Shown one piece after another: positions 1 to 64,000 of a stretch of DNA of 64,000 nucleotides. The translations under genes and the position numbers were made by a program. This DNA is from Acidovorax sp. (GTDB lineage Bacteria > Pseudomonadota > Gammaproteobacteria > Burkholderiales > Burkholderiaceae_C): contig NZ_JAPUDY010000051.1 in NCBI RefSeq assembly GCF_027492855.1, positions 62,001 to 126,000 on the forward strand, given 5' to 3'. The stretch's first letter is position 1. Every line of letters begins with the position of its first letter. The notes under the pieces were generated by a model, which saw only the letters and a list, made by a program, of their open reading frames with translations, ran no database searches and was not told the DNA's origin.

Positions 1-730
1 GGCGCACACCCGCCTCCTGCAACTGGCCGCTGCCAAAGGCGATGGCCTGGTCGGTGAGCGAGAGCGCATCGCGCATGGAGCCCCGCGCCGCGCGCGACAG
101 CAGGCGCAGGGCCTGGGGCTCGGCCGACACGTTCTCGGCGGCCAGCACCTGCGTGAGGTGCGACAGCACGGTCTCGGGCGCCATGGGGCGCAGGTTGAAC
201 TGCAGGCAGCGTGAGAGGACGGTGACCGGCACCTTCTGCGGATCGGTCGTGGCGAGCACGAACTTGAGGTACTCGGGCGGCTCTTCCAGCGTCTTGAGCA
301 TAGCGTTGAACGCCGTGTTCGTGAGCATGTGCACTTCGTCGATCATGAAGACCTTGAAGCGCCCCTGCACCGGCTTGTACACCGCCTGCTCCAGCAGGCT
401 CTGCACCTCATCCACGCCCCGGTTCGAGGCGGCGTCCAGCTCGGTGTAGTCGACAAAACGGCCGCTGTCGATGTCGGTGCAGGCCTGGCACACGCCGCAG
501 GGTGTGGCGGTGATGCCGCCCTGCCCATCCGGCCCCTGGCAATTGAGCGACTTGGCCAAGATGCGCGACACCGTGGTCTTGCCCACGCCGCGCGTGCCTG
601 TGAACAGGTAGGCGTGGTGCAGGCGCTGCTGGGTCAGCGCATTGCTGAGGGCCTGCACCACATGCTCCTGCCCCACCATTTCGGTGAAATTGCGGGGGCG
701 GTACTTGCGGGCGAGCACGAGGTAGGACAT
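1..730 (-). CDS. dnaX: DNA polymerase III subunit gamma/tau, N-terminal part (cut by window edge)
   Basis: Clamp-loader ATPase subunit that loads the beta clamp during replication. The reading frame starts at the ATG ending at 730 and runs off the left edge, so about 243 N-terminal residues are present. The protein begins MSYLVLARKYRPRNF. It shows the Walker A motif GTRGVGKTT, a zinc-binding cysteine cluster (LNC, then PCGVCQAC), the DExx-type motif MIDEVHML and the arginine-finger region LSRCLQF, all typical of DnaX. The tau-specific C-terminus and any programmed frameshift site lie outside the window. It diverges from the 4.5S RNA gene, a common neighbourhood in proteobacteria. Confidence 0.97.
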   Translation of the reverse strand, partial: MSYLVLARKYRPRNFTEMVGQEHVVQALSNALTQQRLHHAYLFTGTRGVGKTTVSRILAKSLNCQGPDGQGGITATPCGVCQACTDIDSGRFVDYTELDAASNRGVDEVQSLLEQAVYKPVQGRFKVFMIDEVHMLTNTAFNAMLKTLEEPPEYLKFVLATTDPQKVPVTVLSRCLQFNLRPMAPETVLSHLTQVLAAENVSAEPQALRLLSRAARGSMRDALSLTDQAIAFGSGQLQEAGVR

Positions 731-822
731 GCGGGTGATTCTACGGGCTGGGCCACACGCACCCGGCGGCGCCAGGGCAAACAACAAATCCCCTTTCGGG
801 AAATCAGTGCGCCCATCCGACG

Positions 823-828
823 TACAAT
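823..828 (+). promoter_or_regulatory. -10 element of the 4.5S RNA promoter
   Basis: TACAAT lies 7 bases before the predicted 5' end of the SRP RNA, the expected distance from a sigma-70 -10 box to the start site. The -35 region is not clear, which makes this a partial assignment. Confidence 0.55.
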
Positions 829-835
829 TGCCAGT

Positions 836-929
836 GACGGGCCTCCTCGCATGGTGAAGCGGCCAACCGGGTCAGGTGGGGAACCAAGCAGCCCTAACTG
901 TGGAGTCAGTGCCGGGGGTAAGGCTCGTC
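836..929 (+). ncRNA. ffs: 4.5S signal recognition particle RNA
   Basis: Small SRP RNA that binds Ffh and targets membrane proteins to the translocon. The ends pair: GACGGGCCT at 836-844 matches AGGCTCGTC at 921-929 with one G-U pair. The core contains GGTCAGG, then the GGAA tetraloop, then AAGCAGCC, the conserved SRP domain IV. The loop is closed by GG/CC where E. coli has CC/GG, a compensated change that supports a real helix. A T-rich run follows at 932-940. The length of 94 bases is normal for the short bacterial form. Confidence 0.9.
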
Positions 930-960
930 AACTTTCTTTTTCAAGGCGAATCAAGGCGCC

Positions 961-984
961 AAAACGCAATCTGCAACGGATTGC
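961..984 (-). terminator. Possible weak terminator after modE
   Basis: On the minus strand a 6-bp stem (GCAATC at 979-984 read in reverse, partner at 966-971) is followed by a short T run (the four As at 961-964). It lies about 35 bases past the modE stop. The stem is short, so this is only a candidate. Confidence 0.35.
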
Positions 985-1017
985 CCGGCCTTTCTTCCCA
1001 ACGCCGCAATCTCTGAC

Positions 1018-1833
1018 CTACGCGGGCACGCCCAAAATCACGCTTGACGCCTTGAACAGGGCCGATGCTGCAACACCCTCAGCAAGGCCCAGCGATTCGC
1101 TGCTTTCGTTGGTGACGATGGCCGCCACCGCGCCGCCGTCCGGCAGGCCGATGGTGACTTCGGTGTTCACCGCCCCCTTCTGCACGCGCAGCACCGTTCC
1201 ATGCAGCCGGTTGCGCGCGGAGAATTTGGCGCCGCCGTCCTCCGTCACCACGATGATGGTCGATGCCTTGACCAGTGCAAACGCCTCGGCCCCAGGCGCC
1301 AGGCCCAGGTCCACGGCGCTTTCGTGGGTCACGATGGCCACGATCTTCTGCATGCCGGGTATGTCCAGCTCGATCTCGTCATTCACGGCACCGGCGACCA
1401 CGCGCGACACCTTGCCAAAAAACTGATTGCGTGCGCTTGTTCTCATGCCCATCCTCCGTATCAACAAAAAATCGTCGAGCACACCATCCGCCTGGTCGCT
1501 GAGCTGGTCCACAAAACGGCGGTGCGCGCTCTCGATGCGCCCGAAGTTGCGCACCAGTTGGTCGCCCCGCTGCGTGAGCCGCGTGCCCCCGCCGCCCTTG
1601 CCACCCACCAGCCGCTCCACCAGCGGCTCGCCGGCCAGGTTGTTCATGGTGTCGATGGCGTCCCAGGCGGCCTTGTAGCTCATCTTCATGGCCTTGGCGG
1701 CCTGGGTGATGGAGCCACATTCGGCCACCCGCGCCAGCAGCTCAATGCGGCCGGGGCCGCCCAGGTTTTGGCCGCCCACCGTCATCCAGACGGTGCCGCC
1801 GAGTTCAATGCGTTGTGGGTCGTTGGAAGGCAT
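1018..1833 (-). CDS. modE: Molybdate-responsive transcriptional regulator ModE
   Basis: Molybdate-binding regulator that usually represses molybdate uptake genes when molybdenum is plentiful. The 271-residue protein has a LysR-like winged helix-turn-helix (roughly residues 25-95, including ITQAAKAMKMSYKAAWDAID) and two tandem Mop/TOBE molybdate-binding domains (about 130-195 and 200-268). Each Mop domain opens with the SARN motif (SARNQFFGKV and SARNRLHGTV). This is full-length ModE architecture. It is the last gene of the operon that starts with the TonB receptor, 29 bases after modD. The two ModE-box-like sites upstream of that operon suggest it controls its own operon. Confidence 0.95.
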   Translation of the reverse strand: MPSNDPQRIELGGTVWMTVGGQNLGGPGRIELLARVAECGSITQAAKAMKMSYKAAWDAIDTMNNLAGEPLVERLVGGKGGGGTRLTQRGDQLVRNFGRIESAHRRFVDQLSDQADGVLDDFLLIRRMGMRTSARNQFFGKVSRVVAGAVNDEIELDIPGMQKIVAIVTHESAVDLGLAPGAEAFALVKASTIIVVTEDGGAKFSARNRLHGTVLRVQKGAVNTEVTIGLPDGGAVAAIVTNESSESLGLAEGVAASALFKASSVILGVPA

Positions 1834-1862
1834 CGGGCGAGTGTAGGCCAGGGTTTGCAGGG

Positions 1863-2714
1863 CTACGCAGGCGCAATCTGTACCCCGATGTCGGCGGGCG
1901 GCGCATGGTGCAGGCTGCTGGTGACCAATGCATCAACGCCGGTGGCCGCATAGTCGGCGGCATTGCCAGCGTGCACGCCACCGGCCGCCAGCAGCGCCAG
2001 GTGCGGGTGCTGTTCACGCAGCGGTGGGCACCATTGGCGCAGTTGTGCGGGCGTGGCTTTGTCGAACTGCACCACATCAGCACCGGCCTGCGCGGCACGC
2101 AATGCCTCGTCCAGCGTGTAGGCCTCGATCACACATTTCTTCTCGGCCAGTGCCGGTGTCACTGCGGCCAGGCGGGCCTGCAGTGCGTCCCAGCCACCCA
2201 TCAATGCGCGGTGCTGCGGAAACACCAGCACCGTCTCGCCCACGCTGAGCCGGTGCGGAAACGCACCGCCGCTGAGCGTGGCCTTGAGCGCAATGCGGCG
2301 CAAGCCGGGCGCATGCTTGCGCGTGGTCAGCACCGCCACGCCGGGGGCAACCTGCCGCACCGCCTGCACCAGGCTGGCCGTGGCACCCGCCACGCCGCAG
2401 GCATATTCGAGCAGGTTCTGCGCCACCTTCCAGGCACGCAGCAGGCCCGCTGCCTGGCCGGTGGCGGCCAGCAGCACATCCCCCGCCGCCACGGGCGTGC
2501 CGCTGGGCAGGCAGCGCTGCACCTGGCCGCCACAGTGCTGTACCACACGCGCTGCCTCTTCGGTGCACGCAGCCACCGCATCGCCGCGCACCGTGAAGTC
2601 CATACGCGCCTGCCCCTCACCCAGGGCCAGCAGATGGGTGGTCAAGTCCAGTAGCGGCGCGTCTTCGGCAATCCAGGCGTCGATGGCGGCATGGTCGAAA
2701 AAAACGGAATGCAT
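1863..2714 (-). CDS. modD: ModD, quinolinate phosphoribosyltransferase-like molybdenum transport protein
   Basis: The 283-residue protein belongs to the ModD branch of the nicotinate-nucleotide pyrophosphorylase fold. Visible features include LLDLTTHLLALGEGQARM at the N-terminus, the TRKHAPGLRRIALKA segment and the C-terminal barrel motif LLAAGGVHAGNAADYA. ModD genes travel with molybdenum transport genes, but their reaction is not established; a phosphoribosyl-transfer or decarboxylation step can only be guessed from the fold. It begins 3 bases after the stop of the DUF364-type gene, so the two are almost certainly co-transcribed. Confidence 0.9.
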   Translation of the reverse strand: MHSVFFDHAAIDAWIAEDAPLLDLTTHLLALGEGQARMDFTVRGDAVAACTEEAARVVQHCGGQVQRCLPSGTPVAAGDVLLAATGQAAGLLRAWKVAQNLLEYACGVAGATASLVQAVRQVAPGVAVLTTRKHAPGLRRIALKATLSGGAFPHRLSVGETVLVFPQHRALMGGWDALQARLAAVTPALAEKKCVIEAYTLDEALRAAQAGADVVQFDKATPAQLRQWCPPLREQHPHLALLAAGGVHAGNAADYAATGVDALVTSSLHHAPPADIGVQIAPA

Positions 2715-2717
2715 AAA

Positions 2718-3584
2718 TCACACCTGCTGCGGCAAACGCAAGTTGACGCGCTCCACCGTCTTGCCAAAAAAGTGATAGCCCGATCCACCTTCGGCCAACA
2801 CATCAAGCAGGGCATCGGGATGGAGCACACGCGTACCCCCCACCACGGTGACGCCACGCCGTGCGTAAGGCTCGCAGACCAAGGTGGCGGTCGGGCCGAT
2901 GACGGCGGCCTCGGCCCCCGGCCGCAGCAACTGCAGAAGACCGTCGAGGGTGCCGTTGATAAGCGTGGTGCCGGTCGTGATGAAAACATCGGCGTGCGGG
3001 ATCACCTCGGGTGCCCGTTCTGCGGGCACATAAAACGGCAGCTCCTCGGGCTTGAGCGTGGAGTGATCGAGTTCCAGCACGTTGAACGGCTGCCCGCGCC
3101 TGCGCAGCTCGCGCATATAGGGTGGAAAGGCCCCCACCAGGGCCACCTGCTGGCCAGGCTCCAGCAGCAAGGCGTCGAATGCATCGCCGCCATGCAGTTG
3201 TGCATCGGCTGGCGGTCCATCGCGCAGCCACAGGGTTTCGGCCAAGGCATTGAGGGTGGCGATGGCCAGCGCGCGGCGCAGGTCCTGCGCGCGGTACAAG
3301 TCGTCCAGGAAATCCACGGCGCGGCGCCCGGCAATCTTGCCCGGCGTGGGCATCGCCATGGCCGAACTGGGGCAGCACACAGCCTCAGGCACGCTTTTGA
3401 TGGGCGTGGCGCACAGACCGCCCGCGCCATTGTTGAGTTTCACGCCGGTGAAGAAGATGCCCACAACGGCACGCTCGATCACCAGGGTTTCGACCTGATC
3501 GCCCAGGCGCTCGCACACAGCGGCGTGCAGTTCAGACAAGAGCGAGGTCACCTGGGGCTTGTTGGGGGTTGCGATATTTGGCAT
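2718..3584 (-). CDS. DUF364-type protein (Rossmann-like, proposed heavy-metal chelation family)
   Basis: The 288-residue protein matches the two-part family with an N-terminal DUF4213-like segment (about 20-110, including VVGIFFTGVKLN) and a C-terminal DUF364 Rossmann-like domain (VALVGAFPPYMRELR; DVFITTGTTLINGTLDGLL; EAAVIGPTATL). The family has been proposed to act in heavy-metal chelation or anaerobic metal metabolism, but no reaction is proven. Its position between a methyltransferase and modD in a ModE-linked operon suggests a role with molybdenum or tungsten. The gap to the upstream methyltransferase is 9 bases. Confidence 0.8.
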   Translation of the reverse strand: MPNIATPNKPQVTSLLSELHAAVCERLGDQVETLVIERAVVGIFFTGVKLNNGAGGLCATPIKSVPEAVCCPSSAMAMPTPGKIAGRRAVDFLDDLYRAQDLRRALAIATLNALAETLWLRDGPPADAQLHGGDAFDALLLEPGQQVALVGAFPPYMRELRRRGQPFNVLELDHSTLKPEELPFYVPAERAPEVIPHADVFITTGTTLINGTLDGLLQLLRPGAEAAVIGPTATLVCEPYARRGVTVVGGTRVLHPDALLDVLAEGGSGYHFFGKTVERVNLRLPQQV

Positions 3585-3593
3585 GGCGCACTT

Positions 3594-4433
3594 TCAACAA
3601 TCGTATTCATCGCCTGGGCGGCGAGCGACATGGAAAAGACCGGGATTTTTCTCCCACGAAATAAAGGCCCAGCGCATCGGCACGCCCTGGCGCTGCTCTG
3701 GTGAGGCGCCCTCGTACCAGGCGCGCAGGCGTTCCGTCTCGTCGGCATTCAGCCCGCCCATCGACCACGCCACGCGGCGCGCGAAGTCGTCGAAATCGGT
3801 GGCATCGGCCAGGCGGTTTTCGTGGGCGATGTAGTCCAGGCGCGGGTGGATGCCCATGCGGTGCAGTATGTTGATCAGATAGATGTAGTCCGGCACCGTG
3901 GGCATGCGGCGGCCCACAGCGGCCTGTATGGCCGGGTCGGTGAAGTCGCCGCCGACCAGGTGCGTGAGGTACACGCGAAGGCGCGCCTTGGCATGCAATT
4001 GGGCCAGCGCGCTGGCGATGTCTTCCACCGTGGTCGAGCGCGAGGCCACAACGATGTCGCACACGGGCACGTCGCTCCAGTCGTCCTCCCAGGCGCGGTG
4101 TAGGGTCTGCACCACCTGGCCCATGCCCATTTCGGCCGCCTTGGCCTGCATGACGCCCAGCATGGCGGCGCTGTAGTCCAAGCCCACCACGCGCTCCAAC
4201 TGATCGGCCACCGCCAGGCCGATGGTGCCGGGGCCGCAGCCCACGTCGAGCAGCGAGATAGCGCCGGTCAGATCCATGCGCGCGACGAACTCGGCGGCGT
4301 AGTTGCTGCGCAGTGCCTTGCTGGCCATGCCGGGGGCACGCTGGTCCCAGTCGCTGGCGTTTTTGCGTGTGCGGGTGGTGGTGGCCAGGTGGTCGCGATA
4401 AAGGCGGGCGAAGTCGATGGCGGCAATGGTCAT
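3594..4433 (-). CDS. Class I SAM-dependent methyltransferase
   Basis: The 279-residue protein has the SAM-binding glycine motif LLDVGCGPGTIGLAV (about residues 60-75), the acidic motif II after VVGLDYSAAMLGVM, and a motif IV-like region VCDIVVASRS. The substrate cannot be told from sequence. It overlaps the ATPase gene upstream by 4 bases (ATGA), so translation is coupled and it belongs to the molybdenum operon. Methyltransferases occur in some metal-transport operons, so it may modify a chelator or the imported metal complex; this is inference. Confidence 0.85.
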   Translation of the reverse strand: MTIAAIDFARLYRDHLATTTRTRKNASDWDQRAPGMASKALRSNYAAEFVARMDLTGAISLLDVGCGPGTIGLAVADQLERVVGLDYSAAMLGVMQAKAAEMGMGQVVQTLHRAWEDDWSDVPVCDIVVASRSTTVEDIASALAQLHAKARLRVYLTHLVGGDFTDPAIQAAVGRRMPTVPDYIYLINILHRMGIHPRLDYIAHENRLADATDFDDFARRVAWSMGGLNADETERLRAWYEGASPEQRQGVPMRWAFISWEKNPGLFHVARRPGDEYDC

Positions 4434-5215
4434 GGTGGAGTGGTTTCAGTTTGAATGGCAGCGCCCAGGCTGGCCGCCACAGCGCTGGCGCTCACGCCGT
4501 ACAGGGCGGCCAGGCGTTCGGGCGTGGCGGTGCTTGCGGGTGTGCCCACTGCCGCCAGGCGCCCGCCGCCCAACAGGGCGATGCGGTCGGCAATGCGCAG
4601 CGCGTGCTCGGGCTGGTGCGTGGACATCAGCACGGCCATGCCCTGCTGGCGCAGTTGGCCGATGTGCTCCAGCACACGGATCTGGTTGCCGAAGTCGAGG
4701 CTGGCGGTGGGCTCGTCCATCACCAGCAACACGGGCTCTTGCGCCAGGGCACGCGCAATCAGCACCAGTTGGCGCTCGCCGCCGCTGATGGCCGTGTAGA
4801 TGCGCTGGTGCAAATGCGCCACGCCCAGCGTTTGCAAACAGTGCAGCGCACAGGCGCGGTCATGGTGCGAAGGCTGGGCAAAACGCCCGATGCGCGCAGC
4901 CCGCCCCATCAGCACCACGTCTTCGACGGTGAAGGGGAAGATGCTGGTGTGCGCCTGCGGCACATAGCCCACATGGCGCGCAAAGGCGGTGCGCGACCAC
5001 GCGGCCACGGTGTCGCCCAGCACACGCACCTCGCCCGCCTGCGGGGGCAGCAGGCCCAGCAAGGTCTTGAACAAAGTGGTTTTGCCGCTGCCGTTGGGGC
5101 CGAGCAGGCACAGCACTTCGCCCGGCGCCATGGCAAAGCCGATGTCCTGGCCCACACGGCGCCTGCCGTGGCCGATGGCCAGGGCGCTCACTTCCAGCAC
5201 GGGAGCGGCGTCCAT
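4430..5215 (-). CDS. ABC transporter ATP-binding protein, FecE/BtuD type
   Basis: ATPase of an importer of the iron-siderophore/cobalamin class. Walker A is LLGPNGSGKTTLFKTLLGLL, the signature motif is SGGERQLVLIARALAQEP, and Walker B is VLLVMDEPTASLDFG. The 261-residue length is usual. It follows its permease with overlapping codons: GTG (5218) and ATG (5215) are both possible starts and overlap the permease stop; I took the ATG. Within a ModE-linked operon it most likely powers import of a molybdenum or tungsten species, as the related MolBC system does, rather than iron. Confidence 0.92.
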   Translation of the reverse strand: MDAAPVLEVSALAIGHGRRRVGQDIGFAMAPGEVLCLLGPNGSGKTTLFKTLLGLLPPQAGEVRVLGDTVAAWSRTAFARHVGYVPQAHTSIFPFTVEDVVLMGRAARIGRFAQPSHHDRACALHCLQTLGVAHLHQRIYTAISGGERQLVLIARALAQEPVLLVMDEPTASLDFGNQIRVLEHIGQLRQQGMAVLMSTHQPEHALRIADRIALLGGGRLAAVGTPASTATPERLAALYGVSASAVAASLGAAIQTETTPP

Positions 5216-6243
5216 CACTCGCCCCGCCCCGGCCGCGCCAGCAAGAACAGGAAGAACGGCGCGCCGACCAGCGCCGTCAGGATGCCCAGCGGCAGCTCGA
5301 TGCTGGCCACGGTGCGCGCCAGCGTGTCGGTAGCCACCAAAAAGCCCCCACCCAGCAGCAGCGAGGCAGGCAGCAGCCGCGCAAAGTTGGGGCCCACCAG
5401 GAGCCGCGCCACGTGCGGCACCACCAGCCCGATCCAGCCGATGATGCCGGTGAGCGACACCGCCGCCGCCGTGGTCAGCGTGGCAGCCGCCACCAACAGC
5501 AGGCGTAGGCGCCGCACCGCAATGCCCAGCGCCTGGGCCTCTTCATCGGCCAGGCCGAGCAGGTTCATGCGCCAGCGCAGCAAGGCCATGGGCACCAGGC
5601 CGAGCAGCAGCATCGGCGCCGTGACCGCCAGGTCTGCAGGCGTGACGGCGTTCAGGCCACCCAGCAGCCAGAAGGTGATGGACGGCAACTGCGTGGTGGG
5701 GTCGGCCAATATCTTGATGAGCGAGATGCCCGCGCCCAACAGCGCGCCCACGGCGATGCCCGCGAGCACCAGCACCAGCACCGGGTCGTGCCTGCGCACC
5801 AGGCCCGCCACGCCGACCACCGCGCCCACGGCCAGCAGGCCACCCACAAAAGCCAGCACCTGCACCACGGCCAGCGGCAGGCCCATGAAGATGCCCAGCA
5901 CCGCGCCCAGGCCCGCCCCGGCCGACACACCCAGGATGTCGGGCGAGACCAGCGGGTTGCGGAACATGCCCTGGTAGGCCGCGCCCGCCGCCGCCAGCGC
6001 AGCGCCCACCAGCAAGCCCGCCGCCACGCGCGGCAGGCGGATGTTCCAGACCACCGTGTCCACGGCGGGTGGCAGGCCCGAGGGGGTGCCCGTCAGGCGC
6101 GCGGCGATAGAGCGCAGCAGGTCGGCCGGTGGAATCGGAAATTTGCCCAGCGAAAACGCCGCCACCAGCACGGCCAGCAACAACGCGCAGGCCAGCAGCC
6201 AGCGCAACGGCATCGCACCTGCCGACTCTTGCTTTTCAGCCAT
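5215..6243 (-). CDS. FecCD/BtuC-family ABC transporter permease
   Basis: Inner-membrane permease of 342 residues with about ten hydrophobic segments, as in BtuC/FecCD. Family-typical stretches include RLPRVAAGLLVGAALAAAGA, the nearby PLVSPDILGVSAGAGLGAVL, and the coupling/late-helix region GWIGLVVPHVARLLVG. It pairs with the downstream ATPase (overlapping stop/start) and the upstream FecB-like binding protein. The 69-base gap before it contains one copy of the 56-base repeat family (6249-6304). Confidence 0.93.
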   Translation of the reverse strand: MAEKQESAGAMPLRWLLACALLLAVLVAAFSLGKFPIPPADLLRSIAARLTGTPSGLPPAVDTVVWNIRLPRVAAGLLVGAALAAAGAAYQGMFRNPLVSPDILGVSAGAGLGAVLGIFMGLPLAVVQVLAFVGGLLAVGAVVGVAGLVRRHDPVLVLVLAGIAVGALLGAGISLIKILADPTTQLPSITFWLLGGLNAVTPADLAVTAPMLLLGLVPMALLRWRMNLLGLADEEAQALGIAVRRLRLLLVAAATLTTAAAVSLTGIIGWIGLVVPHVARLLVGPNFARLLPASLLLGGGFLVATDTLARTVASIELPLGILTALVGAPFFLFLLARPGRGE

Positions 6244-6248
6244 TGTTT

Positions 6249-6304
6249 GCTATAAAAACAATAGCTTCTTGCGCTTTATCAATAAGCACTAGAGGCCATT
6301 TTGA
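6249..6304 (+). repeat. 56-base dispersed element, copy A (forward)
   Basis: Intergenic copy between the FecB-like and permease genes. It begins GCTATAAAAACAATAGC, has the core TTGCGCTTTATCAATAAGC and ends AGAGGCCATTTTGA. I use it as the forward reference for the family. It is much richer in A and T than the flanking genes. Confidence 0.75.
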
Positions 6305-6312
6305 TGCATGAA

Positions 6313-7377
6313 TCACCGTACATCCTCCAACAGTGTTGCGGCGGCTGCCAGCGTGAGATCGGTGCCGTAGAACAAGCGGTAGAAGCGTTGCGCGGCCTGC
6401 GACAGGGTTTCCTGCGCGCGCACGGCGGGGTGCGCGGGGTGCAGGCGCGCCAGCAGCCAGTGCACACCAATGAGCCGGTTGACGCCGGGCGGGCCGTCGA
6501 GCCAGCCAAAGGGCAGCACCGGCGCGCAGTGCACGCGGCCGGTCTGCACGGCGCGGATGGCGCGCCACAGCGGATCGCTGCGCACGCGGTGTGCAAACTC
6601 GGGCTCTTGGGTGACGATGACCTCAGGGTTCCAGGCCAGGATCTGCTCCAACGACACGCGCGTGATCGAGCCCTTGCCAGCGGCCGCCGCCACATTACGG
6701 CCACCGGCAAAGTCCAGCAGCTCCACGTTGATGGAGCCGTCCAGCCCGGTCTCCAGCCCGTCGGCGCCGCGCCCGTAGTACACGCCCGGGCGCTGCGCTG
6801 CGGGCACGCTGGCGCGCACCTGCGCGGCCAGGGCGATGGTGGCGTCTGCATACGCGGCCAGGCGCTCGGCATGCTCAGGCACACCCAGCAAGCGGCCTAC
6901 TTCGCGCAGTTGTGCGGCATGTTCGGCCAGGCGGCCCTGCACCAAGAGGGTGGGCAGGCCGGTCTGCTCGCTCACGCGGCGCGCGGCCGAGACATAGGTG
7001 GCATCAGCAGTGCCTGCGTCCAGAATCACGTCGGGCCGCAGTTGCAGCAGCGTCTCGACCGACACCGTGCTGCCCCGCCCGGCCAGGCGGCCCAGAAACG
7101 GCAGCGCACTCGGCACCGGGCCCAACGCCGCGCGTGCGGCTGCGTTCAGTTGCATCGGCCAGCCCAGCAACTTTTCGGGCGCCAACGCGGCCACCAGCAC
7201 CCCGGCGGGGGCACCAGCGGCAAAGACGCGCTGAATGCGCGCAGGTGGCGGCAGCGCGCCAAAGGTGGCGGCGATGGTGGTTGTGGAGGCAACCGCGTTC
7301 TGGGGCGCCTGCGACCGGGCCCAGGCGGGCCACAGCGCGGCGGCAGCGGCGGTTTGCAGCAGTTGGCGGCGTTTCAT
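6313..7377 (-). CDS. Periplasmic substrate-binding protein, FecB/BtuF type
   Basis: The 354-residue protein starts MKRRQLLQTAAAAALWPAWA, a signal sequence with twin arginines that could use the Tat route, although the motif is incomplete. The rest fits the TroA/BtuF-like fold: VSVETLLQLRPDVILDAG, LEQILAWNPEVIVTQEPEFA and RVHCAPVLPFGWLDGPPGVN are family-type segments. It should deliver substrate to the FecCD-type permease encoded next. Its start overlaps the stop of the DUF2478 gene (ATGA). Operon context suggests the cargo is molybdate, tungstate or a chelate of them. Confidence 0.9.
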   Translation of the reverse strand: MKRRQLLQTAAAAALWPAWARSQAPQNAVASTTTIAATFGALPPPARIQRVFAAGAPAGVLVAALAPEKLLGWPMQLNAAARAALGPVPSALPFLGRLAGRGSTVSVETLLQLRPDVILDAGTADATYVSAARRVSEQTGLPTLLVQGRLAEHAAQLREVGRLLGVPEHAERLAAYADATIALAAQVRASVPAAQRPGVYYGRGADGLETGLDGSINVELLDFAGGRNVAAAAGKGSITRVSLEQILAWNPEVIVTQEPEFAHRVRSDPLWRAIRAVQTGRVHCAPVLPFGWLDGPPGVNRLIGVHWLLARLHPAHPAVRAQETLSQAAQRFYRLFYGTDLTLAAAATLLEDVR

Positions 7378-7976
7378 GCCGGGCTTTCCCGTGCTGGCGT
7401 GGTGCTGGCCGTGGGCGCATCTGCCTGCAGTCGATCAAACCAGTCGCACAGTGCCTGCAGGGGCTGCGGCATGGGCAGCTCCTGCCCCAGCGGGCCTGTC
7501 AGCGCACGCCAGGCTGGCAAGTGCGCAGGCGCAACGATGGTCAGCACCGGAATACCCGCTTCCGCCAGGGCGGCGATTTCGGCCACGAAACCGCCGCCCT
7601 GCGCCTCCAGCCCCCCAAAACGATTGATGACCACAGCGTCCACCCGGTCTGCCAGCGCCTGGCGCAGCACGCTGCTGGCCTGCGCCACGCCCGCCGGGTC
7701 GAGGCAGCAAGACCGGGCCTGCGGCCCCAGGTCTTGCGAGATGTCGAAGGCCTGTGCGCTGCGCACGTCCAACAGTTGCATGCGTTTGCCGCCTCGGGGC
7801 CAGGTGGTGAAGTGCTGCCGCAGGCCGCCCACGCGCCAGCCTGCGTGCTGCAGCGCCTGCACCCAGGCGGCTTGCAGCGCGTCAGCGTCGGTGTCGGAAG
7901 AGGTGCTGGCATCGGCCTGCACGATGGCAGCCAGGCGCGCGAATGGCTCTGGCTCGGTCGCAGTGGTGGGGTTCAT
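7374..7976 (-). CDS. DUF2478 domain protein (molybdenum-operon associated)
   Basis: The protein, about 200 residues long, matches DUF2478, a family repeatedly found beside molybdenum transport genes and without a known reaction. Recognisable parts are FARLAAIVQADASTSSDTDA, VGGLRQHF, LDVRSAQAFDISQDLG and VVINRFGGLEAQGGGFVAEI. I chose the ATG ending at 7976 (MNPTTATEPEPF) because it overlaps the stop of the preceding binding-protein gene; a longer reading frame upstream would run inside that gene. The P-loop usual in related NTPases is not obvious here. Confidence 0.8.
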   Translation of the reverse strand: MNPTTATEPEPFARLAAIVQADASTSSDTDADALQAAWVQALQHAGWRVGGLRQHFTTWPRGGKRMQLLDVRSAQAFDISQDLGPQARSCCLDPAGVAQASSVLRQALADRVDAVVINRFGGLEAQGGGFVAEIAALAEAGIPVLTIVAPAHLPAWRALTGPLGQELPMPQPLQALCDWFDRLQADAPTASTTPARESPA

Positions 7977-8890
7977 GGTGCCTTTTCTACCAGCGGCGGT
8001 GCCTGGCGGACATGCGCTGGCGCAACCGGCACGCTGGCCGCGCCAAACAGCCACGGCCCGCCAGCTGCGCGGTCGGCCTCGGCCAGCGCGACCTGCCCCT
8101 CGGGCGACACCAGGTAGTCGGCCAGGCGCAGCGCCTGGCGCCGGGCCTGCGCACCGGCCGGATGGCGCGGGCCGGGGGTGAGCACCACATAAGGGCGGCG
8201 CATCTGCGGGTCGCCCTTGAGCAGCACCTGTATGCCGGACGCGGCCATCTTGCCAAAGGCCACCGGGATGTGCCCCACCACGGCATAGGCGCCCAAATCA
8301 ACCGCCTGCTGCAACACGGCTTGCGGCGTGGCGCCGGTGTCGATGTGCGCCCAGCGCGCATCAGGCCGGATGCCCGCGCGCCGCCACAGGCGCTGCACCA
8401 CGGTGTAGCTGCCGGGGTCGCGAAAAGCGATGAAGGGCGCAGCGGTGTCGGCAATGCGGCGCAGGGCGTCTTGCCCGTCGCGCGCGCTGCGCACCTGGGC
8501 CGGGTCGGCGGCGGGGCCGACGAGCACGTGTTCGTTCCAGGCCCACACGCGCACGGGCGCCGCGTGGCCGCTGGCCTGCAGGCCCAGGGCTTCGTCGCTG
8601 GCATGGATGAGCAGCACCTCGGCATCGCCGCGCTCGAACACCGGCACCACGCCTTCTTTGGGGTTGGCGGCCACGGTGTCCACCTGCAGCACAAGCGCCT
8701 GCCCCGCCTGCTGCGCCAACCGGGGCCATACGCCGCTGAGCACCAGGCCACCAACAGCGGCCACGCGCACGGTGGGCGGGGGTGCTGGCGCAGACTGCGC
8801 CGCCACGTTGGCAGGCCCCAAGGCCAGCAACGCGGCGGCGAGCGCAACCCCCCTCCCCACCAGACGGGTCTTAAAAACGGTAAGTGCCAT
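7973..8890 (-). CDS. TupA-like substrate-binding protein (tungstate/molybdate type)
   Basis: The 305-residue protein starts MALTVFKTRLVGRGVALAAA, a signal peptide probably cut after VAAQ. The body resembles the tungstate-binding protein TupA: FERGDAEVLLIHASDEAL, NEHVLVGPAADPAQV, ALRRIADTAAPFIAFRDPGS and RLADYLVSPEGQVAL. No TupBC partner is nearby, so it may share the FecCD-type permease or hand substrate to another component. I chose the ATG at 8890 over one at 8938 because the latter lies deep within the receptor gene; the chosen start overlaps that gene's end by 20 bases. Confidence 0.85.
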   Translation of the reverse strand: MALTVFKTRLVGRGVALAAALLALGPANVAAQSAPAPPPTVRVAAVGGLVLSGVWPRLAQQAGQALVLQVDTVAANPKEGVVPVFERGDAEVLLIHASDEALGLQASGHAAPVRVWAWNEHVLVGPAADPAQVRSARDGQDALRRIADTAAPFIAFRDPGSYTVVQRLWRRAGIRPDARWAHIDTGATPQAVLQQAVDLGAYAVVGHIPVAFGKMAASGIQVLLKGDPQMRRPYVVLTPGPRHPAGAQARRQALRLADYLVSPEGQVALAEADRAAGGPWLFGAASVPVAPAHVRQAPPLVEKAP

Positions 8891-10898
8891 GGATGAACCA
8901 GCTTCGACCAGGCATGGGCAGGCCGTCGCCCAGCTCATACCATTTGTCGCCCAGGTTGTTCACGCCAAAGTCCAGCGCCATGTCCTTGCGGGGCTTCCAG
9001 GTGGCCTTGACGCCCAGGATGGCAAAACCGCCCAGGTCGCGGTAGCTGCTGCGGCCCGAACCCGCGAAGGGCACCGTGCGACCCTGCTCGCTCTCGACGG
9101 AGGCGCGCACTTCCCAGGCGTCGCTGGGCGTCCAGTTCAGGGCGGCGTACAAGCGGTGGCGGGGCGTGTCGGTGAGGCGCACGCTGGCGTCGCTCAGGTT
9201 GCGCCGGGCCAGGTAGGTATAGGCACCGCCCACGGCCCAGTGGCTGCCGAGCGACTGCTGCAGCGACAGCTCCAGCCCGGCGCTGCGCGCCTTGCTGATG
9301 TTCTGCACCTGCTCGCAGGTGGTGCTACCCCTGCCGCAGGTGCCCACCGGGGCGGCGACGATGGCGTTTTGCATCAGGTCGGTGATGCGGCTGTAGAACA
9401 CGGCCACCTGCCCCTGGCCACCGGCCCAGGGCGAGCCCTTCAGGCCCGCTTCGAGGTGGTTGGCGACCTCGGGCTTGAGGTCGGGGTTGGGCAACGCCCG
9501 GCCCATGCGCGCGGAGTAGCGGTCCTTGATGGTGGGAAAGCGCGTTTTGTGCGAGGCCACGGCGTACACCTCGGTGCCGCGCGTGTCCAGCGTATGCGTC
9601 AGCTCCAGCACGCCGTTGGTGGCGCTTGTTGCGCCCAGTGGCCAAAAATAAACCTCCTTGGCATCGCGCTTGTCGTGCGACAGGCCCGCGCGCAGGCGCC
9701 AGTTGGGCGCCAGGGCGATGGTGTCTTCCAGCGCCAGCGAGGTGGTGACGTCACGGTAGTTTTTGGTGTCGGACGAGGGGTTGCTGTCCTGGTGCTTGTC
9801 TTCCTTGACGTGCAGCGCCACACGCAGCTCGTGGTTGTTGAGGCTGTAGTTGGCCAGCTCCAGCGCCACGCCGTTCGAGGTGTCGTTGTAGACGCTGGGA
9901 AAGCTGGTGTTGTTCAGCGCCTGCGCATACGTCCCGTCGGTGAAGGCATCGAGCTTGTTCTTGTAGGTGTCGTGGAACACGCGCGCCTTGAGCACGTTGT
10001 TCTGGCCCAGGCGTGTGCTGCTGATGAAATACAGGCTGTCCTTGTCCCAATACGGCCACTGCCAGTAGCGGATGCCGCTGGTGGAGCGGCCGGTGTACAC
10101 CGGGTTGCCCTTCTCGCCCTCCTGGCGCACATAGCCCAGCGCGTATTCGTCGGTGGCGTTGGGCGTGAGGCCCAGCTTGAACGACAGGCGCTGGTCGGTG
10201 CGGTAGGCGTTTTCGCGCTGGCTGCCGGTGTCGGTAGGCTGGGCCTTGTAGTCCTTGAAGCCCTTGGGCAGCGGAAAGCTGTCGGCATCAAGGGCCGAAG
10301 CCCCCAACTGGAAGTACCACATCCCCTGGTTGGAGCCGATGTTGACCGCTGCCTTTTTCTCACTGCCCGAGGCCAGGCCCAGGCGCACATCGCCCTCCCA
10401 CGCCCGCACCGGCTTGCGCGTGACCAGGTTGATGGCGCCGCCCAGCGTGTTGGGGCCGTACAGCAGCGAGGCACCGGCCTTGGCGACGCGGATCTCGGCC
10501 AGATCGAAGGTGGTGAAGCGGGCGAAATCGACATAGCCGTCGTAGGGCACATACAAAGGCACACCATCGACGAACACCGGCACCTGGCGCGCATCGAAAC
10601 CGCGCAGATAAACCAGGTCTTCGTTGCGGCTGTTGCGGCTGAGCGCCATGCCGGGCAGCAGCGACACGGCCGCGCCCACCGTGTCGCGGTTGTCGCGCTC
10701 GATCGCAGCCTTGTCCAGCACCGCCTCGCTGCTGGGCGCGGGCTCGGCGCGCGCGCCGACCACCGTCACCGTGCCCAGCTCGAACGTGCCATCCGCCGCG
10801 CGGGCCAACCCCGCCGAGACCAAAAGCGCCAGCAGCAAAGGAGCTGCCCCACCTGCGGGCCGCAGCCCTCGCCCCATCGCCGTTGTTGTCGCTGCCAT
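8871..10898 (-). CDS. TonB-dependent outer-membrane receptor, ModE-linked
   Basis: Outer-membrane channel of 675 residues for TonB-powered uptake of a scarce ligand. It has a signal peptide ending in AGLARAA, a TonB-box-like TVTVVG just after it, an N-terminal plug domain (LLPGMALSRNSRNEDLVYLR, GPNTLGGAINLVTRKP) and a beta barrel ending in an aromatic residue (WFIHGTYRF). A cysteine pair (TCGRGSTTC) sits in a predicted loop. A TTG at 10925 would extend it, but that overlaps the promoter; the ATG at 10898 follows a strong Shine-Dalgarno sequence (AGGAAGGGG). It heads the molybdenum operon. The ligand is inferred from the ModE boxes and downstream genes. Confidence 0.93.
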   Translation of the reverse strand: MAATTTAMGRGLRPAGGAAPLLLALLVSAGLARAADGTFELGTVTVVGARAEPAPSSEAVLDKAAIERDNRDTVGAAVSLLPGMALSRNSRNEDLVYLRGFDARQVPVFVDGVPLYVPYDGYVDFARFTTFDLAEIRVAKAGASLLYGPNTLGGAINLVTRKPVRAWEGDVRLGLASGSEKKAAVNIGSNQGMWYFQLGASALDADSFPLPKGFKDYKAQPTDTGSQRENAYRTDQRLSFKLGLTPNATDEYALGYVRQEGEKGNPVYTGRSTSGIRYWQWPYWDKDSLYFISSTRLGQNNVLKARVFHDTYKNKLDAFTDGTYAQALNNTSFPSVYNDTSNGVALELANYSLNNHELRVALHVKEDKHQDSNPSSDTKNYRDVTTSLALEDTIALAPNWRLRAGLSHDKRDAKEVYFWPLGATSATNGVLELTHTLDTRGTEVYAVASHKTRFPTIKDRYSARMGRALPNPDLKPEVANHLEAGLKGSPWAGGQGQVAVFYSRITDLMQNAIVAAPVGTCGRGSTTCEQVQNISKARSAGLELSLQQSLGSHWAVGGAYTYLARRNLSDASVRLTDTPRHRLYAALNWTPSDAWEVRASVESEQGRTVPFAGSGRSSYRDLGGFAILGVKATWKPRKDMALDFGVNNLGDKWYELGDGLPMPGRSWFIHGTYRF

Positions 10899-10913
10899 CG
10901 CACCCCTTCCTAT

Positions 10914-10937
10914 CGTTATATACAAAAATACATAGCG
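10914..10937 (-). promoter_or_regulatory. ModE box 1 (Mo-box), proximal
   Basis: Imperfect dyad CGTTATATA, six bases, TACATAGCG (plus strand). The half sites resemble those reported for ModE (TATAACG type). It covers the -10 element and most of the spacer of promoter P1, so bound ModE would block RNA polymerase. Confidence 0.75.
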
Positions 10938-10945
10938 GTCGACAA
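10917..10945 (-). promoter_or_regulatory. Promoter P1 of the TonB/ABC molybdenum operon
   Basis: On the minus strand, -35 TTGTCG (10940-10945) and -10 TATATA (10917-10922) are separated by 17 bases. The start site would fall near 10910, leaving a very short leader that contains the Shine-Dalgarno sequence of the receptor gene. Confidence 0.65.
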
Positions 10946-10975
10946 AAAAAAGCCACGGCGTTCAAAACCCGTGGC
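10944..10975 (-). terminator. Intrinsic terminator between the two ModE-box promoters
   Basis: On the minus strand a perfect 7-bp stem (GCCACGG with CCGTGGC, 10969-10975 with 10952-10958) is followed at once by eight Ts (10944-10951). It ends transcripts coming from the flavoprotein gene and would also stop transcripts begun at promoter P2. Confidence 0.85.
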
Positions 10976-10991
10976 AATACCCCATCGCCAA

Positions 10992-11015
10992 CGCAATATA
11001 CGTAAATATATAACG
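10992..11015 (-). promoter_or_regulatory. ModE box 2 (Mo-box), distal
   Basis: Dyad CGCAATATA, six bases, TATATAACG (plus strand), with the same half-site spacing as box 1 and centred 78 bases upstream of it. It lies just past the end of the flavoprotein gene. Confidence 0.7.
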
Positions 11016-11023
11016 AATACCAA
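10995..11023 (-). promoter_or_regulatory. Candidate promoter P2 overlapping ModE box 2
   Basis: On the minus strand, -35 TTGGTA (11018-11023) and -10 TATATT (10995-11000) are 17 bases apart. They are placed relative to ModE box 2 exactly as P1 is placed relative to box 1. A transcript from here would meet the terminator at 10944-10975 within about 45 bases. Confidence 0.5.
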
Positions 11024-11058
11024 CAAACGCCTGTGGCCGAAATTTGCTCTGGATCAAT

Positions 11059-12405
11059 TCATGTGCGAGGTTGCAGCCAGCGCAGCGCGCCCTCGCCCGC
11101 TACCCGGCCACTGGCCATGCTGGCGGTGAGCAGGTAGCCGCCGGTGGGGGCCTCCCAGTCCAGCATCTCGCCCGCGCAGAACACGCCTGGCAGAGCCGTG
11201 GCCATGAGGCGCGCATCCAGCGCCTCGAAAGCCACACCGCCAGCGGTGCTGATGGCCTCGTCCAGCGGGCGCGCAGCCACCACGGTGATGGGCAGGGCCT
11301 TGATGGCGTGGGCCAGGGCCACGGGGTCGTTCATGCCGTCCTTGCCCAGGTGTTCGTACAGGATGCCGGCCTTGATGCCGTCCAGGCCCAGGCGGCTCTT
11401 GATGTGGCTGGACAGCGAACGCGAGCCGCGCGGGTGGCGCACCTCCACCAGCACGCGTTCGGGGCTGTGGTCGGGCAAAAGATCAAGGTGGAACGTGGCA
11501 TGGCCGTGGGCTTCGACCTCATCGCGCAGCAGGTGCGATGCGGCGTAGACCAGGCTGCCCTCCACCCCCGTGGCCGTGACCACGAACTCACCCCGGCGGC
11601 TGAAGCCATCGCCTTGGCTGTTGGTGAAACTGAGCGCCACGGTCTTGAACGGCTGGCCTGCAAAACGCTCCACAAAATGGGGCGTCCAGCCCACGGCGGG
11701 CGCGGGTGTGCGGCCCAGCAGCTCTTGCAAAAACGCGCGGCGCGTCTCACCCACGGGCGCATCGGCGCGCAACACGTCAAACCCGCAGTTGGACGGACGC
11801 AGTGGCGCCACGGCCACGCCGCGCTGCGCCAGCAGCGGCGCCCAGGCACCGTCCGACCCCAGGCGCGCCCAGCTGCCGCCGCCCAGCGCCAGCACCACGG
11901 CCTTGGCCGCCACCGGAACCTCGCCCGCTGGCGTAGCAAACCGCAGGGCGCCATCGTCGGCCCAGCCCAGCCAGCGGTGGCGCATATGGAACAACACACC
12001 CTGCCCGCGCAAGCGCTGCAGCCACGCGCGCAGAAGGGGCGCGGCCTTCATGTCGGCGGGGAACACGCGGCCCGAGGTGCCCACAAAGGTCTCCACCCCC
12101 AGACCCTGCGCCCAGGCGCTCAGCTCAGGCCCGCCAAAAGCCTGGATCAGCGGCTCGACCTGTTTTTCGCGCCCGGCGTAACGGCCTACAAAGGGCTCGT
12201 GCGGCTCGGAATGCGTGAGGTTGAGCCCTCCCTTGCCTGCCAGCAAAAACTTGCGTCCCACCGAAGGCATCGCATCAAACACATGCACGGCCACACCCGC
12301 CTCTCCCAGCACCTCGGCCGCCATGAGGCCCGCCGGGCCGCCGCCGACGACGGCCACGTCGCAGAGCAGGGCTGCAGTGGGAGCAGCGGGTGAAGAGGAA
12401 GACAT
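11059..12405 (-). CDS. NAD(P)/FAD-dependent oxidoreductase (HI0933/TIGR03862-like flavoprotein)
   Basis: The 448-residue flavoprotein has an N-terminal dinucleotide-binding motif DVAVVGGGPAGLMAAEVLG, the family signature GRKFLLAGKGGLNLTHSE, and a C-terminal FAD motif PGVFCAGEMLDWEAPTGGYL. These fit the HI0933/BaiN-like group, whose physiological substrate is mostly unknown. I chose ATG 12405 (MSSSSPAAP); GTG 12426 and TTG 12441 are also open. A strong terminator follows 84 bases after the stop. It is transcribed in the same direction as the addAB-like genes, with a 197-base gap holding an inverted repeat. Confidence 0.85.
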   Translation of the reverse strand: MSSSSPAAPTAALLCDVAVVGGGPAGLMAAEVLGEAGVAVHVFDAMPSVGRKFLLAGKGGLNLTHSEPHEPFVGRYAGREKQVEPLIQAFGGPELSAWAQGLGVETFVGTSGRVFPADMKAAPLLRAWLQRLRGQGVLFHMRHRWLGWADDGALRFATPAGEVPVAAKAVVLALGGGSWARLGSDGAWAPLLAQRGVAVAPLRPSNCGFDVLRADAPVGETRRAFLQELLGRTPAPAVGWTPHFVERFAGQPFKTVALSFTNSQGDGFSRRGEFVVTATGVEGSLVYAASHLLRDEVEAHGHATFHLDLLPDHSPERVLVEVRHPRGSRSLSSHIKSRLGLDGIKAGILYEHLGKDGMNDPVALAHAIKALPITVVAARPLDEAISTAGGVAFEALDARLMATALPGVFCAGEMLDWEAPTGGYLLTASMASGRVAGEGALRWLQPRT

Positions 12406-12474
12406 GGAGGAAACGGTATGGAACACAGGAGGGCCTTGCAAAATGGGGGGGCGCGAAATGCCGATTCGCTCAAC

Positions 12475-12546
12475 CCGTTCGCCCTGAGCCTGTCAAAAGA
12501 CTTTTTCCAGGGAGCGCCCTGGCTTCGACAAGCTCAGCCCGAACGG
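12475..12546. repeat. Inverted repeat of the CCGTTCG...GAGC type
   Basis: CCGTTCGCCCTGAGCCTGTC at 12475-12494 faces GACAAGCTCAGCCCGAACGG at 12527-12546 with few mismatches. Single and paired copies of this motif are known, from general experience, as dispersed repeats in many proteobacterial genomes. It lies in the gap between the addA-like and flavoprotein genes and may also act as a transcription barrier. Confidence 0.7.
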
Positions 12547-12602
12547 TTTTTTGATTCATTGAAGGCATTCGGCGCTGCTGGGGCATTGAACCGAAGCGCC
12601 GC

Positions 12603-15600
12603 TCAAAACAGAGAGCCTTGCGAAGAGTCTTTAGCCCCCGTTGCAGCAGCGGGGGCGAGAGTATGCCCCACGGCGGGAGTCCGGGCAGCCAACGGGCCTA
12701 CCGCACCCGCAGCGGATGCGCCGTCCAGCAGCACCATGCGCCCATCACCCGTGAGAAAGGCCGCGTGCACCGCCTCGCCCGGCATCAGCGCCTGCACGGC
12801 CTCGCGGTAGCGCTGCAACTGCACCATCAGCGCCTGCTGGCGCTGGGGCTGGGCGGCGCTTTTGTAGTCCAGCACCCACCAACCGGCTGCGGCGTCGCCT
12901 GCCTGTGCGGCGCGGCGCAACACCAGCCGGTCGATGCGCAGGCTCTGGCCCTGGTAGTGCAGCGGGGCTTCGTTGATGGCGGTCTGCACCCAGGCCGGGT
13001 CCCACGCCCAGGCGCCCTCGCCCGCCAGGATGCGTTGGGCCATGCGCGCGGCCAACTCGGCGGCGGCGGGGGCGATGTCGTGGTCATGGCCCAAGCGGGT
13101 GATGCGCGCGGCGGGCCAGCCGTGGGCGCGCACATCGGCCAGCGGCGCGCCCGCCACGCCGGCTTGCTCCAGCAGTTGGTGCATGGCGTCGCCCTGGCGC
13201 GACAGCGGGGTAGAGTCGCCATCGCCCGGCATGGCCACCGGGGTCTCGCTACCCACCGGGGCGGCGGCCTGCACGCGGGCGCTTTGCAGGGCCTCGGGCA
13301 GTGGGGGCAACACGGCGATGGTGAAGGTATCGGTGGCGGCGCCCGCGCCATCCACCGACGTCGGCGCGGCAATGGCGGCTGCGTCCACCTCGGTCACCAA
13401 CGGGGCCAGCCGGTTCCACCAACTGCCAGGGGCCGAAGTGCCGGGCTGCACGGACGACAGCGCCAGGCAATGCTTGGCGCGCGTCATGGCCACATAAAGC
13501 ATGTTCAGCTCTTCACGGCTGCGGGCCTGCTGCTCGGCGGCGAGGGCATCCACCGCGCTGGGTGGCGGGTTCGATTCGCTGGCCAAAAAGACGAAGGCCG
13601 AGGGCACGGCCTGCTCGCCGGGCCAATCCACCAGCACGCCCATGGTTTCGGCTTTTTGTGAACGGGTGTCGGTGTCGAGCAACAGCACGCAGTCGGCCTC
13701 CAGCCCCTTGGCGCCGTGCACGGTGAGCAGGCGAATGGCCTGCGCATCGGCCCGGCCAGGCGCACGCACGCCGCCTTTTTTCATGGCCCGCACAAAGGCA
13801 TAGGGCGTGAGGTAACGGCCGCCATCGTGCTGCAGCGATGCCGCCAGCAAAGCGCGCAGATTGGCCAACACGGCCTGGCGCTGGGTGGCGGGCGCGGCGG
13901 CGGCAAAGCGGGCCAGCACATCGCCATGCTCGTAGATGGCCTGCAACGCATCGTGCGGCGGCAGGCTGCCCACCCAGGCCTGGTATTGAGTCAAAACGGG
14001 GCCTAGCGCTTGGTATTCAAGCGCAAGAAGCTCACTTTTTAATAGCAAATCAAACCAACTACGGCCCGCATGCTCGGGCTGGCGGCGCAGCACGGCCAGG
14101 GCCACCAGGGCGTCGTCATCCAGGCCGAACAGGGGCGACTTGAGCGCGCGGGCCAGCGACAGATCGTGTGTGGGCGAGACAAGCGCATCCAGCAGCGCCA
14201 CCATGTCCTGCACCTCGGGCGCGTCGAACAGGTCGGCTTTTTCGGGCTGTACGCAGGGCAGGTGCAGGGCGCGCAGCGCGTCTTGCATGGCGGCCAGGCG
14301 GTCGCGCTTGCGGGCCAGCACCAGCACCTCTTTGGGCGGCGTGCCGCTGGCAATCTGCGCGGCCACCCAGGCGGCGGCCTGGGTGCATTCGCGCATGCGC
14401 AGGGTTTCCTCGGCCTCGTGGCGAGGCTCGGTCAGGCTGTCGCGCCAAGCCAGCGGGTCGCGGCCTGTGCCTTGGCTGTTGTCGTCCGCATCGGTGATGG
14501 CGGGCAGGCGCAGCAGCTGGCCGGGGTGCTTGGATTCTGTGGTGTGGTCGCGAAAGCCGCTGGTCTCGTGCTGCGCCTGGGCCTCGCCCATCACGGCGTT
14601 GACTGCGCCAATCACGCCCTGCGCGTTGCGGCGCGTGTGATCGCAGCTGAGCAGGTCGCCGCCCAGGCCATCGCGCACAAAGGCCTGCGCGGCAATGAAC
14701 ACCTGCGGCTCAGCACGGCGAAAGCGGTAAATGCTCTGCTTGGGGTCGCCCACAATGAACACGCTGGGCGCCTTTTGCCCGCTGTTACCGCCGCCCGCGC
14801 CCGCGTAGCCCGACAGCCAGGCATGCAGCGCCTGCCACTGCAGCGGGTTGGTGTCCTGGAACTCATCGACCAGCAGGTGGCGAATGCGCGCATCCAGCCG
14901 CTCCTGCACCCAGCCGGAGAGCACCGGGTCGGCCAGCATGACCAGGGCGGTGCGCTCCACATCGTTCATGTCCACCCAGCCATGCTGCTGCTTGACGCCC
15001 ACAAACTGCGCCATCAGGCAGCGCGCCAGCCGGGCCATGCGCTGTTGGTGTTGCCAGGCCTCGTGCTGGCGGCGGGCGGTGAGCAGGCGCAACAGCTCGG
15101 GCTCGGCCTCTTGTGCGGCGGGGAACTTCTCCAGGTTTTTCGACAGGCGGTCTTCCTTGGCCACAAACAGCGCTTTGCGCAGCATGTCGAGCCGCTGGTT
15201 CAGGTCGGTGCAGGTCAAGGCGTCGATGATGGCGTCGGCCGCCTTTTGCGGGGTCTTGTTGGTCTCAGCGCCCAGGGCGCTGGCGCGGCTGCGCCAGCGC
15301 TGCTGGCAGGCATCGCTTTGCAAGGCCTCAGCAGGCTCGCCAAAAGCAGCCAACTCAGGGTAGGCCTGCTGGAACGGCGGCACCGAGGCATCGACCACAC
15401 CCGCTTCGTCGGCCAGGTCAAACTCCACGCGCTTGGCCAGCGCCGCTGCCAGGGCCTTGTGGGTTTGCGAACGGCCGTGGCGGGCCACCACGGCTTCGTA
15501 GTCAGAGCGCAGGCTGGCGCTGTCGGCCACGGTCTGCAAAAACGGCGGCCAAACCTCGCGCACGGCCTCGGCGTCGTCTTCGAGCAGCTCGAAGTGCGCG

Positions 15601-16061
15601 GGCAGGCCTTGCTGTTGCAACAGCGCCAGTGGCGCCGTGCCCAGCAGCGCGGCAAACCAGCTGTGAAAGGTGCGGATCTGTACCGGGCGGCCCGCGGTGA
15701 GCAGCTGGCGGTATAAATTTTGTAGCGCCTCGCGCTTATCCGACGCGCCCTGGGGGCTGATTCCCCTTGCAATCAGCTCGGCAGTGAGTTCCTCCAGCGG
15801 CTTGTGGCTGAATTCTTCCAGCCACTCCTGCAAACGCTGGCGCATTTCACCGGCGGCTTTTTTGGTGAAGGTGATGGCCAGGATCTCGTGCGGCGCGCAG
15901 CCGTCGAGCAGCGCACGCAGCATGCGCGAAACCAGCATCCAGGTCTTGCCCGCACCCGCGCAGGCTTCGACGGCCACGCTGCGCGCAGGGTCGCAGGCGA
16001 TGGCGTAGAAGGCCTCGCGCGAGACGGGGCGGCCGTTGTGTTCGTAGGCGGCCTGTTTCAT
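12603..16061 (-). CDS. addA: UvrD-type helicase/exonuclease, AddA-like
   Basis: Double-strand break processing helicase-nuclease of about 1,152 residues. Helicase motif I is ACAGAGKT (residues 33-40), motif Ia ILAITFTKKAAGEMRQRL, motif II LLVDEFQDTNPLQW, motif III-type VFIVGDPKQSIYRFRRA, motif V LLTVHGAKGLEADCVLLLD and motif VI LYVAMTRAKHCLAL. The C-terminus carries a RecB-family nuclease domain (RIDRLV and WWVLDYKS). I chose ATG 16061 (MKQAAYEHNGRP); the longer frame to 16112 reads through a dispersed repeat. The 56-base repeat copy B lies at about residues 672-690. It should form a complex with the AddB-like product encoded just upstream. Confidence 0.9.
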   Translation of the reverse strand: MKQAAYEHNGRPVSREAFYAIACDPARSVAVEACAGAGKTWMLVSRMLRALLDGCAPHEILAITFTKKAAGEMRQRLQEWLEEFSHKPLEELTAELIARGISPQGASDKREALQNLYRQLLTAGRPVQIRTFHSWFAALLGTAPLALLQQQGLPAHFELLEDDAEAVREVWPPFLQTVADSASLRSDYEAVVARHGRSQTHKALAAALAKRVEFDLADEAGVVDASVPPFQQAYPELAAFGEPAEALQSDACQQRWRSRASALGAETNKTPQKAADAIIDALTCTDLNQRLDMLRKALFVAKEDRLSKNLEKFPAAQEAEPELLRLLTARRQHEAWQHQQRMARLARCLMAQFVGVKQQHGWVDMNDVERTALVMLADPVLSGWVQERLDARIRHLLVDEFQDTNPLQWQALHAWLSGYAGAGGGNSGQKAPSVFIVGDPKQSIYRFRRAEPQVFIAAQAFVRDGLGGDLLSCDHTRRNAQGVIGAVNAVMGEAQAQHETSGFRDHTTESKHPGQLLRLPAITDADDNSQGTGRDPLAWRDSLTEPRHEAEETLRMRECTQAAAWVAAQIASGTPPKEVLVLARKRDRLAAMQDALRALHLPCVQPEKADLFDAPEVQDMVALLDALVSPTHDLSLARALKSPLFGLDDDALVALAVLRRQPEHAGRSWFDLLLKSELLALEYQALGPVLTQYQAWVGSLPPHDALQAIYEHGDVLARFAAAAPATQRQAVLANLRALLAASLQHDGGRYLTPYAFVRAMKKGGVRAPGRADAQAIRLLTVHGAKGLEADCVLLLDTDTRSQKAETMGVLVDWPGEQAVPSAFVFLASESNPPPSAVDALAAEQQARSREELNMLYVAMTRAKHCLALSSVQPGTSAPGSWWNRLAPLVTEVDAAAIAAPTSVDGAGAATDTFTIAVLPPLPEALQSARVQAAAPVGSETPVAMPGDGDSTPLSRQGDAMHQLLEQAGVAGAPLADVRAHGWPAARITRLGHDHDIAPAAAELAARMAQRILAGEGAWAWDPAWVQTAINEAPLHYQGQSLRIDRLVLRRAAQAGDAAAGWWVLDYKSAAQPQRQQALMVQLQRYREAVQALMPGEAVHAAFLTGDGRMVLLDGASAAGAVGPLAARTPAVGHTLAPAAATGAKDSSQGSLF
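13991..14046 (-). repeat. 56-base dispersed element, copy B (within addA)
   Basis: Reverse orientation on the plus strand, so it reads in the sense direction of addA. The coding strand begins GCTATTAAAAAGTGAGC and contains TTGCGCTT and AAGCGCTAGGCC. Its first base is a third codon position (2,015 bases after the gene start). It encodes LLKSELLALEYQALGPVL. Confidence 0.75.
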
Positions 16062-16089
16062 CGCCGGGCCGCCCCAAGATGAAATGCGA

Positions 16090-16135
16090 CCCCCTTGGGG
16101 GGCAGCGACCACACGAAGTGAGGGAGCGTGGGGGC
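16090..16135. repeat. Dispersed GC-rich repeat between addB and addA
   Basis: The stretch CCCCCTTGGGGGGCAGCGAC followed by CGAAGTGAGGGAGCGTGGGG resembles a motif I recall as frequent between genes in Acidovorax-like genomes. Only one copy is in this window, so its repeat nature is recalled, not shown. It fills most of the 79-base gap between the two nuclease genes. Confidence 0.45.
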
Positions 16136-16140
16136 TCTAT

Positions 16141-18765
16141 TCATTCCCAAAAGTCCTTTCGACACAGCCCGCGCACGGCGCAGTAGTCACACACCGAGCC
16201 CTCGCCCAGCGCAGGCAGCGGCGCGCCATCGGCAATACGTGCCATGTCGTGCTGGATGCCTTCGACCAGCACATCGCGCAGGAGCACCACCTCGTCCTGT
16301 TCGTGCATCTGCGTCTCTCCGCGCTCGCCCACGTTCACATAGGCTGCGCGCAAGGTGTCGTGGCTCAGCAAAGCGGCGTAGAAGGCTAGTTGTGGGTCCT
16401 CGGTCCCGGCCTTGATGCGCTGGCGGGTGACGCTGTCGCTTTCGGTCTTGTAGTCGATCACCAACACCGTGGGCTCACCGGTGCTGGAGACGCCATCAAT
16501 GCGGTCGATGGTGCCGATCAGCTCCAGGCCGCCCAGCGGCTGACGTGCCTTAACTTCAGCTTGGCGGAATGTGGCGCCCTGCTGCTCGTGCACACCCAGC
16601 CAGTGCTGGTAGCCGTCGCGCAGTTGCTCCCAACCTGCGGCAAAAGGCAGAAAGTCGCCGTCTTGCAGGTGCTGTTCGCGGGTGACGACCTCGGCAGCTG
16701 CATCCATGCGGGCACGGCGCTGCGGCAGGTCGTCGGTCGGATCGGCCAGCAAGGTTTCGTGAAACCGCTGCAGCACGGCATGCAGCCAGGTGCCGAAGTC
16801 GCGCTTGTCGACTTCAGCGCCCAGCTCGTCGGCCTCGCGCAGACCCAGTTGGCGCTGGGCGAAAAAGCGGTAAGGGCAATGGCGCAGGTCGGAATACGCG
16901 GTGGACGACAGATGCGCCACCGGCAGTGCCTGACCCACGGGCAGGGGGCGCAGCGTGGGCGTGGCGGCCACTGTGCGCGCGGCACGGTCGTCAGCGCCGA
17001 GCGTGGCGGCGCCGTCCAGTTGCAGGGCCAGCACCAGGGCACTGGCCAGCAGCGGCTCGCCGCCCTCGTCGCCCGTGCGCCACAAAACATCCACCACGGG
17101 GGTGCGCAGGGCGTGGGCCCAGGCAGCGCGCTGGGCGGCTTCGAGCGACTGGCGCGTGGGCAGGCCCCAGGCTTCGCGCTGGGTTTGCGACCAGTCGCCC
17201 GTGGGCTCAGGGGCGGCCTGCAGGCGCTTTTCGTCGCAGCCCGGCAGCACGGCGGCGGCAAACGGGCGGGCCAGCAACTGCGGCATAGGCAACACCACCA
17301 CGGGCGCATCGGCGGCTTGCGCGGCCACGTAGCGCCCTGCTTCGAGCACGTCTTTGACCCAGCGGGTGAATTCGGCCAGCGTCATGCGGCGGCCTGCGTT
17401 GTCGTCACCCCAGCCCTCCAGCTCAGCCTGCTGGCCGTCTTGCAGGCGCAGGGCGGCCAACACGCGCATACCGGCGGGGTCGGCCGAGAGACCTTGCCAT
17501 TGGCCGGCCTGCTCCAGCACAGCGCGCAGGGCAGGCAGCCATTGCGCCAGCGGGCGCGCAGCGCGCAGGGTGTCGCGCCAGGCCTCGACAGTGGCCACAG
17601 TGCGGGCCAGGTGGGGTTCTGCGCTCAGGTCGCGCGTAGCGGCGGCGCCCCAATGCTGCACCGCGCCTTTGCGCAGCCACTGCTCCAGCCGGCTCACATC
17701 TTCGGAAGCCAGTGAGGGCGTGTGCTTGATCCAGTCCAGCACGGCATCGGCTGAAGCATTCCACTCCCCGGCCTGCAGCGCGGCCATCGTCCGCGCGGCG
17801 GCACGCGTGGTGGACAGAATCCAGCCACCTTCATCGCGCACCAGCACGCCGCTGCCGTCCAGGTGGGCGAGCACGCGGCGGATCAACGCCCGGTCGGTGG
17901 CAGCCAGCGCCACAGGTACCCGGCCTTGGCGGATGTGGGCCAACACGCAGGCGGCGGCGCGGTGGGCTTCGTCTTCGGCATCGGTGGCGGCTTGCAGGGC
18001 GATCCGTGGCGGCTCGAAAACCCCACTGGCCAGGGCGGGCAGCGCAACGCAGGCGCCCTGCTCGCCCCAATGGGCCAGCAGGGCCTGGGGCAACGCGTCA
18101 GACTGAAAGCCCTCCAGCACCACCAGCGCATCCACCGCAGCACGCACACCGGGCTCGAACAGCACATCGGTGGCGTGGCGCGAGGCCAGCACCCATTCCA
18201 GCGCCAGGCGCGCCACCAGGGCCTCGTAGTGCCGGCTGCTGCCCTCGTCTGCGGTGGCCAGCAGTTTGCGGGCCTCGTCGCCCCAGGCCGCGCGCTGCGC
18301 GGGTGGCACGGCCGCGACGGCGGGGGCCAGCTGGGCGGCGGCTTCTTGCAGGGGCGTGGCCAGCATGTCGCGGTGCGCGCCCTGCCCCACGCGGTCGAGC
18401 AGGGCGCGGGCCGTGAGGATGTCACGCGCCACATCGCCCGCAAAATCATCCGCCGAGGGCTCGAAACCCTGCAATTGGTGCGCCCAGCTGCGGGTGGTCT
18501 CGAAACGCGGAGCAAAACCCTGCGGAAACTGCTGCGCCCAGTGGCGCTGCGCCCAGGGCATGAGCTGGGCATAGGGCACCAGCACCACGGTACGGGCCAG
18601 GTGCCCCCCCTGGGCCTGAACATGCCCGGCCACCTGGGCCAGCGCCCGCTGCCACAGCGCGGCGCACGGGGCGGCATAGTCGGCGCCCTGATCGCTTTTC
18701 GCTATGACTGTCATAGCGTCGCAAGCCCCGGCCATACCGGCGTACGTGGTATTGGTTTCTGTCAC
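16141..18765 (-). CDS. addB: PD-(D/E)XK nuclease family protein, AddB-like
   Basis: The 874-residue protein is the likely partner of the AddA-like helicase. Its N-terminal half is a degenerate helicase-like region. The C-terminal part is a RecB-type nuclease with the motif GTIDRIDGV followed by VLVIDYKTES. Cysteines in HCPYRFF and at the end (CDYCAVRGLC) match the iron-sulfur-containing nuclease arrangement of AddB. Starts at GTG 18765, ATG 18735 or ATG 18714 are all possible; I kept the longest. It diverges from trxA with 58 bases between. The gene supports recombination repair together with addA downstream. Confidence 0.87.
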   Translation of the reverse strand: MTETNTTYAGMAGACDAMTVIAKSDQGADYAAPCAALWQRALAQVAGHVQAQGGHLARTVVLVPYAQLMPWAQRHWAQQFPQGFAPRFETTRSWAHQLQGFEPSADDFAGDVARDILTARALLDRVGQGAHRDMLATPLQEAAAQLAPAVAAVPPAQRAAWGDEARKLLATADEGSSRHYEALVARLALEWVLASRHATDVLFEPGVRAAVDALVVLEGFQSDALPQALLAHWGEQGACVALPALASGVFEPPRIALQAATDAEDEAHRAAACVLAHIRQGRVPVALAATDRALIRRVLAHLDGSGVLVRDEGGWILSTTRAAARTMAALQAGEWNASADAVLDWIKHTPSLASEDVSRLEQWLRKGAVQHWGAAATRDLSAEPHLARTVATVEAWRDTLRAARPLAQWLPALRAVLEQAGQWQGLSADPAGMRVLAALRLQDGQQAELEGWGDDNAGRRMTLAEFTRWVKDVLEAGRYVAAQAADAPVVVLPMPQLLARPFAAAVLPGCDEKRLQAAPEPTGDWSQTQREAWGLPTRQSLEAAQRAAWAHALRTPVVDVLWRTGDEGGEPLLASALVLALQLDGAATLGADDRAARTVAATPTLRPLPVGQALPVAHLSSTAYSDLRHCPYRFFAQRQLGLREADELGAEVDKRDFGTWLHAVLQRFHETLLADPTDDLPQRRARMDAAAEVVTREQHLQDGDFLPFAAGWEQLRDGYQHWLGVHEQQGATFRQAEVKARQPLGGLELIGTIDRIDGVSSTGEPTVLVIDYKTESDSVTRQRIKAGTEDPQLAFYAALLSHDTLRAAYVNVGERGETQMHEQDEVVLLRDVLVEGIQHDMARIADGAPLPALGEGSVCDYCAVRGLCRKDFWE

Positions 18766-18823
18766 AATGCCCTGACTTTAAACGTACACCGGTCCCAACC
18801 CGCTCAAAAACAAGGAATCCGCC

Positions 18824-19156
18824 ATGGCCAGCGAACTCATCAAACATGTCTCTGACGCCAGCTTTGAAGCCGACGTGCTGAAAACCAGCACCCCTGTGTT
18901 GGTGGACTACTGGGCCGAATGGTGCGGCCCCTGCAAGATGATTGCCCCCATCCTGGACGAAGTCGCTGGCACTTACCAGGGCAAGCTGCAGATCGCCAAG
19001 ATGAATGTGGACGAAAACCGCGAAATCCCCGCCAAGTTCGGCATTCGCGGCATCCCCACGCTGATGCTGTTCAAGGACGGCCAACTGGCTGCCACCAAGG
19101 TCGGCGCCATGAGCAAGGCGCAACTGACCGCCTTCATCGACCAGCAACTGGCCTGA
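18824..19156 (+). CDS. trxA: Thioredoxin
   Basis: Cytoplasmic disulfide reductase of 110 residues. The active site WCGPC places the catalytic cysteines at residues 34 and 37, and the cis-proline loop is [11 protein letters not shown]. Length and motifs are those of classical thioredoxin 1. It is preceded by an AAGGAA Shine-Dalgarno sequence and followed by a strong terminator, so it appears to be a single-gene unit. It sits directly upstream of rho, an order widely conserved in proteobacteria. Confidence 0.98.
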
Positions 19157-19163
19157 CCTCCGG

Positions 19164-19198
19164 CGCCCCGCCCGCATGCTGCTTGCGGGGCGTTTTTT
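19164..19198 (+). terminator. Intrinsic terminator of trxA
   Basis: Stem GCCCCGC (19165-19171) with GCGGGGC (19185-19191), followed by six Ts. It begins 8 bases after the trxA stop codon. Confidence 0.9.
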
Positions 19199-19427
19199 GG
19201 GGTGCATGTGGCGCAAGGCCGGTCATCTTGACCGCCTTCATTACGGCCCCATGAAGCCCCTGGATTTTTTCCTGTCATAATTCCCCACAGATCACCGGCC
19301 TGCACGCATTGGCAGCCGGGCCAAGATCCCCCGGCGAGCCGGACCTGCAAACAGCAGCCCGTCCGGCCCAAGCCCAACTTCTCATTTTCCCCAAGATTCT
19401 TATCAGCTCCGCCTCAGGAGTCATTCC

Positions 19428-20690
19428 ATGCACTTAAACGAACTCAAGGCACTGCACGTGTCTGAAGTCCTGAAGCAGGCCGAAGAACTCGAAATCGAAA
19501 ACACGGGCCGGATGCGCAAACAGGAGCTGATGTTTGCCATCATCAAAAAGCGCGCCAAGGCGGGCGAACAGGTGTTTGCGGATGGCGTGCTGGAAATCCT
19601 GCCCGACGGCTTCGGTTTTCTGCGCAGCCCCGACACCAGCTTCACGGCAAGCACGGACGACATCTACATCTCGCCCAGCCAAGTGCGCCGCTTCAACCTG
19701 CACACCGGCGACATGATCGAAGGCGAAGTGCGCACCCCGAAGGACGGCGAGCGCTACTTTGCCCTGACCAAGCTTGACGCCGTCAACGGCGGCCCGCCAG
19801 AGCAGAACAAGCACAAGGTGATGTTCGAAAATCTGACGCCCCTGTTCCCCAAGGAGCAGATGCGCCTGGAACGCGAGATCAAGGGCGAAGAGAACATCAC
19901 CGGCCGCATCATCGACATCATCGCGCCCATCGGCCGCGGCCAGCGCGCACTGATCGTGGCCCCGCCCAAGAGCGGCAAGACGGTGATGATGCAGCACATC
20001 GCCCACGCCATCACGGCCAACAACCCCGACGTGCACCTGATGGTGCTGCTGGTGGACGAGCGCCCTGAAGAAGTGACCGAAATGCAGCGCACGGTGAAGG
20101 GCGAAATCATTGCCTCCACCTTCGACGAGCCCGCCGCCCGCCACGTGCATGTGGCCGAAATGGTGATCGAGCGCGCCAAGCGCCTGGTCGAGCTCAAGAA
20201 GGACGTGGTGATCCTGCTCGATTCCATCACCCGCCTGGCCCGCGCCTACAACAACGTGGTGCCGTCGAGCGGCAAGGTGCTGTCGGGCGGTGTGGACGCC
20301 GCCGCGCTGCAGCGCCCCAAGCGCTTCTTCGGCGCTGCGCGCAAGGTCGAGGAAGGTGGCTCGCTCACCATCATCGCCACCGCCCTGGTCGATACCGGCA
20401 GCCGCATGGACGAAGTGATCTTTGAAGAATTCAAGGGCACGGGCAACTGCGAAATCCACCTGAACCGCCGCCTGTACGAAAAGCGCGTGTTCCCCGCCAT
20501 CGAACTCAACAAGAGCGGCACGCGCCGCGAAGAGTTGCTGCTGGCACCCGAGATCTTGCAAAAGACCCGCATCCTGCGCCAGTTCATGTACAACATGGAC
20601 GAGATCGAGTCGATGGAGCTCATGATCAAGAACATGAAGGCCACAAAAACGAATGTGGACTTCTTCGACATGATGAGGCGCGGAGGCTGA
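19428..20690 (+). CDS. rho: Transcription termination factor Rho
   Basis: Hexameric RNA-dependent ATPase that ends transcription at Rho-dependent sites. The 420-residue protein has the N-terminal RNA-binding domain ([33 protein letters not shown]), the Walker A motif [12 protein letters not shown] and the Q-loop/R-loop region [12 protein letters not shown] with [12 protein letters not shown]. The length matches E. coli Rho. The 230-base leader after the trxA terminator has no other gene and probably contains the rho promoter and autoregulatory leader; a CATAAT at 19276 is a possible -10. Confidence 0.99.
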
Positions 20691-20782
20691 TTTTCAGCCT
20701 GTGCCATAATAGAGGGCTTTTTCTTGCGGAAAGTACATCGGAATGGCCGGTGCGGCTCCCGCAGTTGACTCAAAGGAAGATC

Positions 20783-21037
20783 ATGAAAGAAGGCATTCAC
20801 CCCAACTACCGCGAAGTTCTGTTCTCGGACCTGTCCAACGGTTTCAAGTTCGTGACCCGCTCGTGCGTGAACACGAAGGAAATGGAAACCTTCGAAGGCA
20901 AGGAATACCCGCTGTTCAAGCTGGACACCTCCTCCGAATCGCACCCCTTCTACACCGGCACGCAAAAGTCGGTGGACAACATGGGTGGCCGCGTCGAGCG
21001 CTTCCGCAACCGTTTCGGCAAGACCGCAGCGAAGTAA
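20783..21037 (+). CDS. rpmE2: 50S ribosomal protein L31 type B
   Basis: Ribosomal protein of 84 residues starting [20 protein letters not shown]. It lacks the four-cysteine zinc site of classical L31, keeping only one cysteine (TRSCVNTKE), which marks the zinc-independent type B paralogue. The ATG at 20783 follows AAGGAAG; an upstream in-frame start at 20750 would add residues not seen in the family. A terminator follows. It sits just after rho, and L31-rho linkage is common. Confidence 0.95.
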
Positions 21038-21057
21038 TTCGCCCCTGCGTTCCCGCC

Positions 21058-21092
21058 AAAAAGGCAGCCCGGGCAACCGTGCTGCCTTTTTC
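21058..21092 (+). terminator. Intrinsic terminator of the L31 gene
   Basis: Stem AAAAAGGCAGC with GCTGCCTTTTT (about 21058-21068 and 21081-21091), followed by a further T-rich run. Confidence 0.88.
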
Positions 21093-21145
21093 TTTGTTTT
21101 TGCCCTTATTCTCGGTGGCTCCTTCGCCCTGCTGCCCACTGACGC

Positions 21146-22846
21146 GTGACCCCACCCACCCCCGCCATCGTTACCCAGAATGCCGTGAAGCCCCTCCCCC
21201 GCTGGGCGCGGTTGCTGCTGTGCATTGCCTACGTGGTACCAGGCTTCGTCGGGCGTGACCCTTGGAAGAGCGCCGACGTCACGGCCTTTGGCTACATGCT
21301 GGAGCTGGCCCAGGGCCGCACCCCGTGGCTCGCCCCCCTGCTGGGCGGCATGCCACCGGAGACCGAGGGCCTGCTGCCCTACTGGATCGGGGCGTGGGCC
21401 ATGCAGATCGCACCGCCCTGGCTGCCAGCCGAAGTGGCGGCGCGCATTCCTTTTGCGGGCCTGCTGGCCCTCACGCTCATTGCCACCTGGTATGGGGTGT
21501 ACTACCTGGCACGCAGCCCCGGCGCCCAACCCGTGGCGTTTGCGTTTGGCGGCGAGGCCCCGCCCCTGGACTACGCCCGCGCCATCGCCGACGGCGCGTT
21601 GCTGGCGTTGATCGCCTGCCTGGGCCTCGCACAACTTTCGCACGAGATCACCAGCTATCTGGTGCAGCTCAGTTGCACCGCACTGCTCTTCTTCGCGGTG
21701 GCCGCCATGCCGCACCGCACCGTGGCACCCGCCCTGGCGCTGGTTGCCGGCATGCTCGGACTGACACTGGCAGGAGCCCCGGCGCTGACCGCCTTGCTGG
21801 GCGCGGGCAGCATGGTGCTGGTGGTGCTGGCCCCTGGTGGCCGTGCCGACCGCCGATGGCACTGGGCGCTGGCGCTGATGGCCGTGACGCTGGCAGCCGC
21901 CTGGCTGGCCTGGGCGCTGGACCTGTGGCGCTGGCGCATTGTGGGCGCCGGTGCGGGTGGCAAGGAATGGCAAAGCCTGGTGCGCCTGCTGATATGGTTT
22001 GGCTGGCCCGCCTGGCCGCTGGCGTTGTGGACGCTGTGGCGCTGGCGCAAGCAGATCATCAGCCGCCAGGGCCACCGGCACCTGCTGGTGCCGCTGTGGT
22101 TCGTGGCCGTGTCCATCGCCGCCACCATCACCACGCAGCCCGCCGACCGGGCCTTGCTGCTGAGCCTGCCTGCCATGGCCTCGCTGGCGGCCTTTGCGCT
22201 GCCCACCCTGCGCCGCAGCGTGGGCGCACTGATCGACTGGTTCACCCTGCTGTTCTTCACCGTGTCCGCACTGGCGATCTGGGTGATCTGGATTGCCATG
22301 CAAACCGGCGTGCCCGCCAAACCTGCGGCCAATGTGGCCAAGCTCGCGCCGGGGTTTGAGCCCCAGTTTTCAGCCCTGGCGCTGGTGGCGGCCCTGGCCG
22401 CCACCGTGGGCTGGTGCAGCCTGGTCTGGTGGCGCGCATCGCGCGACCGTGCGCCCATCTGGAAAAGCCTGGTGCTGCCCGCCGGGGGCGCCGTGCTGGG
22501 CTGGGTGCTGCTGATGACGCTGTGGCTACCGCTGCTGGACTATGCGCGCAGCTATGGCCCCCAGGTGCGCAGCGTTGTGGAGGCCCTTGGCCCCACGCCG
22601 GGATGCATCCAGACCGTGGGGCTCAACCGCGCCCAGGTGGCCGCCTTGCAATACCACGGCCAGCTCTCGCTGCAGCGCGCCGGCTTGCAGGATGAGTGCG
22701 AGTGGCTGCTGGCGGACATTGCTTCGTGGCCTGCCTCCGAGCGCATGGTCAATGCCGCGCGGTGGGAGCCCAAGGCCACCCTGCCCCGCCCGACGGACAA
22801 GAACGACCACCTCCTGCTGTTCCGCCGCACAGGCCCGGCACGCTGA
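21146..22846 (+). CDS. ArnT-like membrane glycosyltransferase family protein (putative)
   Basis: The 566-residue integral membrane protein has roughly ten or more hydrophobic segments. The N-terminal region after the first segment (FVGRDPWKSADVTAFGYMLE) has the extracytoplasmic DPW/DE-type loop seen in lipid-linked glycosyltransferases of the ArnT/PMT superfamily. A smaller soluble domain closes the C-terminus (about 470-566). The sugar and acceptor are unknown. The start is GTG 21146. The MATE gene follows with a one-base stop/start overlap (TGATG), so the two are translationally coupled. A role in surface polysaccharide or lipid modification is an inference. Confidence 0.65.
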   Translation: MTPPTPAIVTQNAVKPLPRWARLLLCIAYVVPGFVGRDPWKSADVTAFGYMLELAQGRTPWLAPLLGGMPPETEGLLPYWIGAWAMQIAPPWLPAEVAARIPFAGLLALTLIATWYGVYYLARSPGAQPVAFAFGGEAPPLDYARAIADGALLALIACLGLAQLSHEITSYLVQLSCTALLFFAVAAMPHRTVAPALALVAGMLGLTLAGAPALTALLGAGSMVLVVLAPGGRADRRWHWALALMAVTLAAAWLAWALDLWRWRIVGAGAGGKEWQSLVRLLIWFGWPAWPLALWTLWRWRKQIISRQGHRHLLVPLWFVAVSIAATITTQPADRALLLSLPAMASLAAFALPTLRRSVGALIDWFTLLFFTVSALAIWVIWIAMQTGVPAKPAANVAKLAPGFEPQFSALALVAALAATVGWCSLVWWRASRDRAPIWKSLVLPAGGAVLGWVLLMTLWLPLLDYARSYGPQVRSVVEALGPTPGCIQTVGLNRAQVAALQYHGQLSLQRAGLQDECEWLLADIASWPASERMVNAARWEPKATLPRPTDKNDHLLLFRRTGPAR

Positions 22847-24213
22847 TGTCGGAGCAATCCACCATCACCCGGCATGCACTCACCGTGCTGGCCGGGCAAC
22901 TGGCCGTCATGGCGTTCGGCGTGACGGACACCATCGTCGCGGGCCGCTACAGCGAATCCTCGCTCGCCGCGCTGTCCGTGGGCTCGGCCATTTTCATCAG
23001 CGTCTATGTGGCGCTGATCGGTGTGCTGCAGGCGCTGCTGCCCGTGTGGGCCGAGCAGCGCGGCGCGCGTGAGACCGAAGCCGTTGGCCGGTCACTGCGC
23101 CAAGCCCTGTATCTGTGTGGCGCGGCCTCGCTGATCGGCATGGCAGTCTTGTTGTCCCCCGGCCCCATCCTGCGCTGGACCGAGGTGCCGCCCGCCCTGC
23201 GCACCGAGGTGGAAAACTACCTGGCGGTGCTGGCGTTGGCGCTGCCCCCGGCCCTGCTGTTTCGCATCTACAGCACCCTGAACCAGGCCCTGGGACGGCC
23301 CCAGTTGGTGACTTGGCTGCAGGTGGGCTCGCTGTTCATCAAGCTGCCGCTGTCGGTGTGGTTCACGTTTGGTGGTGCGGGCCTGCCCGCGCAGGGCGTG
23401 GTGGGCTGCGCCTGGGCCACACTGGTGGTCAACTGCAGCATGCTTGCACTGGCCATCTGGCTGCTGCGCACGCAAGACCTTTACGAACCCCTGGGCCTGT
23501 GGCGCCGCATGGAGCCGCCGCACTGGCCCACCATCGCGGGTTTTGCGCGGCTGGGTATTCCGGCGGGGCTGGCCGTGATGGTCGAGGTGACATCGTTCAC
23601 GCTGATGGCGCTGTTCATTGCGCGCCAGGGCACCACCGCCTCTGCAGCCCACCAGATCGCCTCCAACCTGGCCGCCGTGCTCTACATGGTGCCGCTGTCG
23701 CTGGCCATCGCCACCAGCGCGCGGGTCAGCTACTGGCTGGGCGCAGGCAACCCCGTGCAGGCCCGCCAGGTGGTATTTATAGGTTTTAGGCTCTCAGCGC
23801 TTATGGGATTTGCGCTAGCAGCTATATTATTAATAGCAAAAGATCACATTGGCAGTATTTACACGGCCAACGCCAGCGTGGTGGCAATGACAGGGGGCGT
23901 GCTGGTGTGGGTGGCTGCGTACCACGCGGCCGATGCGCTGCATACCCTGTGCGTGTTCGTGCTGCGCTGCTACCGCATCACACTGGCCCCGCTGGCCGTG
24001 TACTGCGCTTTGTTGTGGGGCGCGGGCCTGGGCGGCGGCTATTGGCTGGCCTACACCGGCCACGGCCCCTGGGCGGGGGTGCCATCGCCCACACCGCTCT
24101 GGGCTGCCAGCGCCGCTGCGCTGGTGGTGACGGCTGCGCTGTTTGTCGCCATGCTCTGGCGAGCCATCAGCCCGGCAGGGCAAAACCGCGCAGCCGGTTC
24201 GCCGGGAAGGTAA
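22846..24213 (+). CDS. MATE family efflux transporter
   Basis: The 455-residue, about 12-segment membrane exporter fits the MATE family (sodium- or proton-coupled drug/metabolite export). Characteristic pieces are AGQLAVMAFGVTDTIVAGRY, AALSVGSAIFISVYVALIG and AAHQIASNLAAVLYMVPLSL. Start ATG 22846 overlaps the upstream stop. Copy C of the 56-base repeat lies at residues 313-331 and forms part of a membrane segment. The 3' end overlaps the convergent phoR gene by 47 bases. Confidence 0.92.
   Translation: MSEQSTITRHALTVLAGQLAVMAFGVTDTIVAGRYSESSLAALSVGSAIFISVYVALIGVLQALLPVWAEQRGARETEAVGRSLRQALYLCGAASLIGMAVLLSPGPILRWTEVPPALRTEVENYLAVLALALPPALLFRIYSTLNQALGRPQLVTWLQVGSLFIKLPLSVWFTFGGAGLPAQGVVGCAWATLVVNCSMLALAIWLLRTQDLYEPLGLWRRMEPPHWPTIAGFARLGIPAGLAVMVEVTSFTLMALFIARQGTTASAAHQIASNLAAVLYMVPLSLAIATSARVSYWLGAGNPVQARQVVFIGFRLSALMGFALAAILLIAKDHIGSIYTANASVVAMTGGVLVWVAAYHAADALHTLCVFVLRCYRITLAPLAVYCALLWGAGLGGGYWLAYTGHGPWAGVPSPTPLWAASAAALVVTAALFVAMLWRAISPAGQNRAAGSPGR
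23782..23837 (-). repeat. 56-base dispersed element, copy C (within the MATE gene)
   Basis: Reverse orientation and antisense to the element's forward strand. It begins GGTTTTAGGCTCTCAGCGCT and ends GCTATATTATTAATAGC. It starts exactly at a codon boundary (936 bases after the gene start) and encodes GFRLSALMGFALAAILLIA. It is visibly A/T-rich inside a GC-rich gene. Confidence 0.78.
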
Positions 24214-25510
24214 CCGAAAACACCGAGCCCTTGCCCAGGGTACTGGCGATGTCCAGCGTGGCGCCGTGGCGCTGCAGCACATGTTTGACGATGGCCAGCC
24301 CCAGGCCTGTGCCGCCGGTCTCGCGCGAGCGGCTGCGGTCCACCCGGTAAAAGCGCTCGGTCAGACGCGGAATATGTTCAGGGGCAATGCCGGGGCCCGT
24401 GTCCTGCACCGAAAAAACGGCGCGACCATCACCCTTGCGTTCCCACAACACGGTGATGAAGCCACCTGCGGGCGTGTAGCGCACAGCGTTGTTGACCAGG
24501 TTGGACAAGGCGCTTTGCAGCTCGGCGGGCACACCCGCGATGTCGCCCTCGTTGTGCAAGACCTCGGCTACCGGGAACCGGATCTCGTGCATGCGCTGCT
24601 GGTTCTGCGTGAGCAGGGATGACAGAGCGCGGCCCTCCTCCTCGCAACGCTGCATCAGCGACTGCACCGGCGTCCACTCGGTCATGCCGGGCAGTGGACT
24701 GCCCTCCAGGCGCGATAGCGTGAGCAGGTCTTTCACCACGCTTTGCATGCGCTGGGCCTGCTGCGCCATCATGCCCAGGTAGCGGGATCGCTCATCGGCA
24801 CTCAGGGGCAGGGTCTGCAGTGTTTCGACAAAACCCGTCAGCACCGTGAGGGGCGTGCGGATCTCGTGCGACACGTTGGCCACAAAGTCGCGCCGCATGG
24901 CATCGGCCTGCTCCAGCGCCGTGACATCGCGCGACAGCAGCAAAGTGCGCCCGTCGCCATAGGGGTGCAGATGCACCGAAATGCGCACTGGCCGCGAGGG
25001 CGTGCTCAGGCGCCCCTCCAGCACCACGTCATCAGAAAAATCCTTGGCGGCGAAGTAGGCTGTGAACTCGGGGTTGCGCAGCAGGTTGCCAATCGACTGC
25101 ATCACATCGCGCTGGGCATCAAAACCGAACTGGCTGGCCGCCATCTGGTTGCACCACTCGATGCGCCCCTGGGCATCAAGCAGCACCACGCCGTTGGGCG
25201 ATGCCTGCAGGGCGGCCAGAATCTCCTGCAATCGGCCTTCGCTTTGATGGACCAAGGCCTCCTGCTTGCGCAGCAGGCGCCGCGCGCGGTCTGCGGCCTC
25301 GCCCCAGATACCGCGCATGGACGGAACCGCCGCCAGGTCGCCCGTGCGCAGCCAGCGCAGCACACGCGCGCCGCGCGACAAGTCCCAGATAAACCATATC
25401 CAGGCAGCCACGGCCGCACCCAGTGCCGCGCCCCAGGGGCCGCTGTACCACCAGCCCACAGCTCCACCCGCCAACTGCCACAGCAGGAAATACGAAATAC
25501 GCCACAGCAT
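24167..25510 (-). CDS. phoR: Phosphate regulon sensor histidine kinase PhoR
   Basis: Inner-membrane sensor kinase that phosphorylates PhoB when phosphate is scarce. The 447-residue protein has two N-terminal membrane segments (residues about 5-45), a PAS domain (about 95-200, LQASPNGVVLLDAQGRIEW) and the HisKA motif FVANVSHEIRTPLTVLTGF with the phosphorylated histidine. The ATPase boxes are NLVNNAVRYTPAGG, DTGPGIAPEHIPRL and GGTGLGLAIVKHVL. It lies 73 bases after phoB and is the last gene of the pst-pho run. Its 3' end overlaps the convergent MATE gene. Confidence 0.97.
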   Translation of the reverse strand: MLWRISYFLLWQLAGGAVGWWYSGPWGAALGAAVAAWIWFIWDLSRGARVLRWLRTGDLAAVPSMRGIWGEAADRARRLLRKQEALVHQSEGRLQEILAALQASPNGVVLLDAQGRIEWCNQMAASQFGFDAQRDVMQSIGNLLRNPEFTAYFAAKDFSDDVVLEGRLSTPSRPVRISVHLHPYGDGRTLLLSRDVTALEQADAMRRDFVANVSHEIRTPLTVLTGFVETLQTLPLSADERSRYLGMMAQQAQRMQSVVKDLLTLSRLEGSPLPGMTEWTPVQSLMQRCEEEGRALSSLLTQNQQRMHEIRFPVAEVLHNEGDIAGVPAELQSALSNLVNNAVRYTPAGGFITVLWERKGDGRAVFSVQDTGPGIAPEHIPRLTERFYRVDRSRSRETGGTGLGLAIVKHVLQRHGATLDIASTLGKGSVFSVTFPANRLRGFALPG

Positions 25511-25583
25511 GCGGATAACAAAGCCTTCTCAGAAAACCAGGGACGCAGCACACGCGCCCATTGACCGCATCAAAACCACCCCA

Positions 25584-26291
25584 TCAGGCCTGTAATTGCA
25601 CCTGCGGCTGGGCCGTCAGCCGATAACCCGCGCCGCGCACGGTTTCCACCATCACGGACGCAGCACCCAAGGCTTCGCGCAAGCGCTTGACATGCACATC
25701 CACCGTCCGCTCTTCGATGAAAACATGGTCGCCCCACACCTTGTCGAGCAACTGGGAGCGGCTGTGCACGCGCTCGGCATGCTTCATCAAAAAATGCAGC
25801 AGCTTGAACTCGGTAGGGCCGACCTTGAGGGGCTGCGCCTGGAACGACACGCGGTAGGTCGCGGCATCCAGCACCAGCTCGCCAATGGTCACGCTGTCGC
25901 TCACCTGCTCGGGCGCGCGGCGGCGCAGCACGGCCCGGATGCGGGCCAGCAGCTCCTGCGTGGAAAACGGTTTGGTGATGTAGTCGTCGGCGCCAGCATC
26001 CAGCCCCGCGATCTTGTCGGGCTCGTCGCCACGCGCAGTGAGCATGAGGATGGGGATGGGCTTGGTGCGGCTGTCCGCACGCCATTTGCGGGCCAGCGAC
26101 AGGCCGCTTTGCCCAGGCAGCATCCAGTCAAGCAGGATGACATCGGGCAGCACAGCATCGAGCTCGCGCTGGGCAGAGTCGCCGTCTTCCGCCCAGAAGG
26201 GCTGGAATCCGTTGTGGCGCAAGTTCACTGCAATCAGCTCGGCGATGGCAGGTTCGTCCTCCACGATGAGGACACGGGGGAGCTTTCTCAT
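25584..26291 (-). CDS. phoB: Phosphate regulon response regulator PhoB
   Basis: DNA-binding response regulator of 235 residues that activates Pho-box promoters. The receiver domain has acidic residues E11/D12, the phospho-acceptor D55 in LLDWMLPG, T85 (MLTAR) and K107 (YITKPF). The C-terminal OmpR-type winged helix includes EFKLLHFLMKHAERVHSRSQ and ERTVDVHVKRLREAL. It lies 20 bases downstream of phoU and is followed by phoR. Several Pho-box-like sites elsewhere in the window are its expected targets. Confidence 0.98.
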   Translation of the reverse strand: MRKLPRVLIVEDEPAIAELIAVNLRHNGFQPFWAEDGDSAQRELDAVLPDVILLDWMLPGQSGLSLARKWRADSRTKPIPILMLTARGDEPDKIAGLDAGADDYITKPFSTQELLARIRAVLRRRAPEQVSDSVTIGELVLDAATYRVSFQAQPLKVGPTEFKLLHFLMKHAERVHSRSQLLDKVWGDHVFIEERTVDVHVKRLREALGAASVMVETVRGAGYRLTAQPQVQLQA

Positions 26292-26311
26292 AAATGTGCC
26301 AACGCCCTCTG

Positions 26312-27013
26312 TTACAGCACGGTCGACTCGATCTCGTCGAGGGCAGTGTGGCGCACATCCTTGCCTTTGACCAAATAGATAATCAGCTCGGCCACGTTCT
26401 TGGAATGGTCTCCGATGCGCTCGATGGCCTTGGCCAGGAACAGCAGGTCCAGGCTGGGCGAGATGGTGCGCGGGTCTTCCATCATGTAGGTGATGAGCTT
26501 GCGCACGAAGCCGTCGAACTCCTTGTCGATGAGGTCGTCTTCCTTGAGGATGGCCACGGCGGCCTTGACGTCCAGCCTTGCAAATGCATCCAGCGTCTTG
26601 CGCAGTTGGCCCGAAGCCAGATCGGCCGCCACACGCAGATCGCTGGAGGGCAAGGAGCGCGGCGCACCACCTTCAATGATGGAGCGCACCATGCGCGCCA
26701 TCTTGTTGGCCTCGTCGCCCATGCGCTCCAGGTTGGCCGTGGCCTTGGAAAAGGCCAGCAGCAGGCGCAGGTCGCGCGCTGTGGGCTGGCGGCGGGCGAT
26801 GATGGAGGACAGCTCCTGGTCGATCTCGACCTCCATCGCATTCACACGGGTTTCCATGGAGGCAACGGTTTCCACGGCCTCCAAACTGAACTGGGACAGG
26901 GCATAGACCGCCTGGCGGATCTGCGACTCCACCAAGCCGCCCATTTCCATGACGCGGGCGGAGACGCTGTTGAGTTCGCTGTCGAACTGCGAGGAAAGGT
27001 GTTTGTCGGGCAT
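26312..27013 (-). CDS. phoU: Phosphate transport system regulatory protein PhoU
   Basis: The 233-residue protein has two repeats of a three-helix PhoU domain. The first includes ARVMEMGGLVESQIRQAVYA and the second includes the acidic E/DxxxD metal-binding residues in KATANLERMGDEANKMARM and LAKAIERIGDHSKNVAELI. It links PstSCAB to PhoR and keeps the regulon off when phosphate is plentiful. I chose ATG 27013 (MPDKHLSSQF); a frame extending to 27043 reads into the intergenic repeat (copy D). Confidence 0.97.
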   Translation of the reverse strand: MPDKHLSSQFDSELNSVSARVMEMGGLVESQIRQAVYALSQFSLEAVETVASMETRVNAMEVEIDQELSSIIARRQPTARDLRLLLAFSKATANLERMGDEANKMARMVRSIIEGGAPRSLPSSDLRVAADLASGQLRKTLDAFARLDVKAAVAILKEDDLIDKEFDGFVRKLITYMMEDPRTISPSLDLLFLAKAIERIGDHSKNVAELIIYLVKGKDVRHTALDEIESTVL

Positions 27014-27039
27014 TGGGTGTACAACCTCACGGTTATGAA

Positions 27040-27095
27040 TCAAATCTGGCTCCAGCGCTTATTTATCAAGCACAAGCAGCTATCAATAACATAGC
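27040..27095 (-). repeat. 56-base dispersed element, copy D (pstB-phoU gap)
   Basis: Reverse orientation. It begins TCAAATCTGGCTCCAGCGCT, contains ATTTATCAAGCACAAGCAGC and ends ATAACATAGC. It fills most of the 92-base gap between pstB and phoU. Confidence 0.75.
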
Positions 27096-27105
27096 AATCA
27101 ACCGA

Positions 27106-27888
27106 TCAACCGAAACGGCCGGTGATGTAGTCTTCGGTTTCCTTGCGCTCAGGCTTGAAGAAGATCTGTTCGGTGGCGCCAAACTCGATCATCTCGCCCA
27201 GGTACATGTAGGCGGTGTAGTCGCTGCAGCGCGCGGCCTGCTGCATGTTGTGCGTCACGATGGCGATGGTGTAGTCGTGCTTGAGCTCGTCGATCAGCTC
27301 TTCGATCTTGGCGGTGGACAATGGGTCCAGCGCCGAGGTGGGCTCATCGAGCAGCAACACCGAAGGCTTCACCGCCACGCTGCGCGCAATGCACAGGCGC
27401 TGCTGCTGGCCGCCAGAGAGCGACAAACCGCTTTGGTGGAGCTTGTCCTTCACCTCGTTCCACAGCGCGGCCTTGGACAGCGCCCATTCCACGCGGTCGT
27501 CCATCTCGCTCTTGCTCAGGCTCTCGTAGAGCTTCACACCAAAGGCGATGTTGTCGTAAATGGACATGGGAAACGGCGTGGGCTTCTGGAACACCATGCC
27601 GATGCGCGCGCGCAGCAGGTTGATGTCCTGCTTGGGGTCCAGAATGTCCTGGCCGTAGAAGCTGATGGAGCCCTCGGCACGCTGGCCGGGGTACAGGCTG
27701 TACATCCGGTTGAGCGTGCGCAGCAGCGTGGACTTTCCGCAGCCCGAAGGGCCGATGAAGGCAGTCACCTTGTGCTCGGCGATGTTGAGGCTGACGTTGC
27801 GCAGGCCCTGGAACTTGCCGTAGTAAAAACTCAGGTTGCGCAGCTCCAGCGCATTCTTGCTGGCGATGGCGGTAGCGGTGGCATTCAT
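27106..27888 (-). CDS. pstB: Phosphate ABC transporter ATP-binding protein PstB
   Basis: ATPase of the high-affinity phosphate importer, 260 residues. Walker A is [19 protein letters not shown], the signature is [20 protein letters not shown], Walker B is [15 protein letters not shown] and the switch histidine is in [13 protein letters not shown]. The EEL-rich C-terminus ends [13 protein letters not shown] as in other PstB proteins. It lies 43 bases after pstA in the pst operon. Confidence 0.98.
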
Positions 27889-27931
27889 TGTCGAATCCTG
27901 AAAATAGAGGCGATCTGGTCGATGGACGGGA

Positions 27932-28792
27932 TCAAACCCGGTTTTTCTCGCGCAGGAAGACCCGCGCCACGATGTTGAGAATCAGCACCGACAGCGTGAT
28001 GAGCAGCGCCCCGCCCCAGGCCAGGCGCACCCAGTTTTCGTAAGGGCTCAGCGCAAACTGGAAGATCACCACGGGCAGGTTGGCCATGGGCGCATTCATG
28101 TTGGTGCTGAAGAACTGGTTGTTGAGCGCCGTGAACAGCAAAGGCGCCGTCTCGCCGCTGATGCGGGCCACGGCCAGCAGCAGGCCGGTCATCACGCCGC
28201 TGCGGGCCGCACGCAGGGTGACCATGGTGGACACCTTCCAGCGCGGCGCACCCAGCGCAAAGGCCGCTTCGCGCAGGCTGCCGGGCACCAGGCGCAGCAT
28301 GTTCTCGGTGGTGCGCACCACCACGGGCACAGCAATCAGCGACAGTGCCAAGCTGCCAGCCCAGCCAGAGAAGTTACCCACCGTGGCCACGGCAATCGCA
28401 TAAACGAACAGACCCAGCACGATGGAAGGTGCCGACAACATGATGTCGGTGACGAAGCGGGTGAGTTCGGCTGTCTTGCTGCGGTCGCTGTATTCCGCCA
28501 GGTACACACCTGCCAGCACGCCGATGGGGGTGGAGACCAGCACCGTGAAACCCACCATCATCAGGCTGCCCACGATGGCATTGGCCAGGCCGCCACCTTC
28601 CGAGCCAGGGGCCGGGGTGGACTGGGTGAACATGTTCCAGTCCAGTGCGGCAAAGCCGTTGGACAGCAGCACGCTCAAAATCCAGAGCAGCACGAACAGG
28701 CCCAGCACCATCGCGCCCAGGGACAGGGTCAGGCCGATGGCATTGGAGCGCTGGCGCTTTTTGTAGAGTTGTTGGTTGAATTCCATGGGCAT
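27932..28792 (-). CDS. pstA: Phosphate ABC transporter permease PstA
   Basis: Inner-membrane permease of 286 residues with about six hydrophobic segments. It carries the PstA-type coupling region [20 protein letters not shown] followed by [12 protein letters not shown]. It partners with PstC. Start ATG 28792 or the second ATG at 28786 (MEFNQQLY) are equally possible. The gap to pstC is 31 bases. Confidence 0.96.
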
Positions 28793-28823
28793 ATCTCAAT
28801 AGCGAGGATTCATCGACTCGGGG

Positions 28824-29831
28824 TCAGAGGCCCTTGGCCTTCTCGGCGCGCAGCAGCATGATCTTGGCGGCGGACAACACCACGAAGGTGATCACGAACA
28901 GCAGAAAGCCCAGTGCGAACAAGGTGGACAGGTGAAAATCCGCCGCCTCGCCAAACTCGTTGGCCAGGGTCGAAGCGATGGAAGTGCCTGGCGAGAACAG
29001 CGACGTGGGCATGCGGTTGGCATTGCCGATCACAAAGGTCACCGCCATGGTCTCACCCAGCGCGCGGCCTAGGCCTAGCATCACGCCGCCAATCACACCC
29101 TTTTGTGTGTAGGGCAGTACCACGCGGCGCACCACTTCCCAGGTGGTGCAGCCCAGGCCGTACGCGGACTCGCGCAGGATGGGCGGCACGATCTCGAACA
29201 CATCGCGCATCACGGCCGCCACAAAGGGCAGCACCATGAAGGCAAGCACGATGCCCGCCGCCAGGATGCCAAAGCCGTTGGTGCTGCCACCAAACAGAAA
29301 GCCCACCAGCGGCATGGAGCCCAGCAGCTTTTGCACGGGCATCTGAAAGTAGTCGGCAAACAACGGTGCAAACACGAACAGGCCGAACATGCCGTAGATG
29401 ATGGATGGCACGGCCGCCAGCAGCTCCACCGCAGTGCCCAGGGGGCGGCGCAGCCACACCGGGCAGGTTTCGGTCAGAAACAAAGCGATGCCAAAGGCCA
29501 ACGGCACTGCGATCAGCAGCGCAATGCCCGCGCTGGCCAGGGTGCCCACGATGGCGATGGCGGCACCGAATTCTTCGTTGACGATGTCCCACTCCACACG
29601 CCAGATGAACTGGACGCCGAACTTGTGAAAAGCCGGCCATGCGTAGATGAAAAGCGAGACGATGATGCCGAGCAGCGCGGCCAGCACCAGCAAGGAGAGG
29701 CTCTGGGTCAACCGGTGGAAGAAGATGTCCTGCAGGCGCTGGCGTCTGGCAATCGACACCATGGTTTTAGTGGGGACGTCCGTCGTCTTGACGGACACAG
29801 GTTGCGAACTCATGGTGGTTCCCACGCTCAT
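28824..29831 (-). CDS. pstC: Phosphate ABC transporter permease PstC
   Basis: Inner-membrane permease of about 335 residues and six or more hydrophobic segments. Typical features are [34 protein letters not shown] and the coupling region [20 protein letters not shown]. Several starts are open. I chose ATG 29831 ([10 protein letters not shown]) because GGGAG lies 5 bases before it; ATG 29843 lacks such a site, and the frame to 30035 overlaps pstS. Confidence 0.96.
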
Positions 29832-29861
29832 GTTGACTCCCATCTGGCTTCTGGAAGCCCC

Positions 29862-29901
29862 AAAAACCAGCACCCATCGGCCAGGCGCGCCGGCCGATGG
29901 G
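29862..29901 (-). terminator. Hairpin with T run between pstS and pstC
   Basis: On the minus strand a 10-bp stem (29892-29901 pairing with 29873-29882, CCCATCGGCC type) is followed within 8 bases by five Ts. It probably acts as a partial terminator or 3' end stabiliser, letting pstS be expressed more than pstCAB. Confidence 0.6.
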
Positions 29902-29923
29902 GGGTATTCTGGGGCAAACGACC

Positions 29924-30946
29924 TTATTTCTTGATTTGCGACCAGACCTTGGAGCGGATCTCGGCGGTCAGGCTGTCTGGCAGGGGCACATAGTCCAGAT
30001 CTGCCGCCATGCCCTTGCCGCTCTTGAACGCCCATTCAAAGAACTTCAGCACCTCGGCCGACTGGGCCTTGTCTGCCGGGTCTTTGTACATGAGGATGAA
30101 CGAGGCCGTGCTCACCGGCCAGCTGTTGGCGCCCTTGGCATTCACCATCGAAATACCCATGCCCGGCGTGCTGAACCAGTCAGCGCTGGCGGCCGCCGCT
30201 GCAAACGTGGTGTCGTCGGGGCTCACGTACTTGCCGTCTGCGTTCTGGAGCTGCAGGAAGTTCATGTTGTTCTTCTTGACGTAGGCGTATTCCACATAGC
30301 CCACAGCGCCCTTCACGCGGGTCACGTTGGCGGCCACGCCCTCGTTGCCCTTGCCGCCCACCGAAGAGGCCGCAGGCCACTTCACGGCCGCGCCCTTGCC
30401 CACGGAGTCAGCCCATTCCTTGCTGACGGACGAGAGATAATCGGTCCAATTGAAGGTGGTGCCAGAGCCGTCGGCACGGTGCACCACGGTGATGTTCTGG
30501 TCGGGCAGTGTCTTGCCGGGGTTCAGGGCGGAGAGCTTGGCGTCATTCCACTTCGCGATCTTGCCCAGGAAAATGTCGGCCAGCACAGGGCCGGTCACAC
30601 GCAGCTCGCCGGGCTTGAAGCCTTCCAGGTTGATCACAGGCACCGTGCCGCCGATGATGGCGGGGAACTGCACCATGCCGTCTTTTTCAAGATCTGCGCC
30701 CGACACGGGTGCGTCCGTGGCGCCAAAAACAACGGTCTTGGCGCGGATCTGGCGAATGCCACCGGAGGAGCCGATGGACTGGTAATTAAGGCCCGTGCCC
30801 GTTTCCTTCTTGTAGGCTTCGGCCCACTTGGCATACATAGGGAACGGAAAGGTTGCGCCTGCGCCGGTGATGTCCGCCGCAAAAGCACTGCCGACAGCCA
30901 TGGAAGCCAGTGCTACTGCGACGGTTTTGAGAAATGTGCGTTTCAT
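29924..30946 (-). CDS. pstS: Periplasmic phosphate-binding protein PstS
   Basis: High-affinity phosphate receptor of 340 residues. The signal peptide [20 protein letters not shown] ends with AFA before [18 protein letters not shown]. Phosphate-binding segments include [17 protein letters not shown] and [19 protein letters not shown] chose ATG 30946 because AAAGG precedes it and it gives a normal signal peptide. A Pho-box-like site lies 55 bases upstream. First gene of the pst-pho run. Confidence 0.98.
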
Positions 30947-31000
30947 TGATGACCTTTCGGCTAGGGTTAACAGGAACAGCACGAACTCTAGGGCCCCAAG

Positions 31001-31018
31001 ATGACAATTCAGTGACAC
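31001..31018 (-). promoter_or_regulatory. Pho box upstream of pstS
   Basis: On the minus strand GTGTCACTGAATTGTCAT, two TGTCA-type half sites 11 bases apart, close to the PhoB consensus. It is oriented toward pstS. Confidence 0.8.
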
Positions 31019-31070
31019 ACAAGGGCCGTCTTCGGGTCATTGCCACAAACGCACCAGGCTGCACCCTGGG

Positions 31071-31088
31071 CCGTCACTCATTTGTCAT
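31071..31088 (+). promoter_or_regulatory. Pho box upstream of ppx
   Basis: CCGTCACTCATTTGTCAT on the plus strand matches the PhoB consensus at most positions, with half sites 11 bases apart. It points toward ppx, 114 bases before the chosen start. Confidence 0.7.
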
Positions 31089-31201
31089 AAATTCGGCACA
31101 GACTCCCAAGGCTCATTTCCCCCTCCCACCAGCGACGGCCGCAGGGTTTGGCCACCGAAAGCTCGCGGTACGATGCTGAACGACGCTTCCACCAAAAAAA
31201 C

Positions 31202-32680
31202 ATGCAGAACGGCACACGCCTCGCCGCGGTCGACCTCGGCTCCAACAGCTTTCGCCTTGAAATCGGGCGCTATGAATTCGGTCACATCCAACGGGTGGAA
31301 TACCTCAAGGAAACCGTGCGCCAGGGCAATGGACTGGACGAAGACCGCAACCTGACACGCGATGCCATGGAGCGCGGCTGGGCCTGCCTGGCGCGGTTTG
31401 GCGAGCGGCTGGCCGGGTTCCCCCGCGCGCAGGTCCGGGCCGTGGCCACGCAGACCCTGCGGGAAGCCCGCAACCGCGAGGAGTTTCTGTCGCGCGGCAG
31501 TGAGGTGCTGGGCTACCCCATCGACGTGGTGTCCGGCCCCGAAGAAGCCCGCTTGATCTACCAGGGCGTGGCGCGGCTTCTGCCGCAATCGGACGAGCGT
31601 CGGCTGGTGATCGATATCGGAGGGCGCTCCACCGAGCTGATCCTCGGCCAGCAGTTCACTCCCCATGCGGTGGCGTCATTTCGCGTGGGCAGCGTCGCCT
31701 GGTCCCAGCGCTACTTTGCCAACGGCGAGTTCACTGCCAAGGCCTTTCTGGCCGCCGAGATCGCGGCCAAGGCAGTGCTGGACGAAGCCCTGGCGACCTT
31801 CAGGCCAGACGCCTGGGAGGTGGCCTACGGATCTTCAGGCACGGCAGGCGCCGTGGGGGACGTGCTTGCGGCCGCAGGCGGTCCCGAAGGGCTCATCGCC
31901 CGCGATGGCCTGAACTGGCTGCATGACCGCATCCTGCGCGCGCAAAACGCCGACCGGCTTCGCATGGAAGGGCTCAAGGAAGAGCGGCGCGCGGTCATCG
32001 GGGGCGGCATCAGCGTGCTTCGCGCCATTTTTGACCTGCTCGAAATCGACGAAATGCAGGTGGCGCAGGGCGCGCTGCGCCAGGGCGCCCTCTATGACCT
32101 GCTGGACCGCGAGCAGCCAGGCACCGATCTGCGCACCACCACCGTCAACGGGCTCATGCAGCGCTTTGGTGTGGACATGGAGCATGCAGAGCGGGTAGCG
32201 CGCACGGCCTGCGCGTTGTTTGACCAGGCAGCGCCCGCCGACAGCGAGCGTGCGTCGCGCAAGCTCGACTGGGCCGCCCGCTTGCACGAAATCGGTTGCC
32301 TCGTATCGCACAGCGACTACCACCGCCACGGCGCCTACATCCTGGACAACACCGACGCTGCAGGCTTTGCCGTGCCCGAACTGCATCACCTGGGAGTGCT
32401 GGTGCAGGGGCAACGCGGCAAGGTTCGCAAGCTCGGCGCGGACCTGGACGACCCGACTTTCGTGCTGCAACTGCTGAGCCTGCGGCTCGCCGTGGCCCTG
32501 TGCCACGCGCGCCGCGACCCGGACACCACGGGCCTGCGGCTGCAGCGCAACGGACAACGCTTTTGTGCCAATGCCCGGCCCGGCTGGGCCACGGCCTACC
32601 CACAATCGGCACACCTGCTACGCGAAGAGGCGCAGGCCTGGCAAAAAACGCCCTGGGAGCTGTCCCTAGACCTGCCTTGA
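31202..32680 (+). CDS. ppx: Exopolyphosphatase (Ppx/GppA family)
   Basis: Enzyme that releases phosphate from polyphosphate ends (or hydrolyses pppGpp in the GppA subgroup). The 492-residue protein has the sugar-kinase/actin-fold motifs AAVDLGSNSFRLEIG, GPEEARLIYQGV and LVIDIGGRSTELILG, and a C-terminal HD-like helical region (RLHEIGCLVSHSDYHRHGAY). I chose ATG 31202 (MQNGTRLAAVDLG); TTG 31148 is open but unlikely. It diverges from pstS and converges with sixA 17 bases away. Its link with ppk and pst supports a polyphosphate role. Confidence 0.95.
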   Translation: MQNGTRLAAVDLGSNSFRLEIGRYEFGHIQRVEYLKETVRQGNGLDEDRNLTRDAMERGWACLARFGERLAGFPRAQVRAVATQTLREARNREEFLSRGSEVLGYPIDVVSGPEEARLIYQGVARLLPQSDERRLVIDIGGRSTELILGQQFTPHAVASFRVGSVAWSQRYFANGEFTAKAFLAAEIAAKAVLDEALATFRPDAWEVAYGSSGTAGAVGDVLAAAGGPEGLIARDGLNWLHDRILRAQNADRLRMEGLKEERRAVIGGGISVLRAIFDLLEIDEMQVAQGALRQGALYDLLDREQPGTDLRTTTVNGLMQRFGVDMEHAERVARTACALFDQAAPADSERASRKLDWAARLHEIGCLVSHSDYHRHGAYILDNTDAAGFAVPELHHLGVLVQGQRGKVRKLGADLDDPTFVLQLLSLRLAVALCHARRDPDTTGLRLQRNGQRFCANARPGWATAYPQSAHLLREEAQAWQKTPWELSLDLP

Positions 32681-32697
32681 ACAAGGCCGCTTTTTAG

Positions 32698-33159
32698 CTA
32701 CAGAAACTCGGGCGACTGCACGGCCAGCAAGACCGTCTGGCCCTGGTCCAGTCGCTGGCGGTGGCGCAGCCACCACACCGAGCCCTTGCGGACCGCGCAT
32801 TCCTGCACCTTGAGCTCCAGCAACTGTGCAATGGCCTGCCCCAGCACCGGCTGATGCCCGACCACCAACACCGCCCCTTTGGCGCGGGGCCACTGGGCCA
32901 GTTCCAGCAGGTCCTCAATGCTTCCGCCCGGCTGCAACTCTGCCCTCATCTTGAACTTTCTCCCCAAGGCGCTGGCCGTCTGTTCGGTCCTCCGCGCGGG
33001 GCTGGCCAGCACACGCAAACCTTCAGGCAACTGGCGGTCCAGCCAAGCGGCCATGCGCGCCGCCTGCTTCTCCCCCCGGGAGGTCAGAGCCCGCGCCAGG
33101 TCGTCGCCACCATCCGCCATCTCTTCTGCTTCTGCATGACGCCAAAGAATCAGGTCCAT
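32698..33159 (-). CDS. sixA: Phosphohistidine phosphatase SixA
   Basis: Small histidine-phosphatase-superfamily protein of 153 residues that removes phosphate from phosphohistidine. The RHG-type catalytic motif is WRHAE (H8), the second arginine motif is LASPARRTEQTA and the late histidine is in VLVVGHQPVLG. The start ATG 33159 shares one base with the ppk stop (TGATG), so it is translated together with ppk. GTG 33162 is an alternative start. The physiological substrate here is unknown. Confidence 0.92.
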   Translation of the reverse strand: MDLILWRHAEAEEMADGGDDLARALTSRGEKQAARMAAWLDRQLPEGLRVLASPARRTEQTASALGRKFKMRAELQPGGSIEDLLELAQWPRAKGAVLVVGHQPVLGQAIAQLLELKVQECAVRKGSVWWLRHRQRLDQGQTVLLAVQSPEFL

Positions 33160-35348
33160 CACGCCGCCCTCTGAGCGATGCGCGAAATCGGGGAGACGGG
33201 TCCGTAGCGCACCATCAAGGCATCCTGCGCGCCCAGCCCATCCACCGGGCGCGGCGCACGGTCATAGGTGCCGCGTGCATTCAACGTCCAGGCATCCCGG
33301 TCATCGTGCAGGTAGGCCACCAGGCATTCATCCACGATCTGCTGGCGCAGGCCGGGGTCGGTGACCGGCCAGGCCAGCTCCACGCGGCGCATCATGTTGC
33401 GGTTCATCCAGTCGGCGCTGGAGAGATAAAGGTCTTCTTCCGCACCTGCACGGAAGTAGAAAACCCGCGTGTGCTCTAAAAAGCGGCCAATCACCGAACG
33501 CACGCGGATGTTGTCCGTCACCCCTGGCACCTGCGCCGCCAGCATACAGGCACCGCGCACGATAAGGTCAATGCGCGCCCCGCGCTGGCCTGCCAGGATC
33601 AGGGCACGTATCAGCGACTCGTCCGTGAGCCCGTTCATCTTGGCGACGATGCGCGCGTCCTCACCACGGCTCGCCGCCAACCCCACCTGCTCGATTTTCT
33701 CGTTCATGCGGCGGTGCAAATGAAAGGGCGCAAGCATGAGCTTGCGCAGCTTGGGCGGGCGATTTTGGCTGGCCAGATGATTGAACACCCCATCCATGTC
33801 GGCGGTGGTTTCCTCGTCTGCCGTGAGGTAGCTCAGGTCCGTATAGAGCCTGGCGGTGCGCACGTTGTAGTTGCCTGTGGAAAGGTGCCCATAGCGCCGC
33901 AACTGTCGCCCTTCCCTGCGCGTGACCAGCAGCATCTTGGCGTGCGTCTTGAGCCCCACCACGCCATACACCACCTGCGCGCCAATCGACTCCAGCGCCT
34001 CGGCCCAGTTGATGTTGGCCTCTTCATCAAAGCGCGCCTTCAGCTCAACCACCGCCATGACCTCCTTGCCCCGCCGTACCGCCTCCGAAAGCAAGTCCAT
34101 CAGCTCCGAATCAGCCCCAGTGCGGTAGATGGTCTGCTTGATGACCAGCACCTGGGGGTCATTCACCGCCTCACGCAAGAAGGCCAGCAGGCCGTCAAAA
34201 CTCTCGAATGGCTGGTGGATCAACACATCCCGCTGGCGCAGTTGCTCCATGATGGAAACACCGGGCTGCAGTTGCCGTGGCCACGAGGAACTCCAGGCAG
34301 GAAACAGCAAAGCGGGGTCGTTCACCAAATCCACCAACTGCGTCAGGCGCACCAGATTCACGGGGCCATGCACTCGGTACAGGGCCGCAGCCGGCAGGCC
34401 GAACTGTTCCAGCAAAAAGTCCGACAAAACCTGGGAGCAACCGGCAGACACCTCCAGCCGCACGGCTTGCCCATAGTGGCGATGCTGCAGCCCTTGCCGC
34501 AGGGCGGTGCGCAGGTTGCGCACGTCCTCCTCGTCCAGCGCCAGATCGGAGTGGCGCGTGACGCGAAACTGCGAGAACTCGGTCACCTCACGGCCCGGAA
34601 AAAGGTCCTCCAGATGTGAGCGCACCACGCTCGACAAGCTCACGAACAGCGCCTCCTTGGGCGCCACCTTGGCAGGCATGCGGATCAGGCGCGGCAGCGC
34701 GCGCGGCACCTTGACGATGGCGATTTCATTCTCGCGGCCAAAGGCATCCCGCCCCTTGAGACGCACGATGAAATTCAGAGACTTGTTGGCGACCTGCGGG
34801 AACGGATGCGCGGGGTCCAGCCCCACAGGAATCAACAGCGGGCGGACTTCGCGCGCGAAGTAGTCGTGCACCCAGCGTTGTTGTTCGGGTGACCGCTCAC
34901 TATGGCCGACGATGCGGATGCCATGTTTGGCAAAGGCGGGCACCAGGGCATCGTTGTACAAGGTGTATTGCCGCTCCACCAGATCGTGGACCTTGGCCGA
35001 AAGCGCCTCGAACGAGTCCGTGGTGTAGAGCCCTTTCGTCTCCCCTTTCTTGGCAGCGGTGATGTGGGGGGCCGCGCGCACCTCGAAGAACTCATCGAGG
35101 TTGGAGGACACGATGCACAGGTAACGCAGGCGTTCCAGCAAGGGAACGTCGGTGCGCACCGCCCAATCGAACACCCGCTCATTGAACGCCAGAATGCTGT
35201 GGTCGCGGTCCAGAAACATGGGCGGTGGCGCGCCAGCGGCATCGGGCACACGACCGCTATCGGGCATGGGGGCCGGAGATGAATCTGCTACGGCGCCTGA
35301 GCGCTCGCGTTGCAAGGAAGCGGCATCGGAAGGAAGCAAGGGCAACAT
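33159..35348 (-). CDS. ppk1: Polyphosphate kinase 1
   Basis: Makes polyphosphate reversibly from ATP. The 729-residue protein shows the PPK1 domains in order: N-terminal domain (FLDRDHSILAFNERVFDWAV; SSNLDEFFEVR), head domain (PVGLDPAHPFPQVANKSLNF), and two phospholipase D-like C-terminal domains with the autophosphorylated histidine in GLKTHAKMLLV and the arginine region YFRAGAEEDLYLSSADWMNR. The first 40 residues are poorly conserved, so a later start is possible. A Pho-box-like site lies 51-68 bases upstream. Confidence 0.97.
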   Translation of the reverse strand: MLPLLPSDAASLQRERSGAVADSSPAPMPDSGRVPDAAGAPPPMFLDRDHSILAFNERVFDWAVRTDVPLLERLRYLCIVSSNLDEFFEVRAAPHITAAKKGETKGLYTTDSFEALSAKVHDLVERQYTLYNDALVPAFAKHGIRIVGHSERSPEQQRWVHDYFAREVRPLLIPVGLDPAHPFPQVANKSLNFIVRLKGRDAFGRENEIAIVKVPRALPRLIRMPAKVAPKEALFVSLSSVVRSHLEDLFPGREVTEFSQFRVTRHSDLALDEEDVRNLRTALRQGLQHRHYGQAVRLEVSAGCSQVLSDFLLEQFGLPAAALYRVHGPVNLVRLTQLVDLVNDPALLFPAWSSSWPRQLQPGVSIMEQLRQRDVLIHQPFESFDGLLAFLREAVNDPQVLVIKQTIYRTGADSELMDLLSEAVRRGKEVMAVVELKARFDEEANINWAEALESIGAQVVYGVVGLKTHAKMLLVTRREGRQLRRYGHLSTGNYNVRTARLYTDLSYLTADEETTADMDGVFNHLASQNRPPKLRKLMLAPFHLHRRMNEKIEQVGLAASRGEDARIVAKMNGLTDESLIRALILAGQRGARIDLIVRGACMLAAQVPGVTDNIRVRSVIGRFLEHTRVFYFRAGAEEDLYLSSADWMNRNMMRRVELAWPVTDPGLRQQIVDECLVAYLHDDRDAWTLNARGTYDRAPRPVDGLGAQDALMVRYGPVSPISRIAQRAA

Positions 35349-35398
35349 GGATATGCAAACGCGGCAAGTGCAGGGTGGCTCCAGTATTCAGCGGCCGA

Positions 35399-35416
35399 AT
35401 GACAACGATGTGACAG
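35399..35416 (-). promoter_or_regulatory. Pho box upstream of ppk1
   Basis: On the minus strand CTGTCACATCGTTGTCAT, two half sites 11 bases apart and close to the PhoB consensus. It points toward ppk1. Confidence 0.78.
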
Positions 35417-35536
35417 TCTGCGTAACAGACACAAACGACAAACGCACCGGGATTGGCACTGCACACGGGCACGAGGTATTGCTGAAACAATTGTGCAGTC
35501 TGGACCCCAGTGAAGTCCAGCGCGCTGCGGTGTACA

Positions 35537-36376
35537 TCAAGCCCCCAGAAAGTGCTTCCGATAGCGCGGGTGCAGATCTGCCAGGCGCATCAGCATCGGC
35601 AGGTCTGCGGTGTTGAAGTCGGGGTCCCAGGCGGGGGCGCCCAGCACGCGCGCGCCCAGACGCAAATAGCCCTTTATCAGGGCGGGTGCCTCCACGACAG
35701 TGGAGCCATCCAGATGCTCCACCGGCAACGGCAAACGCGGCAGCACGTGGTATTCAATCGGTGCAAGATGGGTAGCGCGCACCTGCTGCCAGATGCTGGC
35801 CGCAGCATCGCCACTCACCACACCGTTGTGGAGCATTGGAATGCTGGCACAGCCAATCATGGTGTCAAGCTGGTTGCGCACCATGAAGCCTGCCAGTGCA
35901 CTCCACAGGGCCATGATCACGCCACCATGGCGATGGTCAGGATGCACACAGCTGCGGCCCAACTCCACCATGCGGGGGCGCAGGGTGCGCAGGCGAGTCA
36001 GGTCAAACTCCGTGTCGCTGTAGGTGCCCCCCACCCGTCTGGCCTGCGCGGGCGTGAGCACACGGTAAGTCCCAATGACTTGCTGGCTCTGGACATCGCG
36101 CACCAGAAGGTGCTCACAGTAATCGTCGAACAGGTCCACATCGTGGCCGGGAATGGGGGTCGTCAATCGAGCGCCCATTTCAGCCGCGAAAACATCGAAC
36201 CGGAGCCGCTGCGCCTCCCGCACCTCATCCAGATGCCTCGCCCAGGTGATCTGAATGGCGCCACGCTCATGGGCGGACGTTACAGATCCAGAGACCACCA
36301 CCACGCGACCGTGGGAAGGCCCATTGGCAAGGGCGTCAGAAGCAAGGGGCAGCGTCAGGCGGGGCAGTTCGTTCAT
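35537..36376 (-). CDS. OlsB-like GNAT family N-acyltransferase
   Basis: The 279-residue protein fits the acetyltransferase-5/hemolysin-like group that includes OlsB, the enzyme adding a 3-hydroxy fatty acid to ornithine for phosphorus-free ornithine lipids. Family features are EVREAQRLRFDVFAAEMGA, DDYCEHLLVRD, VIGTYRVLTP, ELGRSCVHPDHRHGGVIM and LWSALAGFM. The start is ATG 36376 (MNELPRLTLP); a longer open frame upstream has no support. A Pho-box-like site upstream fits a role during phosphate starvation, but olsA is not in the window, so substrate specificity is unproven. Confidence 0.82.
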   Translation of the reverse strand: MNELPRLTLPLASDALANGPSHGRVVVVSGSVTSAHERGAIQITWARHLDEVREAQRLRFDVFAAEMGARLTTPIPGHDVDLFDDYCEHLLVRDVQSQQVIGTYRVLTPAQARRVGGTYSDTEFDLTRLRTLRPRMVELGRSCVHPDHRHGGVIMALWSALAGFMVRNQLDTMIGCASIPMLHNGVVSGDAAASIWQQVRATHLAPIEYHVLPRLPLPVEHLDGSTVVEAPALIKGYLRLGARVLGAPAWDPDFNTADLPMLMRLADLHPRYRKHFLGA

Positions 36377-36502
36377 GATGAAACATCTCTTTCGGTGCGA
36401 ACGGGGACGGCCGGAAACTCCAGCCACTTGGAAAATCCGTTTCCCTGGGCTGGAGTGTGAAATTGACGCGTGACGCCACCATGTCGAAAACATTTCAACA
36501 AA

Positions 36503-36520
36503 ATGACAACGATCTTCACA
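36503..36520 (-). promoter_or_regulatory. Possible Pho box upstream of the OlsB-like gene
   Basis: The plus strand reads ATGACAACGATCTTCACA. It shares ATGACAACGAT with the ppk1 Pho box; the second half site has diverged. It lies about 127 bases before the gene start. Confidence 0.45.
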
Positions 36521-36580
36521 CCCGACACTCGGTCCCTTACCGTCTGCGGGCCTGCATAATTGGTCCAGGAAATCGCACCT

Positions 36581-39547
36581 GTGCCAGTACCTACACTCAC
36601 TCTTTCTCGCCGCCCCATGACCGCTTTTTGGGCGGTCTTTGTATTGACGGCGGTCTGCGCAGGGGCCTTGGTCTGGACGCTGGAACGCCAAGACCACGCC
36701 CAGCAACGCACTCAGGCCGCAGACATGGCCGGCGACCATGTGCAGGCGCTGCAGCGCGCCATAGAGCTGGCGCTTTCGGCCAACAATGCGCTGGTGGCCC
36801 TGGTTCGCCAGGGACAGGGCAATGTCACCCAGTTCGAGGAAGTGGGCACGCAGATGTTGCCGTTCTACCCTGGCATTGCAGCCATGGGCCTCTCGCCCGG
36901 CGGCGTCGTGCGACAGGTGGTGCCGCGCCAGGGCAACGAAAACGTGATTGGCTTTGACCAGCTCAAAGATCCACGGCAAGGCCCTGAGTCCATCCGCGCA
37001 CGGGATACAGGCCTGCTCACGTTGGCGGGCCCCATTGAGCTTGTTCAGGGAGGTCTGGGTGTGGTGGGCCGCCAGCCGGTGTACCTGGATGACAGCAAGG
37101 GAAAGCGCAGCTTCTGGGGGTTCACCTACGTCACCATCCGCCTGCCCGAGGTACTTGCAGCCACCCGGTTGCCTCAGCTCACCGAGCGCGGCTACCACTA
37201 TCGTCTGTGGCGCGTGCGGCCCGACAATGGCGAGGAGCAGACCATCACGGCCTCCAGCCCGCCGCCCGCAAGCGATGCCGTAGGCCGCTCCCTGACCCTG
37301 CCCAATGGGCAATGGACGCTGAGCCTCGCGCCTGCCAATGGCTGGGGATCCCCTGCCGTGCTGGCTCTGCGCTGCACAGTGGGGCTGCTGTTCGCGCTGA
37401 TCATGGCCTACCTCGCTCGCCTGCTTGTTGCGCTGAAGTCCCACGAGCGTGGACTGGCCTTCCAGGTGGCCCAGCGTACCTCGGAAATCCAGGCCACCCA
37501 GCAACAGTTGCGGGCCACCATCGACGCCATTCCAGACCCGCTGTTCGAGATCGACCAAAACGGCCGCTATTGCAGCGTACATAGCCAGCGCGCCGAGTTG
37601 CTGATGGCGCCTGCCGACCAGTTGATCGGGCGCAACGTGACCGATGTGCTGCCAGCGCTGGCTGCGCTGTCGGTGATGGACGTATTGAAGGAGGCCCAGG
37701 CACAGGGATGGTCCACAGGGCGGCAAATTGTGCAGGATCTGCCAGACCTCGGGGCCACCTGGTTTGAGTTGTCGGCGGCCCGCAAGGCTGGCTCCGCCGA
37801 CGCTGTACCCCGCTTCATTCTCCTGTCGCGAGACATCACGGAACGCAAGCGGTCTCAAGAGCAATTGCTGCTAACCGCCCAGGTTTTTAACCAGAGCAGC
37901 GAAGCGATCGTGATCGCCGATGCCTCCCACACCATCGTGCGCATCAACCGGGCGTTCAGCCGCATCACCGGGTATTCCGAGTCCGAAGCAGTGGGCCAAT
38001 CCATGCGCCTGCTCACCGTGGCCGAGCCCACACGGGACTTCAATGCCGATGCCCTTTACGCCCAACTCGCTCAGGAAGGACGCTGGGAGGGCGAGGCTTG
38101 GGGCCGACGCAAGGACGGGTCCGCCTATCCACAGTGGTTGTCCGTAAGCAGTGTGCGTGATGGCAATGGCGCCACCACCCATTCGATCACGCTGTTTCGC
38201 GACATCACCCTGCAGCGTGAAGCCCAAGACCGCATCGAGCGTCTGGCACATTTCGACCCGCTGACCGATCTGCCCAACCGCGCCCTGTTGGCCGAGCGGG
38301 CCAGGCAGCAGATCAGCGATGAGCAGACCAGGAATGGCACGCTGGCGGTGCTGTTCCTGGACCTCGATCACTTCAAAAATGTGAATGACTCGTTGGGCCA
38401 CCGCATCGGCGACATCCTGCTCATGGCCGTGGCGCGTCGGTTGCAATCCCTGCTAAGCCCCCAGGACACCGTCTCTCGCCTCGGGGGTGACGAGTTTCTG
38501 CTGTTGCTGCCGTCGGCATCCGCAGCCCAAGCGGCCGACATGGCGAACAAACTGCTGGCCGCCGTGGCCCAGCCTTTCCAGATCGACCCGTACGAACTCA
38601 CCACCACGCTATCCGTGGGCATTGCGATGTACCCGGCCGACGGTGGTTCATTCGACACCTTGTACCAGCGCGCGGATGCAGCCATGTACCGGGCCAAGCA
38701 AAGCGGGCGCAACCAATATGGCTTCTTTACAGCCGACCTGGAGGCGCGCACCGCCCGCGCCCTGCAGATCGAGAATGCCTTGCGCCGTGCCTTGGAGCGC
38801 AACCAGTTTGAACTGCACTACCAGCCCCAGGTTGCACTTGCCACACGCCGGGTCGTCGGGGCCGAGGCCCTGCTGCGCTGGCGCCACCCCGAGCTGGGCA
38901 TGGTGTCCCCTGCCGAGTTCATCCCCGTGGCAGAGAGCAGCGGCATGATCATTGCGATTGGCGAATGGGTGCTCCACACTGCAGTGAACGATGCCAAGCG
39001 GTGGCTGGACATGCAACTGCCCCTGCGGGCCATCTCCGTCAACCTCTCTGCCGTGCAGTTTCGCCACCCGCAGCTTCCCGAGATGGTGACGCGCTGTCTA
39101 AAACAGGCCGGGCTGCCCGCACGTCGGCTTGAGCTGGAGCTGACCGAAGGTGCGGCCGTAGACGACCCAGCGGCCGCGCTCGCCATGATGGATCAGTTGC
39201 ACGAACGGGGTGTGCGCCTATCGATGGACGACTTCGGCACCGGGTATTCCTCGCTGAGCTACCTCAAGCGTTTTCAGATCTACAAGCTGAAGATCGATCA
39301 ATCGTTTGTGCGCGACCTGGACGACGACGCCAATGACCGCGCCATCGTGAGCGCCATCATTCGCATGGCACAGGCGCTGGGCATGCAGACCACGGCCGAA
39401 GGGGTGGAAACTGACGGACAGCTTGATTTTCTACGGCAACAAGGCTGTGACGAAGGCCAGGGCTACTTCTTTAGTCGCCCCCTGCCCGCAGACGCATTCG
39501 AGGCCTATCTGCGCGAGCAGATGGGCAACAGTCAACAACATCCATAG
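36581..39547 (+). CDS. CHASE-PAS-PAS-GGDEF-EAL cyclic-di-GMP protein
   Basis: Membrane sensor of about 988 residues for cyclic-di-GMP turnover. An N-terminal membrane segment (AFWAVFVLTAVCAGALVW) is followed by a periplasmic CHASE-like domain (about 60-250), a second membrane segment (LFALIMAYLARLLVAL) and two PAS domains. The GGDEF domain (RLGGDEF) and EAL domain (GAEALLRWRHPELG, DDFGTGYSSLSYLKRF, AEGVETDGQ) both look catalytically intact. The inhibitory RxxD site is replaced by SPQD. The start is uncertain: GTG 36581 has AGGA upstream; TTG 36560 and ATG 36617 are alternatives. Confidence 0.92.
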   Translation: MPVPTLTLSRRPMTAFWAVFVLTAVCAGALVWTLERQDHAQQRTQAADMAGDHVQALQRAIELALSANNALVALVRQGQGNVTQFEEVGTQMLPFYPGIAAMGLSPGGVVRQVVPRQGNENVIGFDQLKDPRQGPESIRARDTGLLTLAGPIELVQGGLGVVGRQPVYLDDSKGKRSFWGFTYVTIRLPEVLAATRLPQLTERGYHYRLWRVRPDNGEEQTITASSPPPASDAVGRSLTLPNGQWTLSLAPANGWGSPAVLALRCTVGLLFALIMAYLARLLVALKSHERGLAFQVAQRTSEIQATQQQLRATIDAIPDPLFEIDQNGRYCSVHSQRAELLMAPADQLIGRNVTDVLPALAALSVMDVLKEAQAQGWSTGRQIVQDLPDLGATWFELSAARKAGSADAVPRFILLSRDITERKRSQEQLLLTAQVFNQSSEAIVIADASHTIVRINRAFSRITGYSESEAVGQSMRLLTVAEPTRDFNADALYAQLAQEGRWEGEAWGRRKDGSAYPQWLSVSSVRDGNGATTHSITLFRDITLQREAQDRIERLAHFDPLTDLPNRALLAERARQQISDEQTRNGTLAVLFLDLDHFKNVNDSLGHRIGDILLMAVARRLQSLLSPQDTVSRLGGDEFLLLLPSASAAQAADMANKLLAAVAQPFQIDPYELTTTLSVGIAMYPADGGSFDTLYQRADAAMYRAKQSGRNQYGFFTADLEARTARALQIENALRRALERNQFELHYQPQVALATRRVVGAEALLRWRHPELGMVSPAEFIPVAESSGMIIAIGEWVLHTAVNDAKRWLDMQLPLRAISVNLSAVQFRHPQLPEMVTRCLKQAGLPARRLELELTEGAAVDDPAAALAMMDQLHERGVRLSMDDFGTGYSSLSYLKRFQIYKLKIDQSFVRDLDDDANDRAIVSAIIRMAQALGMQTTAEGVETDGQLDFLRQQGCDEGQGYFFSRPLPADAFEAYLREQMGNSQQHP

Positions 39548-39664
39548 CACCCAATTGCGGCACCACCTCCTGCGTGATATTTCCTCAGCCGGGACACAAG
39601 GTGACGCTGCTACAATTTGGTACAAATTTTGAGGCCATCTGGCCCACCGCCCGTACTGGTTTCT

Positions 39665-41890
39665 ATGCCTCCGCCGTACAGCGCTCCGGAACTGCAGCGT
39701 CCTGGAGTTGCCCACGATACCCCCCTGCAACGCACACTGCGCGAACAACAAATCCTGCTCGACAACGCAGGCGTTGGTATTGTTTTTTTGCGCCAGCGCA
39801 GCGTGGTCCGCTGCAATCAGCGGTACGCAGAAATCTTTGGCTACACCACCCCCGCACGCCTGATAGGGCTCAACACCGAAGCCTTCTATCCCAATCGCGA
39901 CGCATTCAGGGATCTGGGCCGCGCGGCCTATCCCGTGCTGGTACAGGGGCAGTCGTTCCGCGTGGAACGCCAATTGCGCCGCTGCGATGGCACCCTTTTC
40001 TGGGGAAACCTCACGGGGCGGCTCATCAACCCGCACGACACCGCCGAGGGCTCCATCTGGATCCTGGATGACATCGACGAGCAAAAGCGCGCCCAGGCTG
40101 CCTTGGGTGCGGCGGTACGCGAAAAGCAGTTGTTGTTCGACAACGCCATGGTCGGCATCGTTTTTCTGCGCGACCGCCACATGACCCGATGCAACGGGCA
40201 CTTCGAGCAGATGCTCGGTTTTCAGCCCGGCGAACTCATGGGCAGCTCGTCACGCCGGTGGTATACCTCCGACGCAGCCTGGGAAGAGGTAGGCCGCCGC
40301 TGCTACCCGCACCTGGCCGCCGGGCAAACCTACGAAGGCGAAGTGGAACTGTGCCGCAAAGATGGCACGCCCGTGATCTGCGAAGTGCGCAGCAAGCCCA
40401 TCGACCCTGCCGATCCTTCCCAGGGGTCCATCTGGATCACGATGGACATCACGGATCGCAAGCACGCCCAGGCCATGCTCGCTCTTGCGCATGAAGAGCT
40501 GGAACAGCAGGTGCAGGACCGCACCCGTGAACTGCGCGAGACGGTGGACAACCTGCACCGTGAGATCAACGACCGCAAAGCCGACCAGGAACGCATCTAC
40601 TGGCTGGCCCACTACGACGCACTCACCGGCCTGCCCAACCGCACACTGCTGGCCGAGCGGGCCCTGCAGGCCATTCGGGTAGCTCAAGAGAACAACACGC
40701 CGCTGGCCGTGATCTTTCTGGACCTGGACCACTTCAAGCAAGTGAACGACTCTCTGGGACACCGTGTGGGCGATGCACTGCTGATCGAGATCGCCAAGCG
40801 GCTGCGTGCGGTAGTGCGCGACAGGGACACCGTATCGCGCCTCGGTGGCGATGAGTTCATTTTGGTGCTGCCTGGCGCCAACGCGCATGGAGCCGCCCGT
40901 GTGGCGGGAAAGCTGCAGGAAGCGTCGCGCCAGCATTACCAGATCAATCACCACGAGCTGACCATGGCTCCATCCATGGGGATTGCTCTGTTTCCGCAAG
41001 ACGGCACCGATTTCGACACGCTCACCCAGTCGGCGGACGTGGCCATGTACCGCGCCAAACTCGATGGCCGCAACACCTTCCGGTTCTTCACCCCCGAAAT
41101 GCAGGCCCAGTCGGTACGCGCTTTGCAGCTTGAAAACGCGTTGCGCCGAGCGCTGGAGCGCGACCAGCTTCGGCTGCACTATCAGCCCCAGATGAGCCTG
41201 ACCACAGGCACCGTGCGCAGCGTGGAGGCACTGCTTCGCTGGCAGCACCCGGAGCTGGGCAACATCTCACCCGCAGAATTCATCCCCATCGCAGAAGACA
41301 GCGGGCAGATTCTGCAGATTGGCGAGTGGGTGCTGCGCACCGCATTGGCGCAGCTCAAGGCCTGGCGGACCGGGGGGTTTCCAGAGCTCTCGATGGCGGT
41401 GAACCTCTCCGCCATCCAGTTTCGCCAGCCCCGGTTGCCCGAACTCGTGAGCCGCATATTAGCGGAATTTGACCTGCCCCCCGACTCGCTGGAGCTGGAG
41501 CTCACCGAAGGCGTGGCCGTGGACGACCCGCATGCCGCCGTGGCCACCATGGATCAACTGCACGCGCGGGGCGTTCGGATGTCGATGGACGACTTTGGCA
41601 CCGGCTACTCGTCGCTGAGCCAGCTCAAACGATTCCAGATCTTCAAGCTCAAGATCGACCAGTCTTTCGTACGCGATCTAGGAAACGACAATAACGACCG
41701 CGCCATCGTGAGCGCCATCATCCGCATGGCGCAGGCGCTGGGCATCCGCACCACGGCCGAAGGGGTTGAAACGGAAGACCAACGGGCCTTCCTGCACTCC
41801 CAAGGATGCGATGAAGCCCAGGGCTACCACTTCAGCACGCCGTTGCCGGCGGCTGAGGCGGAAGCCTTTATGCGCCAGCACCTCGGCTAA
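39665..41890 (+). CDS. PAS-PAS-GGDEF-EAL cyclic-di-GMP protein
   Basis: Soluble protein of 741 residues with two PAS domains (each beginning REQQILLDNAGVGIVFLR or REKQLLFDNAMVGIVFLR, so apparently duplicated), a short coiled linker, GGDEF (RLGGDEF) and EAL (VEALLRWQHPELG, ELELTEGVAVDD, DDFGTGYSSLSQLKRF, AEGVETEDQ). The RxxD inhibitory site is present (RDRD before TVSRL). It is closely related to the upstream gene through the GGDEF-EAL part, which indicates tandem duplication. ATG 39665 is chosen; TTG 39617 is open too. It converges on glmM 15 bases away. Confidence 0.92.
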   Translation: MPPPYSAPELQRPGVAHDTPLQRTLREQQILLDNAGVGIVFLRQRSVVRCNQRYAEIFGYTTPARLIGLNTEAFYPNRDAFRDLGRAAYPVLVQGQSFRVERQLRRCDGTLFWGNLTGRLINPHDTAEGSIWILDDIDEQKRAQAALGAAVREKQLLFDNAMVGIVFLRDRHMTRCNGHFEQMLGFQPGELMGSSSRRWYTSDAAWEEVGRRCYPHLAAGQTYEGEVELCRKDGTPVICEVRSKPIDPADPSQGSIWITMDITDRKHAQAMLALAHEELEQQVQDRTRELRETVDNLHREINDRKADQERIYWLAHYDALTGLPNRTLLAERALQAIRVAQENNTPLAVIFLDLDHFKQVNDSLGHRVGDALLIEIAKRLRAVVRDRDTVSRLGGDEFILVLPGANAHGAARVAGKLQEASRQHYQINHHELTMAPSMGIALFPQDGTDFDTLTQSADVAMYRAKLDGRNTFRFFTPEMQAQSVRALQLENALRRALERDQLRLHYQPQMSLTTGTVRSVEALLRWQHPELGNISPAEFIPIAEDSGQILQIGEWVLRTALAQLKAWRTGGFPELSMAVNLSAIQFRQPRLPELVSRILAEFDLPPDSLELELTEGVAVDDPHAAVATMDQLHARGVRMSMDDFGTGYSSLSQLKRFQIFKLKIDQSFVRDLGNDNNDRAIVSAIIRMAQALGIRTTAEGVETEDQRAFLHSQGCDEAQGYHFSTPLPAAEAEAFMRQHLG

Positions 41891-41905
41891 GAAAATGTGA
41901 AACAG

Positions 41906-43240
41906 TCACCCCGCGCGGGCAGCATCCGCCAGCCGCTGCGCGCAAGAGTTGGCCAGTTGCGCATCCGACGCCTCCACCATCACGCGCAGCAACGGCTCGG
42001 TGCCACTGGCGCGGATGAGCACGCGGCCCGATGCGCCCAGCTCCTGCTCGACGGCCTGGGTTGTGTCAGCCAACAAGCGGTTGGACTTCCAGTCCTGCCC
42101 CGGAGCCAAACGGACATTGAGCAGCACTTGCGGGTACAGCGTGACAGCGCTGAGCAATTGCGCCAGCGTCTGCCCACTGCGCACGCAGGCTTGCAGCACC
42201 TGCAGGGCGCTCACCAGGCCGTCGCCTGTGGTGTGGCGGTCCAGGGCCAGCAAGTGGCCGGAGCCCTCGCCCCCCAGCACCCAATGGTTGCGCGCCAACT
42301 CTTCCAGCACATAGCGATCACCCACCTTGGCGCGCACGAACTTCACACCCCGTTCCCGCAAGGCCACCTCGATCGCCATATTGGTCATCAGGGTGCCCAC
42401 CACGCCGGGCACATGCTCATCGCGCCCCATACGGTCTGAGGCCATCAGGTACAACAACTCATCGCCGTTGTACAAGCGCCCCGTGGCGTCCACGACCTGC
42501 AGGCGGTCCGCATCGCCATCCAGTGCAATACCGTAGTCCGCATGGTTGGCGCGGACAGCGAGCACCAGGGCGTCGGGGTGCGTGGCTCCCACTTCCTGGT
42601 TGATGTTCAAACCGTCGGGCGCACACCCGATCGACAGGACTTCTGCACCCAACTCATGGAATACCTTGGGGGCCACCTGGTAGGCAGCGCCATGGGCCGC
42701 GTCCACCACGATCTTCAACCCCTTGAGGGTCAAATCCTGCGGGAAAGTGCTTTTGCAGAATTCGATGTAGCGTCCCGCTGCATCATCCAGCCGCCGCGCC
42801 TTGCCCAAGCTGGCGGAATCAGCCCACACCGGCGACTCGCCCAGAGCCTCTTCCACGGCCAGCTCCCAGGCGTCCGACAGCTTGGTGCCTTGCGCGCTGA
42901 AGAACTTGATGCCGTTGTCGGGATAGGGGTTGTGGCTTGCGCTGATGACCACACCCAGACTGGCCCGCTGGGCGCGGGTCAGATAGGCCACGCCGGGCGT
43001 CGGCAACGGGCCCAGCAGCACCACATCCACCCCCGCAGAGTTAAAGCCGGACTCCAGCGCGCTCTCGAGCATGTAGCCCGAAATGCGGGTGTCCTTGCCA
43101 ATCAGCACCGTCGGGCGCTCTTCCGTCTGGCGCAACACCCGGCCCACGGCATGGGCCAGGCGCAGTACGAAATCCGGCGTGATGGGCGCTTGCCCCACCG
43201 TGCCACGAATGCCATCGGTTCCAAAATACTTGCGCGTCAT
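41906..43240 (-). CDS. glmM: Phosphoglucosamine mutase
   Basis: Converts glucosamine-6-phosphate to glucosamine-1-phosphate for peptidoglycan and lipopolysaccharide. The 444-residue protein has the active-site serine S102 in [17 protein letters not shown], the metal-binding loop [13 protein letters not shown], the sugar-binding loop GGEGSGHLL and the phosphate-binding loop [17 protein letters not shown] 43240 follows GAGGAG; longer frames are unlikely. It lies downstream of ftsH and folP, the common ftsH-folP-glmM order. Confidence 0.98.
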
Positions 43241-43337
43241 GTTGTAGCGTCTCCTCGTGTTGATCTCATTGTTGCCCTCATTACAGGCGGCGAGGCACTC
43301 CATCATGCCTTGCGAATTTCCGCCTTTTTTCGCACGG

Positions 43338-44168
43338 TCAGCCAGCCCGCTGCATGGCCGACCATACCGCCAGCGCCGCCACCGTCTCTTTCACATCGTG
43401 CACACGCACCACCGATGCGCCCCGCTCCACCGCCAGAACAGCGGCGGCCACGCTGGGCACCATGCGCTGCTCCACATCCCACCCCGTCACAGCACCCAAA
43501 GACGACTTGCGCGACCAGCCCGCCAGCAACGGGTAACCCGCAGCCAGCAAGGTGCCCTGCCGGGCCAGCAGGGCAAAGTTCTGCTCCACCGTCTTGCCAA
43601 AACCAATCCCAGGGTCCAGAACAATTCGATTCTTTTGAGCCCCTAGCGCAAGCAGATCAAGCGCCTGCAGCTCTAAAAATGATAGCACCTGTGACACAAC
43701 ATCACCCTCCATGGGAGCGAGTTGCATGGTCTGCGGGTCACGGTGCATATGCATCAGGCACACCCCACATTGCGGGTGTGCGGCCACCACGTCCAACGCG
43801 CCAGGCTGCCGCAAGGCCCAAATGTCGTTGATGATGTCCGCACCCAAATCAAGCACGGCCTGCATCACGGCGGGCTTGTAGGTGTCCACGGAAATCGGTG
43901 CGCCCAAAGCCACGGCTTCGCGCACCAGCGGGACGACACGGGCCAGTTCTTCATCCAGCGGCACGGCCGGACTGCCAGGCCGGGTGGACTCTCCCCCGAT
44001 ATCCAGGATATCGGCCCCCTCTTTGAGAAGCTGCTCACAGTGCCGCAGGGCCGCCACGGTGGAGCCATGGCGGCCACCATCTGAAAAGGAGTCAGGGGTG
44101 GCGTTGACGATGCCCATGACCTGGGGCCGTTCAAGGTCAATGGAGAAACGGGAGGTCTGCCAGATCAT
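43338..44168 (-). CDS. folP: Dihydropteroate synthase
   Basis: Folate-pathway enzyme joining p-aminobenzoate to the pterin pyrophosphate; the sulfonamide target. The 276-residue protein shows [49 protein letters not shown] and [23 protein letters not shown] 44168 (MIWQTSRFS) is chosen over ATG 44210. Copy E of the 56-base repeat encodes about residues 161-180, just before the IVLDPG motif, apparently without lengthening the protein relative to my memory of the family. Confidence 0.96.
43631..43686 (-). repeat. 56-base dispersed element, copy E (within folP)
   Basis: Reverse on the plus strand, hence in the sense direction of folP. The coding strand begins GCTATCATTTTTAGAGC and contains GGCGCTTGATCTGCTTGCGC. 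Its first base is a third codon position (482 bases after the gene start), the same phase as copy B. It encodes [18 protein letters not shown]. Confidence 0.75.
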
Positions 44169-44232
44169 GGATTCATCAAAAGAAGCACGGATGTGCCATC
44201 GACGCAGCACCTAAGCCAAAGCAATCGCCATG

Positions 44233-44257
44233 AAAAACGGGGCACAAAGGCCCCGTT
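44233..44257 (-). terminator. Intrinsic terminator of ftsH
   Basis: On the minus strand AACGGGGC pairs with GCCCCGTT (44250-44257 with 44236-44243), followed by a T run (44233-44237). It lies about 28 bases after the ftsH stop. Confidence 0.8.
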
Positions 44258-44284
44258 GAAACGGCTGGAGACGCAACAGGCCCC

Positions 44285-46204
44285 TCAGGCGGCCGTGGGC
44301 GCGGTGTCCGCTGCCACCGCTGGTGTGCCGCCGCTGGAGTTGTCGCCCCCCGAGGGCGGCGTGCGTGGCGTCCAATCCTTGGGAGGACGGGGCTCTTTGC
44401 CAGCCATGATGTCATCAAGCTGTTCGGCATCGATGGTTTCCCATTCGAGCAAGGCCTTGGCCATGGCGTGCATCTTGTCGCTGTTCTCTTCGATCAGGCG
44501 GCGGGCCAGATTGTACTGATCATCAATGATGCGGCGCACTTCCATGTCCACCTTTTCCATGGTCTGCTCGCTCATGGTGGTGGTCTTGGTCACCGAACGG
44601 CCCAGGAAGACTTCGCCTTCATTTTCCGCATAGACCATGGGGCCCAGGGCATCCGTCATGCCGTAGCGGGTGACCATGTCGCGCGCAATGTGTGTGGCGC
44701 GCTCGAAGTCGTTGCTGGCACCGGTGGTCATCTGGTTCATGAACACTTCTTCGGCGATGCGGCCGCCGAACAACATGCTGATCTGGTTGAGCATGTACTC
44801 GCGGTCGTAGCTGTAGCGGTCCTGCGCAGGCAGGCTCATCGTCACGCCCAGAGCACGGCCACGGGGAATGATGGTGACCTTGTGCACCGGATCGCACTTG
44901 GGCAGCAGCTTGCCGATCAGGGCGTGGCCGGACTCGTGGTAGGCCGTGTTGCGGCGCTCTTCCTCGGGCATGACCATGCTCTTGCGCTCGGGGCCCATGA
45001 GGATCTTGTCCTTGGCCTTTTCAAAGTCCTGCATCTCTACGGTGCGCGCGTTGCGGCGTGCCGCCATCAGCGCGGCCTCGTTGCACAGGTTGGCCAGGTC
45101 GGCACCGCTCATGCCAGGTGTGCCTCGGGCAATGATGCCGGGGTTCACGTCCTGCCCCACGGGGATCTTGCGCATGTGCACGTTCAGGATCTGCTCGCGG
45201 CCACGGATGTCGGGCAGCGTCACATAGACCTGGCGGTCAAAACGACCGGGGCGCAACAAGGCGGCGTCCAGGATGTCGGGGCGGTTGGTGGCAGCCACTA
45301 CGATCACGCCCAGGTTGGTTTCGAAACCATCCATCTCAACCAGCATCTGGTTCAGGGTCTGTTCACGCTCGTCGTTACCACCACCCAGGCCCGCGCCACG
45401 CTGGCGACCCACTGCGTCGATTTCATCGATGAAGATGATGCAAGGGGCGTTCTTTTTGGCGTTCTCGAACATGTCACGCACGCGGGCAGCACCCACGCCG
45501 ACAAACATTTCGACGAAGTCGGAGCCCGAAATGCTGAAAAACGGTACCTTGGCTTCGCCAGCGATGGACTTGGCCAGCAAGGTTTTACCGGTGCCTGGAG
45601 GGCCAACCAGCAGCAAGCCACGCGGAATACGACCGCCAAGCTTCTGGAATTTCTGAGGGTCTTTCAGGAAGTCCACGACTTCCTTGACTTCTTCCTTGGC
45701 CTCGTCGCAACCCGCCACGTCGGCAAAAGTAACCTGGTTGGTGTTCTCGTCGAGCATGCGCGCCTTGCTCTTGCCGAAGCTGAAGGCACCGCCCTTGCCG
45801 CCACCCTGCATTTGGCGCATGAAATACACCCACACGCCGATCAGCAGCAGCATGGGACCCCAGCTGACCAGCAGGGTCATGAGCAGGGAGCCTTCCTCGC
45901 GGGGCTTCACGTCGAATTTGACGTTGTGGTTCAGAAGGTCGCCCACCAAACCGCGGTCCAGCACAGACGCGTTCGTGCGAATCTTGCGGTCGTCGGTCGT
46001 GATGGCAACAATTTCACCACCGCTCAGGCCTTCGGGAATGGTGGCGCTCTTGATACGGTTGTTCCGGACTTCGTCGAGAAATTCGGAATAGCCAACATGC
46101 CCAGAGCTGGCGCCACTGCGGGTGTCAAACTGCTTGAACACCGTGAACAGCACCATGGCAATGACCAGCCATACGGCAATTTTTGAAAACCACTGATTGT
46201 TCAA
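44285..46204 (-). CDS. ftsH: ATP-dependent zinc metalloprotease FtsH
   Basis: Membrane-anchored AAA+ protease that degrades LpxC, SecY and other substrates. The 639-residue protein has two membrane segments (about 7-25 and 100-120), Walker [20 protein letters not shown], Walker [12 protein letters not shown], the second region of homology [20 protein letters not shown], and the zinc site HESGHA. The start is TTG 46204 ([11 protein letters not shown] follows) with GGAG 7 bases upstream, matching the usual N-terminus of beta-proteobacterial FtsH; GTG 46240 is an alternative. Confidence 0.97.
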
Positions 46205-46377
46205 GCGGGGCTCCAGTTGCAGAGAACAGAAAACGGACACACTGCCGTCACGGCGTATGTTTGGCCCATTTTAGGTCTTTCAAGCCGACGGGCCATCCTT
46301 ATTCCCACTCACAGCCATGGAATCAGCACGGGCTTTGCCGCCGTATTTCACGAAATATTGACCTGAAGTGCGGCTGC

Positions 46378-47040
46378 TCAGGCTGATTTCTTGAGCCCCA
46401 TGCCCACCAAAAAGGTCTCAGACGACTTGTCGCGCGAAGCCTTGGGTTTGAGCGGTTTGACCACCTTGAAGGTCTGCTTGAACAAGGTCACCAGATCGCC
46501 GTAACCGCTGCCGTGAAACAGCTTGACCACCAGCGCCCCGTCCGGTTTCAAATGGTTGCAAGCAAAATCCACCGCCAACTCCACCAAATGGGCAATGCGG
46601 GCCGCGTCTGCAGACTCGATACCCGATAGGTTGGGAGCCATGTCGGACACCACCACATCCACCACCCGGCCTTCGAGCGCCTGCTCCAGGCGCTCCAGCA
46701 CATCGGGTTCGCGAAAATCGCCGTTGAGGTAGGTAACGCCCTCGATGGGCTCCATGGGAAGGATGTCCAGCGCGATGATGGCACCGTTGAGCTGCCCCGC
46801 TGCTGCGCCAGAAGGCGACATGCGGCGGCGCAGATACTGGCTCCAGGCGCCCGGCGTAGACCCCAAATCGACCACGGTGTAGCCGGGCTTGATCAGCCCG
46901 AGTTGCTCGTCGATTTCTTTCAACTTGTAGGCGGCACGGGCGCGATAGCCCTCTTTGTGTGCCAATTTGACATAGGTGTCATTGACGTGGTCATTGAGCC
47001 ACGCCTTATTGACCTTCTTGCTTTGGGTTTTGACTTTCAT
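46378..47040 (-). CDS. rlmE: 23S rRNA 2'-O-ribose methyltransferase RlmE (FtsJ)
   Basis: Methylates U2552 of 23S rRNA. The 220-residue protein has the SAM motif [15 protein letters not shown] and the K-D-K-E catalytic tetrad spread through [32 protein letters not shown] and [11 protein letters not shown] 47040 begins [15 protein letters not shown]; the much longer open frame upstream is antisense to yhbY and not real. It diverges from yhbY by 33 bases and lies upstream of ftsH, as in E. coli. Confidence 0.96.
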
Positions 47041-47073
47041 TACTTTTTTCTTCCTGCCTCGATAATACGGCCC

Positions 47074-47547
47074 ATGCCCCAAATTCAACTGACTCCCGCA
47101 GAGCGCCGGGAACAACGCGCCAATGCCCACCACCTGGACCCCGTGGTCCTGATCGGCGGCGATGGACTCACGCCTGCCGTCCAAAAGGAGATCGATGCCG
47201 CCTTGAACGCCCACGGGCTGATCAAGGTGCGCGTTTTCAATGACGACCGCACAGCCCGCGAGCTGATGTACCAGCAACTCACAGCCGATCTCAACGCGGC
47301 CCCTATCCAGCACATCGGCAAGCTGCTGGTGCTGTGGCGCCCCCAGCCGGCCAAGGAGCGCGTGATCGACGAAGACCGTATGCCCGGCCCCCGTGACGTC
47401 AAGGTGCTCAAGTACAGCAAGCGCGGCGGCCAACGCCCCGAAATCAAGCAACTCCGCGTGCTGGGCAACCAGCGCCTCACCTCCGGCGGCCAGATCAAGC
47501 GCGCCAAGCCCAAACAAAAATCCATCAAGAAGCGCCAGGCCGACTGA
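47074..47547 (+). CDS. yhbY: YhbY/CRS1-domain RNA-binding protein
   Basis: Ribosome-assembly-associated RNA-binding protein. The 157-residue product has a CRS1-YhbY domain in its first 100 residues: [40 protein letters not shown], and the GKLLVLWRP strand. A lysine-rich tail ([15 protein letters not shown]) follows, longer than the roughly 97-residue E. coli protein. It diverges from rlmE, another ribosome maturation gene. The start ATG 47074 is preferred over an upstream open frame that overlaps rlmE. Confidence 0.93.
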
Positions 47548-48314
47548 TGAGTCCTGCGGCAGCATCTGCGGTCCCGGATGGCATGGCGCCCACCCGCTAC
47601 ATCCTTTGCATGAAATGGGGCACAAAATACGGCCCCGAGTATGTCAACCGGCTGTATGCGATGGTTCGGCGGCACCTCACCGGCGACTTCCGCTTTGTCT
47701 GCCTGACGGATGACGGCACCGGCATCCGCAGCGAAGTGCAATGCCTGCCCATCCCCCCGCTGGATTTGCCCCCCGGCATTCCCGAGCGGGGTTGGACCAA
47801 GCTGGCCACCTTCAGCCAAGACCTGCATGGCCTCAAGGGCACGGCTCTGTTCCTTGATGTGGACGTGGTCATCACCGGCAGCCTGGATGAGTTCTTCACC
47901 CAGCCCGGCGATTTTCTGATCATCCACGACTACAAGCGCCCCTGGCGCATCACCGGCAATTCGTCGGTGTACCGGTTCGAGTTGGGCGCACATCCTGACG
48001 TGCTGGAGTACTTTCGCGGGCATTTTGCTGAAATTCGCACGCAGTTCCGCAACGAGCAGGCCTATCTGTCCGACTTTCTGCACCGGCAAGGCAAACTGCA
48101 ATACTGGCCCGAGGCTTGGTGCCCCAGCTTCAAATACCACGGCATTCCTCCCTGGCCCACCAACTACTGGCAAGCGCCCTTTGTGCCGCCAGGCGCGCGC
48201 ATCGTGATTTTTCATGGGGAATGCAACCCACCGGATGCACTGGCAGGGCGGCGCAACCGGCGCTTTCGCTACATCCGGCCCGCCACCTGGGTGGCAGAGC
48301 ACTGGCACGAATAG
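47547..48314 (+). CDS. Putative glycosyltransferase-like protein
   Basis: The 255-residue protein is not assigned to a named gene. It has a DxD-type motif in [19 protein letters not shown], an N-terminal strand [20 protein letters not shown] and a late HGECNPP segment. Together these resemble family 8-like or core glycosyltransferases that use a metal-bound nucleotide sugar. Its ATG overlaps the yhbY stop (TGATG), so it is co-translated with yhbY, though no functional link is apparent. No signal peptide or membrane segment is seen. Confidence 0.6.
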
Positions 48315-48357
48315 GCGCACAAAAAGCAATCGGCAGCCCGCCTGGCCCCCTGCCCCG

Positions 48358-48828
48358 TCAGGCGCTGCCCGAGGAGCTCTCTACAGGGATGGAAGCCGCG
48401 TCGTGGCGCAGGGTCTGCCAGAACACGGCCAAAGCGCAGCACCATTGCAGTGCATACATCACTGTCCCCACGCTATGCCACAGGCGCAGGTCTTGCCGGG
48501 CCACGATGCGGGGCGCCACGCCAAACTGGTTGAGCAGCGCCAACAACATGCCACCCAGTATAAAAACCATAGCAGCCTGCGCCCATGGATACTGCGCTAC
48601 GGCATGTTTTGGCCTGGATATCAAAAGCAGCACCAGGCAACAGGCCACGGCCACCCAGGTTTGGGCGGCAAACAACTTGGCGGCCATGTTGCCTGCGATC
48701 GTGGGAGACGGCAGGTTGGCAAACAGCAGAGGCACCACCAGAAAGCCGATCGTGGTCAAGCTGACCCACCAGAGGGCGGCGACCAGAGCGGGAAGACGGT
48801 GACGCATGCCTTGCACGGTGGCGCTCAC
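48358..48828 (-). CDS. DUF4149 membrane protein
   Basis: Small membrane protein of 156 residues with four hydrophobic segments (about 12-38, 55-72, 83-102 and 120-140). The N-terminal [20 protein letters not shown] fits the DUF4149 family. Function is unknown. It overlaps the end of greA by 4 bases, so it is translated with greA. Copy H of the 56-base repeat encodes residues 73-91, including the start of a membrane segment. Confidence 0.75.
48557..48612 (+). repeat. 56-base dispersed element, copy H (within the DUF4149 gene)
   Basis: Forward orientation, antisense to the gene. It begins AGTATAAAAACCATAGC, contains CCTGCGC and CTGCGCTA, and ends GTTTTGG. On the coding strand it begins at a codon boundary (216 bases after the gene start) and encodes [18 protein letters not shown]. 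It is more diverged than the other copies. Confidence 0.6.
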
Positions 48829-49301
48829 AGGTAGCTGACGGCCACCACTTCGTAACGGCGGATGCCACCGGGCGCCTGTACTTCGGCTGTGTCGCCCTCT
48901 TCCTTGCCGATCAGCGCCCGCGCAATGGGGCTGGAGATGTTGATCAGGCCTTGTTTCAAGTCCGCTTCGTCTTCACCCACGATCTGGTATTTCACGGTAT
49001 CGCCGGAATCCTCGTCCTCCAGTTCGACCGTGGCACCAAAGACCACTTTGCCGCCGCCATCCACACCACTGGGGTCAATGACTTGCGCCACTGAGAGCTT
49101 GCCCTCGATCTCCTGGATACGGCCTTCGATAAAGCCCTGGCGGTCCTTGGCCGCGTCGTAGTCGGCGTTTTCGCTGAGGTCGCCCTGCGCGCGGGCCTCG
49201 GCAATGGCAGTGATCACCGCAGGCCGTTCCACGGTCTTGAGGCGATGCAGCTCCTCCTTGAGCTTTTCTGCGCCGCGCTTGGTAATTGGGATGGTGGCCA
49301 T
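48825..49301 (-). CDS. greA: Transcription elongation factor GreA
   Basis: Stimulates RNA cleavage by backtracked RNA polymerase. The 158-residue protein has the coiled-coil N-terminal domain with the tip acidic residues ([18 protein letters not shown]) and the FKBP-like C-terminal domain ([33 protein letters not shown]). ATG 49301 ([14 protein letters not shown]) is chosen; ATG 49316 would add five residues. It lies downstream of carB, a conserved car-greA order. Confidence 0.97.
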
Positions 49302-49327
49302 GTTTTCAGTCTCCATAGGTCAACAAG

Positions 49328-49359
49328 GCCGGTGCCCGCCCTGAGGGGGCAGCACCGGT
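49328..49359. repeat. GC-rich hairpin in the greA leader
   Basis: GCCGGTGC (49328-49335) pairs with GCACCGGT (49352-49359). It lies between the carB terminator and greA and may form a leader hairpin. No T run follows in either direction. Confidence 0.45.
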
Positions 49360-49401
49360 CGGTCAGCCCGCATGCAAACAATGCCATGCGATTGGCGACC
49401 C

Positions 49402-49437
49402 AATAAAAGGAAACCGCCGCACGTTGCCGCGCGGCGG
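49402..49437 (-). terminator. Intrinsic terminator of carB
   Basis: On the minus strand CCGCCGC pairs with GCGGCGG (49431-49437 with 49414-49420), followed by a T-rich run (TTTCCTTTTATT, 49402-49413). It lies about 40 bases after the carB stop. Confidence 0.8.
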
Positions 49438-49476
49438 TGTTGTTCAAGAGTGAATTATGCCGCTTTTAGCGGGGAT

Positions 49477-52742
<3,266 letters not shown>

Positions 52743-52743
<1 letters not shown>

Positions 52744-53906
52744 TATTTTTTCTCCATCAGCGCGGTGAAGCGGTCAAACAGGTAGGCGATGTCGTGCGGG
52801 CCGGGCGACGCCTCGGGGTGGCCCTGGAAGCAGAACGCGGGCTTGTCGGTGCGCGTGAGGCCCTGCAGCGTGCCGTCGAACAGGCTGATGTGCGTGGCGC
52901 GCAGCGTGGCAGGCAGCGTGGCCATGTCCACGGCAAAGCCGTGGTTCTGGCTGGTGATGCTCACACGGCCGTTGTCCAGGTCCTTCACGGGGTGGTTGGC
53001 GCCGTGGTGGCTGTTGTCCATCTTGAAGGTCTTGGCACCGCTGGCCAGGGCCATGATTTGGTGGCCCAGGCAGATGCCGAAGGTGGGCACGCCCGCGTCG
53101 ATGATCTGGCGCGTCGCTTCGATGGCGTAGTCGCAGGGCTCTGGGTCGCCAGGGCCATTGGAGAGGAACACACCATCAGGCTTCATCGCCAACACGTCGG
53201 CCGCTGGTGTCTTGGCGGGCACCACGGTGAGCTTGCAGCCGCGCTCGGCCAGCATGCGCAGGATGTTCTTCTTCACGCCGTAGTCATAGGCCACCACATG
53301 GAAACGCGGCGCGGCCAGCTTGCCGTAGCCTTCGCCGAGCTTCCATTCGGTCTGGTCCCAGGCATAGGCGGCGGGCGTGGTGACGACCTGAGCGAGGTCC
53401 AGGCCCTTCATGCTGGGCGCGGCCTTGGCGGCAGCCAGGGCTTCATCGATGCGCGCTGGCGTCACGGCCTCACCGGCCGCCAGCCCCAGGATGGCGCCGT
53501 TCTGGGCCCCCTTGTCGCGCAACAGGCGGGTCAGCTTGCGGGTGTCGATGTTGGCGATGGCCACGGTCTTTTCGCGCACAAGGTACTGCGAAAGCGTTTC
53601 CGTGGATCGGAAGTTGCTGGCCAGAAGGGGCAGGTCTTTGATGATCAGGCCTGCGGCATGGACCTTGTCGGCTTCGATGTCCTCGGTGTTCACCCCGTAG
53701 TTGCCAATGTGCGGATACGTGAGCGTCACGATCTGCTGGCAGTAGCTGGGGTCGGTGAGGATTTCCTGGTAGCCGGTGATGGCGGTGTTGAACACCACTT
53801 CGCCGACCGTGGTGCCGGTGGCACCAATCGAATTGCCGATAAAGACCGTGCCGTCTGCGAGCGCCAGGATGGCGGGCGGGAAGTTTCCCTTGAGAGACAA
53901 AAGCAC
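52743..53906 (-). CDS. carA: Carbamoyl-phosphate synthase small subunit
   Basis: Glutamine amidotransferase subunit of 387 residues that feeds ammonia to CarB. The C-terminal class I GATase domain has the nucleophile cysteine in [13 protein letters not shown] and the histidine/glutamate in [13 protein letters not shown]. The N-terminal domain includes [18 protein letters not shown]. The start is GTG 53906 ([13 protein letters not shown] follows) with GGAG 7 bases upstream. The 195-base region before it has no gene and should hold the car promoter. Confidence 0.98.
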
Positions 53907-54101
53907 TGGGTTCTCCGGATGGTTACGGTCGCCCGGCGCCTGCAGGCCACTCGCACACAAAAGTGCGGTCGTGCCAGTGGCTGCTCTCAGATGGGTTGTT
54001 GCTTTGGGTGCGGTCGGGCGACGCTGTTGCGAGAAAAGCTCCCGATTATACCCTCGCCCTTCACCCCGCCGGCATTGCGGGCCATTGTGTTCAGAGCGGG
54101 C

Positions 54102-54875
54102 TCAACGGGCCGCGCCGCTCGTGTGCAAACAGATCGCCGCAGCCGCTGCCACGTTCAGCGACTCCTCCCCACCCGGCTGGGCGACGCGGATGCGCAAGGC
54201 CGCCTGGGCCTCCAAGGCGGGCGATACGCCCTGCCCTTCATGCCCCAAAACCCAGGCGCAAGGCCAGGGCAAGGCGGCGCGGTGCAGGTAGTCGCCCGCG
54301 TGCGAGCTGGTCACCAAAAGGGGCACTTGCAGCGACTCAACATCAGAAAGCCCCACGCCCTCGATCAGATCCAGCGCGAAATGCGCCCCCATACCAGCCC
54401 GCAGGACCTTGGGTGACCACAGCGCGGCGCTGCCCTTGACGGCCACCACCTGCCGAAACCCGAACGCCGAGGCGCTGCGCAGGATGGAGCCCACGTTGCC
54501 CGCATCCTGCACCCGGTCGAGCACCACGGTTGCCGCGTCAGGCTGCAAGGCGGCAGGCGCAGGCAGGTCGAGGATGAAACCCATGCGCGCCGGGGATTCC
54601 AGCCCGCTGATGTCGGCAAACAGTGCATCGGCAAGCACTATTGTTTTGATAGCTGCTTGCGCATATTCCACTTGCGCCAGGGGCCAAAAAGACTCTGAAA
54701 ATACGGCCACCGTCGCCCGCAGCCCCCGGGCCAGCGCGGCGCGGCACAGGTGGTCGCCCTCCAGCCACACACGGCCCTGCTTGCGGTAGGCCGTGGTGTC
54801 CTGGGCCAAGCGCCGCAAATCCTTGACGAAGGCGTTGTCGCGGGAGTGGATGGCGATGACGGACGAAGAGGTCAT
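54102..54875 (-). CDS. TrmH/SpoU-family RNA 2'-O-methyltransferase
   Basis: The 257-residue SPOUT methyltransferase has an N-terminal substrate-binding domain (about 1-95) and the knotted catalytic domain with three family motifs: VVLDRVQDAGNVGSILRSA, PCAWVLGHEGQGVS and ESLNVAAAAAICL. It probably methylates a ribose in rRNA or tRNA; the target is not deducible. Copy F of the 56-base repeat encodes residues 62-80 of the substrate-binding domain. It lies 21 bases after rnhB at the end of the envelope operon. Confidence 0.88.
   Translation of the reverse strand: MTSSSVIAIHSRDNAFVKDLRRLAQDTTAYRKQGRVWLEGDHLCRAALARGLRATVAVFSESFWPLAQVEYAQAAIKTIVLADALFADISGLESPARMGFILDLPAPAALQPDAATVVLDRVQDAGNVGSILRSASAFGFRQVVAVKGSAALWSPKVLRAGMGAHFALDLIEGVGLSDVESLQVPLLVTSSHAGDYLHRAALPWPCAWVLGHEGQGVSPALEAQAALRIRVAQPGGEESLNVAAAAAICLHTSGAAR
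54637..54692 (+). repeat. 56-base dispersed element, copy F (within the TrmH-type gene)
   Basis: Forward orientation, antisense to the gene. It begins ACTATTGTTTTGATAGC, contains TGCTTGCGC and TTGCGCCAGGGGCC and ends AAAAAGA. On the coding strand it begins at a codon boundary (183 bases after the gene start) and encodes SFWPLAQVEYAQAAIKTIV. Confidence 0.78.
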
Positions 54876-54896
54876 GAAAAGTCTCGCGGCAGGCTG

Positions 54897-55523
54897 TCAG
54901 GCACGCAGGTTCTGGGCCACAGGGGCAAACGAGCGCCGGTGATGGATGCAGGCGCCATGCTCGCGCAGGGCCGCCATGTGCACGGCCGTGCCGTAGCCCT
55001 TGTGCCCCGCAAAGCCGTACTGCGGAAACTCGTCGTGCACCTGCTCGCACCAGCGGTCGCGGTGCACCTTGGCCAGGATGGAAGCCGCCGAAATAGCGGG
55101 CACCAGCGCATCGCCCTTGACGATGGCCTCGGCCGGTACGTCCAGCAACGGCAGCCGGTTGCCATCCACCAGCACCATGACGGGCTTGAGCCGCAGGCCC
55201 AGCACGGCGCGGCGCATGGCCAGCAGGGTGGCCTGCAGGATGTTGAGGCGGTCGATTTCTTCCACGCTGGCCTCGGCAATGCTGCAGCACAGCGCCTTGG
55301 CGCGGATCTCGTCGTACAGCTTTTCGCGGCGCGCCGGGGTGAGCTTCTTGGAGTCGGCAAGGCCCGCAATCGGGTGCAGGTCATTCAGGATGACGGCGGC
55401 GGCCACCACCGGCCCCGCCAGGGGGCCCCGGCCAGCCTCATCCACACCGGCGACCAGGCCGGGCGGGTGCCATGGCAGGCAGGCCTGCTCAGGCGGCAGC
55501 GGAGAGGATTTTCTGGATCGCAT
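54897..55523 (-). CDS. rnhB: Ribonuclease HII
   Basis: Removes RNA from RNA-DNA hybrids and misinserted ribonucleotides. The 208-residue protein has the metal-binding D and E in [20 protein letters not shown], a further aspartate in [11 protein letters not shown] and the region [14 protein letters not shown], as in RNase HII. Its first 35 bases overlap the 3' end of lpxB. The lpxB-rnhB order is shared with E. coli. Confidence 0.96.
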
Positions 55524-56652
55524 CGGCAGCCAGTTGAGGGGTATTGCGCAGCAGGCTTTGGTGCAGCGCCGTAAAGCGTTGCTCCAGGGCCGTGATTTTT
55601 TCAGGATGGTTGCGCCTGGCGTCCAGCCACTCCAAGGTGGCCGCGCACAGCGCCTGCGGCGTGGCGGCGTTCTGGATCAATTCGGGCACCACGAACTCGC
55701 GGCACAAGATGTTGGGCAGCCCCACCCAGGGCTGCAATTGCTTGCGGCGCATGAGCCACCAGCTCAAGGGATGCATGTGGTAGCCGATCACCATGGGGCG
55801 CTTGAACAGCGCGGCTTCGAGCGTGGCGGTGCCGCTGGCGATCAACGTGGCATCGCAGGCAGCCAGCACGGTATGCGACTGCCCGTCAATGATCTGCACC
55901 GCTTCTCCCAAGCCAGAGGCCTGCGCCGCCTGCACGATGCGGTCCCGCAAGGCTGGCACGGCAGGCACTATCAATTTAATAGCTGGTCGCGCTTGTCGAA
56001 TAAGCGCAGCAGCCTCAAAAAAGGGTCGAGCGATGTATTCGATTTCGGATGACCGGCTGCCCGGCAGGATGGCCAGCACCTCGTCCGAATCCTGCAGCCC
56101 AAGCTGGGCCCGGGCCACGGAGCGGTCGGGCACCATCGGAATCACCCCCGCCAGGGGATGGCCCACGTAGGTGGCCGCTATGCCGTGCTGCGCCAGCAAC
56201 TCGGGCTCGAACGGGAAAATGCACAGCACATGGTCTGCGCTGCGGCGGATTTTCTCAACCCGGTCTGCGCGCCAGGCCCAGATGGACGGGCATACGAAGT
56301 GCACCGTCTTGATGCCCGCCGCCCGCAAATCGGCCTCCAGCCCCAGGTTGAAGTCGGGCGCATCCACGCCGATGAAAACGTCAGGGCGGTCTTGGAGCAA
56401 GCGCTCGCGCAGTTGCTTGCGAATGCCCAGCAGCTCGCGCAAGCGGCGCAGCACCTCCATGCTGTAGCCATGCACCGCCAGCTTGTCGCTGGGCCACCAG
56501 GCGGCAAAGCCTCGGCGCGCCATCTGCGGGCCACCGATCCCTGAGGATTGCAGGCCCGGCCAATGGGCCTGCATGCCGTCGATCAGCAGGCCGGCGAGCA
56601 AATCGCCCGAAGTCTCGCCCGCCACCATGGCGACGCGGGGGGATGTATTCAT
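55489..56652 (-). CDS. lpxB: Lipid-A-disaccharide synthase
   Basis: Joins UDP-diacylglucosamine and lipid X in lipid A synthesis at the inner-membrane surface. The 387-residue GT19 protein begins with [20 protein letters not shown] and shows [29 protein letters not shown] and [20 protein letters not shown]. Copy G of the 56-base repeat encodes residues 211-229 ([10 protein letters not shown]...), between [15 protein letters not shown] and the VPAVPALRD strand. It lies 9 bases after lpxA. Confidence 0.98.
55967..56022 (+). repeat. 56-base dispersed element, copy G (within lpxB)
   Basis: Forward orientation, antisense to lpxB. It begins ACTATCAATTTAATAGC, contains GCGCTTGTCGAATAAGCGC (a perfect central hairpin) and ends CCTCAAAAAA. 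On the coding strand it begins at a codon boundary (630 bases after the gene start) and encodes [19 protein letters not shown]. Confidence 0.78.
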
Positions 56653-56661
56653 GGCGCCCCC

Positions 56662-57450
56662 TCAGCGCGCAATGCCGCGCGTGGAGGCATCCAGGAAGGC
56701 CAGCGCCAAAGCAATGTCAGCGGCGGCTTCCGGGTGGGCTGCGGGCAATTCAGCCATGGCAGCGCGTGCGGCTTCCAGCGTCAACCCTTGGCGGTACAGC
56801 ACGCGGTGCATCTGCTTGATGCCCGCTATGCGCTCTGCCGAGAAACCCCGGCGGCGCAAGCCGACGATGTTCAGGCCGCGCACCGACAGCGGATTGCCGT
56901 CGACCAGCATGAAGGGCGGTACGTCCTGCGATACGGCACTGGCAAAACCGACCATGGCATGGGCACCGATCGATACGAACTGGTGGATGCCTGTGAGCCC
57001 ACCAATCGTGACCCAGTCGGCAAGGTGGACATGGCCCGCCAACGTGGTGTTGTTGGACAGCGTGGTGTGGTTGTCAACGCGGCAGTCGTGCGCGATGTGC
57101 GTGTACGCCATGATCCAGTTGTCGCTGCCCACGCGGGTAACGCCACCCGCCCCCGGCACGCCGAGGTTGAAGGTGCAGAACTCGCGGATCACGTTGCGGT
57201 CGCCGATGATGAGCTCGGTCGGCTCGCCCGCGTATTTTTTGTCTTGCGGCACCGCGCCCAAAGACGCGAACTGAAAGATGCGATTGTCCACGCCGATGGT
57301 GGTGCGCCCCTCGATCACGCAGTGCGCACCCACCGTGGTGCCTGCGCCGATCGACACATGCGGGCCGATCACGGCATAAGGCCCTACCGTCGCTGATGGA
57401 TCAATGCAGGCGCCCGCCTCGACGATGGCAGTGGGATGAATGTTGCTCAC
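56662..57450 (-). CDS. lpxA: UDP-N-acetylglucosamine O-acyltransferase
   Basis: First enzyme of lipid A synthesis. The 262-residue protein is built of left-handed beta-helix hexapeptide repeats from about residue 5 to 185 ([20 protein letters not shown] onward), with the catalytic histidine in [20 protein letters not shown] and a helical C-terminal domain. It sits between fabZ (30 bases upstream) and lpxB, the standard lpxD-fabZ-lpxA-lpxB order. Confidence 0.98.
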
Positions 57451-57480
57451 GGTCCAACAGGTTTGAACAGGGTTGGTCTG

Positions 57481-57921
57481 TCAGCCCACGCTGCGCATGG
57501 TGCACATGAGTTCAGCCTCGCAGGCCACTTCTTCGCCCACGCTGGCCACACCCTTGAACTTCCAGATGCCGCCGCGCACGCGATCGATGGTGATGGTCAG
57601 AATCAGTTGGTCGCCCGGCTCCACGGGGCGCTTGAAACGGGCGCCGTCGATACCGACAAAGTAGTAGATGTTGTTTTCATCGGGCACCTTGCCCATGGCA
57701 TCAAAAGCCAGCAGCCCGGCCGCTTGGGCCAGGGCTTCAAGGATCAGCACGCCGGGCATCACGGGGCGCCCAGGGAAATGCCCGCCGAAGTAGGGTTCGT
57801 TGAAGGTGACGTTCTTGATCGCCTTGATGCGGGTGTTGCTCTCCAACTCGATCACCTTGTCCACCAGCAGGAAGGGATAGCGGTGGGGCAGTTGCTTGAG
57901 AATTGCGTGAATATCCATCAT
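57481..57921 (-). CDS. fabZ: 3-hydroxyacyl-[acyl-carrier-protein] dehydratase FabZ
   Basis: Dehydrates 3-hydroxyacyl-ACP in fatty acid elongation, competing with LpxA for hydroxyacyl-ACP. The 146-residue hot-dog-fold protein has the catalytic histidine in [15 protein letters not shown] and glutamate in [13 protein letters not shown]. Two ATGs (57921 and 57918) open the gene; I chose the first because GGAAG lies about 9 bases before it. The lpxD stop lies 16 bases upstream. Confidence 0.98.
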
Positions 57922-57937
57922 CGAGTTGTTCTTCCGT

Positions 57938-58921
57938 TCATGCTGCTTTGAGGGCCTGCTCCAGCGCCTTGATGCGCTCTCGCAAGCTGTGCAGTTGTTT
58001 GAGTGTTGCAGCGTTCTTTTCCCAGCGCGCATTGTCGTCGATGGGAAACATGCCTGTGTACTGGCCAGGCTGGGTCAGCGAGCGGGTAACGACCGTGGCC
58101 GCAGAAATATGCACGTTGTCGGCCAGCTCCAGGTGCCCCAGCACGATCGCACCGCCCCCCACGGTGCAGTGCGCACCAATGGTGGCGCTGCCCGCCACGC
58201 CCACACACCCGGCCATGGCTGCGTGTTTGCCGATGTGCACGTTGTGGCCGATCTGGATCAGGTTGTCGAGCTTCACGCCGTCTTCGATCACGGTGTCCTG
58301 CAGCGCGCCACGGTCGATGCAGGTGTTGGCTCCGATCTCTACATCGTCGCCAATGCGCACGGCTCCCAGCTGCTCGATCTTGACCCACTGCCCCTTCTCA
58401 GGCGCAAAGCCAAAGCCGTCGGCCCCAATCACCACGCCCGCATGGACAATACAGCGCGCGCCGATGCGGCAGTCCTCGCCCACCGTCACGCGCGACTTGA
58501 GTACAGTGCCTGCGCCAATCTGCGCGCCACGCTCGACCACACACAATGGGCCGATGGTGGCCGTAGGGTGCACCTGCGCCGCCGGGTCCACCACCGCACT
58601 GGGGTGAATGCCCACGGGCCGCGCGGGCGCATTGCGCTGCCGCCACAACTGGGTGGCCCGCGCAAAGTACACATACGGGTTGTCCGCCACGATACACGCG
58701 CCCCGCGCCAGCGCCACGTCACGCATGGCTGGCGCCACAATGACACAGGCCGCCCGGGAGGCGGCCAGTTGCTGCTGGTAGCGGGGATTGCTCAGGAAAC
58801 TGAGGTCCCCTGGGCCAGCAACCTCCAGTGGCGCGATGCGGGCAATGGCGGTGTCACGCGCCCCCCCCTCCAACGAGCCGCCGAGCGCATCAACAATGTG
58901 CCCGAGTAGCAAGCCGCTCAC
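57938..58921 (-). CDS. lpxD: UDP-3-O-(3-hydroxyacyl)glucosamine N-acyltransferase
   Basis: Third acylation step of lipid A synthesis. The 327-residue protein has an N-terminal uridine-binding domain ([19 protein letters not shown]), then left-handed beta-helix hexapeptide repeats (about 100-285) with the catalytic histidine region [20 protein letters not shown], and a C-terminal helix. The start is GTG 58921 ([15 protein letters not shown]). It lies 21 bases after the skp gene. Confidence 0.97.
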
Positions 58922-58942
58922 ACGCCACCTGTCCGCACAAGC

Positions 58943-59464
58943 TTATTTGGCGCCAGCAGAGGCATTCAGCGCCTTGATCACCTTGTCGGTGATGTCATGC
59001 TTGGGGTTGATATAGACGGCCTCTTGCAGGATCACGTCATATTTTTCAGCCTCGGCCACTTGCTTGACCACCTTGTTGGCGCGCTCCAGAACTTGGGAGA
59101 GTTCTTCGTTCTTGCGGGCGCTGAGGTCTTCCTGGAACTCGCGGCGCTTGCGCTGGAAGTCACGGTCCTGGTCCACCAACTGGCGCTGGCGCGTGGTGCG
59201 CTGGCTCTCGGCCATGGTGGGGGCTTCGCGTTCGAATTTTTCCGTGGCCGTTTTCAGCGTGTTGCCCAGATCGACCAGTTCCTTCTCACGGCGGGAGAAT
59301 TCCTGCTCCAGCTTCGCCTGCGCGGCCTTGGCGGTGCTGGCCTCGCGGAAGATGCGATCGGTGTTGACGAAACCGGCTTTGAACTCTTGTGCTTGAGCAG
59401 GGGCCGCGACGGCGATGGTGCCAAGCAGCAGGGCCAAAGAGAGATGGCGAGAAAAGGATTTCAT
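58943..59464 (-). CDS. skp: Periplasmic chaperone Skp/OmpH
   Basis: Chaperone that carries unfolded outer-membrane proteins to BamA. The 173-residue protein has a signal peptide (MKSFSRHLSLALLLGTIAVA, cut after APAQA), a long charged coiled-coil region (QAKLEQEFSRREKELVDLGN through VLERANKVVKQVAEAEKYDV) and the OmpH family C-terminus. Its ATG shares one base with the bamA stop, so it is translated with bamA. Confidence 0.95.
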   Translation of the reverse strand: MKSFSRHLSLALLLGTIAVAAPAQAQEFKAGFVNTDRIFREASTAKAAQAKLEQEFSRREKELVDLGNTLKTATEKFEREAPTMAESQRTTRQRQLVDQDRDFQRKRREFQEDLSARKNEELSQVLERANKVVKQVAEAEKYDVILQEAVYINPKHDITDKVIKALNASAGAK

Positions 59465-61761
59465 TAGAAAGACGTTCCGATTTGGAATTGCAGTTTCTGG
59501 ATTTTATCGCCGGCAAACTTGCGCACCGGCTGCGCAAATGCCAAACGCAGCGGGCCGAGTGGCGAAATCCAGCTCAAACCCAGGCCCACGGAGGCACGCA
59601 TGTCACTGAAGGTGACTTTATCGTTCTCTCCGTACACATTGCCCACATCGACGAAAGTAAAGACGCGCAGAGTGCGGTCGTTCCCTGCGCCTGGGAAGGG
59701 TGCAATCAGTTCAGCATTCAAGGTGACCTTCTTCGGGCCGCCCAACGAAGCGCCCGTCACGTCACGCGGCCCCAGCGTGCCCTGCTCGAAGCCACGCACC
59801 GAGCCCAAGCCCCCCGAATAGAAGTTCTTGAACACCGGGAACGGACGGCCGTTCATGCCCTTGCCATAGCCCAACTCGCCGTTGAAGGCGACGGTAAAAC
59901 GCTTGTTGAGCGGCACGTATTGTTGGTACTGGTAGTTGCCTCGCACATAGCGTGCATCCCCCGCCACCGACCATTCGGAATTCAGACGCTGGTAGCGGCC
60001 CGAGTTGGGGGCCAGGGCGCTGTCCCGGTCGTCGCGCGACCAACCCACCGTGAGGGGAATGGAGGTGCTGCTGTAGCCGAACTTGTCGGCATAGTGCAAA
60101 TAGGTGGCTGGAATATTCGTTCCGGGCCTGATCTTGGTCTGCTCCAGGCCACCACCGAAAAACACGGTGTCGGTTTCGCTGAACGGAATCCCGAACCGCG
60201 CCGAAGCACCTGTGGTGACCAGCTGGTAGTTACCGCCCTGGTCTTCATACGGCTTGTCGGTGCGGTAGTACACGTCCAGCGTGCGCGAAATCCCGTCGGC
60301 CGTGAAATACGGATTGGTGGTGCTGAACACCAGCGTGCGGCGGTATTTGCTGGTGTTGACGTCGATGCCGAGGTAGTTGCCGGAACCGAAGATGTTCTCC
60401 TGCTTGATACCGAACGAGAGCGATGCCTTTTCCGCGCTGGAGAAGCCCACACCCATCTGCAGCGAGCCCGTGGGTTTTTCGGCCACATTGATCACCAGGT
60501 CCACCTGATCGGGAGAGCCAGGCACTTCCTGCGTCTCGACATTGACCTCGGTGAAAAAGCCCAGGCGGTCCACGCGGTCGCGCGACAGGCGAATCCTGTC
60601 GCCGTCGTACCAGGACGCTTCGTACTGGCGGAATTCACGGCGAATCACTTCATCGCGTGTGCGGTTGTTGCCGCTCACGTTGATGCGGCGCACATAGGCG
60701 CGGCGCGCGGGCTCGGCCTGCACCACGAAGTTGACGCGGTTATTTTCGCGATCGATTTCCGGCACGGCCTCGACCCGCGCGAACGCAAAGCCGAAACGGG
60801 CAAAGTACTCAGAGAACGCCTTGGTGGTTTCCGTCACCTGGTCGGCGTTGTAGGGCTCGCCGGGGCGGATGGTCACGAGCGACTTGAACTCGTCTTCGCG
60901 GTCCAGGTAGTTGCCCTCCAGCTTGACGCCCGACACCACAAAACGCTCGCCTTCGGTGACGTTGACGATGATGGAGATGTCCTGCTTGTCCGGCGAAATC
61001 GCTACCTGCGTGGAGTCCACACGGAACTCCAGATAGCCGCGTTGCAGGTAGTACGAGCGCAGCGTTTCCAGGTCGGCATTGAGCTTGGCGCGCGAGTAGC
61101 GGTCGGACTTGGTGTACCAGCTGAGCCAGCCGCCCGTGTCCTGGTCGAACAAGCCCTTGAGCGCGGATTCGCTGAAAGCCTTGTTTCCCACGATGCGCAC
61201 TTCCTTGATGCGTGCGGGTTCGCCCTCCACCACGGTGAAGGTCAGGTTCACACGGTTGCGCTCGATCGGCGTCACCGTGGTCACCACTTCAGCGCCATAC
61301 AGGCTTTTGTTGATGTACTGGCGCTTGAGCTCTTGCTCGGCCCGGTCGGCCAGCGCCTTGTCATAAGGGCGCCCATCCGCCAGGCCCACATCGCGCATGG
61401 CCTTTTTGAGCACGTCCTTGTCAAATTCACGGGCACCCGCGAAGTCCACGTCGGCAATGGTGGGGCGCTCTTCCACCACCACCACCAGCACGTTGCCACT
61501 CGCCTCCAGGCGAACGTCCTTGAACAGGCCAAGCCCGAACAGGGCGCGGATGGCGGCAGCACCTTTTTCGTCGTTGTAGTCATCACCCACGCGCAGGGGC
61601 ATGGATGCAAACACGGTGCCGGGCTCCACACGTTGCAGGCCTTCGACGCGGATGTCCTGCACCTTGAAAGGCTCCAGGGCCCATGCCGCATTGGCGGCAA
61701 AAACCATGGCTGCAACGGCCGATGCGGTACGCACGCCCAGGCGATTGATGTGTTTTTTCAT
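59464..61761 (-). CDS. bamA: Outer-membrane protein assembly factor BamA
   Basis: Essential outer-membrane insertase of 765 residues. The signal peptide (MKKHINRLGVRTASAVAAMV) ends near AAWA. Five POTRA domains occupy about residues 25-420 (FKVQDIRVEGLQRVEPGTVF opens the first). The barrel follows, with the conserved VRGFEQGTLGPRD loop-6 motif and a C-terminal aromatic residue (QFQIGTSF). ATG 61761 is chosen because longer frames lack a signal peptide. It sits between rseP and skp as expected. Confidence 0.98.
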   Translation of the reverse strand: MKKHINRLGVRTASAVAAMVFAANAAWALEPFKVQDIRVEGLQRVEPGTVFASMPLRVGDDYNDEKGAAAIRALFGLGLFKDVRLEASGNVLVVVVEERPTIADVDFAGAREFDKDVLKKAMRDVGLADGRPYDKALADRAEQELKRQYINKSLYGAEVVTTVTPIERNRVNLTFTVVEGEPARIKEVRIVGNKAFSESALKGLFDQDTGGWLSWYTKSDRYSRAKLNADLETLRSYYLQRGYLEFRVDSTQVAISPDKQDISIIVNVTEGERFVVSGVKLEGNYLDREDEFKSLVTIRPGEPYNADQVTETTKAFSEYFARFGFAFARVEAVPEIDRENNRVNFVVQAEPARRAYVRRINVSGNNRTRDEVIRREFRQYEASWYDGDRIRLSRDRVDRLGFFTEVNVETQEVPGSPDQVDLVINVAEKPTGSLQMGVGFSSAEKASLSFGIKQENIFGSGNYLGIDVNTSKYRRTLVFSTTNPYFTADGISRTLDVYYRTDKPYEDQGGNYQLVTTGASARFGIPFSETDTVFFGGGLEQTKIRPGTNIPATYLHYADKFGYSSTSIPLTVGWSRDDRDSALAPNSGRYQRLNSEWSVAGDARYVRGNYQYQQYVPLNKRFTVAFNGELGYGKGMNGRPFPVFKNFYSGGLGSVRGFEQGTLGPRDVTGASLGGPKKVTLNAELIAPFPGAGNDRTLRVFTFVDVGNVYGENDKVTFSDMRASVGLGLSWISPLGPLRLAFAQPVRKFAGDKIQKLQFQIGTSF

Positions 61762-61804
61762 GAATGAAGCTGGAGCCGCCCTGCAATGCAAGCGCGGCAA
61801 AAGG

Positions 61805-63169
61805 TTAGCCAAAGAGCCGGGTGATATCGTTGAACAGGGCTATGGACATCATGAGAAGCAGGACCGCAACGCCTCCACGCTGCAGACGCTCCATCCACGC
61901 ATCCGACACTCCCCTGCCCGTGATACCCTCCCAAAGATAATACATCAGGTGCCCACCGTCCAAGACAGGCAGCGGCAGCAGGTTGAGCACGCCCAAACTT
62001 ACGCAGATCAGTGCGAGAAAAACAAGGTACTGGGTCAGGCCCAGGCTGGCCGAGCGCCCCGCGTAGTCGGCGATCGTCAAAGGGCCGCTCAAATTCTTGA
62101 GGGATGCTTCGCCAATGACCATGCGCCCCATCATGCGCAGCGTCAGGATCGACACATCCCAGGTCTTGACCAGGCCACCCCAGGCGCCCTCCAGCACACC
62201 GTATTCGACCGTGACGAACTCCGGTGCGGCACCCACGTAGGCACCAATACGCCCCACGGTGGCGCCCGGCTCCGGCTTGGCCTCGGGCAACACGTTCAGC
62301 GTGAGCGACTGCCCGGCGCGGTCAATGCGCCATGCCTGCTCCAGGGGTTCGTTGCCCCGCATGGACTGGCGGATCAACTCACGCAGTTGCTGCCCGTCCA
62401 CCACGTCGGTGGTGCCGATCTTGAGCACCACGTCGCCCTGGCGCAAGCCTGCGCGGGCTGCTGCCCCATCGGGCATGACCTCACCCAGAACCGGGCGCGT
62501 CCACGGGCCCAGAATCCCGATCTTGCGAAACAACTGCGCATCGGCCTCACGGCTGTCGATCTTGGACATGTCCAGCAGGATTTCACGGTGCGCAGCACCC
62601 GCCTGCGGCTTCACATCCAGGCGCACAGTCTGCCCTTCGAGCGCCCCACGCGTCAGCAGCCAGCGCAGATCCTCAAACGAGCGGACAGGCTCCATGTCGT
62701 CCGAGCCCAGCGCGGCGCGTTCAACCAGTTCTCCGCCCCGCAGGCCCGCAGCCTGCGCCACGGAGCCCGCCACCGGGCTGGCCAGCAGCGCGCGGGGCTC
62801 TTCGACCCCATTCCAGTTGACGATGGAGTACAACAACACCGCCAGCAGCAGGTTGGCCACCGGCCCCGCCGCCACGATGGCCGCCCGCGAACGCAGAGGC
62901 TGGGTATTGAAGGCCAGATGGCGCTCTTCGGGCGGCACGGGCGCCTCGCGCTCGTCCAGCATGCGCACATAGCCCCCCAGCGGGAAGGCGCCCAGCACGA
63001 ATTCCGTGGACGAACCCTTGGGCTGCCAGCGCAGCAGCGGATGGCCAAAGCCCACCGAAAACCGCAGCACCTTCACGCCACATGCCACGGCCACTCGGTA
63101 GTGCCCGTACTCATGCACCGCAATCAGAAGGCCGAGGGCCACGATGAAGGCAACGAGGGTCAACAGCAT
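61805..63169 (-). CDS. rseP: Intramembrane zinc metalloprotease RseP
   Basis: Site-2 protease that completes RseA cleavage in the envelope stress response and clears signal peptides. The 454-residue membrane protein has the zinc site AVHEYGHYRVAV in the first membrane segment, two PDZ domains (about 115-200 and 205-290, including APVAGSVAQAAGLRGGELVE and PDGAAARAGLRQGDVVLKIG) and the second zinc-ligand motif LNLLPLPVLDGGHLMYYLWE. It lies 35 bases after dxr and precedes bamA. Confidence 0.97.
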   Translation of the reverse strand: MLLTLVAFIVALGLLIAVHEYGHYRVAVACGVKVLRFSVGFGHPLLRWQPKGSSTEFVLGAFPLGGYVRMLDEREAPVPPEERHLAFNTQPLRSRAAIVAAGPVANLLLAVLLYSIVNWNGVEEPRALLASPVAGSVAQAAGLRGGELVERAALGSDDMEPVRSFEDLRWLLTRGALEGQTVRLDVKPQAGAAHREILLDMSKIDSREADAQLFRKIGILGPWTRPVLGEVMPDGAAARAGLRQGDVVLKIGTTDVVDGQQLRELIRQSMRGNEPLEQAWRIDRAGQSLTLNVLPEAKPEPGATVGRIGAYVGAAPEFVTVEYGVLEGAWGGLVKTWDVSILTLRMMGRMVIGEASLKNLSGPLTIADYAGRSASLGLTQYLVFLALICVSLGVLNLLPLPVLDGGHLMYYLWEGITGRGVSDAWMERLQRGGVAVLLLMMSIALFNDITRLFG

Positions 63170-63204
63170 GGGCAGATGATTCCGTGAGTGGAGCGCAAAA
63201 ATAC

Positions 63205-64000
63205 TCAGGCCGCCAGTCGGCCTGCGGCATGCTCTGCGGCATGACGGGCCTGGGTGTCCAGATCCAGCAGCGCCTCAAGCGAATCCGGATTGGAGGGCGA
63301 CACCGCATCCAAAGTTGCAAGGTTGACCGCATGAATATGGTCAAAACGCAGGCGGCCAGACAAAAACGCGCCCACGGCCACCTCATTGGCAGCATTCAGG
63401 ACGGCGGTCGTGCCTTCAGTGGCCTTCAGCGCCTGCCAGGACAGGTGCAACCCAGGGAAACGGATGGCATCGGCGTCTTCAAACACCAGCGCACTCAGCG
63501 TCGAAAAATCCAGTTTGCTCGCACCGCTGGCAATTCGCTCGGGCCAGGCCAGGCCACAGGCGATGGGCACGCGCATGTCCGGCGTACCCAACTGAGCAAG
63601 GATGGACGCATCCTTGAACTGCACCATCGAATGGATGATCTGCTGCGGATGGATCACCACCTTGATCTGGTCCGGGTGCAGATCGAACAACCAGCGTGCC
63701 TCGATCACTTCGAGCGCCTTGTTCATCATGGTGGCCGAATCCACCGAGATTTTGCGGCCCATCGAAAAATTGGGGTGCGCGCAGGCTTGGGCCGGGGTGA
63801 TCTCGGCCAGGGTCGCGGGATCGCGCTGGCGAAACGGCCCGCCCGATGCAGTGAGCAAAATGCTGTCCACCCGATCGGGCCAGGTGCTGGCGTCTTCGGG
63901 CAGGCACTGGAAGATGGCGGAATGCTCGCTGTCGATGGGCAGCAGCGTGGCACCGCCCTGCCGCACCGTCTGCATGAACAGCCCGCCGCCCACCACCAGG
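63205..64000 (-). CDS. dxr: 1-deoxy-D-xylulose 5-phosphate reductoisomerase, C-terminal part (cut by window edge)
   Basis: Second enzyme of the MEP isoprenoid pathway. About 265 C-terminal residues are present; the frame continues past the right edge. Visible motifs are [45 protein letters not shown] (metal and substrate binding) and [19 protein letters not shown]. It starts the dxr-rseP-bamA-skp-lpxD-fabZ-lpxA-lpxB-rnhB run. Confidence 0.97.

Follow-up and report, generated by a model that had tools for sequence, protein, structure and literature searches.

Copies of a DNA element of about 66 bp are scattered over the 64-kb stretch of an Acidovorax genome analyzed here (the window), both within and between genes. 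The element combines a common frame with a central address that varies by lineage, and at lpxB and folP it overlays existing sequence rather than being inserted. Very probably, it is a DNA signal read by a protein, and neither a mobile element nor an RNA. We lean toward regarding it as a new class of genome-wide DNA code: a nucleoprotein site, rigid and 66 bp long, in which the frame is common to lineages while an address of about 26 bp is particular to each, the spelling having changed in place at many loci, conserved genes among them. Such a site would be either the longest known uptake or self-recognition signal or a chromosome-organizing code with dialects, read by a putative co-evolving protein (or protein with a guide).

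Copies, abundance, and architecture of the element

The initial annotation described eight copies of a 56-base repeat. All eight are present at the coordinates it gave, form one family, and align without gaps over those 56 bases, but the unit is longer, with conservation spanning about 66 columns. A search profile built from 464 kb of the same Acidovorax genome recovers all of them and adds a weak ninth. Two of the eight are intergenic, as had been noted: one at 6247..6312 (plus strand, profile score 87.8), filling the gap between two minus-strand genes, and one at 27032..27097 (minus strand, 86.0). Both placements, like the gene positions that follow, come from a simple gene caller of our own, which predicted 749 genes at 84% coding density. 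The other six lie in genes whose earlier names are upheld by Pfam: 13983..14048 (minus, 69.2) in an addA-like UvrD helicase gene (12603-16061, minus; UvrD-helicase), 23774..23839 (minus, 67.8) in a MATE gene (22846-24213, plus; MatE), 43623..43688 (minus, 58.9) in folP (43338-44168, minus; Pterin_bind), a weak copy at 48555..48620 (plus, 33.3) in a DUF4149 gene (48358-48828, minus; DUF4149), 54635..54700 (plus, 64.1) in a TrmH/SpoU methylase gene (54102-54875, minus; SpoU_methylase), and 55965..56030 (plus, 45.8) in lpxB (55489-56652, minus; LpxB). The ninth copy, at 15708..15773 (plus, 37.1), falls in the same addA-like gene. As first observed, the copies are mostly A/T-rich within GC-rich genes.

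The element is present in about 700 copies in this genome, approximately one per 6 kb, is gapless, carries about 66 bits of information, and occurs in both orientations. At a profile score of at least 22, we found 139 copies in 861 kb and one match in the reversed sequence. The core ATAGCN5GCGC has 487 matches in the 4.64-Mb genome versus 33 for the pattern read backwards. A codon-shuffled control had been proposed as a check; in the one form of it that was run, 33 in-gene matches at a score of at least 30 compare with 4, 2, 3, 0, and 3 after each of five rounds of shuffling synonymous codons, which rules out chance origin from codon use. A known RNA family was also rejected, as an Rfam search of the window at gathering scores returned only the SRP RNA and no match on the repeat. 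No named equivalent was found in the literature among the matches listed, in agreement with the initial annotation, and a literature search with sequence strings of the repeat found no paper.

Three parts can be distinguished: a left box GCTAT-(A/T)7-ATAGC, the central address, and a right box that terminates in GGCC-n-(A or T)4. The left and right halves keep a single spacing in 106 of 106 pairs, and the A/T tracts are about 44 bp apart. Strong covariation is confined to neighboring columns, each tract being either an A-tract or a T-tract with the TpA step nearly absent; stem pairs are absent from the 45 pairs that covary most strongly. The consensus has no terminal inverted repeat and no GTAG tag at either end. 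Because the median pairwise identity of copies equals the simulated value (0.54 in both cases), with few pairs more alike than simulated, the copies resemble independent draws from one profile. The central GCGCTT...AAGCGC dyad, pointed out earlier as a shared feature, can pair in the Acidovorax dialect, but the palindrome is not essential: the center is non-palindromic in several other lineages (G113, G031, G035, G064, and G042).

Orientations are equal overall (69 plus and 70 minus among the 139 copies). Among gaps of at least 50 bp (a few element-bearing gaps are shorter), the element occupies 34 of 60 convergent and 3 of 95 divergent ones; thus, convergent gaps are enriched and promoters are avoided. 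Intragenic copies are oriented with the host gene in 15 cases and against it in 24 (p=0.20), the two orientations number 27 and 31 in co-directional gaps, and spacing between copies is near random (CV 0.84 and 1.02). Strand counts within single contigs are uneven, with 17 and 31 in C8 (p=0.06) and 22 and 16 in C51 (p=0.42). The complete chromosome of G015 has 178 places, 90 forward and 88 reverse, and no strand or position bias along it was established from the 100 places listed. A single query copy gave one match to plasmids and none to phages.

Overlay on existing sequence at lpxB and folP

The lpxB site aligns gap-free in all 80 named relatives, whether the motif is present or absent. The proteins are also gap-free across the element in comparison with solved structures, LpxB with 5w8n, which we take to be the E. 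coli protein, and FolP with 2y5j, presumably the Burkholderia protein; among the intragenic copies of the window, the gap-free outgroup comparison covers these two genes. Rickettsia palindromic elements are insertions that add a peptide and lengthen the protein, whereas the Acidovorax element is length-neutral at both loci. Thus, the likeness to them suggested in the initial annotation fails.

At lpxB, the motif arises through synonymous codon choice. GC3 inside the element is 0.41 versus 0.79 in the rest of the gene in 40 site-positive genomes, and 0.79 versus 0.80 in 29 site-negative ones; this classing, which excludes 11 of the 80 loci with intermediate scores, is partly circular. Core matches were also counted genome-wide in 49 of the 80 named genomes, two intermediate ones being kept apart. 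By this count, GC3 inside and outside the element is 0.48 and 0.80 in 24 motif-rich genomes and 0.75 and 0.83 in 23 motif-poor ones (p=4e-5). The refuting condition proposed earlier, the same bases in orthologues from relatives that lack other copies, was checked at lpxB. Of the 23 genomes in which core matches number below 100, 17 have no marked GC3 drop at this place and six do; where core matches reach 150 or more, 19 of 24 genomes have the drop. A different dialect may be in use in some of the low-core genomes.

Positions are conserved as well. In syntenic loci of 20 Acidovorax genomes, sampled from 47 in the genus, all 62 matches fall on the same four sites, base-exact. An orthologous copy is found in all 20 loci for the TrmH/SpoU gene, in 17 for lpxB, in 16 for folP (one of the remaining four is unaligned there), and, above threshold, in nine for the DUF4149 gene. 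Thus, four window sites hold their exact position genus-wide, and the lpxB site, compared further in the 80 named relatives and 30 additional genomes, holds it across genera.

Dialects of the element in the family

The outer box was found in 117 of 399 family genomes, with 10-317 copies in each (the number of genomes is a hand count from tables); for G003 and some G031 stretches, which were picked around known frame matches, the densities and the strength of the left box are overestimated. The outer parts are common to lineages, while the central 26 bp or so are lineage-specific. The copies in G042 are sharp, 34 in 176 kb. Outside the family, the Acidovorax-type core was scanned in 291 of 300 genomes, and the largest excess was 97 matches versus 47 in the control, in G350; other dialects could escape this core.

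The lpxB site is spelled in the local dialect in most of the genomes that were compared. Its sequence scores highest under the genome's own center type in 9 of 13 genomes, with G003 and G072 judged by type and G592 and G585 by congener. The four misfits are G543, G064, G020, and G042, the comparison for the last two lacking a profile of their own. Scores under the G099 profile, built from nine copies, are low: 14.6 versus 12.8 for G099 and 4.3 versus -4.2 for G585.

Function of the element and its alternatives

We give about even chances to a role in DNA uptake, that is, in self-recognition during natural transformation, with an unusually long signal. A sequence-specific protein machine would read the double-stranded signal of about 66 bp, and the A/T tracts may bend the DNA at the receptor. 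Copies would be maintained by molecular drive, because signal-bearing DNA would be preferentially taken up and recombined; on the best reading, the signal is kept by selection or molecular drive. The gap-free overlay, the synonymous-site bias at lpxB, the base-exact positions, the single spacing, the covariation of neighboring columns, and the dialects all count in favor of uptake. In addition, Acidovorax temperans and A. facilis have 496 and 471 core matches, and both are naturally transformable according to the sections of the study drawn on here (PMC4212676). Several observations point the other way. In the same sections, A. facilis DNA did not transform A. temperans, although the two appear to use one dialect at lpxB, and A. 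delafieldii gave no transformants, although the motif is present in its 2.4-Mb genome, with 132 core matches. They also describe selective uptake in Verminephrobacter eiseniae, whereas in V. aporrectodeae the count of the Acidovorax core lies close to background (36 versus 25; a core count, not a frame count). The motif-rich Comamonas jiangduensis (252) and Rhodoferax sp. BP02 (168) have no motif at lpxB, and a non-systematic search found no receptor or reading protein.

ComEC, considered as a competence marker that might track the motif, shows no significant association with it: with partial matches counted as present, it is matched in 114 of the 117 genomes with at least ten frame copies (also a hand count) and in 267 of the 282 others (p=0.30). 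G704, with four copies, no ComEC match, and 840 contigs, has congeners with 68-121 copies, but this case is offset by G563 and G703, which have ComEC and one and two copies, compared with 206-294 in congeners. G042 carries the motif without a PF03772 match, though rated 100% complete.

Known dispersed signals resemble the element in part. The uptake signal sequence (USS) of Pasteurellaceae consists of a GC core and A/T tracts whose helical register is fixed, and is dispersed in coding DNA without insertion. The Acidovorax element likewise has a core and A/T tracts in register, but the USS is shorter (about 30 bp with flanks), has few variants, and is not known to be related in sequence. HIP1 of cyanobacteria, a highly iterated palindrome of debated function, is also found inside and between genes, but it has 8 bp and no frame-plus-address structure. 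DNA uptake sequences (DUS) are 10-12 bp long with a core of about 9-12 bp; the Acidovorax element, at about 66 bp and 66 bits, is several times longer, which counts against its putative uptake role. Both occur in excess throughout the genome and within genes as well, and at lpxB and folP the Acidovorax element does so without having been inserted. The portions of the Neisseriaceae study used here describe DUS with many copies in genes and gaps, permissive intergenic regions, terminator association, lineage variants around conserved positions, and absence from some family members; the quoted genomes have thousands of copies (PMC3630211), compared with hundreds of the Acidovorax element. The dialects of the Acidovorax element around invariant positions and the respelling of its lpxB site parallel the behavior of DUS dialects, and its enrichment in convergent gaps is likewise comparable. 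The BRE of Bordetella and other Betaproteobacteria, including Comamonadaceae, is described in the consulted parts of its report as 75-91 bp long, 69% GC, often tandem, with at most 29 copies per genome and some copies in coding sequence (PMC3110155). In contrast, the Acidovorax element is A/T-rich, dispersed, and present in hundreds of copies, and identity with BRE was rejected because the two differ in GC content, in layout, and in number of copies, a comparison of descriptions rather than of letters.

A short palindrome of the MITE, REP/RAYT, or RPE-like kind that spread as a mobile element by transposition and whose old copies have decayed is very improbable. High copy number, dispersal, a majority of intergenic copies, and a weak association with Y1_Tnp (matched in 31 of 35 motif-bearing genomes and in 57 of the 85 others, p=0.02) would fit it, but four motif-bearing genomes have no such match, one site is spelled lineage-specifically, and the consensus ends and copy identities described above argue against it. 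The gap-free orthologues and base-exact syntenic positions led us to reject insertion. REP/BIME, RAYT, and GTAG/CGTC repeats are presented in the cited extracts as short, dispersed near gene ends with some inside ORFs, and as hairpins thought to be mobilized by transposases (PMC3733652). The element differs in being length-neutral in the orthologues tested, and in having no end GTAG, no hairpin covariation, and no stem conserved between dialects, some of which are non-palindromic. Slightly less probable still is an RNA hairpin read in transcripts as a terminator, processing site, or regulator. Pairing in the Acidovorax dialect and enrichment in convergent gaps are compatible with it, but the lack of stem covariation, the non-palindromic centers, the absence of a significant orientation preference relative to genes, and the Rfam result oppose it, and it was rejected on the first three.

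The main rival to DNA uptake is a binding site for a chromosome-organizing or DNA-topology protein (a nucleoid-associated protein, a ParB/Noc-like protein, a condensin loader, or a topoisomerase) that would wrap or bend about 66 bp at some 700 landmarks per genome. It is possible, though the less likely of the two. The near-dyad core of the Acidovorax dialect, the A/T tracts in rigid register, equal orientations, the contrast between convergent and divergent gaps, and the sharp motif of G042 without ComEC all suit such a site. Near-random spacing does not, nor does the varying center on a constant frame, since the hundreds of sites of a functional code would be expected to keep their spelling, and the non-systematic search found no candidate protein. 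We consider a self-mark for DNA repair or defense (Chi-like or a protection signal), read inside the cell as self versus foreign, unlikely. Lineage-specific spelling, near-equal orientations, and the single plasmid match with no phage match agree with it, but Chi-type signals are short, and the strict 66-bp register with its A/T-tract rule would rather indicate a wrapped double-stranded complex.

To our knowledge, most known examples of dispersed signals that overlie coding sequence are uptake sequences, which are short. With a 66-bp counterpart whose frame is shared and whose center switches, found in a large family of environmental bacteria, two questions become directly testable: how recognition sites by the hundred can change in step with the reader, and whether uptake biased by sequence is able to overwrite coding DNA across a genome. 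The lpxB site, with natural gain, loss, and respelling, is a ready-made experiment. It also carries a warning, as codon choice in such genes may reflect a DNA code and not translation alone.

Build, abundance and placement of the element

The initial annotation described eight 56-base repeats in the window and likened them to palindromic elements within Rickettsia genes. All eight copies are present in the window sequence, and a profile search adds a ninth, weak one (window 15708-15773). The oriented profile, trained on 464 kb of the source genome (G000), converges on a gapless unit of ~66 bp with the consensus tTGCTATnAAaTTgATAGCTGCTaGCGCTTgttnAacAAGCGCTAGaGgCcnaTTTnactcaaAa. At a score of at least 22, it finds 139 copies in 861 kb and one in the reversed sequence; the core ATAGCN5GCGC has 229 + 258 matches genome-wide versus 15 + 18 for the backward-read pattern. 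The density of one copy per 6.2 kb extrapolates to ~700 per genome. The in-gene excess also withstood shuffling of synonymous codons, with 33 real matches at a score of at least 30 versus 4, 2, 3, 0, and 3 in five shuffles.

In the Acidovorax spelling, the element carries ~66 bits of information (left box, 26; centre, 27; right box, 13). Left and right halves pair at a single spacing: all 106 pairs are at offset zero, none was found at offsets of 1-25 bases in either direction, and for 25 of the 131 left halves no partner exceeds the threshold. Among 205 copies from six genomes, strong covariation joins adjacent or near columns and chiefly reflects the choice of an A-tract or a T-tract; the TpA step is almost absent in the tracts (columns 39-40 are TT in 153 and AA in 41 of the 205), and none of the 45 strongest covarying pairs is a putative stem partner pair. 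Median pairwise identity is 0.54, both observed and simulated, with a few pairs reaching 0.82 versus 0.72 in simulation. The copies thus resemble independent draws from the profile, and these identities show no sign of recent bursts.

Our own gene calls place 39 of the 139 copies inside genes and 5 at edges; of those in gaps, 34 are in convergent, 58 in co-directional, and 3 in divergent ones. Relative to the number of gaps of at least 50 bp, this amounts to 34 copies for 60 convergent gaps, 58 for 292 co-directional gaps, and 3 for 95 divergent gaps (convergent versus divergent, p=1e-14). Orientation relative to the host gene shows no significant preference (in-gene copies: 15 same, 24 opposite, p=0.20). 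One copy (contig C8, 102796-102861) lies within the source genome's match to ComEC, a marker of competence (C8:102485-103285, locus L014). Two elements on contig C51 (loci L028 and L027, ~19.2 and ~22.8 kb) have near-identical left flanks (GCAGAAGGCCTTGCCCTCTGCG...), possibly because the element was copied together with a duplicated gene end. The window also contains a bacterial small SRP RNA (RF00169; 836-932, + strand, 59.9 bits) and, at 38224-41787, two neighbouring stretches that recur 2361 bases apart (79% over 300 nt, 78% over 85 nt, 75% over 57 nt) and are probably tandem-duplicated genes.

Patchy distribution and lineage-specific spelling

Among 300 genomes of the order, 9 of them family members, the Acidovorax-type core is in strong excess only in its own family, where it is patchy. 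In 49 named genomes, it is abundant in A. facilis (471), A. temperans (496), Simplicispira metamorpha (599), Diaphorobacter nitroreducens (507), and Polaromonas sp. OV174 (320), and near control in Paracidovorax citrulli (35), Hydrogenophaga palleronii (9), and Polaromonas sp. JS666 (50). The outer box GCTATN7ATAGC, or frame, detects more carriers: 35 of 120 genomes have 13-317 copies and the other 85 have 0-7, and by hand count 117 of 399 have at least 10. The sole plasmid match with one query was on the 365-kb plasmid of Acidovorax sp. DW039 (NZ_AP029020.1, 206527-206577; 82% over 51 bases). In genome G015, the 4.32-Mb contig C1 has 20 Y1 transposase domain (Y1_Tnp) matches, several equal-scoring and some in two pieces, far above its relatives; this looks like an active IS200/IS605-type family.

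Five genomes (G031, G035, G064, G099, and G020) have few Acidovorax-type cores yet are rich in frames, because their centres are spelled differently. G042 has 41 frame copies with another centre, and G113 has the core pattern with a different centre. After ATAGC, the centre reads TgcTaGCGCTTgntnaacAAGCGCTAGaggCc in Acidovorax, TGCTCCCGCGATATTCTATTGGgCTgnaGgC in G064, AcTTtGCGCAGantctAtGCCGGCgAtngGCc in G113, and TGCTTGAGCAgTattTnCaTGGGCtgnngGC in G035. Neither the 66-bp motif nor a named equivalent was among the matches listed in the open-access literature, sequence strings included.

Fixed sites overlaid on codons

In 20 syntenic Acidovorax loci, all 62 matches fall, to the base, on four covered window positions: those in the TrmH gene (20/20 loci), lpxB (17/20), folP (16/20), and the DUF4149 gene (9/20). 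LpxB aligns without gaps over the element to 5w8n, as does FolP to 2y5j, and the lpxB site is gap-free in 80 of 80 named relatives, with profile scores from +64 to -68. In 40 site-positive genomes, GC3 falls from 0.79 in the rest of lpxB to 0.41 within the element, versus 0.80 and 0.79 in 29 site-negative ones, a partly circular comparison, as sites were classed by score. When genomes are classed by genome-wide core count, the contrast holds (p=4e-5): GC3 is 0.48 in the element and 0.80 in the rest of lpxB in 24 genomes with at least 150 matches (19 drop by >0.2), versus 0.75 and 0.83 in 23 genomes with <100 (6 drop by >0.2). Therefore, the motif at lpxB is overlaid on the genetic code through synonymous choice. 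Comamonas jiangduensis (252) and Rhodoferax sp. BP02 (168) are motif-rich genomes that lack it there.

The lpxB site scores highest under the genome's own, a congener's, or a same-type profile in 9 of 13 genomes (G000 with G003 and G072 of its type, G113, G592, G031, G035, G099 narrowly, and G585 weakly), where the G000 profile (137 copies) includes G000's own lpxB copy and the others rest on 9-35 copies. It is not best under the own type in G543, G064, G020, and G042. Motif-free congeners (G563, G703, G681, and G704) have ordinary GC-rich codons at this site.

Candidate roles of the element

Taken together, these observations are strong evidence against a mobile palindrome and leave an RNA hairpin very unlikely. 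They suggest instead that a protein reads the element as a double-stranded DNA signal in strict helical register. Since Y1 transposases are somewhat commoner in motif-bearing genomes (31/35 versus 57/85, p=0.02), a transposase role retains a low probability. The main rival to uptake as the function is a chromosome-architecture site. If each site serves a needed function, it is difficult for many of them to change spelling in place; under drive of the signal, such a change is expected, as for the dialects of the Neisseriaceae DNA uptake sequences (PMC3630211).

Several observations weigh against an uptake signal: the length of the motif, the failure to find a receptor, and the sharp motif of G042, a genome without a ComEC match. 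Also against it, a ComEC match is not significantly associated with the motif (114/117 motif genomes versus 267/282 others, p=0.30). The transformation experiments described in PMC4212676 count against it too: transfer from A. facilis to A. temperans failed although the two appear to share one dialect, and the motif-bearing A. delafieldii gave no transformants. In G003, the ComEC match (C1:1836740-1837544) is in three pieces in different frames, and the motif is weaker than in G000 (centre, 15 bits; right, 5 bits), its centre and right part being weaker than in other carriers of the dialect; its density is also below that of G000, at one copy per 9.1 kb in sequence that was in part selected for matches. 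This pattern would be compatible with motif decay once competence was lost, but it is a single case. PMC4212676 also describes natural transformation in A. temperans and A. facilis, with A. temperans transformants obtained only with own-species DNA. Given this transformability and the respelling expected under drive, the reading we favour, at roughly an even chance, is that the motif serves as an uptake or self-recognition signal maintained by drive.
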